Positions 1 through 64,000 of a stretch of DNA of 64,000 nucleotides are shown piece by piece (positions within the stretch are counted from its first letter, which is position 1; every line of letters starts with the position of its first letter). Location of the stretch: positions 558,001-622,000 of the forward strand of contig JAFCMP010000001.1 in the NCBI GenBank assembly GCA_017506865.1, written 5' to 3'. This DNA is from Tribonema minus. Its lineage: Eukaryota > Sar > Xanthophyceae > Tribonematales > Tribonemataceae. The notes under the pieces are model-generated. The model saw only the letters and a list, made by a program, of their open reading frames with translations, made no database searches and was not told the DNA's origin. The position numbers and the translations under genes are program-made.

Positions 1-3000
1 GTGGTGGTGTGGGCGACAGCCCCTGACACAGTTAGTTGGTGGAGCGATGCGCCGCGGTGCGCGCTCGCCGCCGCCGACACGACCCAGTCCGGTCCTGCCG
101 CCGCCTGCGCCGCAGTGCCAGACGGGGACGCTGGCGCTATGTGGAGCGCTGCTGCGCTGCCGGCGCCGCTGCCGCGAGCTGCAGCTTCCACCCAGGCCAG
201 ACCTGCGCGCTGCGGCGATAGCGCAGGCGCAGCGACCAGCTGCTGAACGCTGGGGACAGGCTTACGCCCGCGCGCCGCCGCGGTGACCCAGTCTAGCGAT
301 GCCGTTGCACTTGCTGCAGCGGGCACCGGCGCTGGTGGTGCTGCTGCTGAATGCGTGAATGCTGCTGCTCGGGCATCGCCAGATGCGGCAGCAGTCACCC
401 AGTCCAGCTCTGCCAATGCGGGTCTTTGCGGCTGCGGCGGAGGCGATGCTGGTGGCTGCTGCTGCTGCTGCGGCTGCTGCTGCGCGTTGCTGCCAAGCCC
501 GCCTGCAGCGCTGCTCAGCCACTGCAGACCGGCTGCTGCGGGCTGCGCCGGTGTGGCCTCTGCTGCACCTGCGGAGCGCTGCAACGGTGCGCCGCTGCCG
601 CGTCCCGCCGCCGCTGCCACCCAACCGACGCCTGCTTCTGCAGTCACTGGCGCCTTGATTGACGTAGAGTTGCCGTGCTGCCGCGAGGCAAGGCTGCCGC
701 CCGTTGCCGCCGCGCTGACCCACTCCAAGCCCGAGGGCTGCCACGGCGGAAGGGTTGGCGGCAGCAGCGCTGGCGCAGCGCCGCTGCGCGTCTGAGCGCT
801 GCTGCTTGCGGACTTCGCTGCTGCTGCTGCGACCCAGTCCACACCCGCAGACTGCACTGGCACAGCATTCAGCGGCACCAGCAGCGTACTTCCGACACCG
901 ATGCGTGTATCGCCTGCCGCCGCCTGTATCCAGTCAGGTGCTGCAGTTGGCTGCGATGTCGCAGCTATGGGCGATGTCGCTGGCGGCGGCAGCGGCGCTA
1001 TCCTTTGTGCAGCGCCGCCACCCTTGCCGGCTGCTGCGGCGGCCACCCAGCCCAGTCCCGGCGCCGCCGCCGCAGCCGCTGCATCTGCCGCTGGCGATGA
1101 TCTGGACGCTGCTCGCGTCGTGCTGCCGCGGCCCGCTGCAGCAGCGGCAGCGACCCAATTCAGTACCTCCGCCTGCGGCGTTGCTGCTGCCGCTGTAGTG
1201 GGCGGCGGCGGCGGCACCGCGTTTGCCGGCGCACCACCGCCGCGGACTGCTGCTGCCGAGCTGATCCAGTCCAGACCTGAGTGCCGCGGCTGCGCTGGCG
1301 CGGGCGGTGGTGGCGCCTGAGCGTCTGCGCAGTGCTGCTGAGCAATGTGCTGTTGCACGCTGCTGCTGCTGCTGCTGCTGCCGCTGCCGCTGCTGCCGTC
1401 ACTCGCTGCCGCCGTGACCCACGCCAGACCGCTTGGTGGCACTGGCGGCGCCAGCGGAGCTGCCGTCTGAGGAACTGCAAACTTCAAACCTGATGGTGAC
1501 TTTCCGCCTGCAGCGGCGCTCACCCAGTCGAGTCCTGCTGCGCCTGCTGCTGCTGCCGGTGTTTCTTGCGGAAGTGATGGTTGCGCCAGAGAGACGCCTG
1601 CAGCGTGAGTGACCCAGTCCAGGCCAGAAGGCGCTGATGCCGCGTGCGCTGTGGGTGCTGCAGCGGTTGCGTGCGCTGCGTGCTGCTGCGGCGCGCCGCC
1701 TTGACCGCTAGCAGCAGCGGCGGCGGTCACCCAAGCCAGACCTCCATGCTTTGTTTGCTGAAGCTCCGGCGCCGGTGTGACCGAGTCACCCGAGGTCTGC
1801 GCGTGCGCGCTGTTGAAGCTCGCTGCGCATGGCTGCGCAGCCATCGCCGCTGGCCGAGCAGGTGCTTCTAACGCCGTCGAATGCGGCGGGGCGGCAGTTG
1901 ATGTTGTGCCGTGGGCTGCAGCAGCACTCATCCACTCCAATTCGGCAGACTTTGGAGGTGTGACAAGCACGGGCTGCTGCTTGCCGTCGCGCTTGCTGCC
2001 TGCTGCTGCCGCTGTGATCCAGTTGAGCCCTTCTGACGGTGCCGCGACGGCGGCAGGTTCGCGTTGCGCCAACGCTAGTGCTTGCTCATGATGCTGAGCG
2101 CTGCCGCTGCCAGCAGCCGCAGCCACCCAGTCCAGCCCTGCGGACGGTAGCAGCGCTCCGGCCGTCGTCGGCGCCTGTGCATGCGGTGCTGGTCCTCGTG
2201 TACTGGCAGAGCGCTGCTGCACATGCGCAGCTGGCGTCGCGGCTGCTGCCGTCACCCAATCCAGTCCTGCAGCTGGTAAAGCTGCTACCAAGGCCGCCGA
2301 CTCGGAAGCTGCGTCCTGATGCGCAGTGATGGCCTGCCCTGCAGCAGCGCTCGCCACCCAGTCCAGCCCTGCACCGCTCGTGGCTGCCGCACTGCGCACC
2401 GCGGAAGCGCTTGCAGGCTCTCCGGCGGTGCCGTGCGTTTGCGCGCTTGCCGCTGTGGCAATCCACTCGAGCCCAGCAGCAGCACTGGCAAGAGCAGCGG
2501 CGGCGCATGGCCGCCTGCTCAGCGGCGCCGCTGCTCTGCTGCTCGCGGGCCGCCCTGCCGCAGCGGAGGGGCGCACGGGCAGGCTGTACAAACCGGGGAC
2601 GGCGCTCGGGCCAGCTGCCACGGACGATGACGCAGCGTCTGCGACACCGGTGCCGCACTGGGCTGCTGCGGCGCGGGGCTTCCGCTGGTACAATGCGGGC
2701 AGGCCATCGCTGTCACCGGCCGCTGCAGCCGCTGCCGCGCTGGCAGCGGTCGTGGGCTTCGGCTTCGCGCCTGACGCGCCCGGCAAGCTGTACAGGCCGG
2801 GCAAAGAAGCAGTGTCCTCGCCCTGTACGCTTGCTGCTGCCGGGTGCTGTACGAGTGGTCCTTGCGTAGTCGTTTTTGCTGTGTGCGCGGCGGCGTGCGG
2901 CGCCGTTGCTGCCGCCTGGATCGGCGCAAATGCAGCTGCACTGGCAAGTGAGTGCGCAGGGGGTGCCCACCATGCGGACGGCGGCGGCGTCGCATAGCTG

Positions 3001-3593
3001 CTTGAACAGTCAGAGGTGATGTGGGCCCTTGGTGCGCTCGGACTGCTCACCGCAGCCGTTTGCGCCACTGCTGCTGCTGCTGGCTCGCTTCTCGCCCACC
3101 ATGCTTGCACCGAGCTCGTGCTGAGGGGCGCCGGGCTCGAGACGGCGGGAGCGATTGATCGAGGCTGAACGGCTATCACTTGTGGCCGTGTGGGTGTCGG
3201 CGTGGGTCTGACGGCCTCGGTTGCTGCGGCCACCAGCCAACTACCCGTAGCCGGCGCCGGAAGCCGATGCTGTCTGGCTGGAAGGGCAGGAGGACCCGCA
3301 GTCGCAGCGGTGGCGAGCCATGATTGCTGCTGCTTGTCGAGGCTTGTACCGGCAGGCGGCTCCGTAAACGAACGAGTTTCATATATGACTTGCTGATTGC
3401 TTGAGTGCTTGACCTCTGCTACGCTGCGTATCCAGTCCGGCGCCAGCGCTGTTTCGCCAGCTGATGGATGTTGCTCTTGCTGAATTTGCTCTTGTGGCTT
3501 CGATAGATACTGGCGTGTTTCAAAGACAGCAGCATCAGCAGCCCCGCCAGCAACACTTACTGGCGTAGCAGCCTTGGAGTTCGTACAGCCCAT
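1..3593 (-). CDS. Ala-rich GLDWV-repeat protein, N-terminal part (3' end outside window)
   Basis: The reading frame is open from an ATG at 3593 to the left edge, 1197 codons with no stop; I checked the frame codon by codon. No known family was recognised. The N-terminus MGCTNSK fits an N-myristoylation signal (Gly2) with a palmitoylatable Cys3, suggesting membrane anchoring. Residues about 1-250 are Pro/Ala/Ser-rich and contain GLYSLP motifs (near 2790 and 2590). From about 2470 to 80 there are some 21 copies of a motif like (A/S)GLDW(V/I)xAAAA, spaced about 96-117 bp, so a unit of 32-39 residues, separated by low-complexity A/P/Q/S linkers. The conserved Trp marks each unit. The gene is divergent from the ankyrin gene, with about 130 bp between the starts. 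Introns cannot be excluded, but none is needed to keep the frame. The Ala codons are GC-rich, and other frames in this stretch are also long because of composition. Confidence 0.72.
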   Translation of the reverse strand, partial: MGCTNSKAATPVSVAGGAADAAVFETRQYLSKPQEQIQQEQHPSAGETALAPDWIRSVAEVKHSSNQQVIYETRSFTEPPAGTSLDKQQQSWLATAATAGPPALPARQHRLPAPATGSWLVAAATEAVRPTPTPTRPQVIAVQPRSIAPAVSSPAPLSTSSVQAWWARSEPAAAAVAQTAAVSSPSAPRAHITSDCSSSYATPPPSAWWAPPAHSLASAAAFAPIQAAATAPHAAAHTAKTTTQGPLVQHPAAASVQGEDTASLPGLYSLPGASGAKPKPTTAASAAAAAAAGDSDGLPALYQRKPRAAAAQCGTGVADAASSSVAAGPSAVPGLYSLPVRPSAAAGRPASSRAAAPLSRRPCAAAALASAAAGLEWIATAASAQTHGTAGEPASASAVRSAAATSGAGLDWVASAAAGQAITAHQDAASESAALVAALPAAGLDWVTAAAATPAAHVQQRSASTRGPAPHAQAPTTAGALLPSAGLDWVAAAAGSGSAQHHEQALALAQREPAAVAAPSEGLNWITAAAAGSKRDGKQQPVLVTPPKSAELEWMSAAAAHGTTSTAAPPHSTALEAPARPAAMAAQPCAASFNSAHAQTSGDSVTPAPELQQTKHGGLAWVTAAAAASGQGGAPQQHAAHATAAAPTAHAASAPSGLDWVTHAAGVSLAQPSLPQETPAAAAGAAGLDWVSAAAGGKSPSGLKFAVPQTAAPLAPPVPPSGLAWVTAAASDGSSGSGSSSSSSSVQQHIAQQHCADAQAPPPPAPAQPRHSGLDWISSAAAVRGGGAPANAVPPPPPTTAAAATPQAEVLNWVAAAAAAGRGSTTRAASRSSPAADAAAAAAAPGLGWVAAAAAGKGGGAAQRIAPLPPPATSPIAATSQPTAAPDWIQAAAGDTRIGVGSTLLVPLNAVPVQSAGVDWVAAAAAKSASSSAQTRSGAAPALLPPTLPPWQPSGLEWVSAAATGGSLASRQHGNSTSIKAPVTAEAGVGWVAAAAGRGSGAPLQRSAGAAEATPAQPAAAGLQWLSSAAGGLGSNAQQQPQQQQQPPASPPPQPQRPALAELDWVTAAASGDARAAAFTHSAAAPPAPVPAAASATASLDWVTAAARGRKPVPSVQQLVAAPALSPQRAGLAWVEAAARGSGAGSAAALHIAPASPSGTAAQAAAGPDWVVSAAASAHRGASLHQLTVSGAVAHTT

Positions 3594-3724
3594 GGCTCGA
3601 GAGAGAGTACAAGGAACCACAGTTACACAGTTGGAGAAGTTACAGTTGAAGTTTTGGTGTGCAGAAAGTGGGGAGAGATATTCTAGAAAGTGGGAGGAGG
3701 AGCTATACTGGTTATTGTGCACCC
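3594..3724. promoter_or_regulatory. Divergent intergenic region, probable two-way promoter
   Basis: About 130 bp separate the start codons of the GLDWV-repeat gene (minus) and the ankyrin gene (plus). An upstream in-frame ATG at 3659 would shorten this further. No clear TATA box is seen. The stretch is less GC-rich than the flanking exons. The promoter role is inferred from position only. Confidence 0.4.
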
Positions 3725-6700
3725 ATGGCGAGCGACAGCAGTAAAAGTATTCCCACGGGGCCGACCACAACAGCAGACCTGCCGCCACACAAGCTGGCCG
3801 CCAATCAGTTGCCAACACCTGCCAACGTGACCCTGTACGAGGCTGCTAAAGCGTGAGTCCCTGCTGTTCTTGTTGTTCGTCCATTATCATGTTGCACCAG
3901 CACGTCCTACAGCAGTATGATTGACCCGCAACTCTCACCGAGGCGCAGGTCTGCATCATGACCTTCATGCATCATCTGAGCGATCAGACCTTGGTTTTTC
4001 AGTTTGCAAAGCGCGATGAATTACACCTGCGCAGTCCATGGCCAGCCAGGTCAGTAGCACACGGAGCCGCTGAGCAACTGACATGATGCACCAGTCTACT
4101 GCACATTTCACATATGAGGTTGCGACCTCCAAACATCGCCATCAACACAGGGCAACAATTGAGCAGAGTGGCATAGTCTATGGGGTGCCCAGGGCGCAAG
4201 AAACGCCAGCATAGTCAGCACGTCAAACAGCTGCTCCGCAACACGTCGAATAGCTGCTCTGCAACAGATGCAGCAGCTCAATAGTCAAATGTATATACGC
4301 CTTGCTACCCGCCTGAGTGCTCAGCGATTCATAGCTTGCGCGATGCTCAGCGAACGCCACTTCACAGCGTCATCATTTAAACCGAAGGAGATTGCGAGTT
4401 CCATCTCATCGAGGTTGAGCGCCATGTAATGAGCTGATGTGCTTTTCATCACCTGCAGCGAAGGCCTCTTTTCTCCTATACTTCTCAGCATAGTGAGCCT
4501 CACAACAGTCCCTAAGAAACGAGCACGCCGCTTTGGCCTGGCGCAGACCTGCTTTAGCAGCGCCAGCGCTGACAAAGTGCAGATGCACGGACAGCTAGCG
4601 CTTGCTGCAGCGCTCCATCCCTGCATACATAAGTACAGTTGTAGCGCGGCAGCGTGCAGCCAAAAGCCGCACCTTCGGAGCATGAGCGTCAGCGACCGGA
4701 GGCACCCTAGGCCACGGTCACGTTTGCAGCGGCGGTCTTTTGAAGGGTTCGGGCTACATAGGGTTAGGGTTAGGGACACTGGCAAAGGCCTGTGGACTGT
4801 GCTCTCATGCATGTGTACCTGTGGATGCAACGAACAAGCGGATGACCAGAAGAATTGAACGGCGCGATCCTCCGCAACCCGGCGCGAAACCCCCCCCAAG
4901 TAGCATGGCGCTACACCGGAAACGCACTCGGCGCTTCATATACCTGTAATATTTTGTACGAGCTCAACAACACTTGACCGCAGGCATGTGGCACGGCCCG
5001 CGCACGCGCACATGGCGGCGACGCCGTGCTCACGCCGTAGACGCATCGTCAGCAGCGACGCACCAGCTGAGCCATGCCTCACAATGTGCCATCAGCAGCA
5101 GTGCTCAGCTCACCCCCCGCCCCCGCCCCCGCTCCGCCCCGCTCCACCCCGCCCCGCCCCGCCCTGCCCCGCCCCGCCCTGCTCCGTTCGCCGCAGCGGC
5201 AACCTGAGGCGCGTGCGCAGGTGCCTCGACAACGGCGCCTCGCCCAACTGGTTCCAGAACCCGGAGGAGGGCGCTACGGCCATGCACAAGGCCGCCGAGG
5301 GCGGCCACACCGACATACTCCAGCTCCTCATCGAGCGCGGCGGCGTCCTGGACGACGCGCTGCTGACGAACCGCAACACGCCGCTGCACATCGCGTGCGA
5401 CGGCGGCCACCTGGAGGTGGCCAAGGTGCTCGTCGCCGCGGGCGCGCCCGTGGGCGCCGCCAACGCCTTCGGCAACACGCCGCTGCACGCCGCCCTCATG
5501 TCGTCGCGGCCGTTGGTGAGCGCCGCGCCGCGCCGCGCGCTGCCGCCGCCTCGACGCGTGCACATGCGTTGTGTAACTCTAACATGTGAAGCTGAAGTGT
5601 GCGTTGGTGTTCTGCGCCTGCGCGTGCGACTACCACGCCACCGACTGAGGAGTTCATGTATGCGCGCGTGCTTTGATCGCGCTGCGTGTTCGAGTTGGTG
5701 GCTGCGAGGGGGGTGGGGCGACTGCTGCAAGTGCGCTGCTGGGCGGGGGCGATGTTATCGCACCGGTGTGCTGCTGCGCAATGACGCCTGTGCTGCTGTG
5801 TAATGCCACCACGCCGCCGCTGCGGCCGACAGGATCGTGTTGTCTGGCAACTGAGAAAGCAGTGGCTGCGTGCACTGCGCCTTCACGAGTGCTGATCACC
5901 ACCATTGCACTGAGGGCGCGCAAAGGCTCTAAAAGCTAAATCTGCAGCTGCGCGCTGCTGTCATCGGACAGCAGTTCTGAGCACCGCTATGGTGCAATTA
6001 AGCTCAGACGCGCCACACGCAGCATAGTACACGTACAATATTGCCAGCTGTGCCTGGACTGTGCTGACTTGTGCGACCGCCGCCGCCGCACTGCACGCCC
6101 GCACGCGCTCTCTCGCTGACAGATGGACCTTGTTAAGCTGCTGCTGTCCAACGGCGCGGACTTCCGGTACGCCAACCACCGACAGTCCACGCCGCTGCAC
6201 TTCCTCGCGTACAGCAAGTTCTCGGGCGAGGAGAAGATGGCGCTGTGCGAAATACTGGACGATGTGAGGCAGCGCTTCCGCACGAACCCTGCAGTAACCC
6301 TACCTGATTACGAACTGAGTAAGTGGCAGATGGCGCCTCTGATGAGGGTACTCCTGGCCTCAAACCCTACTTTTGCTCTCAAACCCTATGTAAGCGTAAT
6401 CGCGCTGCAGACCTTCAGTCTCGTGGTGGCTTGACTTCGAAGGAGGAGACATGGTGTGCGGCGTGATTGTATGGCCTGGAAACGGGGCCTTGAACAGGGT
6501 TTATCCCAGGCGCTTACTCAGTGTACATGGCCGCTGCAGCAGCCTGGACTGCTCCAGTGCACTCTCAAAGCTGCTGAGCATTGCCACATCAATTTCATCG
6601 TATACAATACATGGACATGTAAACAGAGTATTTCTAGCGCACTCACCGGTCGTGTACACAGAGTATTCTTTGCTGCCATTAGGAAGTTGGTAGTGCAGCA

Positions 6701-8165
6701 GCGCTCAGTCACCGGTCGTGCGAGATTTTTGATGCCGCAGCCTGGACTGCTCCAGGAGGTGCAGCGGCGCTCAGGTCTGCGGTGCGTTAGGGTTAGGGTC
6801 AGACTTAGGGTTAGGATTAGGGTTAGGTCTGCGGTGCGTGTGCGGGCAGGGCATGAACGGTTGGTGGTAGGGTTAGGGTTAGGGTTAGGGTTAGGGTTAA
6901 CGGTTGGTGGTATGAGGTGATGCTCCGCACTCTTACCCTGACCCTCACCCTAGCCTTAACACTGACAGAGTGAGCTCGGAAGACCTCGCTCTCCAGCAGT
7001 CCACGCTTAAAAATAGGGCTTGGGTGAGGGTTAGTTTAGGGTAAGATAACCCCTACCCGTAACCAGATCCAGGTAATCCTGAGCATTGGTGCAGAGCTGT
7101 TTGAAAATGACATTATTGCGGATTGCAGCCGCAATGGGGCAGCAACGCTCGTCGCAGCGCCGCTCGCCACCCGCGCCCTGCCCATCACCGAAATCTGCGC
7201 CCTCATCTGTCGACTTAGTTCCTGCCGTCTCTCAGGCGGGCGCGGACGCTCTCGTGCAGCACGAACGGCACACCAATCGAAATTTGGAGTGCAGTCTGAA
7301 CTGTTGCATCGTCAGCGCCCCCGTCTCGTGGCCACCAGCAGATCACCCCCCGACCACTCATCTGCCAATGTTTTCCGCCGCTTCGACACGCGCCTCAGGC
7401 GGGGGCGGACGTCTCCGCGCGGGACAACCTCGGCATGACGCCGCTGCACCTTTTACAAACTGGTCAGATTTGCAGCACAGTTCCGATTCTGGTGTACATA
7501 GTGAGCGCCCTCGTTTCACCGCCACCAGCTTAGGGGTCAGCCCAACCGCTCATCCTGCACCCCCCTCCGCCGATATTTTCAAGACACTCCTCTGGCGGGC
7601 GCGGACGTCTCCACGAAGGACGACCAGGGCATGACGCCGCTGCACCTTTGTTTGACAAACCAATGTGAACTCGGAACGCAGTCTGTGTTGTCAGTGCCCC
7701 CACTGGCAGCTTAGTGACAGCCCGACCGCTCATCACGCGCCCGTCTCCGTCGATGTCCTCCGCGTCTCTCGCAGGCGGGCCGGAGGTCTCCACGCGGGAC
7801 GACCAGGGCATGACGCTGCTGCACCTTTCTGCAAACCGGTCACAATTTGCATCACAGTTTGGATTCTGGTGGTGTCGCCCCCTCGTCTCGCCGCCACCAG
7901 CTCATCACCCCCCAGCCACTGACAATTGTTCTCTGCTGTTTCATTTCAACGTACGCCTCAGGCGGGTGCGGACGTCGCCGCGAAGGACGACCAGGGCATG
8001 ACGCCGCTGCACCTGGCGGCGCGCGACGGCCAGGCGGCGCTCGTCGCGGCGCTGCTCGACAGCGACGCCCCCCTCGAGGCCGTCGACGCGCAGGGGCACA
8101 CGCCGCGCTACTACGCGGAGCACAAGGGGCACAGCCGCATCATCGGGCTGCTCGCCGAGGCGTAG
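3725..8165 (+). CDS. Ankyrin-repeat protein, 4 exons, 263 aa
   Basis: Exons: 3725-3852, 5197-5515, 6123-6263 and 7962-8165; phases are consistent and all introns are GT..AG. The short N-terminal exon (MASDSSK...) leads into ankyrin repeats. Typical signatures are visible: TAMHKAAEGGHTDILQLLIE, NTPLHIACDGGHLEVAKVLV, NTPLHAALMS, MDLVKLLLSNGADFRYANH, STPLHFLAYS, GMTPLHLAARDGQAALVAAL and HTPRYYAEHKGHSRIIGLL, so about six repeats, ending in LLAEA. Ankyrin stacks bind other proteins; the partner cannot be inferred. An in-frame ATG at 3659 is an alternative start. Intron 3 (6264-7961) is remarkable: it holds interstitial TTAGGG arrays and four decayed copies of the 5' edge of the last exon, listed separately. 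Acyl-CoA-binding ankyrin proteins have similar repeats, but no acyl-CoA-binding domain is present here. Confidence 0.87.
4761..4776 (+). repeat. Short interstitial TTAGGG repeat
   Basis: About two and a half TTAGGG units lie in ankyrin intron 1. They are telomere-like in sequence but far too short to be an active telomere. Confidence 0.6.
6786..6900 (+). repeat. Interstitial telomere-like (TTAGGG)n array
   Basis: Two blocks of TTAGGG: a degenerate one at about 6786-6828 (with TTAGGA variants) and a clean run of about five units at 6867-6899. They lie inside ankyrin intron 3. A-rich-strand versions (ACCCT-type) follow at about 6930-6955. The orientation change suggests more than one insertion or repair event. 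If TTAGGG is the host telomere unit, these could be relics of telomerase-mediated break repair. Confidence 0.8.
7236..7961 (+). repeat. Four intronic copies of the 5' edge of ankyrin exon 4
   Basis: The start of the real last exon (7962) is echoed at about 7236, 7399, 7595 and 7775. Each copy carries 20-60 bp matching the exon start (GCGGGxGCGGACGTC... then the stretch for GMTPLHL), preceded by intron sequence with a polypyrimidine stretch. Acceptor AG is kept at 7236, 7399 and 7775 and lost at 7595. Spacings are 163, 196, 180 and 187 bp. After the shared edge each copy degenerates into unrelated intron. They can act as decoy acceptors; using them would add short reading-frame pieces. Confidence 0.85.
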
Positions 8166-10788
8166 CCCCCCCCCCCTTCCCCCCTGCAAATTCACGAGCG
8201 TAGTGATGTACAGTGCTGCGGCGAAGATGTTGCGTGCTGAGCGTGCGCCGCTGCGATGCGGCTGCGGCGGCGGTCGGGGCGAGCCACGCGCGGGCGGGCG
8301 AGCGCGCGGTTTGCCGCTGCTGCGCTGAACCTGCGCAGAGCTTCGCAGCGGCTGCTGGCGGCGGCGGCGGCGGCAGCGGCGCAGACGGTAGTGAAGACTA
8401 CAGTCCTCATCGGTCTACCTCCGCAGCAGCATGCGGCAGCGGTTCGTCCTCTCGAGATCACCAGTGTCGTTGCTGCTACTCAGCCGGCGCCCGGAAGAGC
8501 AAACGGGCGGCCCTCGTGCAGCCCCAGGGATCTGAGGCGACCGCTGACCATATACATACTGATTTCAAACTGCGTGATTGACCCTGAGGCTCCGTTTGTT
8601 TGCTGTGCACACACGCGTCGCCTGTCTTGGATATGAGCCTCACTATGTACAAGCTGCTCAGTGTCAAACGGGCGGGACACAGCGATGAGAGGGGCTTGGA
8701 TTGAGCAGGGTATGCCTACAGGATTTGCACATGCGCAATGCTGATTGTGCGGATTCTGGCAGTCGGCTACATGCATGCAATGCTGCAAGCGCGCATGAGT
8801 TCCTCCTACTGAATCACCAAATGCCACACTCGATGTGAGGTCAATGCAAGGTGCTTGCATATGATGGACTGACATTAGGTAGGCAGGCAGGTGTGCGCAG
8901 TGCTGCGTCAAGCGCCAACGGTGCTTGCAGCCTGCAGTGTGTAATTTTTGAAGGGCTGATCCTACCGTACGGAGACAGTAGGCATGCACATGGTCACAGA
9001 CGCTAGCACATGGTGGCACACTGCTGGAGGTGCACCATTCTATTTCTAGCCCCCGTCTGCGGGGCTTTGCTCTTTTGCTCAGCGTCATCGGGGTCAACCC
9101 CCGCAGAAGAGGAAGGGTCCCCCTGGCACCAGCGAGGTCGACTTCACACGTGCTGCCGCAACGGCAGTGTGATTGACGATGACGGTTTCATGAGACGTGG
9201 TGGTAAAACCTCGTGTTGAGGCTGCTGATGTCAGCTAAACGCAATATATACACAGTAATTGCCACCCTGCAAGCACCAGTCTGCCCTGGGATATCATAGA
9301 TGTACGCCCACTTAAACTGAAAGCCGCCACAAGCTCCAGCCTAGGCTGGGTCTGCTCGGATCTTCATTGCCACCTCCTCTTACAATGTCGTTGACAATAC
9401 AGCGCATGCACGCCATCATGGCGATGATGAGCAGCAATGCTGCATCAGCACGCTGCTGCACTGTCGTGATGTAAGGTGTTCTGCTGATCGCTCTGGAATG
9501 TACGCCACTCGCGCATTGTGCATCGGTTGATGGATGCGAGGGGCCTATGATCAGCATATGCGCACAAATGATTTATTACAGCACCAAGGCGACAACGGGC
9601 GCCTTGTGGGCCTCATTCACCCAATGTCATGCAATCACTGCACAAGCACAAGTACTACCTGCAGAATCGGACCGGCCACCATATGATGGCTCCGGAATAC
9701 ATACGGTCATTGCCTGATGCCATATGATAGCTCCCGGACACATGCAGTCACTGCTTGATGCATGAGCACTGCAGCATCGGGCCGACCACCATATCGCGCT
9801 TTCACACTGCATTTGAGTATGTGGCACAAAAGCGTAGTTACGAAAAGAATGGTGACACATCAGTTGTTAGCATCACGAGGTGCAAGATGCATGCCAACGG
9901 TTCATGATGACGACAAATAACGCCAGCACACTGCACTGCAAGAGAGTCTGATGCTATGCTGGTGACCGAAAGCAGGCAGACCGCAAGTGCCCAGATGCAA
10001 ACGCCAGTTTGCTTGTGAACACCAAAACAGAGGGCAGGGGATGGGACAGCGCCAATGCAGTGGATAAGAGATGTGATAGTGACAAATATACATTATTATA
10101 CGTGACAGCTATGAACACAAGATTCAACTGGAACTTGAAACAACTCAGAGAGCACCTCTCGCGCACTCCGAAGCAACATGCACGCCCCTGAGGAGGGGAA
10201 GTGCTGGACTAGGGTGCCTAAAGGCACAAAAGAAGATATGATGGACTGTCACACAGCCCCGCAGGTCCGGAGAAAGCCGGGGGCTGCAGGGCATAGATGG
10301 GTGATGACGCTCAGTCATCGAGTTCAGGAACTGAGCACTGTGACATGTATCCCTTGAAGAAGAGGGTAAGGCGGGAGGGGGGGGGGGGGGGGGGGGGGGA
10401 TGACAAGGGGCCTGCTAGCACAAAGCTACAGACACATAGAAAGCCCATGTAGGCCACTCAGATAAGTACAAGCTCACACCATATCAGGCTGCTGCAGCAG
10501 GTGCTGGTTGCAACACGCTACTCGGGAGAGGAGAGCAAAAGGGGAGTGTGTTTCTCGGCTGCTGGGTAACCGCCTCGGAAAGCAGTCCTCAAGGGGAGGG
10601 GAATGAGAAGGAGGGGGGACTGGCAGACAGGCAGGCAAAACGCCCTGAGAGCTGCCGACAGTTTTTGTGATGACGCGCCTGATGTGTTTGCTTCACAAAA
10701 AGCACGCAGCGTCGAGGCCCCATGTATGCGAATGTCCAGCCGGAGCCCTGACGCAAGTGGAGCGTCCACTTCAAGTTTGTGCTGATGA
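8166..10788. other. Intergenic region, no recognisable gene
   Basis: Contains the 3' flank of the ankyrin gene (a GC-rich Ala-coding-like stretch to about 8400) and then about 2.3 kb of lower GC with only short, family-less reading frames on both strands. A poly-G run lies at about 10377-10399. A segment at about 10300-10340 has a TGATGA box and a CTGA but no convincing snoRNA fold. Confidence 0.5.
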
Positions 10789-12911
10789 TCAGTCCTTCAC
10801 GCAGTTCATGCGCGTGCCGTTGAAGCCGCCGCTGGTGGTGTTGTCGCAGTACTCGTCGGCGGCGCAGCAGACGTTGTTGGGCGTGCCGTACGCGTAGTAG
10901 AGGTAGTAGTACAGGTTCGGGTCGTTGAAGATATTGAGGTCGTCCGTCGTGGCGCCGCACGGCTCGCGCCCCTTGGGGCAGGATATGGTCTTCTTGCACC
11001 TGTTGCGGAGGCACAGGTTGAAGTAGGGATATGTTGTTGAAGTTGAACTCCGGCAGCGCTGAAGGATACCCAGTGCAAGGCGCTCCAAGAGGTGCCATAG
11101 GAATCATCAACAGCCAGCAAAACCAACGCTGCAAGATGTTGTGATGACAGCGCACATGAGACAACAGACCTGTGATGTAGCAGGCCTGAAGTTCAGGTGC
11201 CAACAGAGAGGGCGCAGTGCAGCATCAACCGCTGCTGGCCATGCCAAGCTTGTGCACACAAATTCATTGCAGATGGCAACAGTCTTGCACCGCCTCCGCC
11301 AGCCTCGACTTGACCACGCAGCACTACTCAAGGCGAGATGCCTTTGCTACTGCAGCAGATTCCTCCGCCAGCCCGACCTGACCATGCAGCACTACTCAAG
11401 GTGAGGTGCCTTTGCTACTGCAGCACTTCACACGCACGCATGCGCGCGCCCCTCACAGCACCCACCTGCTGACATTGTCTTTGCCAAAGTCGCACTCCTC
11501 GTCCGCGGCGCAGCACACATTATCCGGCGTCTGCTCAAAGTAGTGGCCGTGCTTGTTGGTGAACATGGTGACCTTGCGCCCGCACGCCTGCCGCCCCTTG
11601 GCGCACGCCAGCTTGGTGCACTTGGTCGTGTGCGCGGCGCCGCTGTCGGGGTCCACAGTGCACTGCTCGTCCGCCGCGCAGCAAGTCGTCGAGTGAGTCG
11701 GGTAGTTGCCCGCGCGGCTGTGCCCGCATGGCTGCCGGTTGTCTCCGCAGTCGAGGCGCTTGGTGCACTTCTTGGGGGCGGCGGCGGTTGAGCCTCCGCC
11801 GCGGGTGGCCACGCAGGACTCTGCAAGCACGCATACACACACAGGTGCAAAACCTTGATCAGCAAAGGTCAAGTTGATGCTTCAATGGTCAGATGCAATG
11901 ACCTAGGAGCTCTGGCATGTGCCAAATCATCTCTTGGGTGCAAAGGTGTATTGCCTTTAGACAGAATTGTTGGCGCACCAAGGCTTCTTGATGATGCATG
12001 CATGTTGTTTCAAAACATTTTGGAAAGTGACGTGTGACATCGCCCGGATCTTGTAGGTAGCATTCACTGTTGTCGTGCACGTGTACACGGTATCAGACAT
12101 GATGCATCTCAGCTCACCTGCTTCCGTGCAGCAGTCTGCCTTGGCACCACATGGGGGGATGTAGTCGGGACACAAGCAGCTGCCCACATACTTGCTGTGT
12201 AGACTTGCGCCCCACACGTAGTCTCTGTCCTTGCAGACGCATTTGTTGGCCTTGGTGCACACAGCGTCGAGCGTGCTTGTATTCTCAACACACGTTTTGC
12301 CATTGGGGCACTTGGCAGTCAGGCGGTTCTTGTCACCTATAGTGGGAGGATCGTCCAAGCAGGCGGTAAGAGAGCACAGACATGAGTACAGTGGCATGTG
12401 AGGTGGTGTGTGGAAAGGTAGTGTTTATGTTGTATATGGCCAAGAAAATTGCAACGATTGCAACACTCGACGTATGGTGTGTGTGCAGAGCACCAAGGCA
12501 CGCAGGCTCGACTTGTGTGGGCAGTGAAGGTGACAAGACAAACCTGAGGGGATAATTCTATGTAGAGTGCCTTTGGGCAAGGTCTGAGGCGCATAAGCAG
12601 TAGTGTGTTGTGAAGTTTCATGAAGGTTGGGGCCTTGCGAGACCATGAATTTAGGATAGTCTGCAAGCACAAGGACAGTGCACTGTACTAAAGGTACAGT
12701 GTGTCGCGTTCGTCATGCATTGCAATGCCACCAACTTCCTATTGCACCAACTCGTCATGCACCACAACCGTGCTGACTCTACTGCAGCAAGCAGTCGTAC
12801 ACATGTTGGCGCACTACATAGTTGGCACCTGCGGTACCTCTCACCTGCAGCATTGCTTGCCAGCAGCGGCACGCTCAGGAACGCGAAACACAGTGCGCTC
12901 AGCGAGACCAT
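10789..12911 (-). CDS. Secreted cysteine-rich repeat protein, copy A, 4 exons, 283 aa
   Basis: Exons on the minus strand: 12911-12845, 12336-12118, 11820-11466 and 10999-10789; phases are consistent. Exon 1 encodes a signal peptide (MVSLSALCFAFLSVPLLAS). Exon 2 gives a Cys-rich module (CPNGKTC ... CVCKDRDYVWG ... CLCPDYIPPCG ... DCC). Exons 3-4 give three related units of the form C-x4-C-x4-R-x-x-CG ... CCAADE-x-C, seen as CTKRLDCGDNRQPCG, CTKLACAKGRQACG and CKKTISCPKGREPCG, each ending in CCAADE. Even Cys spacing in a secreted protein suggests disulfide-bonded repeats, perhaps cell-wall or extracellular. I do not recognise the family. The paralogue lies head-to-head at 13229-15470 with the same intron phases. 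The protein ends in VKD. Confidence 0.85.
11291..11425. repeat. Tandem duplication of about 62 bp in intron 3 of copy A
   Basis: A CCTCCGCCAGCC...CAGCACTACTCAAGG...TTTGCTACTGCAGCA unit occurs twice. A relic of the same sequence, reverse oriented, lies downstream of exon 3 in copy B (about 14495-14575), so the duplication is younger than the gene pair or was lost from B. Confidence 0.7.
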
Positions 12912-13228
12912 CCTGAAGTTCTTGTCGGTGTGAGGTCGAGGGCTTGCTAGGTCGCTGAGAGAGTGATCATGTTCCGCATTCTCCTTGCTTGCAGAGCATC
13001 GCCGCCATTGCACCGAGCCAGTTTTCTGATACCCACCACATGCAACTTCCGCTGGAAAGAGGTGACTCTCACCGTGGGCAAATTCCCTGCGGCAGGGAAA
13101 TTTTCTCCTCGGTGTAAAATCCACAATGGAGGATCGACCTTTTAAAAAAGCTTTAAAGTGAAGAAAAAAAAGTGAAGCTCACTTGCGACTTGTACTACCG
13201 CCTATCTGCACACTCCGTCAACAGCAGC
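12912..13228. promoter_or_regulatory. Divergent promoter region of the Cys-rich pair
   Basis: 317 bp between the two start codons. It includes a near-perfect hairpin at about 13080-13101 (AAATTCCCTGC / CAGGGAAATTT) and an A-rich TTTTAAAAAAGCTTTAAAG stretch at about 13140-13160 that could serve as a TATA-like element for copy B. Shared control of both genes is inferred from the arrangement. Confidence 0.5.
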
Positions 13229-15470
13229 ATGGTGTTTCTGAACGCGCTGTGCTTCGCGCTGCTGACTCTGCCCCTGGTGGCCAGCAAAGCTGCGGGTAAG
13301 TCAGAATGGTCATACCAAAAGGCTGCTGAGCTGCGTGTCGATGTCAAGCTCTGCACATGCTTCACTGTGCGGCAACGCACCGCCTGTTCTGCATCGATGG
13401 TCTGCGCCGAGCCCTACTTACGTTGCACCTCGCATGTATCCAAGCTCCTGTTCCGCCCGATACCAGCACATCACTATTCACCTAGGTGCATCCATGACAG
13501 CTCACAACTTGAAGCCTGGGATAGATTGTACTAATGCCTGTGCTCTCTTACCATCTGGTTGGACAAATCCTCCCTTTCTAGGTGACAAGGGCCGCCTGAC
13601 TGCCAAGTGCCCCAATGGCAAAACGTGTGTCGAGAACACAAGTACGCTTGACGCCGTGTGCACCAAGGCCAACAAATGCGTCTGCAAGGACAGAGACTAC
13701 GTGTGGGGCGCAAGTCTACACAGCAAGTATGTGGGCAGCTGCTTGTGTCCCGACTACATCCCCCCATGTGGTGCCAAGGCAGACTGCTGCACGGAAGCAG
13801 GTGAGCTGAGATGCATCGTGTCTGATACGATGTACATGTGACAATGTTGCATGCTGCAAGATCCTGGCAACGTCACATTTCACTCTAAATGCTTGATTCA
13901 TCAACGAGCCTTGGTACGCCAACATTTTCCTGGGCGCTTGTGAGGCAGACCGTCTGCATGCAATACACCTGTGCACCCAAGAGATGGTTTGGCGCACGAG
14001 CGACGTCGTCGCGAGTGAACATCAAAGCATCCAACTCAACCTTGAAGCGCGCTAATCCAGTTGTGAACGTGTGTTGTGTGTACGCGCGTGCTTGCAGAGT
14101 CATGCGTGGCCACGCGTGGCGGAGGCTCAACCGCCGCCGCCCCCAAGAAGTGCACCAAGCGCCTCGACTGCGCAGGCAACCGGCAGCCATGCGGGCACAG
14201 CCGCGCGGGCAACTACCCGACTCACTCGACGACTTGCTGCGCGGCGGATGAGCAGTGCACTGTGGACCCCGACAGCGGCGCCGCGCACACGACCAAGTGC
14301 ACCAAGCTGGCGTGCGCCAAGGGGCGGCAGGCGTGCGGGCACAAGGTCACCATGTTCACCAACAAGCACGGCCACTACTTCGAGCAGACCCCGGACAATG
14401 TGTGCTGCGCCGCGGACGAGGAGTGCCACATCGGCCACCGCGACGGCAACGTCAGCAAGTGAGTGCTGTGAGAGGCGCGCATGCGTGCGTGTGAAGTGCT
14501 GCAGTAGCATGGGCATGACGATGTGACACTCAGTTGGTAGTGCCGCGTGGTCAAGTCGGCGCTGGCGGAGGCGGTGCAACACGTGACAGACTGACAGTGT
14601 GCAATGTATGGATGATTGTTCGCACACTTAGCAATCATGGTAGTTTCAGCCCAGCAATGCAAGCAGATATGATTAAAAGTTTATAGATGGCATGGCACAC
14701 TGCACGCAGGTAAACACGCCAGACAGACAGTTCGTGCTGGAGCGCAAGCAAAATTTCACCATATGCCCATCATGATTTCCTCAAGATCTGTAGCAATGCA
14801 TTCTCCCAGCGTTTGACTATTACCGTATTGACCGTCCACTGGCACCTCGTGCTGCATACTTCTATGTAAAGTAGTAAAACAGTTCAGCTCTGACAGAGAA
14901 CACATTTGCCCTTGTCAACGAATGCTAAAAGCTTGCACACAGAACCCTTTTGACTGCTGTGGATATGGTGGCACTGTTTGACTCGTGGCCAATGACCGCA
15001 ACAGCGGCGACCACGATCATTGGCGGAAGGGCACTTGCGGCTGACCATCCCTTGTCACCTAGAGCTCTGCGATCTTTTGAGTCGTTTTCATTAACGCTGG
15101 TCCTCCTGCTGCCCGTGGCTCCTCAACAGGTGCAAGAAGTCGGTCTCCTGCCCCAAGGGGCGTGAACGTGTACAAGAGCCAACAGTTCAGCTCTGATAAA
15201 GAACAGCTTCTCCATTGTTAACATTGGTCATCTGCTGCTGCCCAATGACTCCTCGACAGGTGCAAGAAGACCATTTCCTGCCCCAAGGGGCGCGAGGCCT
15301 GCGGCGCCAACTTTGATGGTCTCCACATCTTCAACGACCCCAACCTGACCTACTACCTCTACCTGGTGTACAGCACGCCCAACAACGTCTGCTGCGCCAC
15401 CGACGAGTCCTGCAACGACACCACCAGCGGCGGCTTCGACGGCTCGCGCATGCGCTGCGAGAAGTCTTAG
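13229..15470 (+). CDS. Secreted cysteine-rich repeat protein, copy B, 4 exons, 285 aa
   Basis: Exons: 13229-13295, 13582-13800, 14098-14458 and 15260-15470. Exons 1, 2 and 4 have exactly the lengths of copy A (67, 219, 211 nt); exon 3 is 6 nt longer (HIGHRDGNVSK versus DFGKDNVSR). The signal peptide is MVFLNALCFALLTLPLVAS. Three Cys units match copy A, ending in CCAADEQC, CCAADEEC and CCATDESC. The second half of exon 2 (about 125 nt) is identical to copy A, while exon 1 and exon 4 have diverged more. This pattern suggests gene conversion in the middle exons. A truncated copy of the exon 4 start lies in intron 3 at 15130. Function is unknown; a secreted, disulfide-rich structural or binding role is inferred. 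Confidence 0.86.
15117..15235 (+). repeat. Truncated copy of the 5' edge of copy B exon 4, with flank
   Basis: An acceptor followed by a 5' exon fragment (TGCAAGAAG...TCCTGCCCCAAGG) at 15130-15170 repeats the start of the real exon at 15260. The flanking intron is duplicated too: an AACAGTTCAGCTCTGA block occurs at about 14879 and again at about 15181. So one intron-plus-exon-edge unit was duplicated, with about 130 bp between edges. Confidence 0.82.
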
Positions 15471-17565
15471 GGCAGAAGAAGAAAGTGTGTTGGTGTGGTG
15501 GGCGCGCCGCGTGCGCTGCACGGGCTACAGCACGCATTGCAATGCCAAGTCTGCACCGCAAGCGCACGTAGCGCGCTCCGCACGGCAAGTTTGAGTTGAT
15601 TGATAGAGGGGGCGGTCAGCGCAGCCAATTTGCTGACCCCCTGTTTTCATGTTCGGCCCCTGAGTCCCCTTTGACGCGGCTCCGGGCGCGCTAGAGCACA
15701 CATCGACACTGTCCCTTTTGATTTTCAACGTCAATAGCCGGTGGTGAGTAATTGTGTTTAGTCTATGGTGTGAGCTGTCCAGTGGGTACCCCGCCGGCCG
15801 CCTGTATGTTGAGATTGTGTCAGCAGCCCTCTTACCTGTCCCCTTTCCTGAGTCCCTGCAGGACTTTGCACTGGGTGAACCCACCCAAAGTTTCCAACTT
15901 GCTCAGTTTCTTGGCGCTGCAGTGTGCCCCCCAACCTCGCCGGCCACTTCAGGCCGACCTGCAGTAGGGCTCTTGCGGCCTTTGAAGGCTGCCTCAGCTG
16001 CAGCTGAGAGTCCCTTGAAGACACAAGTTTGTGAAGTGCGCAAGAGATGCGCTCTGTTCCACCACAGGCAAATCAGACTGCGTGTTGTGTGATGAGCTTT
16101 TTTCAGCATAATACACCCCGCCATTTGTTTGTGCAGTATTACCGCAGATGCCGGGTTTGACTTGAACTGCTCTGCCTTGCGTAGGCTCACACATCGCTTT
16201 CCACTGCTCACTCTGACATGGTGCGTGAGATGCTCCTGACAATGATGCAGTCGCATGCGGCATGCAGCGTCCGTGTTTACTGATGGTGTGAAGCATCATT
16301 TGGGGCAACTTGCAATCAACCGCTGATCAGCATGTACGTCTGCATATGATGCTCATGAAGCAACTTGAAGCACAGATCACATTTCCATTCTGGTACTTCA
16401 CAAAGTACTTTTTGAAAACCTCCAGCAAGCGCCTGCAGACTCTGAGCAGCCTCATTTGAATGCAGAGGCAGCGACTGCTTGCCTACCACCATGATAACGA
16501 TAAGTTCATGGGCTGTCGGTATGTGTGTAGATATGTGGTCGTAACAGACGGTGTTTGCAATGGGCTCATTGCCCTGCTGCCTTGTCAAGACTTTCTGGTC
16601 AGAGAGTGCATGCACCCTGAAATTGCAAGTGGCTTAGGTCACCCAGGCTGCCTCTGGTTCAGTGCATACAGTCCTTAGCAGTCACGTTCACGCGCGTTTA
16701 TGGACAAACGGCACACACATCACAACTCCAGAGACCGGCCACTGGCTTACACGAGAGCAGCATATTCAACAATAACTCAGAGTTTTGAGTTGGAGCGATG
16801 CTATTCTGTGCGGCACTCCTCCACCTTGCACAAGAGCATGGCGCAACTCACACAGCATGGCATGCTGGGGCCATGCGGCCAGGGTCCGATGTTGGCCATG
16901 AACGAGACTCATGTAGGAATCTCACTTGCCTGCCGCATTCATCGCGATGGCGGACATTGCGTATGATAGACAGAATGGCAACAGCAGCAATCACCGTGTA
17001 GATGTGCCTGGACGCTGGTGGCCAGGAGACCAGTGTCCTGATCAGGGTCAACTGACAGATTGACTCTGAATGGTTCTCACTCACTCACCTGCATTTACTT
17101 GTGTGGATGGCGTATGACGGGAGGGTGGCAATCTCTGACACAGCAAGCGATGCGAGCGACGCATACTTGATTGACGCACGACATCATCCATGTCACCTGG
17201 GCAGCCATTTGTTGTGAGTACGCTGTTGCGATCTAGCCGAGGGCGGATCACCCAGCCATTTTTTCACGTGTGGCAAAGTATGCTTCTATAGCATCCACTT
17301 GAGGCGACATGGCATGAGACTTCCTTGCCTCACATACCTGCAAGAACATCAGAAACATGAGAGAACCTGCCCTGGGCTCTTGCCAACGCACAGGCCTTGC
17401 GCAAATTGTGTGCACAACAAACGTTCAAGACACAATGGCTGATGACAAAAACAGGAATTATTAAACAGCTTCAATAAGCAGATACGCGTGCACCGCCCCG
17501 CCCGCCTGTTGTTCTAGCGGCAACGAGAAAGCGCCCACGGCGCCTGCAGACTATGGGCGGAAAGC
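15471..17565. other. Intergenic region, no recognisable gene
   Basis: About 2.1 kb between the 3' ends of the Cys-rich copy B and APRT. Reading frames are short and resemble no family I know. A hairpin (about 15608-15641) is listed separately. Confidence 0.5.
15608..15641. other. GC-rich hairpin downstream of copy B
   Basis: Left arm GGGGGCGGTCAGC and right arm GCTGACCCCC pair over 10 bp with a 2-base bulge and a loop of about 11 nt. It lies about 140 bp past the stop codon and may be part of the 3' UTR. The role is unknown. Confidence 0.45.
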
Positions 17566-19441
17566 CTATTCCTGCTCCCCCGGGCGAGTCAATATGTTTT
17601 CTGAGATGAGGCTCCATGCGGCTATCTCCGGGTGCTGCTCCTGCACCCTCTGCGTCCCCTTGAGCGCCTTGAGCTCAACGACGCAGGCAAACTCCACCAC
17701 AACGCCCCCCTGACAGAAGGGGAGAACAGGGACACGAGAAGGGGGGGGGGGGGGGGTTGGGCTGAGAGGCAACGCGATCATGTGTAAGCGTGGTTTACTG
17801 TACAGGATTTGCTTTGCCGAGAGAGAATCTCACAAAGCAGGCGACGTGGTGCCTGCAGCCAGAGCAGCTGACTGATGCGCTGCGGCATGAGACATTCGTG
17901 CGCGCAGGCGTGCATCGCCAGGCACATCAGCCATTGCTGGCGAAACTCGATCGCCCCGCGTGACGACTGCCAGGCACCGCCAGGCACTGACTTGCTGCCA
18001 GCGCCTCCGAGTGTGACGCATGCCACCACTCACGTCGTGATCATTGATGATGGTCAATGAGGAGAGTTTCAATAGTGGACTCAACCTCTCTGTCGCTCCG
18101 CTTCCCCGGTCTGTGCGCGCGCTTCGGCGCCTGGCGGTTGCATGCTACTGCAGTGGATGCACAAGGGCGCCACGCGTGCGCGCCCAGTGCAATTGCCGTA
18201 GTACATTGTGCATACTTTGCAGTATAGGTTGTCTGAGAGTAACGCCGCCAGCACAAGCGCGGTGTGCCGTGGTCCAACGCCATGTGCTCTGCTTGTCTAT
18301 CTCTTATTTCTCATTGTGCCATATATGTGGCAAGCAAATGATTCATATACAACATGTATGGCAAGACCTCTCCGGGTGTGCGCAGCTAGCAGGGGGGTTG
18401 GCATTGTGCAAATGCATGCATGCAGCCCCACTGGCCAGTGTCGCACAGAGCCCTGAGAGAATGAAATGGACTGGGACGCAGCCCATCTGGACACGCCGTG
18501 GCATGCCCGGAATAGCATTGCGTAGCATATGCCAGCTCGACTTCGAAATGACGATGCATACATGGTAGTGTCTGCCAGCGTGATGTACCGCTGGCAATCA
18601 CATCGTGTCCGCGAGCGTGATGGTACCGATGACGATGCCAACCACATCAGTGACCAGCAGCGCCGGCAATGGCTGACTACACCGCCCACTGCTGCGCACC
18701 GAAGCAGCCAGTCAATGCCGTGAACTCCATTTGATGCACTTCGTGCCTTTCCGACAGCTTTGAATGGTCATCCAGCCTCGCCGAGTCTTTGACCAGCTCG
18801 GCCGCTGCCTGCATGGGCCCGCCATCAGCAAAGCCATCAGCGAATGACAGGCGTGCGCCGTTACACAGCCCATGTCTGTGAGAAACGCTGACCCTAGCAG
18901 CGCGTTCGACGCTGCCTGCCTGCAGTTCGTGCCCTTCCTCGACAGCGCATGCACAGTGACGGCCAGCCCTCACCTGGCCCTTGACCAGCTCCACCGCCGC
19001 CAGCATGGTCCCGCCGGTGGCGATGAGGTCGTCTATGAGCAGCACGCGCGTCCCCTGCTGCACCGCGCGCCGCTGTATGCACAGCTGGTCCTCCCCCTGC
19101 GCGTCGTCCCCCTTGTACTCCTTGCTGTAGCTGCCGCCCACGACGACGTCCGGCATCTTGCCCTTCTTGCGCAGCATGAAGAAGGGCTTTTTGAGCGCCA
19201 GCGCCAGCGGCGGCCCCAGCAGGAACCCCCGCGCGTCGAGGCCGCCAACACAGTCTATGTCCATGCCCGAGTAGCGGTGAGTGAGAATTTGGATGCAGAG
19301 CTGGAACATCTCCACATCCCCCACCAAGCCACCGACATCGTAAAAGCGGTCTATAGATTTGAACCTGTAGTAGGGAATCACGGCAGCGATCCTCTGGGCG
19401 TCCGGTCCATCGGGTACATATTCTGCTGGAGTTGACGACAT
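17566..19441 (-). CDS. APT1: Adenine phosphoribosyltransferase, 2 exons, 203 aa
   Basis: Exon 1 is 19441-18974 (156 codons) and exon 2 is 17709-17566; both join in phase 0. The enzyme converts adenine and PRPP to AMP in purine salvage. Evidence: the type-I PRPP-binding loop VLLIDDLIATGGTMLAA, the GLDARGFLLG segment, and KKPFFMLRKKGKMPD. The C-terminal exon GGVVVEFACVVELKALKG completes the family's last strand and helix. Splicing gives ELVKGQ-GGVVVE, as expected for the family. The length is normal (about 180-200 aa). The start MSSTPAEYVPD was chosen as the last Met before the conserved region; no transit peptide is obvious, so it is probably cytosolic. The 1.26-kb intron holds a diverged copy of the 3' edge of exon 1. 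The promoter and first codons are duplicated 6 kb away at 25395-25616. Confidence 0.92.
17743..17757 (+). repeat. Poly-G run in APRT intron
   Basis: About 14 G on the plus strand, that is a C-run in the transcript just upstream of the exon 2 acceptor at 17710. It probably acts as the pyrimidine tract. Confidence 0.6.
18716..18835 (-). repeat. Intronic copy of the 3' edge of APRT exon 1 and its donor region
   Basis: In the transcript sense, a block matching the end of exon 1 (GCATGGTC..CGGCGG..GAGCTGGTCAAG) recurs at about 18832-18784. It is followed by intron-like sequence that also matches the start of the intron (CTGTCGAGGAAGGGCACGAA versus CTGTCGGAAAGGCACGAA). The donor GGTGAGG has become GGCGAGG. 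The edge-to-edge distance is about 190 bp. Confidence 0.78.
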
Positions 19442-19968
19442 TGGCAACGCTGTGTGCGGTCTGCAACTAGGGTCAGCCGTGAGTGCCGCGAGCACTTTCC
19501 AGATCCTGCTCACTCCCTTACTCACTCTCACTCCCTTTACTCGACTAAACCCCCACAACAACACAACTCACCTCTTGCAAACTTCACTTCTCAGGTTGAA
19601 GTTCGGGGATGTGGCTGGCCTTCCATCCTAATATATGGGCTTGCACACAGTAACACGGGCGTTTGGAACTGAGGTCTCAGGAATGCTGAGGTTTGTAGTT
19701 TTGTGGCAGTACATTACACACAGCAGTGAGGAAACTCATGCTGAATATGACAACGCATTGCGGCATTGACCACCTGGCGCACAGAGACATCAGCATCAAG
19801 TTGAAACGCTCAAGTGCTGGTGGCATTCAGACACAGCAACACACCGCAAACAGGTGTTTCATGTCGGAACGTGTGCATGGAAGCAATGGTCAAATTATGT
19901 ATTATGTCGCTGCAGGCCCGGGACAAATGCATAACTCCATGCAGCACAATCCAACTTGACATCAAGAC
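19442..19968. promoter_or_regulatory. APRT promoter region and 3' flank of the AT-hook gene
   Basis: The first about 170 bp upstream of the APRT start (19442-19612) are conserved in the second copy at 25395-25616, so they probably hold the core promoter and 5' UTR. On the minus strand there are short GAGTGAGAGTGAGTAAG-type repeats (about 19510-19540). The rest shows no gene. Confidence 0.5.
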
Positions 19969-21948
19969 TTACAGCTGTGCGTTAGAGCGTTTGGCGGGGG
20001 GGTCAAGACACTGGTCCAGCTGACCCCGTTTCCCGCCACCAGCGCCGTCGCTGTCATCCCCTGATGCCAATGTGAAGGCAGCGTCCTGCCAGTCATCAGC
20101 ATCAGGTTCTGCAAGCGAAGCCTCAGCACTGGCCAACAGCCGCTCAAACAACTTAGACGAGGACATTTCAGGGTGCCCACAGCGCTTGTCGCGCTCGTCG
20201 CGTACACTCTGGAGCAGGGCCTCCATGGTGGGTGTAAACCGAGATGGCCTGCCCCGTGGCTTCCTGGGGGACCACACTGGTTCTGCACCCCCCTTTTCCG
20301 CTTCCAAGAAATCCCATGAGGTGATATGCAACAAGACGATCAGCTTGGCGTCTCTGCATGTGCGACACGTACACGAAAGCATATCTGCGGCTGCTGTGCC
20401 AGCTGTGCACGCAGCGCTGTGATCTTCTACCCAGTGTTTGACTGCAAAGAAAACTGGCAGCCACCGGTGACGCGTGCGACGTGCTGTCCACGCATGGTAG
20501 CGCATCAGCATCGTTACAGCCCGCAGATCGAGTCGCTTTGCAGCTTTGACATGTGTGGTGGCGAGGGTATCTATGAAGCGGGCATTGTGCACATCAGACC
20601 CCCCAATCTTGAGCAACCATTCCATCACAACGTAGTTGCGAGCCAGCAGAGCTGCTGATAACACTGGCATCTGGTCCCCCCAAGGTACTAAGATCAGCAG
20701 ATCCAAAAATATTCTGCCCACCTGAGGAATCTCAAGCAGCCCATGAGCGGTGGGCAAGCCCTTGCTCCCATGTGGCAAAATGAGCGATATCTTGAACATT
20801 TCCACAGCTTCTGCAGGGAGGCGCGCAAGGGCTCGTTGATGCCTTTCAAGGGCAGGTTTGGCTGACTCAGCCAGCGGTGGCTTCTGGAAATGGATTGCCC
20901 GATGGATGAATGCCAAGCAGCAGTCCGCACCTGACTCATTGGCACTGCACGCAAGCAACCAAGTGGGACGTCTGTAAAAAAGGGTGACCAGAATCAGTGT
21001 ATGAGCCCATACACCAGTCAGTAACATATCCCACTTGAGGCACCTGCACATTAATGCACGAGTTCTCTCACCTATCTGTTGCAGACAAAGATGATTGCGC
21101 ACTCTGTGAGTGGCCTCCAGAAGGTGGGTCACCATGCCATGTAACTGGAACAGTGCTGTTTGGAAGTAACTGGTCTCGCTCTTGCAGGAGGGTCGACCAG
21201 TGTTCTCTTGGCGCTCCGTGCATGACAGGGCTGCACAAAGAAGAGTGCAACAACAGAGGACACGCGCCTCTCAGTCAGTTAGTGCATGCGCGCATGGAGA
21301 GAGGAAGCGGGGAGAGGAAGCGGACAGCGCTTGCATCCATTGTCACTTGAATTTCGCTGCCTATCATCGAGAGGCATGGGTATTGCAGCACTTCAGGTGC
21401 GCATTGATACACCTTGCAAGTTTGTACTTGCCTGTTAAAGATTAACGTCCTGAATGTGCACCGTTCACAGCACCCGACCACCTGAGCGATGAGCTTCAGC
21501 AAGACTTTCCACTTGACCTGTTTGCTGAATCGCATCATCAGCACGCACAGTCCCTCGCCCTGCAAACGCACGACAGATATGCTAGCTTAGACACACGTTG
21601 TATAGCACCATGGCGTCAACAGCAGATTTTGTGCTCGATCAAGCCAACGCTCACCGTTACTGCCATAGCTGCCCTGTGGTCGCGGTACCAGGGTTGGGCA
21701 CGTGCCTCATCCACGATCGTGTCAAGCTCTGAGAGCCCTATGGACACAGGGCAACCCTTGCACTGCGGTTCTGTTCTCGCAGGGCTGCCCGGGGGTTGAC
21801 ATCCATGGCGTTTGTGTATGACCAGTAAGTTCTTGCCCTTGTCCTCCTCGCCATCGGACAACTCTGAAGGTACGCGTAGTGCCCCATGACACGCCCCATC
21901 GATGGGGGCGCCTGGAGCAGGCTGGCACTCCTTCAGCAAGACAGACAT
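19969..21948 (-). CDS. AT-hook protein of unknown function, several exons
   Basis: The last exon (20971-19969, 333 codons plus stop) starts after a textbook acceptor CACCCTTTTTTACAG. It carries an AT-hook-like KPRGRPSRF (minor-groove binding), a basic-acidic tail (DDSDGAGGGKRGQ, PAKRSN), and an upstream stretch (SAALLARNYVVMEWLLKIGG, LRAVTMLMRYHAW) that loosely resembles ankyrin-type helices. Probable earlier exons are 21948-21655 (start MSVLLKECQPAPG, donor at 21654) and 21559-21482 (GEGLCVLMMRFSKQVKWK). Both are phase 0, so at least one more exon, ending in phase 2, must lie between 21481 and 20972; I could not place it. Function is unknown; a nuclear DNA-binding role is inferred from the AT-hook only. 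The gene is divergent from the C2H2 gene. Confidence 0.6.
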
Positions 21949-22377
21949 CGGTGTCCTAGCAGGCGCAGCAGGAAGTGTGTGAGATGTTTGAATAGCTGCG
22001 CTGCGTAAAGATGTGCCGCCGTCAGCTCAGGCGAGCAGCAATGATTTTTCCACTAGTTGAAGGTGGAAGGTCACCGTCTCTGCCAAGTGAAGTGCCGCGC
22101 TTATATAGCGGTTCAAGTACGGGCACAGCATTGTGAGATCCTCGCAGTGACCAGAGACCATAGCAGCAGATAACTGTCGTCCTGGCTGCGAGCAGGCAGC
22201 GCGCGCTGGTGAGTGCGTGCTTTGCACAAAGACACGAGCCCGCAACAGACATTCGCATGGGTAAGACTGCCAGCACACCGTGCGCGTGAACGACAGAGCG
22301 GCTCTCCGCGTGCAATGCGGGCTGCAGCCTTATATCTCTCACGCTGCTGCTGCTGTCTGTGGTGCAGGTGAACGCAC
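21949..22377. promoter_or_regulatory. Divergent intergenic region
   Basis: About 430 bp between the inferred starts of the AT-hook gene (minus) and the zinc-finger gene (plus). It is probably shared promoter and 5' UTR space. No motif stands out. Confidence 0.35.
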
Positions 22378-23100
22378 ATGGCATCCGGCCGCTTCTCCTC
22401 AGCTTACCTGGTAGACTTTGACGACAGCAGCCAAGCGTTTGTGCCGGCTGGCAGCCTTAAGCCCCCTGCAGACGCCAAACAAGCACGCTGCATCCTCCAG
22501 TTCAAGCGTATCGACAGCCAGCCCACCGCGCACGACCGTGAGGGTGGTGGCTCGCTGGTACGGGACGTGAAGTCGCTCACGACATCGGGCCAGGCAGCGG
22601 ACACTTGTCTGGTCGTTGTGCTGGCGATGCTGGCATACGTCGGCAACAGGAAGGAGCCCTTTCCCGCGCCCCTTCAGAGTTTGCGATTTGTGTCGCCAAC
22701 CAAGCTGGAAGTCACCCTGGTTTGCGGGGATGACCAGCGGTACGACGAGGTGGAAGCCCAGTTCCAAGGCGTATTCAAGAGCCTTACATTGCTGCGCGGT
22801 CCCCAGCACCGCCTGCCTGTCAAAAACAACAGTCTTCCAACAGCGCAGCCAGCCGTAAACGCATCTCAGCGTGTTGTGTCCCCGGTGAATGGTGGCGCAT
22901 TTCACAGCGGCGCGTCGCACAGTGCGACTGCACAGAAAGCAAAGAAAACGAAGAAGTGCCCAGACTGCAGCAGAAAGTTTGCTGACCACACAGCCCTCAA
23001 AAGCCACCAAGCCGCCATTCATTTCCACTGCCAAACATGCGGCGCGGCCTTTGAGACCAAAAGCCTTATGAAGAAGCACCACAAATCTGCCCACACCTAG
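22378..23100 (+). CDS. Two-finger C2H2 zinc-finger protein, single exon, 240 aa
   Basis: An intact single-exon frame from ATG 22378 to the TAG ending at 23100. Two C-terminal zinc fingers have perfect C-x2-C-x12-H-x4-H spacing: one begins CPDCSRKF and ends SHQAAIH, the next begins CQTCGAAF and ends KHHKSAH. A basic linker (KAKKTKK) precedes them and may be a nuclear localisation signal. Residues 1-150 form a folded-looking region (CILQFKRIDSQ, CLVVVLAMLAYVG, LEVTLVCGDDQRYDEVEAQF) that I cannot assign. With only two fingers, it may bind DNA weakly, or bind RNA or protein. No introns, unlike most neighbours. Confidence 0.8.
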   Translation: MASGRFSSAYLVDFDDSSQAFVPAGSLKPPADAKQARCILQFKRIDSQPTAHDREGGGSLVRDVKSLTTSGQAADTCLVVVLAMLAYVGNRKEPFPAPLQSLRFVSPTKLEVTLVCGDDQRYDEVEAQFQGVFKSLTLLRGPQHRLPVKNNSLPTAQPAVNASQRVVSPVNGGAFHSGASHSATAQKAKKTKKCPDCSRKFADHTALKSHQAAIHFHCQTCGAAFETKSLMKKHHKSAHT

Positions 23101-25394
23101 GTATAGTGGTACCCACAGGCATTCAGTCATGCCTCACTTTTGTTTGAGTACGATACATTGTCTTTCTTGTCAGTGAGGCTTGCTGGCAAGCATGCACACA
23201 CAACCTCTTTCATTACAGCTCTGGGGTGATATGCCCCCAGGATTCATCCAGTGGGGGAGCTGTATACACAAGGGAAAAATTTACACCGCTTTTGCACATA
23301 CCCTTGTGTCAATGTTGTGTGCTACTAAGGGTAGACTCTTTGTTCTGCTTGTCTTACTCGTGTCAGAGGTGTCTGCACATGCAACAAACTTTAAATGCAT
23401 TCAAGCATTGAATGCACCTCGCAAATCAGCTTGTGCGCCATTTTGATCTTCATATTCAATTGCTTTGTCATTGCGTACACTGCAAACAAAGGCCTGCACA
23501 TCGGAATCCCTCAAGTTTCTGCCTTCATTAATTCAGCAGACAGTGCTGGTACTATATTTGACTTTTGGCATTTACCAACCAGAAACTGTTCAAGTGCAGT
23601 GCTGGGACTGTTGCAAGATGGCGCTGTTGCACAATTAGGATGCCCTAGTTGAGGTTTGCACTTGAGGTTGTAGTTGAAGTGCAGTTTTGTTCGCGAGCTG
23701 TTCGATATCAGCTCCAGATCATTGATGTAGGTGACTCAGCAAGCCTGAGCTGGCACGCGCAGGTTCGCTATTGATAGTATCACTTCCTTTCACTGGCTTC
23801 CTTTCCGGCAACACCACCGAGTGTGTGTGTCACCTTGCTGCCTCCGTTTGCCTTTGCGCTATGCATTGGTGCAGACTTCAAGTCATTGTTGAGAACCCTG
23901 CGCTCTCTTTCATGAGCTTGACGCTTTGCACAGAAGACACATTCCTGACAACATTTTTGTAAAACATACAAGAAAAAAACTCGTCAGTGTGAGTAGGATA
24001 CACTTGACCAGAGATTGTAGCTGCCCTCACATTGGATTCAACAAAGCCACCATGTTGACACGAGCGCATATACGTATATAGTGATAATACAGCATGACAA
24101 GGCTCAAGATTCACCGGGTTCAATGGCAACAAGGGCAGTAATGTGGCAAACCTGAGAAATTTCTGCTTTAAGAACCTACCAGTACCACACACACAACCCT
24201 AGACTCACTCTGCATGTAACCATATGTCTCCTCCGTGCCCATCAAGGTGGTGGTGAGGGATGCATCGTGGGCTGCCACCATAGCATCTATTGAAAAGTTC
24301 AAGTGCATGTGAATCATATTTTTTGCCCTCGCGCTTCGCAATATTTAAGTTATATTTGGGCTGCTCTTCCTGCCCTGCGAGTGTGCCTCCAGGTGTTGTC
24401 GACACATGTGGCATGCATGTGTATCGTGAGATAACCGTGTAGCGTGAGATAACCTCACTGCTGTGTTGTTGTCTACCTGTTGAATCTATACACCTTGCCA
24501 CTCCTGGGACCTCGATTCCATACGCCAACATGTGTGCAAACCCACATCAACTGAGAGCATAGCCAGCAGCCAAAGGCAGAGGAAAGAAGTCCTGTCAGGA
24601 AGTCATGGTGTTGGTTGTCTCACAAGCACAAAAGGCATGTCGTGAACCAGCGGTTGCGCAACCCTGCTTCGACAACAACTCTGCCTCACCTCACGCACCC
24701 CATGCATGGCTCATCTGCTCCGCAAGTGGGAAGCCATGCCACATGCGCCCCCGACATGTTGGCACTGCGCAATCAACGCAAGCAAGCACACCACCATTAT
24801 ACTTCTACATACTCCCCCGACTTGTTGGCACTGCAAACTTATCCCACCCAGCGTTTGTGCGCACCAAATGCGCAAAAGAAGTGCGCCTTGGGGCAAAATA
24901 TTCTCTAGGGTGGGCGGACGGGTTTGTGCGTCCAGGTGTTGTCGACACATGTGGTCGACACATTTTGTGCACATGTCTCAATACCTGTACGATATCCCTG
25001 GCCCACTACACTGATCGTAAACCTAAGCCCTGTGGTGTCTGCGACATACAGGCTCAAAATTGGACCTGCGAAACGCCTGTCGCTTCATCTAACGTGCAAT
25101 CGTGCCAAGCGCTGTCATGTGCAACTGACCAATGGGGTACCGAGCCTATCAGACAAGCTACTCAGGGTGTGCTTGTACGACACATGGCACAGAGAAGAGC
25201 TGCTGCCGTGTGTGTTCCACAAATATCAGCGCAATATGCCTATGAGATGTCTGATTGCGGCAGAGCGCCACAGCCGTGCCACAGCCGCGCTTGGTGTGCG
25301 CCGCTGTGGCACGTGCGCACTTGCTGCTGCCGAGTCTGGCGCAGCTGCCCGCCATCGCTGCAGCCGGCTTGCTGATGCGCCTCGCCTGGCGATT
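23101..25394. other. Intergenic region, no recognisable gene
   Basis: About 2.3 kb of AT-richer sequence. A plus-strand open frame of 256 codons (24605-25375) looks like chance: its composition is uneven and it resembles no family. A repeated block (CCAGGTGTTGTCGACACATGTGG) occurs at about 24390 and again at about 24931, and a CCCCCGAC(A/T)TGTTGGCACTGC block occurs twice near 24751 and 24815. Confidence 0.5.
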
Positions 25395-25616
25395 GCGATC
25401 CTCTGGGCGTCCGGCCCCCATCGGGCACGTATTCTGCTGGAGTTAACGACATTGGCAACGCTGTGTGCCGTCTGCAACTAGGGTCAGCCGTGAGTGCCGT
25501 GAGCACCTTCCAGGTCCTGCTCACGCTCTTACTCACTCTCACTCCCTGTACTCACTGCTCCCCCCAATAATCCACCTAGAACAGCAACTTCACTTCCCCA
25601 GCTTGAAGTTCGGATG
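25395..25616 (-). pseudogene. Duplicated APRT promoter, 5' UTR and first codons
   Basis: About 220 bp match 19386-19612 in the same orientation at roughly 85-90% by eye. Shared features include the leader peptide-coding stretch TALPMS-TPAEYVPDG, the ATG, and the GACCCTAGTTGCAGAC upstream block. The match stops after about 15 codons, and the rest of APRT is absent. It lies about 175 bp upstream of the TMCO4 start and points away from it. It could be a dead 5' fragment, or a captured promoter working as a two-way promoter for TMCO4. Confidence 0.82.
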
Positions 25617-25791
25617 GCGCCAAGGTAATTCTTGTTGAGTCTGCGGCGATCTAGGCCCTTGCCGAGCGCAAGAGCCGGGGCGGGCGCTTTGTCGACACCA
25701 TGACAAGTATACACGGCAGCAGATGCCCCCTGTGGAAGCTCGGTGCAAAGTAAACACATTATACGTGCATCTCCTGTTCAAACTGACAAAT

Positions 25792-28700
25792 ATGGAGAGC
25801 AGCCATAGCGATTCAAACGTAGCGAATGGCGCCTCGACGGAGCACCTGCAGGAGCTCGTGGAGCTCGTCTCTGCATGTGCAGTCTCGCAGGCCACCGCCG
25901 CTCATATATGCAAGCCTCAGTGCAAGCTCTGTAGTGGGCACCAGGTTGAATACGCCTGGGTCACAGCCTTGTTGCAAGAACTGTCGACCAGTCTCGGCCT
26001 TTCGGGCGCAGACAAAGACGGCCTCACAGAACTGCTGATCACCCAGGTACGCGATCAAGTTCCAGTGGACGCTGGGGAAGCAGACGCTCCGTCAGCTAGT
26101 GCTACTGCAATAAAGGCGGCGGCAGACGAGGGCGGGGAGCCTGAGCATAGCGAATCCAGCAGCCAAAGCAGCAGCAGGAGCAGCGACGCCGGCAGCGACT
26201 TAGGAGACTGGGGAGCAGACAGCGCAGCACGTCAGCCCCTGGACGGCTCGGGCAGCTTTGTGGTGCTGGTGTCCCAGGGCGACGTGATCAAAGAGCTCGC
26301 GCCGCGCGTGGCGGCGGCCGCCTCGCACAGGCACGCCGTGGGCGCAGTGGTGGCAGCACTCGTTAAGGCGGGCAAGTACGACGCGCGCGCGCGCGCGACG
26401 CTCAAGTCTGCGGTGAGGCACATCGGCCGTGCTGGCGCGTGGGGGAGCCGCGAACTGGAGGGTGGTGCGGTGATTACGTGGGCGCACGTCGTGGCGATGG
26501 AGCGGGAGCTTGCGGATGCGTGGTCGGAGCCTCCGGCGAGCGCTGCAGCGGTGCGTGACGTGCTGCGTGCGATGGCGTCGCTGCTGCAGAAGCACGGTAC
26601 ATTGGCGCTTGGACGATCGAGGGCACTGTCGTTGTGAGCTGTCGGTGGACCGTGCGGCATTTGTTGGTTGCGCTTGTTCTGGTCCACAGCAGCGTTGTCG
26701 ATGTACCTGGTTGTTCTATTAGTCAGTGGACGTTACAGTCATACAACTTCAAATGTCGCTGCCGCGTCGCTCAGTGAAAGGAGAGCTCAACACTGCAGCA
26801 GCGCACGGCAAGCTGTACAGACTTGATTTGCCTGTTGACGCCGACAACATACCCCAACTGTGTAGCACAGTCTCAGTCCATCGAGGGCGCGACTTTCAAA
26901 GCGGTTGCAGATTTGCAGCAGTTGTTCCTGCGCCAATGACTACAACATTGGACTGAGCAATGAGTTTGCAGCATCAGCAGTCCGGGCGCCATGACAACAG
27001 TCCAGGCAGCACATGGCAGGTGGACAGCGCATAACGCAAGTTTGCAAGCTCAATGTAGCATAGACGGCCAGCGATGGACCGTGTCTGGATGATCAGCATC
27101 AATGCGGTAGCTGCGGAGCTGCTCTTCCGCAAGCAGTCATGGATGCCATGATATTGTATTGGCGCATGTCAGTAGTAAAGTGCCTCCATGATGCTCATGA
27201 GGCCACTGTGTGGGCAGCCAGACACCGGTTCCACACTCAAGGCAATCTTGAAGTGTGTATGCAGTTGAAGTTGAGGTCACCGGAGTGACAAGTTCAAGCA
27301 GAAGTTGAACTGCCCAAAAATCTGCAGTCTGCGGCGGCACGCGGCTTTCTTCTGCCGAGCGACCATGGCAGCAAGATCGACGCAGCAGTCACCCAGAAGT
27401 TGAGCGCCGGTGCTCTGCGGCAGCAGCCGCGCAGCACGCACTGTGCGGCCCTCCGCCGCTCTCACAGCGTCACCCCCCGCTGCGCACTACCACGTTGAAC
27501 TAACGCCCCACCGCACACGCGCTGCCGCGGCACGCCCCCCACGCCCCCCGCAGGCCAGCAGCGCGAAGCCCGCGCCGAACCGCGGCTGGAAGATCGGCGC
27601 GGCGGCGGCGGGCGGCGGCGCGCTGCTCTTCTACAGCGGCGGCCTCGCGGCGCCGGCCATCGCGGCCGCTGGAATCAGCGCGCTCGGCTCGGCGCTGGGG
27701 TACATGGCGCCGTCGCTGGCGACGTGGCTGTCGTCGGGCGCGGTCGCGGCGGCGGCGGCGGCGGCGGAGTCGTCCGCGTCGTGCACCGCCATCAGCTCCA
27801 TCTTTGGCGCCACCGGCGCGAGGTGCGCCGCCGCTGCCGCTGCCGCCGCGATGCGCTTGGTCGCCGCCGGTGTTGTTCTGATCGTGCGGAGTTCGCGCTG
27901 CTTGCCGTCTCCCGCGCCGCCCGTGCTGTCACTGCGTGCTGCACCGCAAAAAGTGTACTATGTAGCACCGTGCGCATCGCTGTTGCGGACGCTGGGATGT
28001 GGCAATGGCGGTGCTGTCTCGAGACAGCCCTGACGCTACCTCTGCGAATGTCCGCTGCGCTTGCCGCGCCACAGCCTCGCGGGCTACAAGATGTCACGCC
28101 GCACCGCTGGCGTGCAGGAGTTCCGCTTCTTGCCCCTGCACCCGCCCCCGGATACCACCAGCGGCAGCGATGGCGGCGGCAGTGGCGGCGGCAGCTGCGA
28201 CGGCGACGACGGCGGTGGCACTGGCAGCGGCTGCGAAAGCGGCGGCAGCGGCAGTGGCGGCAGCGGTGACTGCAGCAAAGGCGGCGGCGGCGGCGGCAGC
28301 GCCAGCCACACCAATTCTGGCGGACTCGCTGCATTCGTGTGCGTGTCCGGCTGGTTTGAGCGCGCGCACGACCCGCGCCTGGTCTGGGGCGGCGTCAGCC
28401 AGGGAGGCGGGTGGGGGGATGAAGAGGGGGGATCTCCGCTGAGCACTGCGGAGTCGTGGGAGTGCGGATTCGCGACTGGCGAGGGCGGCGATGGTGGGGC
28501 TGGCAGCACGGATGTGGGGCAACCCCGGGACAGTGAAGCGAGCGCTGCTACTGCTGCTGCTGCTGCGGATGTGGATGATGCTCAGCAGGGGGGGGGCGGT
28601 GGGGATGGTGGTGAACGGGGAGAGGAGCAGGGGTCGGATGGAGGGGACCGCTTCGGGGACGAGGGGGGGGCGCAGGGGGAGGACAGGCCGCTGAGGAGAG

Positions 28701-31700
28701 ACGAGGTGCGCACAGCGACAGCGATGCTCGACATGCTTGCATTGTCTGTGTCACTGGGAAGTGTTTCCGTCGAAACCCTAGGCCCGGAAATGTTCATGCG
28801 GCAAGTCGTCCACTGTGGATAACCGTTTTCATCAGAAGCTCCATTCATGATTGATTGAGCCCGCTGCATATTGCTCCAGTCAGGCACGCCACGCTCGTTG
28901 CCAGGTGCTCTCTCTTGCCATCTGTCTCGGCACGCAAAGCCCGAGAGGTGCACAACGCCTGGTGTTGGGCCCCAGGAATGCTGCACTGGTCACTGCTGCA
29001 AGTGCTCACCCCACGCCACCTGTTGTGATACGAAGAGCTGGCCTCCCGACAGCAACGTATGCTCGCCACATCGCTCGTCACGACCATAGATACCTACCCT
29101 TGTTGTCTGCTACGGCGTGCAGAGCTGGGAGGTGTTCATCACGCCTGGCGATGAAGACATCCTGCTGCGTCGCACGCACGCACGGCTGCCGCCGCCGCCG
29201 CAGCAGCAGCAGCAGCACGGCGCTGGCACTGAGTTGGATGGGCAGGATGCTGCGGCGGCGCTCGCCCGCAGCAACACCACGGAAGACAGGCAGGGGCTGT
29301 CGTACACATGTCAAAGTGAAATTGGATTTCCGTGACACTTGTCAATTAGAAAGTTGGAGACTTCTGCGACGCTGCAGCAACGCTCACCCGCAGCAACGCC
29401 CCATAAAGCTGGTGGGTTCCGCAATGCTCATGAAGTTGAACTCAACTTCTGGATGGTGACACATGTTTTGGTTAAAGTCAAGCACTTGCCCACGGCGACA
29501 AGACGCAAGGTGCGTGAGGGCGCCTATGCGCATTGAAGTTGAAGTTGATGCCCCTAAACATCCAAGTTGTACCCCTTTCACGAGTTCGGTCCATCCACAT
29601 GGCGCATGCAGCACGCCGGAAGCGGTCCGCTGACGATAATTCAGTGAGCCATTGCGCAAGACGATACGCTACAACGGCGCGCTGTCGCAAGCCTCAAGCG
29701 CGTCAGCAAGACGACGCGGCGCTCCGAGCTCTTTCTGTCACGACAGGCACGTTTGGTAACCCAAGACGGTATGCTCAAGTGTTCACTGAGCAGCGTCTCG
29801 GAGTGAGAAACACAAGTGTGCCCTTGCTCGACAAACGTCCGGAAGTTTGCTGAAGCGGCACTGAAGCATGCCGGCAGGATTGCGTGGTGTTGGTGCTTCC
29901 GCAGCCAGCGCTGAATGAGACAGGAGGGTCAGGAAACGCAGTCGGGCATTATCTTGTCCCACAGTCGCAGGAGCGGCTCGTCATCGCGCGCCCCTTCGGG
30001 TCCGTGCAGCTTGGAGGACCTCCCACACCAGGGCTGGTGGCGCGAGCATACGCGTGATGACGATGAGAGCAATTTCATGGTGTTGGTATACCTGTGGGAG
30101 CCAAGGGTTAAAGTTAAGTAGGTGCTATCGGATTAATCGTCTTCTCGGACCTAAGAGATGTTATCGCGCGGCAGCTCACATAGTAGTGCCGTGTGGCCTG
30201 CGTTCTGGTGCAGCTGGGAGGACCTCCCGCACCACGGCTGGTGGCGCGAGCACAAGCGTGATGACGATGATGATGATAACGATTTCATGTTTTCACTGGG
30301 CCTGTAGGAGCCAAGTGCCAGACTTAAAGTAAGGGGTTAGGTTTAGGTCCTATCGGACCCACCATGTTCTCAGATCGGAGATGGCATCGCGGAGCAGCTC
30401 ACGTAGCAGCTCACATTGTGCCGCGTGGCCTGCGTTCTGGTGCATTTGCCGCACCAGGGCTGGTGGCGCATGCGCACGTGTGATGACCATAGGATGATGT
30501 CATATCTTCTTTGCGCCGGCCCTCAGACCCATGATCAATCATGTGCCTAGACATTAGCACTGCTAACCACGGAGTGGCTCATCATTGCGCTCCCCATTTG
30601 GCTCCGTGCAGCTGGGAGGACCTCCCGCACCAGGGCTGGTGGCGCGAGCACGCGCACGGCGGCGAGGAGCACGTCCTGGTGTGGGAGACAACAGCGCTCA
30701 GCGCATTTGTCGAGGCCGTCAGAGAGGTGAGTGGCCTGTGCTTACCTTGCATCACGATGTTCAGGTGTAGCTGAAAGTATTGAAATTACCCAGACTATTC
30801 GCAATGCTCAGTTGAAGTTGCACATGTTATAAATACAGACTTGGAGTCCTGGTGTCAGAGATGGCAGCACTCAGCGCATTCGTCGAGGCCGTCAGAGAGG
30901 TTGGTTGCCTACCTTGCATCGCAATGCGTTCAGTTGTTGCATCACAGCGTTCAATTGAAGTTCTTGATGTTTGAAGTCCTGGTGTGGGAGACGGCAGATT
31001 TCAGCGCATTCGTCGAGGCCGTGAAAGAGGTTGCCCACCTTGCATCACGGTGTTCTCCACTGATGTATCAGATTGTTCGATTCATGCGTCACGGCACTCC
31101 AATGAAAGACGCTCGACGTGCACAATTGAAGTCGCCACTTTTCAAGGTACGGCCTTGGAGTTGACATGCATGGGTGGCCTCCGGCGACTGTGAGGGCACG
31201 ACACGGTGCAGATGACACATGCTCAAGTCCGACTTCGATTGCTTCATGCATCACAGTGGTCAGTTGAAGTTAGCAACATGAAAGTCATTCGACATGCACA
31301 ATTGAAGTTGCCACTTTTGAAGTTATGGGCTTGAAGTTGACTTGCATAGATGGCCTCCGGCGGCTGTGAGGGCACGACACGGTGCAGATGACACGTGCTC
31401 AAGTCCGACTTCGTTTGATTCATGCATCACAGTGGTCAGTTGAAGTTAGCAACATGAAAGGTATTCGACATGCACAATCGAAGTTGCCACTTTTGAAGTT
31501 ATGGGCTTGAAGTTGACTTGCATAGATGGCCTCCGGCGGCTGTGACGGCACGACACAGTGCAGATGACACGTGCTCAAGTCCGACTTTGTTTGCTTCATG
31601 CATCACAGTGGTCAGTTGAAGTTAGCAACACAAAAGTAATTCGACATGCACAATCGAAGTTGCCACTTTTGAAGTTATGGGCTTGAAGTTGACTTGCATA

Positions 31701-34700
31701 GATGGCCTCCGGCGGCTGCGAGGGCACGACACGGCGCAGAGGACACTACTCTGAAGCCTGCGTGCGGTATGGCCCCTTCACAATCACGAGGGATCCATGA
31801 CTGGGACTCAACATGTGTGTCACAGGCTCAGAACGCACGACGATGCTCGACGCCAGTACATGAGAACAACGGACCACCATACACGCATCAAGTGTCTGGA
31901 TGGCAGCGGCGTCAGCCTCCTCGCCCCCCACAGCTTGCAGCAGCAGCGCTCAACTGGGTGGAACTAGCTGTGTAACTGAGCCACGCTTACGCGCACATGC
32001 GCGCACATCATCCCCGCCCTTCACTACCCGCCCTCTCACGAGCACTACCCGCCCTCTTACGAGCTGCCGCCGCTGCCCATCAGCCTTGCCGTTCACTGCT
32101 CGTCATCTCACGAGCTGCTGCCCTCAATTCCCCCGCATTCTGCATGGCGCGCGCGCGTGCAGCTGGTGTGGCAGAGCGCCACGCGCAAGATCCTGGCGGA
32201 GTGCCTGCGGCACACGCAGCTGGGGCCCGTAGTGAGCGCTGCCTCGCTGCCGCTGGCGCTGCTCGACGCGGCGGCGGGGCTCGACAGCCCGTGGACGATC
32301 GCGCTGCAGCGCTCCAAGGTATATATACATATATATACATAGAAGTATATACTTAAAGTACATAGAATTGCATACAATACATGATACTTTAAGTATGTTT
32401 GCATCGTTATGAGTTCGGTGCATCACCCAGGCATCTGTCAGGGTACCATGCATATGGTGTGTTCATTAGGACATTCCATGCGGCGGCTGGGCTCGACAGC
32501 GCGTGGACGATCGCGCTGCAGCGCTCCAAGGTATCCGTATACTCCTGAAGAAGTACATGAGAGGTGATCGGCAGTGCACATGGTGACTTTCAGGGTGTTA
32601 CACAAAGGCACATGTAGATGCTAGTTGCAAGTCCATGGATACCCACAATCTGGGCTGTTTCGCGGCGCCCTGAGCGAGAATCAATAAAGAGTGCATTTTT
32701 GCATATGAAGTACAGGATATATATGCAAACATCCACACCTTAGACGACGGTCCGTCGTGACGGAGTCGAGCAGCACGACGGCTGATCCGACAGAGGTGTG
32801 GTGACGGAGTCGTGCATAACGACGGACTCTGGTGTGGCCGTGTGCGACAGTGCTGACAACGGCAACAGTATTATCCAGCAGCAGCAGTCGACGGTGTCGT
32901 GAAGACACGACGGAGCCTCGAACCGGACAGTTGACGGAGTTGAAGTTATGTTTTGACAATCATATGAGCACCCACACGCACGCAAAGGCTGTGATACGGC
33001 TAAACGCTGCCAGCCCGCTATGCAACGATGCCGCAATCACTCAAATAAGCGTTATTTTTGGTTCGACGGAATGGAACGGAGCTGCGACAACCACGCAACA
33101 GACGTCGTGCAGACGACGGAAAGTGCACCATCCTTGTGCGACGGTGTCGTGCAGACGACAGCAAGTGGAGCACTCGTATGCGACTGTGTCACGACAGAGT
33201 TTTCATTAGCGCTGTCGCGACGGACCGTCGCGACTCCGTCGTACCGCCGCGACTCCGTCGTCTACGTTGCTCCGTCGTCTAAGGCGTGTAAACATCGGTG
33301 TGAACTCGGTGCATCCTTCATAATGGTGCAGGCAACGGTCAGGGCACGATGCTGCCTCAGCCTGCATAGGGTGTGTACGTTAAGATGTTTCATGTGGCGG
33401 CTGGACTCGCTGCAGGAGCGCGGGCAACTGCTAGCACACATGCTGCACGCTCGCGCCGCATCGCTGAAGCCCTGGTGGGTGCTGCGACTGTGCCACTACC
33501 GGAACTGCATAGGCTACCCTGACCACCTCTCTCCCCCTCGTCTCCCCCCCGCCCTGCCGTTCTTTCTGCCGCCATTACCGCCGCCGCTGCGCTGCAGGAG
33601 TGCGGGCAGCTGCTAGCACACATGCTGCACGCTCGCGCCGCATCACACAATGCCTGGTGTGTGCTGCCACTGTGCTGCCAGTTGACCTGAACTAGCGTAC
33701 CCTGACCAACCCCTTCCCCCCCCCCCTTCCCCTCCTGCACACTCTGCCTCTCCTCCTTACTGTTGCGCTACAGGAGTGCGGGCAACTGCTGGCGGACGTG
33801 CTGCTTGCGCGTCCCGCTGGTGCGCGCCCCGTCACCCTCGTCGGCTATTCCATGGGCGCGCGCGTCATCTTTGCGTGCCTCGAGGCGCTCGCGGCGGCGG
33901 GCGAGCGGGGCCACGGCATTGTGGAGGCTGCGGTGCGTATGAGCATCGCGCGCTCTCTCAACGTTTGATTTCAAGTTTTGTAGTTGACCGCTTGCGCAAC
34001 CGCCGCCCTCGTCTGTGTGCCCTCCCTGGTGTTTGCTGCTTGTCTTTCTGAGGCTCGCATGTACATCTCCCTGATGGTGGTGCCAAGGCGTCTCAAGGCC
34101 CCTAACCCTAGTTCTAATGCTAACCCTAACCCTGACCGAAGGAGATGACCCCCACGTGCCAGCGATTTTTGTGTATCTCTGTGTATCTGCAGCATCCATC
34201 TAGCGGTGCAGCATCAATCGGCTTCTCGTTCTTCATGCAGACGCCAGAAAATGCGACACTCCTGTTTGCAGCAAGTAAACGGGCCAGCATCATGTTCATT
34301 GCAGTCGGTAGCCTCTGGTGTGAAAGGCACACCACACATGACATACATCACCTCATTCGCGCCGTAGCTCTCGCAAGATGCGCAGGCAGCGGCAGCACCA
34401 GGTGTCACTTGCCAGCTGTCACGCACGGCATCCATCTCATTTGCGCTCTCAACCTACTTCAACAGGTCCTGATGGGCGCGCCGATAGGGAAGCGGCTCAA
34501 GCGGTGGCGGCGCGCGCGCAGCGTGGTCGCCGGGCGCCTCGTCAACTGCTACTCCACCAAGGACTTTGTCCTGGCGCTCGTGTACAGGTGCCAGTCGCTG
34601 CTATGCAATCTGCGCAGTGCATTGCTATTAAGAGCGGTTTGCGATGCGCTGGAGGCGCAGGTGCAGCGCACGTGCATGCATGTATGTATGTATACAGCAT

Positions 34701-35311
34701 GTGCGGAGATGTGCTGCTCTCGGCCTCGATGGGGATGCAGCAACTCACGGCATCATGGTGCCCGGCAGCGCCCTCCGCATGCTGAGCACTGTGGTGCATG
34801 CGCACACTGGCCACGATCCTTCTGTGCTGTCAGCTGTATTGTCTGCCCGGAGATGCGCCTTTTTGGCAGCATCTATTCATTATGCTTTCTGCTTTGTGTC
34901 CACGGCGCATCTCAGCGATTGCCACAGCATAATCTCCTACGTCATGAGGCTTTGCTGTACATAACAGTGGCTTTTGCCCCGCCGACTGACGCCCACAATC
35001 AAGGTCTCCGCACCGCTCCAGCACCCGCGCTTCCAGACGTGCACGCCCAGTTCACATCCCATCTCACCCTGGCGCACTCAAGCCACTAAATAACAAAGGC
35101 CATCCGCGCACGCGCATTAAACTGACGCGAGCTCTGCGTACCCCGCTGTCGCAGGTCCAAGAGCTGGAAGGTGGGCGTCGCCGGCGTGTCCCCCGTGGAG
35201 GCCCCGGGGCTGTCGGTCGAGAACCTCGACCTCTCGCACCTCCTCGCGTGGCACCTCAACTACCCCAAGCTCTTGCCGCACGTCATGGCGGTGCTTAAAC
35301 TGGAAGAGTGA
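25792..35311 (+). CDS. TMCO4: TMCO4/DUF726 family alpha/beta-hydrolase membrane protein, 8 exons, about 690 aa
   Basis: Exons: 25792-26550 (end uncertain), 27554-27822, 28075-28410 (donor inferred), 30612-30726, 32163-32318, 33774-33932, 34466-34587 and 35155-35311; phases agree throughout. Family marks in order: a helical N-region with YDARARATLKSAVRHIG; a hydrophobic Gly/Ala membrane hairpin (WKIGAAAAGGGALLF, GLAAPAIAAAGISALGSAL); SLAGYKMSRRTAGVQEFRF; VCVSGWF; HVLVWETTALSAFVEAV; WQSATRKILAECL; DSPWTIALQRSK; the nucleophile elbow LVGYSMGARVIF (GxSxG); LMGAPIG; VAGRLVNCYSTKDFVLALVYR; and WKVGVAGVSPV near the C-terminus. Yeast Mil1 and human TMCO4 are relatives; Mil1 is linked to membrane traffic, and enzymatic activity is unproven in the family. 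A Gly-rich insert follows FRFLPL. Exon 3 stays open to 28822 if unspliced. Introns hold many exon-edge copies, a short DNA element and a 175-bp array. Confidence 0.9.
30010..30611 (+). repeat. Three intronic copies of the 5' edge of TMCO4 exon 4
   Basis: The real exon 4 starts at 30612 (CTGGGAGGACCTCC...). Copies with the acceptor begin at 30010 and 30214, and a shortened one lies at about 30440-30480. Each includes the stretch encoding WEDLPHQGWWREH and then diverges into GATGACGATGA-type sequence. Spacings are about 204, 220 and 180 bp. Upstream flank (TCATCGCGC...GTGCAGCT) is duplicated too. Confidence 0.88.
30845..31029 (+). repeat. Two intronic copies of the 3' edge of TMCO4 exon 4
   Basis: The end of exon 4 (…GTCCTGGTGTGGGAGAC…GCCGTCAGAGAG before GTGAGT at 30727) recurs at 30845-30899 and 30974-31029. 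Both read EV LVWETA-type peptide and SAFVEAVxE. The donor GTGAG has become GTTGG and GTTGC, so it keeps GT but loses consensus. Edge spacings are about 173 and 130 bp. Confidence 0.88.
31140..31740 (+). repeat. Tandem array with a 175-bp unit
   Basis: About 3.4 units in TMCO4 intron 4. Anchor points (GATGGCCTCCGGCGGCTG with small changes) occur near 31170, 31350, 31525 and 31700, 175-176 bp apart. Units are more than 90% identical by eye and contain several GTTGAAGTT motifs and a TCATGCATCACAGTG block. That block also resembles intron sequence just downstream of the exon 4 3'-edge copies, so the array probably grew from that flank. Confidence 0.9.
32481..32536 (+). repeat. Intronic copy of the 3' edge of TMCO4 exon 5
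   Basis: GCGGCTGGGCTCGACAGC...GCGCTCCAAG followed by GTATCC repeats the end of exon 5 (32267-32318) and its GTATAT donor. It encodes the same LDSAWTIALQRSK-type end. The donor GT is intact, 212 bp downstream of the real one. Confidence 0.9.
32734..33289. mobile_element. Non-autonomous DNA element with terminal inverted repeats (MITE-like)
   Basis: Ends: CACACCTTAGACGACGG on the left and CCGTCGTCTAAGGCGTGT on the right, inverted repeats of about 16 bp with one or two mismatches. A 7-bp direct repeat AAACATC flanks both ends (32727-32733 and 33290-33296) and looks like a target-site duplication. Inside are many CGTCGTC/GACGACGG subterminal motifs in both orientations. The element is about 556 bp with no transposase, and sits in TMCO4 intron 5. 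The superfamily is not assigned; hAT elements usually make 8-bp duplications, so that is possible but not shown. Confidence 0.75.
33416..33773 (+). repeat. Two intronic copies of the 5' edge of TMCO4 exon 6
   Basis: The real exon 6 starts at 33774 (GAGTGCGGGCAACTGCT...). Copies with the CAG acceptor start at 33416 and 33598, each continuing for about 45 bp of exon-like sequence. They then turn into a shared intron segment (CTGGTG(G/T)GTGCTGC…CCTGACCA…CCCC). Spacings are 182 and 176 bp, so this is a tandem array whose last unit is joined to the real exon. Confidence 0.9.
34107..34137 (-). repeat. Interstitial telomere-like repeat
   Basis: CCCTAA-type units (AACCCTAGTTCTAATGCTAACCCTAACCCTGACC region) in TMCO4 intron 6. 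Degenerate. Confidence 0.6.
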
Positions 35312-36505
35312 CGCTCCGTGGGGTGGTACCCCCCTCCCGCCCCCAGGGTGTCGCACACCGCACGGCGGCAGGGAGGGAGAGGGAGAGACGTTGCCTGCGG
35401 GCGGCGCCTCGGGAGGGCGTGTGCGCGCACGGGTTTATACTGAAGTACAAGATTTTCACGGTAGCGCATGTTGCTAGGGTGGAGGGTGCGCGTTGAGCAC
35501 TGCTGTGTTAGCGATGCTCGCGCGCATAGAGGCGTACGCCGTGGGTTCGATCGCGGTGCGCGTGCGCCGGTGGAAGTTAGGAAAAGATGAGTGACGTAGG
35601 ACTGCGCGCTTCTGCGCACAGTCGTGTCGTTGTGTATGTACGTATGTGCAGCAGCAGCGGTGGCGACGACGATGGCTACAATGGCAAAAGACTACTTACT
35701 GGTAATGGGAGAGGCAGCAGCGTTCTCACGCTTTGTGCTGTGCTGACATGGAAGCGCATGCCTGCACTGCAAAACATTGGCCCCTGTGCGTACACATGCA
35801 ATACCGCGAGGTTGGAGCGACTTGGGAATGCTGCATCACTGCATGCGTGAACCTCGGCAGTGTCTCTTGCATTCAAACACAAATGTCTGTGCATGCGCAT
35901 GTACTCACCAACATGGCCATGCTTACTCGTGTGCACAGAGAGGAAGCCCATCAAAGCATCACGATTACATTTTGCAAGATTGCCCAGAAATGTCTTGGTG
36001 GTACAGTTCAGTGCGCTCTATAGCCGTTGAAGAGCCTGCAGCACAGTGCGACACTCAAGTCTTTCCGGCAATGGCCTAATTGGTGGCATGCATACCTACA
36101 CCAAGATCCCTCAGGGCTGCACCCACATGCACAGCGCGCACTCAGTACATCAATGAGCTACTCAAGTACCCAGCACAGTGCCTGCAGGCAGGTCGGTCTT
36201 GTCCGCAAGTCAGACCAATGGCTGGTGCTGCAATACTGGGAAGTTGGTGGCCACCTCACAGCAGTTCCACATTGCATTTGAACCAGCCAGGGCATCCCCC
36301 CAATGTACGGCCGCAGCCATGCACATGAGGCCATCAGAGTGGGGTGTGGCAGAAAGATTAGGCTTAGTGCTAGTAGCATTTCTAGCTCTAGCGTGATGAT
36401 GCTGACCGAATATCTACTCCAAATGACGTTGATCCCCAAAAAATCAAAAACCTCAACTTGAAGATCACAGTTGAAGAAAATGTTGAAGTACCATCCAACT
36501 GTCAA
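35312..36505. other. Intergenic region, no recognisable gene
   Basis: About 1.2 kb from the TMCO4 stop to the MTQ2 start. It holds only short frames. A CGTGGGTTCGATCGCGG stretch near 35538 resembles a tRNA T-arm but lacks the rest. Confidence 0.5.
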
Positions 36506-38340
36506 ATGGCGCTGCCCTCGCTGGAGCACTTCAGCTACAAGGACTACGACACCTTTTACGAGCCAAGCGATGACACCTATCTGCTGCTTGACGCCCTGGA
36601 TGCGGACAGGCGCTTCCTCGCTGACACTGTGCAGCCCAGCGTCTGCCTCGAGATCGGGTAAGACGCGAAGCATTCAGCAATTGCCTGCTCAAACCCTCCG
36701 TACAAGGAGACATTTATTTTTGTAGGAGGACTGAAGTGGTCAATTTGTCAATGACCATATGGAAAGCGACACAATTACAGTGTGTGCAGCGCTGGCTTGT
36801 TCCAAGTGCCGAGGATGGCAGTCGCCAGGTCTGCTGCAGCACTCATTGAATGCCACTGCAACCGTGTCAAGGGTGCAGCATCAGCTGCTGCTGTAGTCTG
36901 CTCGCTGCTCACACCAGCGTTTGGCAACGTCGCTCTCCCCATCACGACCATGCAGGCCAGGCAGCGGCGCCATCACCACGGCGCTGGCCACGCTGCTCGC
37001 CGAGGAGCGCGGATTCAGCCTGATGCTGGCAGTCGACATCAACGCCTCCGCCGCGACAGCAACGGCCGCAACCGCCGCAGCCAACAGCGTCACTTTGCCT
37101 GTAGAAGTGGTCCAGGGCGACCTGGCGAATGCGCTGGAGCGAGGACTGTCAGGACGGGTGGACGTGCTCGTGTTCAACCCGCCCTATGTACCCACGCCGC
37201 CGGAGGAGGTCGGCACGCAGTGAGTCTGTGGCAGAAGTCGCTTAGCATCGTGCGTCGCGTGAGCCGTTGTCGCGAATACGCTGCGGCACCTCCTCCAGTC
37301 TCGCGGGGTTGCGCGTGCAGCCATGACACGTGTGTGCGTGGGCACTGATCTCGAGTCAGGTCGGTATGTGTGGCATGTTCAGGTGCCTGCCATGGGCATG
37401 CGCTGCACGTGCCCGGCCTGAGCATCCTGCCGCTAGGCAATGTCGGGAGAGCGCGTGATCGCACCATCTGCCCCCTGTAATGCACACCAGCTCGTGGATC
37501 ACGTGCCGCCAATGCCGCCGCGCACATTTGGTAGGATGCATACCAGCCCCACAACGTCCAATCCATCGTCACCGCATCTCGCTCGCACGTGCGCGCTGCT
37601 GCGGCGCAGGGACATAGCTGCGGCGTGGGCAGGAGGGCGCCGCGGGCGCGAGGTGATAGACAGGGTGCTGCCGCAGGCTGCAGCGCTGCTCAGCAACAAG
37701 GGGGTGTTCTACCTGGTGGTGGTGCAGGAGAACAGGCCGCAGGAAATCATGAGTGTCATGAAGGGCCTTGGGCTTTCTGGTCAGGTGAGGGCCATCAAAT
37801 GGGTGTTCAGCTCTCTTTGTATTCTTGTCTCAGGCGGTTTTGTCGTCTCAGTAAGTGTGTTAATTGCCGTTCAGAGGGCTATGGCGGGCCTGTCTATTGC
37901 AGCCTATGCTCTTGCAGCTCGCAGGTTGGCGCTGTGATCATCATTCTTCACGAATACGACAACACATGCCTTGCAATGAGAACCCTGTCAAAAGCCGTTG
38001 TTGAGCTCTCAGCGTCTCAGACTTCTAGCAAGCGCCACATGTTGCGCCGCGGATATGTTTCACTAGCATGCAAGCGCCCCATGGATCAGTTGATGTGTCA
38101 GAGCATGGAGAATTCAAATCTATGCATCAACGTGCCTCCTGGCCCCGCATGGCGCGTCGATTCAGCCGCGACGCCAATTTGGACGTGCTTGCGTCAGGGC
38201 ATCATCAGCGCCTGCACCCACCCTCCCCGCCCCTCACTCGCCCACCCGCTTTTGCGCTGTGTTTGTCACAGACGGCGTGCACGCGACGCGCTAAGAACGA
38301 GCTCCTCAGCATCCTCAAGTTCACCAAGGCCCCGCCGTGA
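36506..38340 (+). CDS. MTQ2: eRF1 glutamine N5-methyltransferase catalytic subunit (HEMK2/N6AMT1/MTQ2), 4 exons, 219 aa
   Basis: Exons: 36506-36657, 36956-37219, 37610-37784 and 38272-38340; phases agree. The family methylates the Gln of the GGQ motif of the release factor eRF1 (with TRMT112/Trm112) and uses SAM. Evidence: N-terminal YDTFYEPSDDTYLLLDAL; the SAM-binding loop CLEIGPGSGAITTALA, formed across the exon 1-2 junction; the acidic end of strand 2 LAVDINASA; the substrate motif VFNPPYVPTP (NPPY); AAWAGGRRGREVIDRVLP; FYLVVVQENRPQEIM; and C-terminal ELLSILKFTKAPP. Human N6AMT1 is 214 aa, so this is full length. An in-frame ATG at 36458 would add 16 residues. The Trm112 partner is not in the window. 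The codon after intron 2's donor is TGA, so an unspliced message ends at GTQ. Confidence 0.93.
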
Positions 38341-40345
38341 GAGATCGCGGGGGGGGGGGGGCTATTGTCTACAAGCGCAAATGCCAGGCGCATCAACCGT
38401 TTGGCGGTGCTCTGTTGCCTTTCAAAAGGGACTCTCTCTGCAGAGAAAGTGGCAGCGCTCGGCACTAGCGTTAGCGCGCAGCAGCCTCCGGACGGGGGGG
38501 TCGACCACAACAGCCGCCGTCTGCAGGTGTCCTGATCAGCGCGATACGAAGCAGGCAGCAGCGTCGTTTGCAGCACAAAGCTGCCTGCGCCGGCCACTGT
38601 GCAGCAGTCGCAGCTGCGTGTGCAGCTTCAGCATCTGCAGCGCCAGACATACTGCCTGACAACATGATGACCATGCACGCGCGTCAGGTCTGACTGGCGG
38701 CACAATCCTTGAAGCGCTTTCACCCATGGCAGAGACGCCGCATTGCGCAGGGCACAAAGAAGCATGAGGGCGGGCAGTTGAGGAGGGCAGGCGGTTGATT
38801 CGGCACTCATGTAATGAAACGGCCACATAGCTACCTCGCTACGAATCTTGCTGCTTCCGTGGGCGAAAGCATGCATGTGCTACACGTGCTCATTATTCAC
38901 CATGCACGCGCTGCAGTGGTTGTCAACAGTGCTGAGCCAATAAACAAGAGCGCTGAGCATCTAGCTGAGCATCTGCATCAAGGCAAGTGCCACTGGAACT
39001 TAAACTTCCAGTTTATGAATTAACCTCAACTTCAACTTGAAATTGTGTACGACAGGAAATCTGCATGTAGTGAGGCGTTGGTGCGCTAACACCTTTCGGA
39101 ATCCGTGCTGCTCGTTCTGCGGGATCTGGCGTGTGTCGGTGGTGCTGCATTTGCAGCAGCAAGGCCTCAAACGAGCCCAAACACCGACTTGTTCTGACTT
39201 GTTGGGATCTTTGCTGCGGCTGTGGCGCGGATGATGCCGACGTCCATGCGGATTGCTGGCGTACTGATGGCGCTAGCGCTTACTCGTGGACCGTGTCTAG
39301 CATTAGTAGGCCGACCGGACTTTAAACAACCTTTGCCAAGGTACCAAAGGACTCGATCCGCAGGTGCGCGGCCCCATTTGTGTTGGATGCGTTCACTGTT
39401 GTTTTGGATGCGTTCTCTGCTCCAGAACTAGCTGTGGCGACGAATTATGCATGTTTGACGTTCGTTGGCAAGCATAACAAGGACAGGGCACAAGGTGGAG
39501 CCATAGCTGATTTCTTCCATGCGTTAAAGCGCGGCCAGAGCTCTCTGTGCGCATCGGCCTTTTTGGGCGGCAATCTCAGCAAGCAATTGCATGATGCAGC
39601 ACCTGGCGATCTTCAGTCTCGCATTTGTGCAATATTTGCTGTACAGCAGCAGCAGCAGCAGCTGGGCACCACATCTCAGCAGGCGCCCGATTCTGTTCTT
39701 CATCGCTTCAGCCAATCGCTTCAGCCAATACTCGAAGTCAACCATAATGTACATTTGGGATAGCAGACACTCCTGATGTGGTCATTTGGGAATTGCCAGC
39801 GCCACTTTTCAATGATCATGTAGCAGCCAAACTAAGTAGATGCCAACAATCACTTCTTCATCGACTCCCATGTACGTACTCATGGACTTTGTGAAGGCTT
39901 TTCAAAAGCAGTGCAATGTGTGTCAACGAGAGGTGTGCCTGCTCGTTGTTGTCAGCAGCTGCTGCTTGAGGCTGGTCAAGTGCGCCTTGCCTGTGATGGC
40001 ATTGCCAGCCTACGCAAATAGCGCAGCAGCTGCAAACGCATCCTGCATTGGGTACATGAGTTGCCCATGTGCGGAGCGCGTATGCTGAGCTGTGTTGCAG
40101 CATCGGTGTCCAAGCTCTTCGAGCGCAGTGCACACTGTGGTGCGCCTGCGGACGGCATGAACCTGTAAAACACATCAAACATCCGGCCTCCGCTCGGTCC
40201 TTGATCAGTATAAGTCCGTGAGTGTATGTGGCAGAACTGCATTTTACTATTTCAACGGGTAGAAAAGCTGCGGCACACAATGTCTCAATGGAGGCCGCTC
40301 ACGCCATAGCCATCTCATGTTGCGCCTGGTCACACAAACACATGC
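38341..40345. other. Intergenic region, no well-supported gene
   Basis: About 2 kb between MTQ2 and sulfite reductase. The only frame of note is 39380-39763 (listed separately). Other frames are short and family-less. Confidence 0.45.
39380..39763 (+). CDS. Possible small gene or exon, unknown
   Basis: An open frame of 127 codons containing FVGKHNKDRAQGGAIADFFH and LKRGQSSLCASAFLGGNL, then a CAG-coded Q6 run. The middle looks protein-like in composition, unlike most chance frames here, but I recognise no family. It may be a remnant or one exon of an unresolved gene. Low confidence. Confidence 0.22.
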   Translation: MLDAFTVVLDAFSAPELAVATNYACLTFVGKHNKDRAQGGAIADFFHALKRGQSSLCASAFLGGNLSKQLHDAAPGDLQSRICAIFAVQQQQQQLGTTSQQAPDSVLHRFSQSLQPILEVNHNVHLG

Positions 40346-43300
40346 ATGCCGAGCTTGCCGTTTCTAAGGCTGGGATGCCTGCCATGCACTCAACCGTGGC
40401 CCGCTGGCTTCGTTGAACCTTCAACACGTGCCACAGGCAATGCTGCTGTGAGACGCGCTGTGACCATGGTAGCGGAGCCTCCAGCCAAACCCGTCAAGCT
40501 CGACAAGATCAACATCCTCAAGTTGAACTCGCAGAATCTACGCGAGCCAGTGAAGTCGCAGATGGCCACGGAGGAGGTCTTCATCAGCCACGACGCGTAC
40601 CAGATATTAAAGTTCCACGGCAGTTACATGCAGGACGACCGCGACAAGCGCAAGAAGGGTGCGGAAAAGGAGTACTCCTTCATGCTCAGGTACCGGGTGG
40701 TCTGGTGTGAGGATACTGCATGTCGATGACACTGAGCCACCTCTAGCAGTACGCACCTTGGCAACTTCACTGCGTCACCGCTAGCAGTATGCACGTTGGC
40801 AACTTCCTTGAGTCACTTCTAGCAGTACGCACATTGACAACTTCACTGAGTCGCCTCTAGCAGTATGCACTTTGGATATGTGCATGCCGTTGGAAGGCTT
40901 TGAACGGTCACGTGTACTGAATTGTTATTTCATGAGGATTGTGGAAGCTGGCAGGTTTCTACATAGGCGCGGCTGCATCATGCACTTTCGTCTAAACGAT
41001 GTCCGTGGCCATGCATGCACCGCATGATGTCATTACGTGAGGCTCGTGTGCGTGTGGGGTTGTGTATGTGTGAGGCCAGTCACTCAATCTCTGTGGGTGC
41101 TGGAAGCAGGTCTTCATCACTGTCGACCTGTGAATGCCTGACGAGCACGCTCGCACACACCAGCACATGGCACTGATGCATTCGACCATTGCGTGCATAC
41201 AACGACTAAATGACACCGGCATCCACCCCCCCCCCAAGCCCCCCTTCCCCTAGCCCCTCAACAAGCAACCCCGCAGCCTCTTCATGGCCGGTGACAAAAG
41301 CCTGCCGCCCCTGTACCACCACCTCGACCGCCTGAGCGGTGACTACAGCTGCTGAGCTGTGTCTACGGGGCACAGCAACCTGCGCTGACTGCAGTGACGC
41401 ACCTGCGGCTGCTCGCCGCTGACGCACCCCACAATGCTTTCGCCGCCGCACCGCCACATTCACGCCGCCCTCACGCGCATTATTGGCCAGTACAGACCAC
41501 AGCGCTTCAACTAGGGGGCGCACTGCATGCAGGAACATCAAGGTACTGCCTGTGACACCGACGAGCGCATCAATTTCGAAGTTGCAAGCCTGCAAACTCT
41601 GTGATGACCCACCGCCATACAATAAACGTGTGTGCGCGTGCGCGGTGCCGCCATCGCCGCAGGCTCAAGATGCCCGGCGGCGAGTGCCCGCCGGCGCTGT
41701 ACCGCCTCCTGGCTACGGCTGCGGCAACCTGCACTGACGCACCTACGCTCGCCCCTCGCCCGCCGCTGATGCACCCCGTGCTTCTGCCACCGCGCGGCTA
41801 CATTCCCACCGCCCCCATGCGCATTCCCACCGCTACTGTAACACAATAAATGCTCATGTCGCGGCAGGCTCAAGATGCCCGTCGGCGAGTGCCCGCCAGC
41901 GCTGTACCGCCTCCTGGACGACCTGAGCCGCGACCACGGCTGCGGCAACCTGCGCCTCTGCTGAGCGCTGATTGGCGTCGAGCGCTGACGCACCTTGCCC
42001 TTGACGTGCCTGTCCTGTGCGTGCGCGGCGCCGTTGACGCGGCAGGCTCAAGATGCCCGGCGGCGAGTGCCCGCCGGCGCTGTACCGCCTCCTGGACGAC
42101 CTGAGCCGCGACTACGGCTGCGGCAATATGCGCCTCACCACGCGCCAGACGTTCCAGCTGCACGGCGTCGCCAAGTCGAACCTCAAGCACGTCATCAGGA
42201 GCATCATGGACGTAGGGTCGAGCACGGTGGGCGGCTGCGGCGACGTCAACCGGAACGTCATGGCGACGCCGGCGCCGTTCACCGATCGGCCCGCGTATGC
42301 GCACGTGCGCCACTATACCAAGGTGCGACGGAGTGTGTGGCTTGTGTGGAGCACTCTTTTTGTTTATGTGCAGCAAAGGCCAAAGCTTGCACGCAGGCTG
42401 AACATTTGGGCTTGACTGCAGTTTCCGTGCGCCGGCTCAGCTGCAGCCTGCCGTGGCCCGTGCGCCCCCTTCGCCTCGCCAAGTGGTGGTCTGAAAGTGC
42501 ATGCATGCCGCAAGCGCGCCACACTGGCATCATCGTGACTTGCTTCATCACGCACGCCAACGCCGCAGCGACAATCTTAGCAGCGCCGCTGCCGCGGGCC
42601 GCTGCGAAACCCCTTGGTGACACCCTCCCCGCCCCGCATGTGCTGCGTGCCGCGCACTCCAAGGCTCAAGTTTGACAATTGTTGATCATGCCACGTGCCG
42701 CGCACTCCAAGGCTCAAGTTTGACAATCGTTGATCATGCCACGCATGTGCTCGTACACTCTGCAGCTCATCGCGAAGCTGCTAACATGCTTCAGCGCTCG
42801 CTAACACTACCGCAGCGCTTGCAACAGCTCGCGCCGCAGCACGTTCACCTCACGAAGACACTGCTTTCCCAACGGCTGCCAGTGCTGATGATCTTGTAGC
42901 CAAAACACAAGCCGTGCACGCTTTTCAGCGCGGCCGCGCACTCACATGCACCTCCCTCAAACGCGCCGCGCGCGCCCAATCCGCTCGCGCGTTCTGCAGC
43001 TCATCGCGGAGCTGCTGCGCCCCCTGTCCCCCGCCTTCGCGGAGCTCTGGCTCGACGGCGAGCGCACCGCCTCCATCGAGTACTGGCGCCGCGACCTGTT
43101 GAGCGCCGGGGAAGACCCGGACGCGGCGATGCTCCGCGACAACGGCCGCGGCGCCGTCCTCGCGCACCCCGTCGAGCCCCTGTACGGCGACCTATACCTA
43201 CCCCGCAAGTTCAAGATCGGCGTCACGGTGCCCGGCGACAACTCGCTCGACGTCTACACCAATGACATTGGGCTGGTGGCGATTGCGGACGCGCGCACGG

Positions 43301-44776
43301 GCGCGCTCGAGGGGTTCAATGTCATGGCCGGCGGCGGGCTCGGGCGCACGCACGGGAAGGACACGACGTTCGCGCGCGCGGCGGACCACATCGGGTTTGT
43401 CCGCGCCGACCGCGCGCTTGAGTGCTGCAAGGCGATACTCGCGGCGCAGCGCGACCACGGTGAGGGCGGCGCGCGCGCACGTGTGCGTCGTGCATGCGTC
43501 AACTTCAACTTCAATTGTGACGCGCTTGTCATCGCGCAGGCGTGCACGAGCACGATCAAGACGCGCATGCGGCGCAGAGCACTCGTCAGGTCGTCCGTAC
43601 GCCGCACTGGCCGCTGCTTTCTGTAGTCTTTCTGAATCCTGCACTGCGGCGTGAGGTAAGCGACAGCTTGCTCAACACTGCTCGACATCACGCAGCTGGC
43701 TGCTGACTCGTTCACGGAGAGGGCGGGCCTTACGCAGGCGCATGCGCGGACCACATGCATCATGGCGCGCCCTCGATGCCACGTACCTGCTGCCGCGATC
43801 ATGATCACTGGTACTGGTCAGCGCAAAGCGACAATGGTGGCGTCACCGCATGCTTGTGCCAAGTGCATGCACTTCGCATGGCCCTGGGCGCCACGGACAG
43901 GTGCACAGCAAGCCGATGGCACATATAGCGCGCGGTGCGTACACCATGGCTACCTGCGTGATCCCCCCCCCCCCCCCCCTCCCCCGTGATGCCAGGGAAC
44001 CGCGAAGTGCGCGCCAACGCACGCATGAAGTACCTGGTGCACACTCTCGGCGTCAGCGCCTTCCGCACGCTGGTGGAGTCGTACATGGGGGAGCCGTTTG
44101 AGCCGTGGCGCGCGCTGCCGCCCTGGAAGTACAGCGACTGGATGGGCTGGCACGAGCAGGGCGGCGGCAAGTGGTTCTATGGCTTCAACATTGAGCAGGT
44201 GACGTGCCCACTAGGTGGTTTATTCACTCAGTCTGACTCGGCTTCTGATTCAATGGCCTTGAGATAGGGATGGAAGGAGCGTGGTGTACAAGGGGGGGGG
44301 GGGGGGGGGGCAATTTGAGGTGGCGGGGGAAGCGGTTCTTCAGCTTCAGCATTGAGCACAAGCAGTGACATAACCAGTATTTTGCTCAGGTCATTGACTG
44401 TCTCTCAATGCAACTATGGCTTCAATATTGGGCAGGAGCGGTGACATGCTCACTCGCCAGGGGGCTCGCGCCTGAACTGCTAGTCACCTCCTCGCGCCTG
44501 AGCCGTTGCGCCAGTAAGTAACCTAACCCTTATCCTAATCCCAACCCTAAGGCGGCGTGGCAGGTGCGTCAACACTTGGCAGGTGTGGTTTGCATCCACT
44601 GGCAGCTGCACACTTCAGACTGTGCACTTTCGCCGTCCCCCATGGATGGCCACAACGCCGGGGTGATCAAGTACCTCATCATCCCCCCATCAATGTCCAA
44701 ATGCCATGGTGATAAAGCACCCCACCAAATGAACAAACAAACGTTCGCGCGCGTGCGCACGCTGACCATCTTCACC

Positions 44777-44807
<31 letters not shown>

Positions 44808-46950
44808 CTGCCGCCGCCGCCGCCGCCACTGCCGCCGTCTCGCCACTGCAGGGGCGCATCGCCGACCGCGAGGGCGGGCCGCAGATCAAGACGGCACTGC
44901 GCGAGATAGTGGACACCTTCGGCTTCACCATGATCTGCACGCCCAACCAGTCGCTCATCCTGAGGGACGTGGACGCGCAGCAGCGCTCAGCCGTGGAGGC
45001 GGCGCTCCGGCGCCACGGGGTGCTGCCGATCGAGCAGGTGGTGCGGTCGCTGCGTAGTGTGATGCGTTTTGCGTGGGAGGGCGTACGAGTGCTGTGTGTG
45101 TGGTGTTGATGCAGCCGTGGTGAGATACCGAAGAAGAAAAACGTGTGTGTATGTGAGCATTTGGAGCGCCGGGAATGGTCACTCTGCAGCACGCGTTTGT
45201 GGCATGCCTGATGCGGTAGAGGCTGCATCGGCCGCATTCTCAGCGTCGTGATGCATGCGGCGCCGTGCTGCGCTGCTGAGCATTGAACAAACATCCATTT
45301 TTACTACCAGTTCTGAGTGTGGGCGAGCTCTAGGTGAGGAGTGCTGCAATTCTACCAGACTTGGTGCAAGTGCTGAAAGTATTCCGTGATACGAGAGGGA
45401 CATCACACCTCGGGCTGGCCTCACTCCCCATCTTTGCACTTGCCATAGCTGCTTCCCCCCCCCCACACACGCTTCGTCATGCATGAAGGATGGCACAGAT
45501 GGCACATTGCAAGGATTCGGGCAGCTCTCTTCCCACACATATCTTCTTTGCCCCAATGCTCACTGTAATGATAACCCTTACTGGCGGTGGCCCTAGACAT
45601 TTTACATTAGTTTCAGCGTGATGTGCTACTGTAGGTAGGTGTCCTATCCGAGGCTCGCGCGTCTCCCTCACTGCAACCTGCACGGCCCTCCCCTTCTGCA
45701 ACCCCCCTCTGCATGCTGGGCATCATCACGACCACATAGCTCGCCGGCCGCCCATTCACCAAGCGCACCAGGATACCGCCACGCCAGAGCTGTCGTGCCG
45801 CTGAGCCCTGTGGGCATCATCGCATCAGGGCTGTTTTATGTTTCTCACGTGCCTGCAGTATTGCATCATCTGCGACGTACACGTGCATGTGTGGGGCCCC
45901 TGAGGGGGTCACTGTCTCCCCTGTCTGTCACCCACCATGATCAAGATGATAATTGTAGAGGGCAGACCCCCCCGCCCCGCACCCCCTAGCCTCCATTAAA
46001 TCAACAATGATTTACCCCCCCCCCCCCCCCCCCCAACCCCCCCTTCCCGCAGATCGACCCCCTCACGCGCCTCTCCATGGCGTGCGTCGCGCTCCCGACG
46101 TGCGGCCTCGCCATCACGGAGGCGGAGCGCCGCATGCCGAGCGTCATCGCCCGCATCCGCGCGCTGCTCGACGCCGAGTCCCTGGGCGCTGAGGAGATCA
46201 TGGTGCGCGCGACGGGCTGCCCCAACGGCTGCGCGCGCCCTTACATGGCGGAGCTCGCCTTTGTGGGGGATGGGCCCGATACGTACCAGCTGTGGGTGGG
46301 AGGCGTGCCGTCGTGCGACCGCGTGGGGTTCCCCGTGGTGGAGAGGGTGAAGTTCGAGGGCTTTGAGGATGTGCTGCGGCCCTTCCTCAGGGCCTACAGG
46401 TGAAGGCGGTGCTGTCCGATTTGTAGGGAGGGAGTTTGACTCATTTGGACAGTGTGTGTCGAGTCGGCGAGGTGCTGCACGTCGGGTGCTTTGACTTGAA
46501 GAGGGCATTTAACGTTGAAGTTGAAGTGTGCACACGTTGTGTAAGGTCTCGGCGGCGCTGCTGGTTGCTTGTGTGTGTATCGCTGCTGACGACGTTTTCG
46601 TGCGCCTCAATAAGTGTGTGCATGTGTGCTTTGCTCACAAATGCCGTGCGTGAGTGTTCTGGTGTAGTATGCATAGTCTGCGCATCAAGCATGCCAGCAC
46701 ATCAGCTGATGTACACTCGCACACTTAATACAATGTTCTGTGTTGAAGCTGGTGTGCTTAAAGCAGTGCTCCATCATGAGCTCCAGCTTCACGGCTGCTG
46801 CACTGTTCTGACTGCGCACGCAACCTTTGCAGGGAGCAGCGCATCACCGTACCGGGCGCGCGCGGCCCCGAGTCGTTCGGCGAGTACTGCTCTCGGCTTG
46901 GCAAGGCGGGGCTGGAGGCTGCACTATCTACCGCTGGCAGCAAGTGGTGA
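40346..46950 (+). CDS. SIR: Sulfite reductase (ferredoxin type), 7 exons, 644 aa
   Basis: Exons: 40346-40689, 42046-42322, 43000-43459, 43996-44198, 44852-45037, 46053-46399 and 46833-46950; all phases agree. The enzyme reduces sulfite to sulfide with six electrons, using siroheme and a 4Fe-4S cluster, in plastid sulfur assimilation. Evidence in order: [19 protein letters not shown] and [104 protein letters not shown] and LTPNQ-like CTPNQSLIL; the cluster cysteines [17 protein letters not shown] (C-x5-C) and [18 protein letters not shown] (C-x3-C); and C-terminal [18 protein letters not shown]. Residues 1-40 ([10 protein letters not shown]...) may be a plastid transit peptide; a shorter start is MVAEPPAK. 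Introns 1, 2 and 4 carry exon-edge copies. If intron 6 is retained, translation stops at once (AYR, TGA). Confidence 0.95.
40733..40880 (+). repeat. Short tandem repeat in sulfite reductase intron 1
   Basis: About 3.4 copies of a 43-45-bp unit (CACCTCTAGCAGTACGCACC, then TTGGCAACTTCACTGAGT) with point differences. Confidence 0.85.
41275..42045 (+). repeat. Intronic copies of the 5' edge of sulfite reductase exon 2
   Basis: The real exon starts at 42046 (GCTCAAGATGCCCGGCGGCG). Copies with the CAG acceptor begin at 41663 and 41868; a more decayed copy lies near 41277-41355. The 41868 copy matches about 90 bp (to the CTGCGGCAACCTGCGCCTC point), and the 41663 copy about 52 bp and then a further piece. 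The spacing of the two clear copies is 205 and 178 bp. The nearest copy is the best preserved. Confidence 0.92.
42640..42745 (+). repeat. Tandem direct repeat in sulfite reductase intron 2
   Basis: Two near-identical copies of a unit of about 52 bp (GTGCCGCGCACTCCAAGGCT, then CAAGTTTGACAAT and GTTGATCATGCCAC). Confidence 0.85.
42755..42790 (+). repeat. Intronic copy of the 5' edge of sulfite reductase exon 3
   Basis: TGCAGCTCATCGCGAAGCTG at 42761-42780 repeats the acceptor and first codons of exon 3 (TGCAGCTCATCGCGGAGCTG at 42995). It lies 234 bp upstream of the real edge and keeps the AG. Only about 20-25 bp of exon sequence remain. Confidence 0.75.
43966..43985 (+). repeat. Poly-C tract before sulfite reductase exon 4
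   Basis: A C-run of about 14, then TCCCCC, just upstream of the acceptor at 43995. It probably serves as the pyrimidine tract. Similar C-runs precede exon 6 (46015-46049). Confidence 0.6.
44290..44445 (+). repeat. Intronic copies of the 3' edge of sulfite reductase exon 4, plus poly-G run
   Basis: The end of exon 4 (AAGTGGTTCTATGGCTTCAA, then CATTGAGCAG before GTGACG) is echoed at about 44330-44368 (AAGCGGTTCTTCAGCTTCAG, then CATTGAGCACAAGCAGTGAC) and at about 44412-44445 (CTATGGCTTCAATATTGGGC, then AGGAGCGGTGAC). A G-run of about 20 precedes them (44291-44311). Spacing from the real edge is about 166 and 242 bp. Confidence 0.78.
44519..44551 (-). repeat. Interstitial telomere-like repeat
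   Basis: Degenerate CCCTAA-type units (AACCTAACCC..CCCAACCCTAA) in sulfite reductase intron 4. Confidence 0.55.
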
Positions 46951-49127
46951 CGTGATTGGGGTAATCAGCCACACAGAAAAACAGGGATCATCAAAGCCAG
47001 TAAAACGGCATCAGCTTTTGCGACCACTTGTGAGGAAACGAGCAATAATGATGGAGGGAGCTGGGCAATCACCCGCACGGAACGCCAAGGGATCATCAAG
47101 CAGGCAGTAGCTGTTGTAATGTCTACTTCAAAGAAGCATGACTCTGCTGTGTGCGCTCATGAGGCTGCATGGCGCGCATGGTGTCCCGGTTTCAAAGTCA
47201 AAATTTCATGCAGATGCTCAGCAAGCTCATGATGCCGGCCGGCGCAGCAGAGCGACATCGCTTTTGTGGTGTATGGTAGCACAAGGCGCCTCAAACTGGC
47301 ACGAGCGGGACATGTGTGATGTCAATGACCATTGACCGGGCAGCAGCAATCAGCATGCCAAGCCATCCAGTACCGCCAGAGCTGCTGCATGAGTACACTC
47401 TATACGAGATGTATGCTACTGCCACACCAGCGTTATGGTGAAAGCCGCTGCACGAGCGCACCACATACCATAGAAATACCACTACTTATTAAACCCTAAT
47501 AGCTGCTGGCATTGCGCACATGTGGCGCGTACTGCGACCGTACTAAGAGTCCGGCTGATTGGTGAACGCTTTGTCGCGCATCTGGCGTATGTAAGGTATG
47601 TCTGTGCGCACTGCGCGAAGCCGGGCGGCTGCCATCCGCTCAGAAGCGGTAGCGCCACTTCTAAGGAGCAGTGTCCCATGGAAGTATGCTGCAGGTTCAA
47701 TGCATTGCTTCTCAGTAGTGTTTGCTGCTTTACTCTGCGCTGCTTGCGCCTCTGCATGCAGTGTATAACCACGATGGTTCTTCTATGTAATACTGTCCTG
47801 CATGGCATGCTGTGACGCCCCCTGCCCCTTGTGAACGCATGAGCTTGAGCTGGAACATCCGATTGCGGATTACAAGGCTCGGTCCTGCTTGGGACACGCC
47901 ACTCGGCGCTGCTGCTACCATGCATCTGGCAGGGCAGCTACGACGTGCGCTGCAGGTGACTGAGCACTGCCGCAAGTGAATTACACTAAGGTACGGCGGC
48001 TGTGCAAGCAACGTAGAAGTAAGAGTGGCAGCAACAGCAAGTTCAGTTGTAGCGCGACAAACTCTGATGTGTTACATCATGTACACTTAATTGTCAAGTT
48101 CACCCTAAGGCCTCTCTGCAACACGTGTCAGGATGCAAATACGGCAAGTCATATGTATGCACCTGTCTGTGCAAGTGGCATCATGCGCAGCCCCCCATGA
48201 TCCAGGGACACTGACTTCAGTCACAGTAGGTGCATCAAAAGGAGGTACAGCAACAGCAGATGACCGCACTGCGAATCGCTGCATTCATCAGCATCAAGTT
48301 TGCACAAGGCGAACAGCACACGCTCCCAAGACACAAGCTACGGGGTCACCATGGCCTCTCAGATGTAACAATATGTATTGCCACAAAAACATGAAGACAA
48401 GTCCCGCAGTTGTATGCTGCTGCCCCCCCCCTTCCTACACACCGTGTAGGCCTACCGCCCCTACCACTCTCGGTCGTGTACAGGTGGCCTGCCCGCCCAC
48501 CAAACCAAATGCGCAGGAATGGCGATGAAATGGCAGACATGACACCAATTTTTGCCATGTAGGCCACAAAGGCCCGTTTGCACGGCCACAAGGGCACAGC
48601 AACCAAAGCTCAGTGTGCTTGGTGTGCACAGCCCGCATGGCGCCATGGCCACCCTAACCTTACGCAGCTAATGACGCCACGGTGCAGAGTACGGCAGCAG
48701 CTGTCGCGTGGCAATCGGCAGTTGCGCCCATGCAAGCGAGGTCGCCTGCAGCCTCGCGACATGCCCCTCCCTTTCCCCCCTCACAATTCTCACTGCACAG
48801 GCCTTCAAGGTACAGAGGGGGCACAGGCTATGCCTCTCCTATCACTGCTGCTGTGACCGCAGATGATAGTTTTGAGACGTTCCAGCTCTGTTCCCACTAC
48901 TGTAGAGCCCCAGCAGACCCCCCTCCGTGAGCCCCTCCCCCCCCACCGCCTACTTCCAGCATGTGGTACAGGCATACCCCCCCCCCCTGCCCCCTCCCCA
49001 AACTGCTGTTGCAGCCGCAGCTCCAACCCGACAGCTTGCCGGACACTGCACCCCCCCCTCACCACCACCACCACCACCTAATTCCAGATCTTGTGGTACA
49101 GGCACGCCCCCCCCCCCCCCCCCCCCC
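46951..49127. other. Intergenic region, no recognisable gene
   Basis: About 2.2 kb between the sulfite reductase stop and the 3' end of the REEP-C2 gene. A TGTAA motif at about 47115 could be a polyadenylation signal if this is a green alga. A 128-bp duplication (ATGTGGTACAGGCATACCCC, then CCCC at 48961 versus the TGTGGTACAGGCACGCCCCC block at 49092), with C-runs, borders the REEP-C2 stop codon. No gene seen. Confidence 0.5.
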
Positions 49128-52100
49128 TTACTGCAGCCTTAGCGCCAGCGAGAGCTTGCCGGACACCCCCACCGGGTTGTCCTTGGCCTTGTCCTCAAGG
49201 GCAAAGTCCCCCTGCATCTCCTCGCCGCCCGCGAGCGATGTCAGCGGCACCTGCACAGTGCCGATTGTCAGGTCCTGCCCGAAGCCCGTCTTGTGGCACA
49301 CGATGGCGACCACGCACGCGCCGGGGGCGACGTCGGACGCGCGCACGCGCAGCGATAGCTCCTCCCCCCACCTGGGCTCCGTGCTGTTGGGCTTGGTCCT
49401 GCGGCGGAAGGGGAGTATTGTGGGGGAGGGGGGGGGGGGGGGAGTGTTGAGAAGTAGAGAGGGGGGGGCGGCAAGAGAGTATCAGGTGCGTAGTGATGTC
49501 TAAACAAGCTGTTGCGGCTGCATGCTGTGGGCTTAGTGATGTGGTGACGTCATGGGCGAGGGGGGGGGGTTGGCAAGCCAAAACAGGGTGCTATCAAGCT
49601 TGGGTTTGTGACTTCTGAATGGCATGCTCCTGCCGGAACCATTGGAGGTTGCTTTAGATGATGCCAAGCCCTTCTGGCTTCCACACTACGGATGGCTTGT
49701 TAGCAAGGCAATCACGGCTATCGCACCTGCATTTACAAAGCAGTAGCTCAGCGTGACCAGCTTAAGGTGAAGAGCCAATGCTTCAGGCAAAGCTGTCGAG
49801 TAGATGTACAAGATCCGCCATACAATAATTTTGCAGCAACAGCAGAGGCAGCTTTTTGCAGCGTTGACATTTTAAACTTGGTTGCATGCAAGTCCATTTT
49901 ACAAGCTCGCCGGCACTTGTTGAATGTTTCTTGAACCCAGGGAAGTCAACAGTTAAAGAGCACCTGATAGTCCACTCCTGCTTGAAGATGCCCTGATTCT
50001 GGGACACTTTCAAATTTAATGGACCCGGGTACGCATACCTGGTGCAGCTTCCCGCATCTCTGATCTGTCAAAACCGGCTCATAACGTCAAGAGCCCGGTG
50101 GTCGACACTACAACTGCCTCGCCAACTTCAGCTGTGTCATACGGACAGCAAACCTCACCTGCATTGCTTTCTTGCAGTGAGCAGTGGCACTATGTTATTG
50201 TTACCATAGTGAGTGAGTGGTTTACCAAAGTGAGTGAGTGGTGGCACTATGTGATTGTTACCATGGTGAGCTCATGACCTAGAGACGACATGACCTGGGC
50301 CGTATGCGCCCTGACTGATGTACAACCGCGCAAGTGCTTTTTTACATACTTCAAGCATAACTGTGAGGACCACACTTCAAGTGTGCACTTTGCTTCGTGG
50401 CATGCTTAACTCCATTTCAGACCATATGACAAGCAAGGCATGGCTTCCATCCTGCACTAACCATCAAGGCAGCGCCCTGATGCAGTTAACGCCCCGGAGG
50501 CTATTGCTGATGCCCTCGCTTCCACGTCGTTTTCGTGCGAATACGTCCATGACATGTCCACACGTACCACATTGAAATAACCGCCGCGGCACTGCGGGCT
50601 GTCGGATACTTCTGTTGACCATCGCACTGTCTCAAGCCCCTCACAGCACTTGCGAGCACTACACGAAGCACAAGCACGATACTTACTGTATACAGTGTTA
50701 TACTTCTGTCTATGACACTTACTGTACGCCATGATGTACTTCGAAGTATACTTGCACAAACTTCCGAAGTAAGAGATATGTAGACTCGCTTTGTCTTGCA
50801 CTTGTCGCTGACAGTCTTCCCGTCCGCGCCCATGACGCACAGCACTTGCTGCCCAATATACAGTGTTGTTGATGACACATACCTTTAGGAGCCGTGCACA
50901 TACATAAGCTACTCATGAGTGTTTACATAAAGACTCACTTTGTCTTGCACTTGTCGCTGACGGTCTTCCCGTCCGCGCCCATGACGTACAGCAGCACGTA
51001 CGCGTCCGTGGCGCCCGCCTCCATGAGCGGCAGCCCCGCAGCGCTCAGCACCCGCACGCTGACCTCCTGCTCCGCCGCCGCCGCCTGCGCATCCGCATCG
51101 TCCGGCTCCACGACCGACGCCGAGGCCGCGGAGCGGCTGGTGGTCGTTGTCTGCACGGTGTAGTGCAGGGGTGGCAGATGTGGTCATGACAATGGCACCA
51201 TATGTAACTTGAAAGTTGCAAATAAACAGAGGCATCGTATCAGCCGCCTGAGCATCCGCATCGTCCGGCTCCACGACCGACGCGGAGGCGGCCGAGCGGC
51301 TGGTGGTCGTTGTCTGCACGGTGCAGTGTGACGGTGAGCAGATGTGGTCATGACAATGGCGCCATATGCGCAGTGCAGTGTGACGGTGAGCAGATGTGGT
51401 CATGACAATGGCGCGATATGCGCAGTGTAGTGTGACGGGTGAGCAGATGTGGTCGATGTGGTCATGACGATGACGCCATATGTATATATAAACTCGGAAG
51501 CAAACAGAGGCATCGTATCAGCCGCCTGAGCATCCGCATCGTCCGGCTTTGCCACAGACGCCGCCGCCGCCGCCGCCGCCGCCGAGCGGCTGGTGGTCGT
51601 GGACTGTGCAGCGTAGTGCAGGGGTGTGGCGGATGAGCAGCTGTGGCCATGACAATAACGCCATCTGTAGATTGAAGCTTGGAAGCCAACAGGTGCACAC
51701 CATATGAGCCGCAGAGATGGCAAAACTTACGCCGTATGTGTAAAGTTGAACTGAAAAGCATATACATATACATAGACTTCCAGGTATATGTGTAATGTGT
51801 ACTTCAAGTACAGCTGTATGAAGTATGGCACAGAGGTCATGCGCCCCTGCGCGTTTGACCTTGTGCTTAGCCAGCACGCTTCCTGAGGATTTACATCTGA
51901 CCGGCTCCGCCACGTGCAAGCGTACCACTGCCATCTTGAGAGCTCGTTGCAAGTCAAAGGCATGCACGGACAGTTCCCGCACCAACAATCAGTTCTACAA
52001 TGGCAGTCATGGTCTTGAAATTACGACAGCGGTGACGCACCTTTGTGGCGGCGCCGCCGCCGCCGCCGCCGACCACGCCAATCGCCGGCAGCACGTATGG

Positions 52101-53853
52101 GCGCAGGACCTGGCGGTAGATGGTGCTCGCGCCGCGCGTGCGCGGGTTGTAGCACCACACCAGGAACCCCATCTTGACGAACTGGTACAGGGGGATGACG
52201 TTGAGCAGCGGCCACGCGATAGGCTCCACGATGCCCACCGCGGCAAAGACGATCCAGTACGTGAGCCACGTCTCCGACTCGTGCGAGCTCGGCGTGTCGA
52301 TGGTCTTGAAGGACGCGTACGCGGGGTAGACGAAGGCGACGAGCTTCGCGATGAACGGCACGCCGCCGAGGACCCACACCGCCATCGTGAGGAACGAGGC
52401 GACGCTGCAGAGGAGCCACGCGCGCGACCAGCCGGACTGCTTCTCCCAGTGCAGCAGGCTGTCTGTGCGCGCGCGCACGCGAGGAGGGGACGGGGAGAGA
52501 GCGGGGGGGGCGATTAGCTGTCATGCTGTGCGCGAGCCGGTGCAAAGTGCGATGGTGTGTTAATTTTTGACATAGATTGACGTGTAGGCCATGTGTACAG
52601 GCGGCTTGAAGCAGAGGTGAAAAACGGGATTTGCTCTCCGCTGCTGCAACAGCCAACTTCACCAGTTGACGAAATTGACATTACCAGGATGTGTACAAAG
52701 CTTAAACTCCAGCGACAGGCCACCAACACGGATCCAGAGGCACTGATGCGCCTGATTGCGATTGCTTCTTGTGAGTCGCAGAGTTGGGGTGAAACCCCTG
52801 TGAAAGTACTGATGGTGTATGTGCAGATGGTTCAACGAACCACGATGCGCAAGTCGCATGCTGAGGTGGGGCACGTGTCAACGGAAGAGTCAAACGCTAC
52901 GCAAGGCGCTTGTGGGCAGACGGTGCTAGCTGTTTTGTCATTTGCACAGCCATTAGCCAGGCCATATAGCCGGCAAAAGAAGCCGCTAAGGCCGAGCAGT
53001 GTTACGTCCTTGGTGAGTTGGCATGTGACGTTAGTTGAAGTGAGGAGTTGAGTTGTGTTTGAACGTTCGACGCATGCATTCATGCTCCATCATGATGGCA
53101 ACAACATTGCCAAAAACTGTAAAAACCCACCAGGTGGCATGCACAGCTTACAGGTGCTGTGTCGCATGTGTGCAATTCTCAAAATAGTTCTGGTTCATGT
53201 TGACATCAGCTTCGGGGGGGTCGTGCAAGTGTTGCATCTGCATGGCCGAAGCACTGATGCACACAAAAACGTTTCTGGGCCTGGATCAGCAGTACCAGCT
53301 TGCTGTCAAGTATCAGCTTTGCCGTCAAGCATTTCATGGCTTGAAGGATGTGAACATCCGAAAATACATGGCAGGATGTGCCAACGCGGTTTATTTCAGA
53401 GTGGCAGCACCAACACAGGTGGCTTGAAGCAACAACCAGCAGCACGCGAGCTACCAGAGTAGCAAACTCGAGACAGACAAATAGAATTGCAACGCCGTTA
53501 TGCGGACGGCGGGCGCCGGCACTCATTGCGTGGGTAGTGGGAAGTGCACGTGGCAATCTGCACAAGCAGAACATCCCATTTCGACGCATCGCAGCGCGGC
53601 GAGCGCATCATGAGGTGTGGCGATGATCGCATACCAACATGGCGCGGAAAACATCACTTCCAGTTTCTGATATGGAAAGCACTCAGCCTAGAGCACGTGG
53701 TGCTGTGAAAAACAGTGTGGAATGCGGTCCGAGAAAGGCGTCTATGCTTGAAGGTGGGCTTTGCTTACCTCTGAAGGTCAGCAGCGGGTGCCTGTCCATA
53801 GCAGCCAGAATCTGCTTGTGCACCACATCGAGCTTCTCCTTGGCGGTATCCAT
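49128..53853 (-). CDS. REEP/HVA22 (TB2/DP1) membrane-shaping protein fused to a C2 domain, 4 exons, 329 aa
   Basis: Exons on the minus strand: 53853-53769, 52462-52041, 51150-50939 and 49398-49128; phases agree. Exons 1-2 encode a TB2/DP1/HVA22 module: N-terminal helix (MDTAKEKLDVVHKQILAAM), two hydrophobic hairpins (LLCSVASFLTMAVWVLGG; FIAKLVAFVYPAY), then SFKTIDT, ETWLTYWIVFAAVGIVEPIA, PLYQFVKMGFLVWCYNP and GASTIYRQVLRPYVLP. Such proteins curve the ER membrane. After a Gly-rich linker, exons 3-4 encode a C2 domain: EVSVRVLSAAGLPLMEAGAT, DAYVLLYVMGADG, KTKTKPNSTEPRWGEELSLR, VAIVCHKTGFGQDLTIGTVQ, VPLTSLAGG and GKLSLALRL. C2 domains bind lipid, often with calcium. The acidic loops are only partly conserved (D in DAYV present), so calcium binding is uncertain. 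The fusion rests on matching splice phase (AATK, then TTTTSRS); two separate genes is the alternative. Confidence 0.83.
50770..50850 (-). repeat. Intronic copy of the 3' edge of REEP-C2 exon 3
   Basis: TTTGTCTTGCACTTGTCGCT, then GAC and GTCTTCCCGTCCGCGCCCAT (plus-strand view), repeats the end of exon 3 (50939-50990) with a few changes. It lies about 150 bp farther into the intron. The donor GTGAG reads GCGAG in the copy. A more decayed piece may lie at about 50520-50560. Confidence 0.85.
51151..51610 (-). repeat. Intronic copies of the 5' edge of REEP-C2 exon 3
   Basis: The start of exon 3 (transcript sense ACAACGACCACCAGCCGCTC after GTGCAG) is repeated with its acceptor at 51313, 163 bp upstream in the transcript. 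A more diverged copy with a GCG-repeat-expanded serine/alanine stretch lies near 51604. The flanking intron (GTGTGACGGTGAGCAGATGT, then GGTCATGACAATGGCGCCAT) is repeated as well. Confidence 0.88.
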
Positions 53854-55899
53854 TCTCCCTCTCTCTCTGAATTGCTGAGCGAGAAAAGCACTATATTATT
53901 CACCAGTTCCCGAATAGATACTCCCGAAGATAGATGCCAGAGTCACCACCTGCGAGCGCCTGCCGAGCTCTGAGCTGAAGTAAACAAGCGTGCTCCTTTC
54001 CGTGAGAGCAAGCGAACTGCGAACCTCCTGGCCAGCTCAAGCTTGTGCAGAGCTTGTTCTGATCAGAGAGTCCTTGTTTGGGGCCTTCGCGACCCCCGAA
54101 TCGGCCAGAACTCCCCCCGCTCCTTCCATTGAAGTTGACGTCGGGAGTGTGTGTGCAGAGATCGAGGCCGCCGCCAAACTGCATATGACGATAGGGGGCG
54201 TGTACTGGAGGCAGCGTTGTACATGCTCTCAACAGAGCATGGGGAACGGACATGTTCTGCGGGCGCTGGAGGGGGGGGGACGGTGTGGCTGTCATTTGCA
54301 CGCGGTCCAAGCTGCGGACGATACGGAGCAAACAGGATCTGCCAGCCGGCACATCCGTCAGGCGCATGGTGATTGCCATGCGCCTCATTGTGCAAGCGCT
54401 GCGCTCCGAGTTCCGGATCGGAACGGAGCTCACGTCAAACAGGATCGTGCCAGCCGGCCTACCCGTCAGGCGCATGGTGATTGCCAGCAATCACTACAAC
54501 ACCGTCACAGGGCAAGGGGGATTGATTCCCTCAATAGACGTCAAATGCTTGACGTTGTACTGGCGTAGGCTGTAACAACCCCTTGTGTACCTGACAATGT
54601 CAAAAGCATTCGACGTCTGCTGAGGGAGCGCTGCCCTGCCCTGTGACGGCTTTGTAGTGATTGCTGGCGACCCCCATGCGCCTGACGGGTGTGCCGACTG
54701 CCAGCTGGCATGATCCTGTTTGGCGTCAGCGCCGTATCGTCCGGAGCTTGGATTGCGTGAAATGACAGTCACGCCGTCCACCTCCTCCAGTGCCGTCTGA
54801 AACATGTCCGTCCCCCATGCTCGGTTGAATTGCATGTACCATGCCGCCTCCAGTACACGCCCCACATCGTCATTAGCACGTGGCGACCGCTCAATTTGGA
54901 CTTGACCATGTGGCGCTCTGTAGGCAGCACGTGCCTGCCAAACGGGGAGTGCGTGCAGTGCATAAGTGAGTCAACCTGCAGTAAAACGCTTCTAGATCGG
55001 TCGAATGATTTCATTGCTAGCACTGCCACCTTGAGTTCGTATCATACACACGTCAACTCATACCCACCTAAGGTCAGGGTTCAGGAAGATGCGGGACTTC
55101 TGTGATACTGACGGTATGGTCGGGGTGGAACGGGACTGGTGAGTGCGCAGAGACACTCCAGGGGATGCATCAAGCTTCAATGATCAGAAGGCATGCAAAT
55201 GTTCAAAGCCATGTGCAAGGCAGTGCAAGTGGGTGTGCCCCAACGCTCTACGAACCGAGGAGACTCGCCGTAAAGCTGCTGACATGGCGTCGCATACACA
55301 CACACTGGCAGCCCAGCCGGTGGCACAGGCCGGCTTGGGCACTGTCAAGCAACTCACACAGATGTTGCCATGACATCGCAGCGTGGTCAACAGCTTGAGC
55401 AAACTTGCGCTTGCTCACACACCCACATCGACAACTTCAAGCATCACGTCACAAGCCAAGTCTTCCTAGGTCTTTCAAAGGCACGGAGTGATGAGCTGTA
55501 ATGATGCACAAACCAGCACAAGCTCGCACCAGTTCCAGATGGCCAAAGTCCGCATGAGTGGTGAACAAGTGCGGGTGCGCTCGAACGTAGGCGTAGCTTG
55601 GCGCCCTGAACAGCTTCAGCACTTGCAGGCTGTCATCCTGACCGCAAGTACTGCGAAAGACAGCAGCAGCGCATGTGGTGATCAAATGAGTTGTTTAGAA
55701 CAACAACAACCTTGCACAGACCGCCTTCTGCCTCCCGTTGGCGCAGACTCGTAAAAGGCATGATGTACTATGGTCACACCGCAGCAAACATGCATCTTCT
55801 CACACCCCGAAATCAGCCAGTTGGTCCCCGGATTGCCGTCGCCATTCTATTGGGTGAGCACAGCCAACGAGGCAAGGCAGATCCGACCAACTGACCATT
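53854..55899. other. Intergenic region with a long palindrome, no recognisable gene
   Basis: About 2 kb between the divergent starts of REEP-C2 and NF-YC. It contains the inverted repeat at 54185-54873 (separate entry). No other gene or RNA is apparent. Confidence 0.5.
54185..54873. repeat. Long imperfect inverted repeat (palindrome)
   Basis: The left arm is about 54185-54553 and the right arm about 54599-54873, with a spacer of about 45 bp. Shared landmarks: GGGGCGTGTACTGGAGGC at the outer ends, CGTCAGGCGCATGG inside, and GACGTCAAATGCTT / AAGCATTCGACGTC at the inner ends. The left arm carries an extra internal duplication of about 107 bp (AAACAGGATC...GTGATTGCC twice). Each arm has a weak open frame (GRVLEAA...EVDGVTVI-like in the right arm, minus strand) of unknown family. 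It may be a folded-back gene fragment or a foldback element. Confidence 0.8.
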
Positions 55900-56842
55900 A
55901 TGTCGCAAGCCGCTCCAAGCAGCGCTGCGAGTGGAAGTGCTGGTGCCGCGCAAGGCCAGGGCGCTTCTGGTGAGCAAGATTGCGACAAACGCAGCGCGGA
56001 CGCAAAACAAAACCGCTTTGAGGGGCAACACACACACTGTTGCGTTGTAGAGCCCATTGGCGTGTGCAGCTTTCATGAGTCGATGGAACAATTGCGGTGT
56101 CAAACGCATACGCCAAATGCCGCAGGCCTTGCTTGCCTAAGTTGCCTGAGAAATCCGTAGATTCACCTCTAACTGTCTCTTTCACACATTTGCAGCCGGC
56201 GCAACGGCGGGAGCAGAGGGGGAGGCGGTGGCGCTGCAGATCCATGTGCAGCAGCAATTCCAGGAGGAGCAAGCCAGGGTCGACAAGTTCTGGTCGCAGG
56301 CGCAGGCCGACATCAGCGGCATAGATCCGCACGCCTCGGACATCAAGTTCGGGGACCTGCCTCTGGCGCGGATCAAGAAGATCATGCGACTGGAGGACGA
56401 GATCAGGGTGAGCAGAGTGTTCACCGCGTATTACCTGTATGCCTTCTAGCAGTCGGTGGCGGCACACAGAGAGGGCAGCTGTCGACGCTTCTTGAATCAG
56501 TCGAAGGCCAAGTTCAATCTGCTGCAGATGGGCTCTCTCAGCATGCAACCCTCTGCGCGCGCAGCGTTGGCATTCGAATTCAGTACAGTATTGAGGCACT
56601 TCATTTCTCAGGTACACAACGCATGAATCCCTGTCACGCCTCAGCCGTGCCGCAGGCGGGGCTGCGGACTACTCAGTTTTGCACAAAAGCAAGATGACCG
56701 ATGATGCAACAAGGCGTATTTGTTCCGACGCTGCCAGTGCGCACGGACCAGCGCGTGCACCATTGCAGCAGCTGGGTGGCACAATATCTGCGCAGCCCGC
56801 TTTGCAGCAGCACTCAGCGCTTGCTCACCCTTTCAGCCTGAC

Positions 56843-56881
<39 letters not shown>

Positions 56882-59175
56882 GCAGGACGAGAACTCCGGC
56901 GGGCGTTTCATGATCAGCAACGACGCGCCCGTTGTGCTGTCCATGGCGTGCGAGCTGTTCGTCAGGGAGCTGACGGTGCGGGCGGCGGGCTTTGCGGATG
57001 AGGTGAGGGCCGCTACTATTTCGAAATAGATGTATACACATACATACATACATGCACACCTCATTGCTTCGCAGCAACAGGGGGCTGCTTTGACTATCGG
57101 TGACGTGCCCCAAGGACTGCTGAGGAGGATGCGGCGCAAAGCGGTTTCTGGGGCTGGACTGCACATGACGGTCGTTGTGAACCAGAGCCGAGGGTTGATA
57201 TTAGGGCTATGTCGGGCTAGGGTTTAGGGCGGCTTCCTCTCCACAGGAGGTGCTTAAGCCCACATACAAGGCCTGGCGGTCGCTCACCGTTGACCCTTGG
57301 GGCAGTTGTGCTGGCCGCGGCTTGACCTGTGGAAATTCTCTTCGCTCATGGCCTGGTTCAATCCCGAGGCGTGCTGCATGACATGCGTACTCTCGCGCCC
57401 GCCTCACCTGCGCCCTCACCCTCGCCCCGCCTCGCGCTGCTACTGTGACCACTGCTGTGCGCGCTGTGGCGGCGGCGCAGAACAAACGCCGGACGCTGCA
57501 GCGGCACGACCTCTCGCAGGCGCTCGCGCGCTCCGACATGTACGACTTCCTCATCGACATCGTGCCGCGCGACGACGCGCCGCCCGCCAAGGACCCCGAC
57601 GCGCGCGGCGACGCCGCGCAGGCGGCGCAGCTCGTCATGCTGCAGCAGCAGGTGAGCGCGCGCGCGCTGGCGTGGGTAGGTAGGTACGCAATGCAGGCTG
57701 GAGTGTGCATAGAAGGGAGTCGAAGGGAAGCGAGTGGAGAGAGAGCGCGATGCGCACAGTGGCGGCATGCGGGTGCAGCATCGCGCGGGGTGCTGCGGCG
57801 GCAGTCGAAAGGCGCCCCGATTGACATGTCGATCGACATGTTGGACTATGGAATGGCTGTGCCAGGGTAGGCATCTGAAAAGGAATGGGCCTGGGGGGGG
57901 GAGGTGCTGCATGCATCACTGCTGCTGCATGAGAGCACATGCGTCATGCAGCTGTTGACAGCTGACTGGCTGCTCTGGCCGGCTTTGACAGGCAAGTGAC
58001 TCTCCGCTGCTCCGCCCTGCTCATGCATGGCGGCGCTGCAAAGAGCTGCACTGCAGGTGCTAGCGCTGCCGGAGCATGGACTGGCTGCACCGCGGCATGC
58101 GCAGGGCACGCCTCATCAGAGTACACTAGTGTACAGTACGCTGCACGGGCACACCAGGCCAATGCGACATCTCTGCAACCACGCACACACGCGCGCGTGC
58201 GCACCCACATCGCTGCATCATAAATGAAACATACACATTACACATCCGGGCACCACGTTCGCGCTCGTGCGCCGCGCAGATGGCGCTGCAGATGGCGGCG
58301 CTGCAGGCGCAGCTGCAGGGGGCGGCGGCGGCGGCGGCGGCGCAGGGGGGCGAAGGAGGGCGGCGGCAGCGGCGGCGCCCGCCATGACGCAGGAGCAGCT
58401 GCAGGCGCTGCAGATGCAGCAGCTGCAGCTCATGCTCGCGATGACCGCGCAGAGCCCGGAGGCGGCGGCGCAGCTGCAGCAGGTGCAGGCGGCGTGGCAG
58501 CAGCAGGTGCGCGCGGGCGCTGGTGGCAGTGCCGCCGATCGCTCGAAGTGGCGCTGGCAGTGCTGCGTTGCTTGTTGTCGAGGTCTCATGGCGTGGTCTG
58601 GATCATGGGGGGTGGGGGAAAATGGGCCGCAAAACGGTTAGTGTACATGGGCGTGGAAGTGCAGAGGAAGGCACTGAGAGCAGCTTCCGTCAGCAGCAGC
58701 AGGGTTGTGCTGGTGCTGTGAATACATGCATGAAAAGCCAGTTTACTGGCAAACAGCAGGAACTGTTTACTGATGTCAACTAATTTGCAGATCATGCAAC
58801 GACTTTGCAAGCAGGGTGTGGACTTTTTAAAATATGCCTTTGTTTTCTGGTATGCCAGGCGGGGTAGGTCTTAAGCTTACTGAAGGATACCTCTGAGCTA
58901 AAATTCCAGCATATTGTGGGCATTATTCGCTGATCTGCTGCAAAACAATGCATTCATTGAAGAAACAAGTACAGCTTCAAATTAACCACCACACATGTAG
59001 ATGTGAAAACGTACTTACACAGCTGCTGGAGCATTCACCAGTGAGTGCACTTGACCATAGCCGGACTGCATTGATGCTGAAAGTGCAGCTCTTCTTATCG
59101 ACGCAGGCATTGCAGATGCAGCAGGCGCTTCTTCAACAGCAGCAACAACAGCAGACTGAAGGCGCACAGCAGCAA

Positions 59176-59206
<31 letters not shown>

Positions 59207-59510
59207 GGCAACAGCAGCAGCAACAGCAGCAGCAGCAGCAGCAACGGCAACCACAGTATCGACAACCGCAGCAGCAGCAGCAGCAGGAGCAGTTTCTTGC
59301 GCTCCATGCGCCACCCGCCAATCTTCAACCGCAGCAGCAAGGGCAGCAGCGAGCGCAGCAGCCGCAGTTTTTGAGCGAAGCGCTGCAGCTCAACGACGCG
59401 CAGGTGGCGGCGCAGCAGCAGCAGCTGCAGCGGCAGCTGCAGCAGCAACAGCAGCACCAGCAGGCGCTGCACCAGCAGCACCAGCAGGACCTGCAGCTGC
59501 AGCACGCTCT

Positions 59511-59541
<31 letters not shown>

Positions 59542-60319
59542 GCCATGTACCAGCAGCAGATGCTCCAGCAGCAGCAACAGCAGCAGCAGCAGCAGCTGGC
59601 GCTCCTGCAGCAGCACGCGGAGCTGGAGCCGCTGCTGCCGCCGCCGCCGCCGATGCCGCAGCAGCAGCAGCAGCACGAGCTCCAGCAGCAGCACTTGCTG
59701 CAGCAGCAGCAGGCGCTGCAGCAGCAGCACAATGCGCAGCAGCAGTCCATCGCCCAGCAGGCCAACCTGCTCATGGGCCTTATGCATGCGAACGGCAGCG
59801 CGGGCGGCCAGCAGCAGGTGAGCGCTGACGCACCGCGCAGATACCTACCCATCTGCCACAGTACTGCCTTGGCACATGTCCGGGGTATCACATCTCCTGC
59901 GACGCTCCTCCATACTGTTTTGATGATCTTTGGGTAGCACAACAGCGCGCGTGCCTTGCACCTCTTGCCACAGTCACGCCGACACAGCGTGCGCGTAGTG
60001 GTTGTGACACAGCGGAGCGCTCCACCGCTGCTGCGCGCACCCACCCCCTGCTCGCGCTGCTCTTCGAGGCCCTGTGTGCCTGACGCCACCAATGCACACA
60101 CAACCCTGTATACCTCGGGGCACCAAAGCACACCGTCCGCTGCTGCTTGTTTCTTCACCTTGGCTGTAGCTCCGCGCGCTGCTCGCTTAGGCCCTGTCTT
60201 GCGTACCTCACGGCACCAACGCACAACGCCTGCTGCTGTTTTCCCCTTCGCCTTTCCTGCAGGAAGCGGGCGCGTCGTTGGACGCCGGGATCGTCCCTGA
60301 TGTCAGCAGCGCCATCTGA
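55900..60319 (+). CDS. NFYC: NF-YC-type histone-fold CCAAT-binding subunit with polyglutamine tail, 7 exons
   Basis: Exons: 55900-55969, 56196-56407, 56886-57002, 57481-57651, 58280-58506, 59107-59817 and 60263-60319. NF-YC pairs with NF-YB through a histone fold, and NF-YA then joins to bind CCAAT boxes. Family marks: [43 protein letters not shown]; and [20 protein letters not shown] followed by [12 protein letters not shown]. The usual Met-X-Ser stretch after the first helix is ISNDAPV here. Exons 5-6 give a long Q-rich C-terminus (237 residues in exon 6, mostly Gln coded by CAG with some CAA), typical of activation domains. Problem: with the exon 4 donor at 57652, exon 5 enters a frame ([13 protein letters not shown]) that stops at about 58385. 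Using the donor after 57677 (GTAGGT) fixes the phase and reads DGAADGG...MTQEQLQ. A single indel in the G-run is the other explanation. The core is certain and the tail joining is not. Confidence 0.88.
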
Positions 60320-60430
60320 TGGCCCGCCGACAGGGGCGGACCCTGGCGCGCGCTGCCTCGGACGTCAGCAGTGCAACCATCTGATGGCGCGTCGGCAGGC
60401 ACGAACCCTGGCGCACTCTGCCGGCGCACG
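60296..60430 (+). repeat. Tandem copy of the NF-YC 3' end
   Basis: A unit of about 66 bp covering the last codons, the TGA and 3' flank (GTCAGCAGCGCCATCTGATG, then GC..CG..CAGG...ACCCTGGCGC) is repeated once more immediately downstream (about 60362-60427). Confidence 0.85.
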
Positions 60431-61770
60431 CCGTATGCCAAAGGCGCGCTAGCCTTGCGCTGACGCCGGCGCATGCCGTATGCGAAGAGCCGTAGTAGAA
60501 GCGCGCATTGCGCTGGCCCAGACAGACGATGCCGTCAATGAATGTCGAGTCTGCAAGCGACCCTAGTCCACCGCCGGTGGCCGAAGGTGTATGTTGCCGC
60601 GTTGATGCGCCTGCCCCTTGCGGCAGCGGCTCTGCATCAGAAGCGTGCGCTGACTTTTGTAGAAGGTGTGTATGGCAACACATCATCGACGCACACACAT
60701 GGTACCAAAGTCATGGCGCAGCAGCCAGCTTCATGTGAAGCGGGTACAGTGTTGAGCAAGTAACCGCAGCAATATGGCTGCAACCATGCACAGCCTGGCA
60801 TCAAGGCACACAGAGAGCGCAGCTCACGCGCGGCAGATAGCAGAGGTTTCGTGCAGGCGCTGCGCACTCCGCCCACAGCAGTGCTCCACATGGCCAGAGC
60901 GGCACAGTCAATGCAGCAGCGCTCAGAGCAACCAACCCGGATGTCATTACACAACGCCACTGACAGTTGACCAAAGTGAGGCGGGCTGCACAGTTGCGGT
61001 GGAGATATGCATGTCTGCACAGGAAGATGCTTTGATGTTGTCATTCATCATGGTGTTCTAGTCCGGCAGCGGCGATGCCGCACCGGCGGCAAATGATGGG
61101 ACGCAATGCGGCCTCCGCTATCTCGAGACATACAAAGTCAGCAGTGGCAGCTGGCTCAAATGACGAATTGGAACCGTGCCGGAAGCACGTGCTTTGCAGT
61201 TGCGCGTTTGCATCTTGCTTTCTGTACCTGCAACGCATGATCATGCGCATCTTGACGTCTCTATCAATTGGGCGATGTGTGGCGCGCTCGTACACACGGT
61301 GCACATAGAATGCGCCTTGACTCGCCAGTGCGCTGGCGTCTCTCCTGCTACATAGGCACTCATGAGCTTGTACCTACCAGCGGCCTGCTGTGCAGCTGTC
61401 CATTGATGCTGTTGACATGCACTGCTGGTGCTGTGGAATCTGTGCATGCTTCCCTTGAAAGCTGTGGCTCACACTGTGTGCAGCGATGCATCACTGTGTT
61501 GTCTACCAAACCCCTTCGCTGGTGCCTGTGTGATGTGGACAACGCCCTCTGCACTGCGATTGCCAGCGTCGTTGCTGCCAGTGCGCGCTCGGGCAGGTAC
61601 ACGCGCCTGTACGGCACGCACCATGAGCTGTCTTGCATCGTTCTTTTTTAAAATCATGCCGGCGCCTGTCACAGCGCTGCTGCCGCTGAATCATCGCATT
61701 TTCAGCGCGAAGCTGCTGCAGAACACTGCTTTGACTTCGTGCGCGACCCGAGCCGCGCACCGCTGCAACC
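60320..61770. other. Intergenic region, no recognisable gene
   Basis: About 1.45 kb between the 3' ends of NF-YC and the kelch gene (convergent). Apart from the short repeat at its left edge, nothing recognisable is seen. Confidence 0.5.
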
Positions 61771-62372
61771 TCATGCAGCAGCAATCACCTCCACCAGGTG
61801 CGCGCACAGGGGCGCTTCCGGGCCCTGCCTCACCAGCCTGCGCACGCGAAGCGATGCGTCCCCCAGAACCCCCCCTGCGCCCCCCGCCGCCACGTACCCG
61901 CCGAACTCGTACAGCAGGTCCCCCGCCTGCGCAGCGGCGGCGGCGTACCGCTGCAGACTTGAGGCCGGTGCCAGCACCTCCAGCGCCGCGCTGGCACACG
62001 CAGGCGCTGCCGCCGTCGCGTCGCGCTGCAGCCACGTGGTGTCGCCGCCGTCGCCGATAGCGAGCGACTCCACATACGGCGCCGCCGCCACCGCCGCCGC
62101 AGCTGCAGCCTCCGCGTCCGCGGTGACGCCTCCGAGCGCCATGACGTGACTGTCGTCAGCGCTGGCAGCGAGAGTGTGGTAGGCGCGCGGCGAGGGCGCC
62201 CCGGTAGACAGATCAGCGGGCAGCGGCGCCAACTGCCGCCACGCGCCGCAGCTCTGGGGCCTCAGGTCGAGCAGCCACGCGTCGCGCAGCGCGCGCGGCG
62301 ACGCCGCAGCGGCGCCGCCGGTGACCACGAGCGCGCCCAGCGAGGGCAGCAGCGCGGCGGCGGCGAACGCGC

Positions 62373-62403
<31 letters not shown>

Positions 62404-63363
62404 GGCGCCGCGCGGCGACACGCTCCGCCACTGCAGCGTCGCGAGGTCGAGCGCGTGCACGTCATTGAGCAGGCGCGGCCGCGCAAGGCTCGGTGACAGC
62501 GCCGCGGCGGTGCCGGCGAAGACCCAGAGAGTGTTGGCGTGCAGCGCCGCTACATGTCCACCGCGCGGCGCCGGCGGCAGCCCCGTCGTCGCCACGGGCC
62601 CCGACCAACACATCTGCGACGCGTCCCATGCGTGGAGATCGTTGAGGTATGTGCCGTCAGTCGCTGCGCCGCCGAAGATCCATATGCGGTTGGCGGCGAG
62701 GTCGGGGGTGGCGCTGTGCTGGGAGCGCGGCGCGGGGGCCTCTGGGATGCCCCTCGCCGCCGCCATGGAGGTCTACGGTGTTTGGATCGCAAACGGTGCC
62801 GGGGTGAAGCGGGGGTGGGTCGGTGATGTCAGGTGTGGAGAGCAACAGTTCAAGAAGCTGTTGCGCATCGATCATCTGCACCAGAGTACAAATCGCTAGA
62901 TTGTTGATGCCCTTGGGCGGCATGCAGAGTGTTTCTGAACAATCCGCACTCGATTACCACGGTTGCAGGATGAATCTATGTTTCTGCTCAAGCTGCATGC
63001 TATTTGGTGATGTTCAAATGACTGCCTCACCTGAACAACCATGCCAGTCTCGTCCACAAGCTGCCCCGCCAAGCAGCACCATGGCCTCACGATCGGGCCA
63101 GACCACACCCTTGCGCTGGCGTCCCAGATGTGTACGTCATTCGTTGTGTTGGCACCTGCCGTCTTGCCGCCGAATACGTAGAGCCTGCCATTGAGCCATG
63201 TAACGGAATGATGGGCACGAGATGCAGGAGGTGCAGCCGCAGTTTGAAAGATGTCCCAGATGTCCTCCTTGAAGGCGCCTGGGGGTGCCGCTCTGCACCA
63301 GGGTATTGGGCGTCCCCCGAGCACCAGAGCAGCTACCCCTGCAACAGCTCTAGGCAGGCGCAT
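61771..63363 (-). CDS. Kelch-repeat beta-propeller protein, 2 exons, about 424 aa
   Basis: Exon 1 is 63363-63091 (91 codons) and exon 2 is 62772-61771, joined in phase 0; an alternative acceptor is at 62740. The N-terminus (MRLPRAVAGVAALVLGG) could be a signal peptide; an earlier in-frame ATG is at 63414. Kelch units are clear: SRAHHSVTWLNGRLYVFGG, NDVHIWDASARVWSGP, RSQHSATPDLAANRIWIFGG, LNDLHAWDASQMCWSGP, GGHVAALHANTLWVF, LLNDVHALDLATLQWRSV, LPSLGALVVTGG, LRDAWLLDL...GAWRQL and SPRAYHTLAASADDSHVMAL. That makes about five to six blades. Low-complexity P10 and A-runs lie in loops. Kelch propellers mediate protein binding, or in galactose-oxidase relatives catalysis; no catalytic residues are evident. 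The end LVEVIAAA stops at 61771; further splicing is possible. Confidence 0.8.
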
Positions 63364-63488
63364 TATGCTGATATAGCGCAAAGAAGCGTGACCCCACAAG
63401 GACAGGCGTTGCATATGACTTCAACCACTCTCTTGAAGTTCTGGGACCTTCGAAGTGGAGTGTGTGTGAGTGCTGCTGCGCAGGCGTT
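63364..63488. promoter_or_regulatory. Short divergent promoter region
   Basis: About 125 bp (75 bp if the kelch start is at 63414) between the kelch gene (minus) and the MTFP1-like gene (plus). It includes a TGAAGTTC-type motif. Two-way promoter by position. Confidence 0.4.
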
Positions 63489-64000
63489 ATGAACCCAAAC
63501 GTTGCAGAAGAGGCAAAACAACGAGGCGAGAGGGACATATGGCGGGATTCACTGTTGCGATATGCTGGGTATTCCAACGAGGTGGGAGAGAGCTTCCGCT
63601 ATGTGGCGCCAAGGCTGGTGATCCCCAGGTATATTATGAGCGGTACAGCAATAGCTTTTTGTGCGCACACCGACAGCATATCAGAGGCTCATGGCCTGCC
63701 GCACAAATGCGATTTCCTCTATTGTGCTCTGTTGGTGTTGCACCTGCATCGCTGACCTCTTTTGTGTGATGTTGCTGCTCTGCAAATGTACGTGGCTGCA
63801 CTCTTGACTGACATAGCTACGCTGCTGCAGTGGCCTACGGTGAGCGTCATCAAGCACTGTCAGAGCACTTCGACACGTGCGTGGTCGCCATCTTGAAGTT
63901 TGGCATCGCGTCGGCCATGGTTGCCCCCCCCTGCGCAAGCTGTCATTTGCTTGGCCACTCACTGCTACGCCATAAATGGTCGTCTCATCTGTTGCGGCGA
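63489..64000 (+). CDS. MTFP1: Mitochondrial fission process protein 1-like (MTFP1/MTP18), 5' part, runs off right edge
   Basis: Exon 1, 63489-63642, encodes MNPNVAEEAKQRGERDIWRD, then SLLRYAGYSNEVGESFRYVAP and RLVIPRY. This matches the family's N-terminus (RDxxRDxxxRYxGYANEVGEAFRxLVP). MTFP1 is an inner-mitochondrial-membrane protein linked to fission. A second exon probably starts at 63831 (after CTGCTGCAG), giving VAYGERHQAL in phase with the donor at 63643. The following frame (EHFDTCVVAILKFGIASAMV) resembles the family's DTFVWQALASVAIP segment and stays open to near the window end. An alternative donor is at 63637 region (CCCCAG, GTATAT). The C-terminal membrane segments lie outside the window. 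Confidence 0.75.

Follow-up and report, generated by a model that had tools for sequence, protein, structure and literature searches.

In the window, which is the whole 64-kb stretch of apparently green-algal DNA analysed here, we curated 64 exon-intron edges in ten genes, in models made from the sequence, without transcripts. By scoring a probe of 60 exon and 12 intron bases from each edge against the adjoining intron, we found a strong copy (score of at least 36) at 14 of the 64 edges, with shuffle maxima of 18-36 per edge. Two edges, of NF-YC exon 59389 (a CAG run) and REEP-C2 exon 52041 (a GGC run), were dropped as low complexity, and edge 28075 (score 29, z 6.2) was weak and left uncounted. 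This yielded 23 copies at 12 edges in the ankyrin, Cys-rich B, APRT, TMCO4, sulfite reductase and REEP-C2 genes, in agreement with a preliminary description of partial, diverged exon-border copies in the introns of these six genes. That description had counted eight genes: the NF-YC 3' end is indeed copied (60377-60422, plus strand; lag 65), but the array beside Cys-rich copy A, a two-copy 68-bp tandem repeat within an intron (11293-11425, minus strand), holds no exon edge, so that copies of splice edges occur in six genes.

In the ankyrin gene, the acceptor edge of the last exon (7962-8165, plus strand) is copied four times upstream (7231-7826, plus strand), with edges at 7236, 7399, 7595 and 7775 and identities of 17/18, 54/61, 63/71 and 48/55. 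Exon 3 of Cys-rich B, whose real acceptor edge lies at 15260, has one copy (15116-15165, plus strand; identity 43/50), and none was found in paralogue A, whose edge scores 21 against its own intron. The APRT donor at 18974 has a copy at 18772-18823 (minus strand) in which GT has become GC. In TMCO4 (plus strand), both edges of exon 30612-30726 are copied outward, the acceptor edge three times (29991-30478; edges at 30010, 30214 and about 30442) and the donor edge twice (30846-31031; edges at 30899 and 31029). Directly after these donor copies lies an array of 3.7 copies of a 176-bp unit (31102-31746, plus strand) that by eye resembles their intron part. Also in TMCO4, the donor edge of exon 32175-32318 is copied once (32480-32534; identity 53/55) and the acceptor edge of exon 33774 twice (33408-33641). 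No relative of TMCO4 was found in collections of genome contigs or viral contigs, with one query each.

In sulfite reductase (plus strand), the acceptor edge of exon 42046 has three copies (41273-41958; edges at 41277, 41663 and 41868), that of exon 43000 a short one (42759-42782; identity 23/24), and the donor edge of exon 43996-44198 two (44322-44454; one edge at about 44361). Edges 43000 and 44198 were absent from our initial BLAST list and were recovered with the edge probes, and for copies 30442 and 44361 the alignment ends before the edge, which was placed by extension. REEP-C2 (minus strand) carries a donor-edge copy of exon 50939-51150 (50782-50844), again with GT changed to GC, and two acceptor-edge copies of the same exon (51254-51623; edges at 51313 and 51603); the 3' end of its last exon is also copied (48934-49046; lag 128).

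Control probes from the middle of exons matched in 2 of 34 cases. Introns of other genes gave 3 matches in 1764 comparisons (Cys-rich A against B and two NF-YC edges), and when the probes were run against introns of their own gene that do not adjoin the edge, 1 of 176 comparisons matched (an NF-YC edge). Furthermore, all 17 families with lags of 120-250 bp are direct, and no inverted family was found in the window at lags of 30-250 bp. Chance as a source of the copies was thus ruled out by the shuffles, the inverted control and the other introns. Acceptor copies had been said to lie only upstream of the real exon and donor copies only downstream, and indeed none of the 44 wrong-side introns holds a strong copy; this rule has no evidential weight, however, since it follows from the geometry of every tandem duplication across an edge.

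The step from the real edge to its nearest copy is 130-234 bp at all 12 edges (mean 177, SD 27; P=5e-5 against a log-uniform distribution over 60-600 bp). When all 23 adjacent steps are taken, the median is 180 bp (IQR 163-205) and 17 of them fall within 130-205 bp, which bears out the earlier estimate of steps mostly of 130-205 bp with many near 175-190. In Chlamydomonas, the nucleosome repeat is reported as 178 bp in bulk chromatin and as 156 and 160 bp at two loci (PMC3225300). The link to nucleosomes that we draw here is a coincidence of lengths, between a mean step of 177 bp and the Chlamydomonas bulk value.

Once formed, the copies decay. In 19 of the 23 copies, differences from the real exon amount to 34/329, 21/329 and 47/322 at the three codon positions, the pattern expected when the exon-derived part of the copy drifts neutrally and constraint acts on the real exon only. 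Stops and frameshifts are present in several copies, and only 2 of the 12 nearest steps are divisible by 3. Every copy found spans a single curated border, and none provides an open frame with both splice sites. The copies had been described as keeping their splice site, which applies mostly to acceptors (AG kept in 14/16) and not to donors, as GT is lost in 3/7 and all seven are weaker than the real site. Copied donors have decayed faster than neutral (P=0.0018). The mean score of copied acceptors, 5.9 against 4.9 under neutral drift, does not differ significantly. Selection preserving copied acceptors was considered and rejected: with a flat 10% rate, P(sim<=obs) was 0.993 over 15 copies, but per-copy rates with the lost copy 30442 included gave P(sim>=obs)=0.145.

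We then asked how much of each step had been copied. In a test that left out three of the 23 copies, neighbouring spacers were related (p<0.05) in 11 of 20 pairs and not detectably so in 9 (Fisher p=3e-13). Therefore, tandem duplication probably took in entire units, which eroded later. The ankyrin, APRT and REEP acceptor families show homology that extends into the intron. On the intron side, from 0 to 140 bp, binned identity in 20 of the 23 copies is 0.58-0.65, compared with 0.76-0.81 in simulated neutral sequences and 0.49-0.57 in shuffled ones, and the intron halves are thus eroded far beyond the twofold neutral expectation. Intron halves reach a score of at least 40 in 5 of 23 pairs, whereas exon halves are recognisable in 17 of 23. 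The comparison of copies 44361 and 44440 concerns overlapping DNA and was disregarded. Copies that lie farther out are not steadily more diverged, and divergence is flat with distance in most families; on this ground, we rejected a steady outward conveyor in which introns grow copy by copy. The copies look too diverged for breakpoints to be placed.

We consider it fairly probable (about 0.6) that these families arose by recurrent local tandem duplication of near-nucleosome length that is tolerated at exon borders, with the outer copy left as a half-exon in the intron. A recurrent local mutation would duplicate about one nucleosome repeat in tandem, as the edge steps of 130-234 bp (mean 177) suggest. 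Where such a unit straddles a border, it would carry a recognisable exon part, mostly of about 35-75 bp (one of 17 and one of at least 90), the remainder of the step being presumably intron. The copy adjoining the rest of the exon would remain in use, and the outer one would become a half-exon that lengthens the intron. Such events may survive at borders because the splicing machinery, working by exon definition, passes over a half-exon that lacks a partner site, and copied donors would be selected against. The most likely lesion would be staggered-break fill-in or slippage, over a length comparable to one nucleosome or Okazaki fragment. Introns with copies are longer than the others (Mann-Whitney p=2.6e-4, with the length of intron 28514-30611 possibly overstated as weak exons were left out). 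Together with the narrow step and families that are mutually unrelated, this upholds the earlier proposal that repeated local tandem duplication lengthens introns. Against our main reading stand the heavy erosion of the intron halves, the nine spacer pairs with no relation detected, the scarcity of purely intronic families described below and the lack of a steady increase of divergence with distance.

Other readings would account for part of these observations. That only about 55-155 bp around the edge were copied and inserted some distance off, by a non-tandem repair insertion, would fit homology blocks that are shorter than the steps and in several cases sharply bounded, and rice is reported to have insertions whose template lay within 200 bp of the break (review PMC7407515). 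Related spacers and homology running on into the intron argue against it, and we regard it as unlikely. Maintenance of the copies as functional decoy or alternative exons is less probable still: the kept acceptor AGs and their slightly higher scores speak for it, but the score difference is not significant and the donors are degraded. Alternative exons in particular were rejected on the neutral codon pattern, the frameshifts and the weak donors. A mobile element or introner would explain why several genes repeatedly gained intron sequence, yet each copy comes from the exon edge next to it and remains beside its source, and similarity between families is limited to the Cys-rich paralogues and simple-sequence runs. 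As the edge families are mutually unrelated, a mobile element is hardly credible, and we view the process as a variant of a known mutational kind.

A further question is whether duplication is directed to edges, a positioned exonic nucleosome or breaks linked to transcription or splicing favouring units of about 177 bp there. At lags of 120-250 bp, 10 of the 17 families straddle a curated edge (3.25 expected by rotation, P=0.0009), against none of 8 at lags of 30-119 bp (0.58 expected). At lags of 160-219 bp, intergenic 9-mers show no excess of direct over inverted pairs (33 and 29) whereas introns do (55 and 13, after masking of exons, copies and array but not of edge-family spacers). The 176-bp array aside, families of about 177 bp that lie wholly within introns are absent or weak (6535, score 41), and simulated interior duplications were nearly as visible as edge ones and should usually be seen. 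However, the intron halves of the same events are recognised in far fewer pairs than the exon halves, so that purely intronic duplications may be missed, and better visibility of exon-derived halves may explain part of the edge excess. Since the case also rests on one 64-kb window with our own annotation, it is possible, but doubtful, that this lineage has hotspots for one-nucleosome-repeat duplication at its exon borders, from which introns grow outward in steps of about 177 bp.

If true, this hotspot reading would describe a general mechanism that lengthens introns without any element, and it could explain why the introns of these algae are unusually long. Core-Reinhardtinia algae are described as having no usual short-intron peak, and in that account the advantage of introns much longer than the minimum 'remains unknown' (PMC8226300). 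Duplication of about one nucleosome repeat at borders would provide a concrete mutational answer to intron length, one that can be tested in genomes already available, and would account for a supply of cryptic splice sites as well.

A literature search covering open-licence papers found no description of border copies of this kind. Vaughn and Bennetzen reportedly described, in 2014, patch-mediated double-strand-break tandem duplications in rice. A review presents the local duplications of rice as tandem, partly tandem or non-tandem and 10-1000 bp long (PMC7407515); they share the local tandem kind with our families, but in that account the range is broad and comes without an exon-edge setting, compared with nearest edge steps of 130-234 bp here. 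Intronic minisatellite and satellite arrays, to which the 176-bp array belongs, differ from the edge families, in each of which one to four worn copies are tied to an exon edge. In intron gain by tandem duplication, as reported for potato RdRp (PMC4974935) and Drosophila (PMC2891723), tandem duplication with splice signals likewise alters intron anatomy. It creates a new intron or position there, the duplicated potato unit being itself an intron-exon structure, whereas by our curated models the copies here lie inside introns that lengthen. An 80-bp block present at 29970 and 30571 might be a trace of such intron gain. With introners, as they are described (PMC9860276), our families have in common that intronic DNA grows repeatedly in different genes. 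Introners, however, copy themselves into many genes and are recognised by sequence shared across loci, whereas the edge families are local, unrelated between genes and derived from the adjoining exon edge. The preliminary description had already set them apart from introners, as copies of whole introns.

The genes of the window (58.6% GC) are multi-exon and, according to an in-house gene finder, which used the window itself as training data and was rerun with a minimum intron length, their donors are mostly GTGAG or GTGCG while their acceptors end in GCAG. Pfam matches comprise ankyrin repeats, phosphoribosyltransferase, DUF726, methyltransferase, NIR_SIR, TB2_DP1_HVA22 plus C2, CBF/NF-Y and kelch, and a Pfam scan of the Cys-rich B protein gave no match; the names of the genes that we take to be APRT, TMCO4, sulfite reductase, REEP-C2 and NF-YC follow in part the preliminary description. 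We curated ten genes with 32 introns and 64 edges (exon-intron borders), predicted from domain continuity and splice signals rather than from transcripts. Exons with weak support were omitted from these models, for instance within 28514-30611, so that this intron may really be shorter and all counts of edges and copies are limited accordingly. An ankyrin intron contains interstitial TTAGGG-type telomere repeats (6786-6899); the AACCCT motif of Haematococcus lacustris scaffold ends (PMC7617258) is the same type on the other strand, so that the DNA may come from a chlamydomonadalean green alga. We also noticed a C2H2 zinc finger open frame (22372-23097) in an otherwise unannotated stretch, a dispersed direct repeat (19386-19606 and 25395-25613; 220 bp, 86% identity, 6 kb between) and, upstream of the NF-YC exons, an inverted, near-palindromic block (54185-54873) resembling a small inverted-repeat element.

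By comparing edge probes with their adjoining introns, we obtained a bimodal score distribution in which 14 of the 64 edges were positive (score of at least 36). Two were dropped as simple-sequence runs (NF-YC edge 59389 and REEP edge 52041) and edge 28075 (score 29) was left out of the count, which leaves 12 edges with 23 copies and bears out the earlier claim that introns carry partial exon-edge copies. The edges of copies 30442 and 44361 were placed by extension (aligned-block lags of 176 and about 162). Among the controls, mid-exon probes were positive in 2/34 cases (one NF-YC run and one ankyrin exon at threshold), introns of other genes in 3/1764 and same-gene non-adjacent introns in 1/176, an NF-YC edge. 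A base-level scan for local direct matches (48 bp probes, low-complexity probes dropped) gave the same picture: 43/239 probes matched on the exon side within 24 bp of an edge, 40/344 at 24-60 bp, 13/860 deeper in exons and 373/2802 in deep intron, the copies themselves included, against 69/4335 direct versus 88 inverted matches elsewhere. Also, introns with copies are longer than those without (median 1356 bp versus 533 bp, p=2.6e-4), and the stretches between a real edge and its outermost copy make up 4581/26800 intron bases in total.

Edge probes found no match in wrong-side introns (0/44). The side rule of the preliminary description thus stands as an observation but loses its mechanistic weight, since any tandem duplication across a border gives the same side. 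When a border-spanning unit is duplicated in tandem, the copy that remains joined to the exon always lies towards it, and the half-exon that has been cut off always ends up in the intron. The rule is the unavoidable outcome of tandem duplication of a border-containing unit; it argues against insertion at random places and is uninformative on cause.

Adjacent steps had a median of 180 (n=23, IQR 163-205, range 79-386), in line with the 130-205 first proposed, and the nearest copy of each edge lay at 177 on average (n=12, SD 27, range 130-234). None of 20000 trials placing copies uniformly in their own introns was as narrow, and log-uniform steps of 60-600 gave P=5e-5. Shorter spacings were detectable: one family contains a 79 bp step, and introns as well as intergenic DNA show lags of 57-107. 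By length, the step is narrow and near-nucleosomal, the bulk nucleosome repeat of Chlamydomonas being 178 bp, with values of 156 and 160 bp for two loci (PMC3225300) and of about 160 for two promoters (PMC6952782). Selection could be a further reason for the tight range, as duplicate splice sites that lie very near each other are expected to compete.

Repeated local tandem duplication, as first suggested, is the most likely process. At lags of 120-250 we counted 17 direct and 0 inverted repeat families, at edges or elsewhere. Spacers between neighbouring edge copies were related (p<0.05) in 11/20 pairs (Fisher p=3e-13; run without copies 7236, 30442 and 44361, so that two pairs are not true neighbours). 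Homology blocks were frequently shorter than the step, and homology extends into the intron in the ankyrin, APRT and REEP acceptor families. Related spacers together with this extension suggest that whole units were probably duplicated and their intron halves then eroded. Over 20 copies, binned identity began at 0.88 on the exon side and was 0.58-0.65 over 0-140 bp on the intron side (simulated 0.76-0.81, shuffled 0.49-0.57), an erosion exceeding the twofold neutral expectation. The Cys-rich paralogues A and B are an independent case of the same exon/intron contrast: they differ by 5% in exon 2, 16% in exon 3 and 30% in intron 1, a figure that covers a hidden conserved exon too; the alignment of intron 2 is poor, with 47% differences and 339 gap columns. 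A nearly identical stretch common to both, 12119-12340 (-) and 13578-13798 (+), looks like an exon missed by the gene finder. Introns here seem to turn over via insertion, deletion and duplication, and the better survival of exon-derived parts is only partly explained.

Between the real exons and the exon-derived parts of the 23 copies, 112/1079 sites differ. By codon position the differences are 34/329, 21/329 and 47/322 (19 of the 23 copies), the pattern expected if the copy drifts freely while the real exon accumulates silent changes. The proposal that copies keep their splice site fails for donors, which score below drift (7 copies of 5 edges: 1.6 bits; real sites 9.8; drift expectation 6.5; P=0.0018), and acceptors are neither clearly retained nor clearly purged (16 copies of 7 edges: 5.9; real 7.9; drift expectation 4.9; P=0.145); between them, the sets include the two edges placed by extension, and the matrices used for scoring were built from these same 32 introns. 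In most families the copies lie at much the same sequence distance from the real edge, a pattern closer to bursts than to the addition of single copies in turn; one sulfite reductase copy is much older (17/69).

Are exon edges special? Ten of the 17 families span a curated edge (3.25 on average under rotation, P=0.0009), as do 0/8 at lags of 30-119 (0.58 expected) and 6/10 at 251-700 (P=0.005; 2 inverted), the latter largely the same as the 120-250 set. Four of the 17 have scores of 40-44, 42759 being counted at an edge and 2101, 6535 and 11484 not. Two other non-edge entries, 30004-30645 and 51419-51712, are pieces of two edge families, the pairs listed for them not covering the border; the rest are the REEP 3' end and a 176 bp array of 3.7 copies in TMCO4 (31102..31746, +), which lies directly 3' of the donor copies of exon 30612-30726 and, by eye, has intron sequence in common with them. 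Probes of 72 bp matched in 264/3056 cases in intron interiors with copies masked (13 clusters, the array being the strongest; 1040 probes dropped) and in 147/4066 in intergenic DNA (8 clusters; 326 dropped). Visibility weighs against edges being special: intron halves alone reached a score of 40 in 5/23 pairs and exon halves in 17/23, so that most interior events of equal age may have escaped detection. A simple simulation disagrees, with interior events visible in 127-150/150 cases and edge-type events in 141-150/150: interior events should be seen. Borders may or may not attract duplication, and this is the interesting point.

In a TMCO4 intron, 32740-33290 is rich in repeated GACGGAGTCGTGC-like words and, by eye, is possibly an inserted element. 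An 80 bp block occurs twice (29970-30048 and 30571-30650, 601 bp apart), linking a possible upstream exon end to a TMCO4 exon start; it may be a relic of the origin of the intron between the two.

Together, the copies are real, local and element-free with a narrow near-nucleosomal step, and most likely stem from repeated tandem duplication that exon borders tolerate. Among the open-licence papers searched, we found no earlier account of border copies that recur at a narrow step. Tandem duplication altering intron-exon anatomy is a known route of intron gain (PMC4974935, PMC2891723), break repair in rice yields tandem or near-tandem duplications of 10-1000 bp (review PMC7407515), and core-Reinhardtinia algae have long, unexplained introns (PMC8226300), which are a ready question for the border-copy finding.
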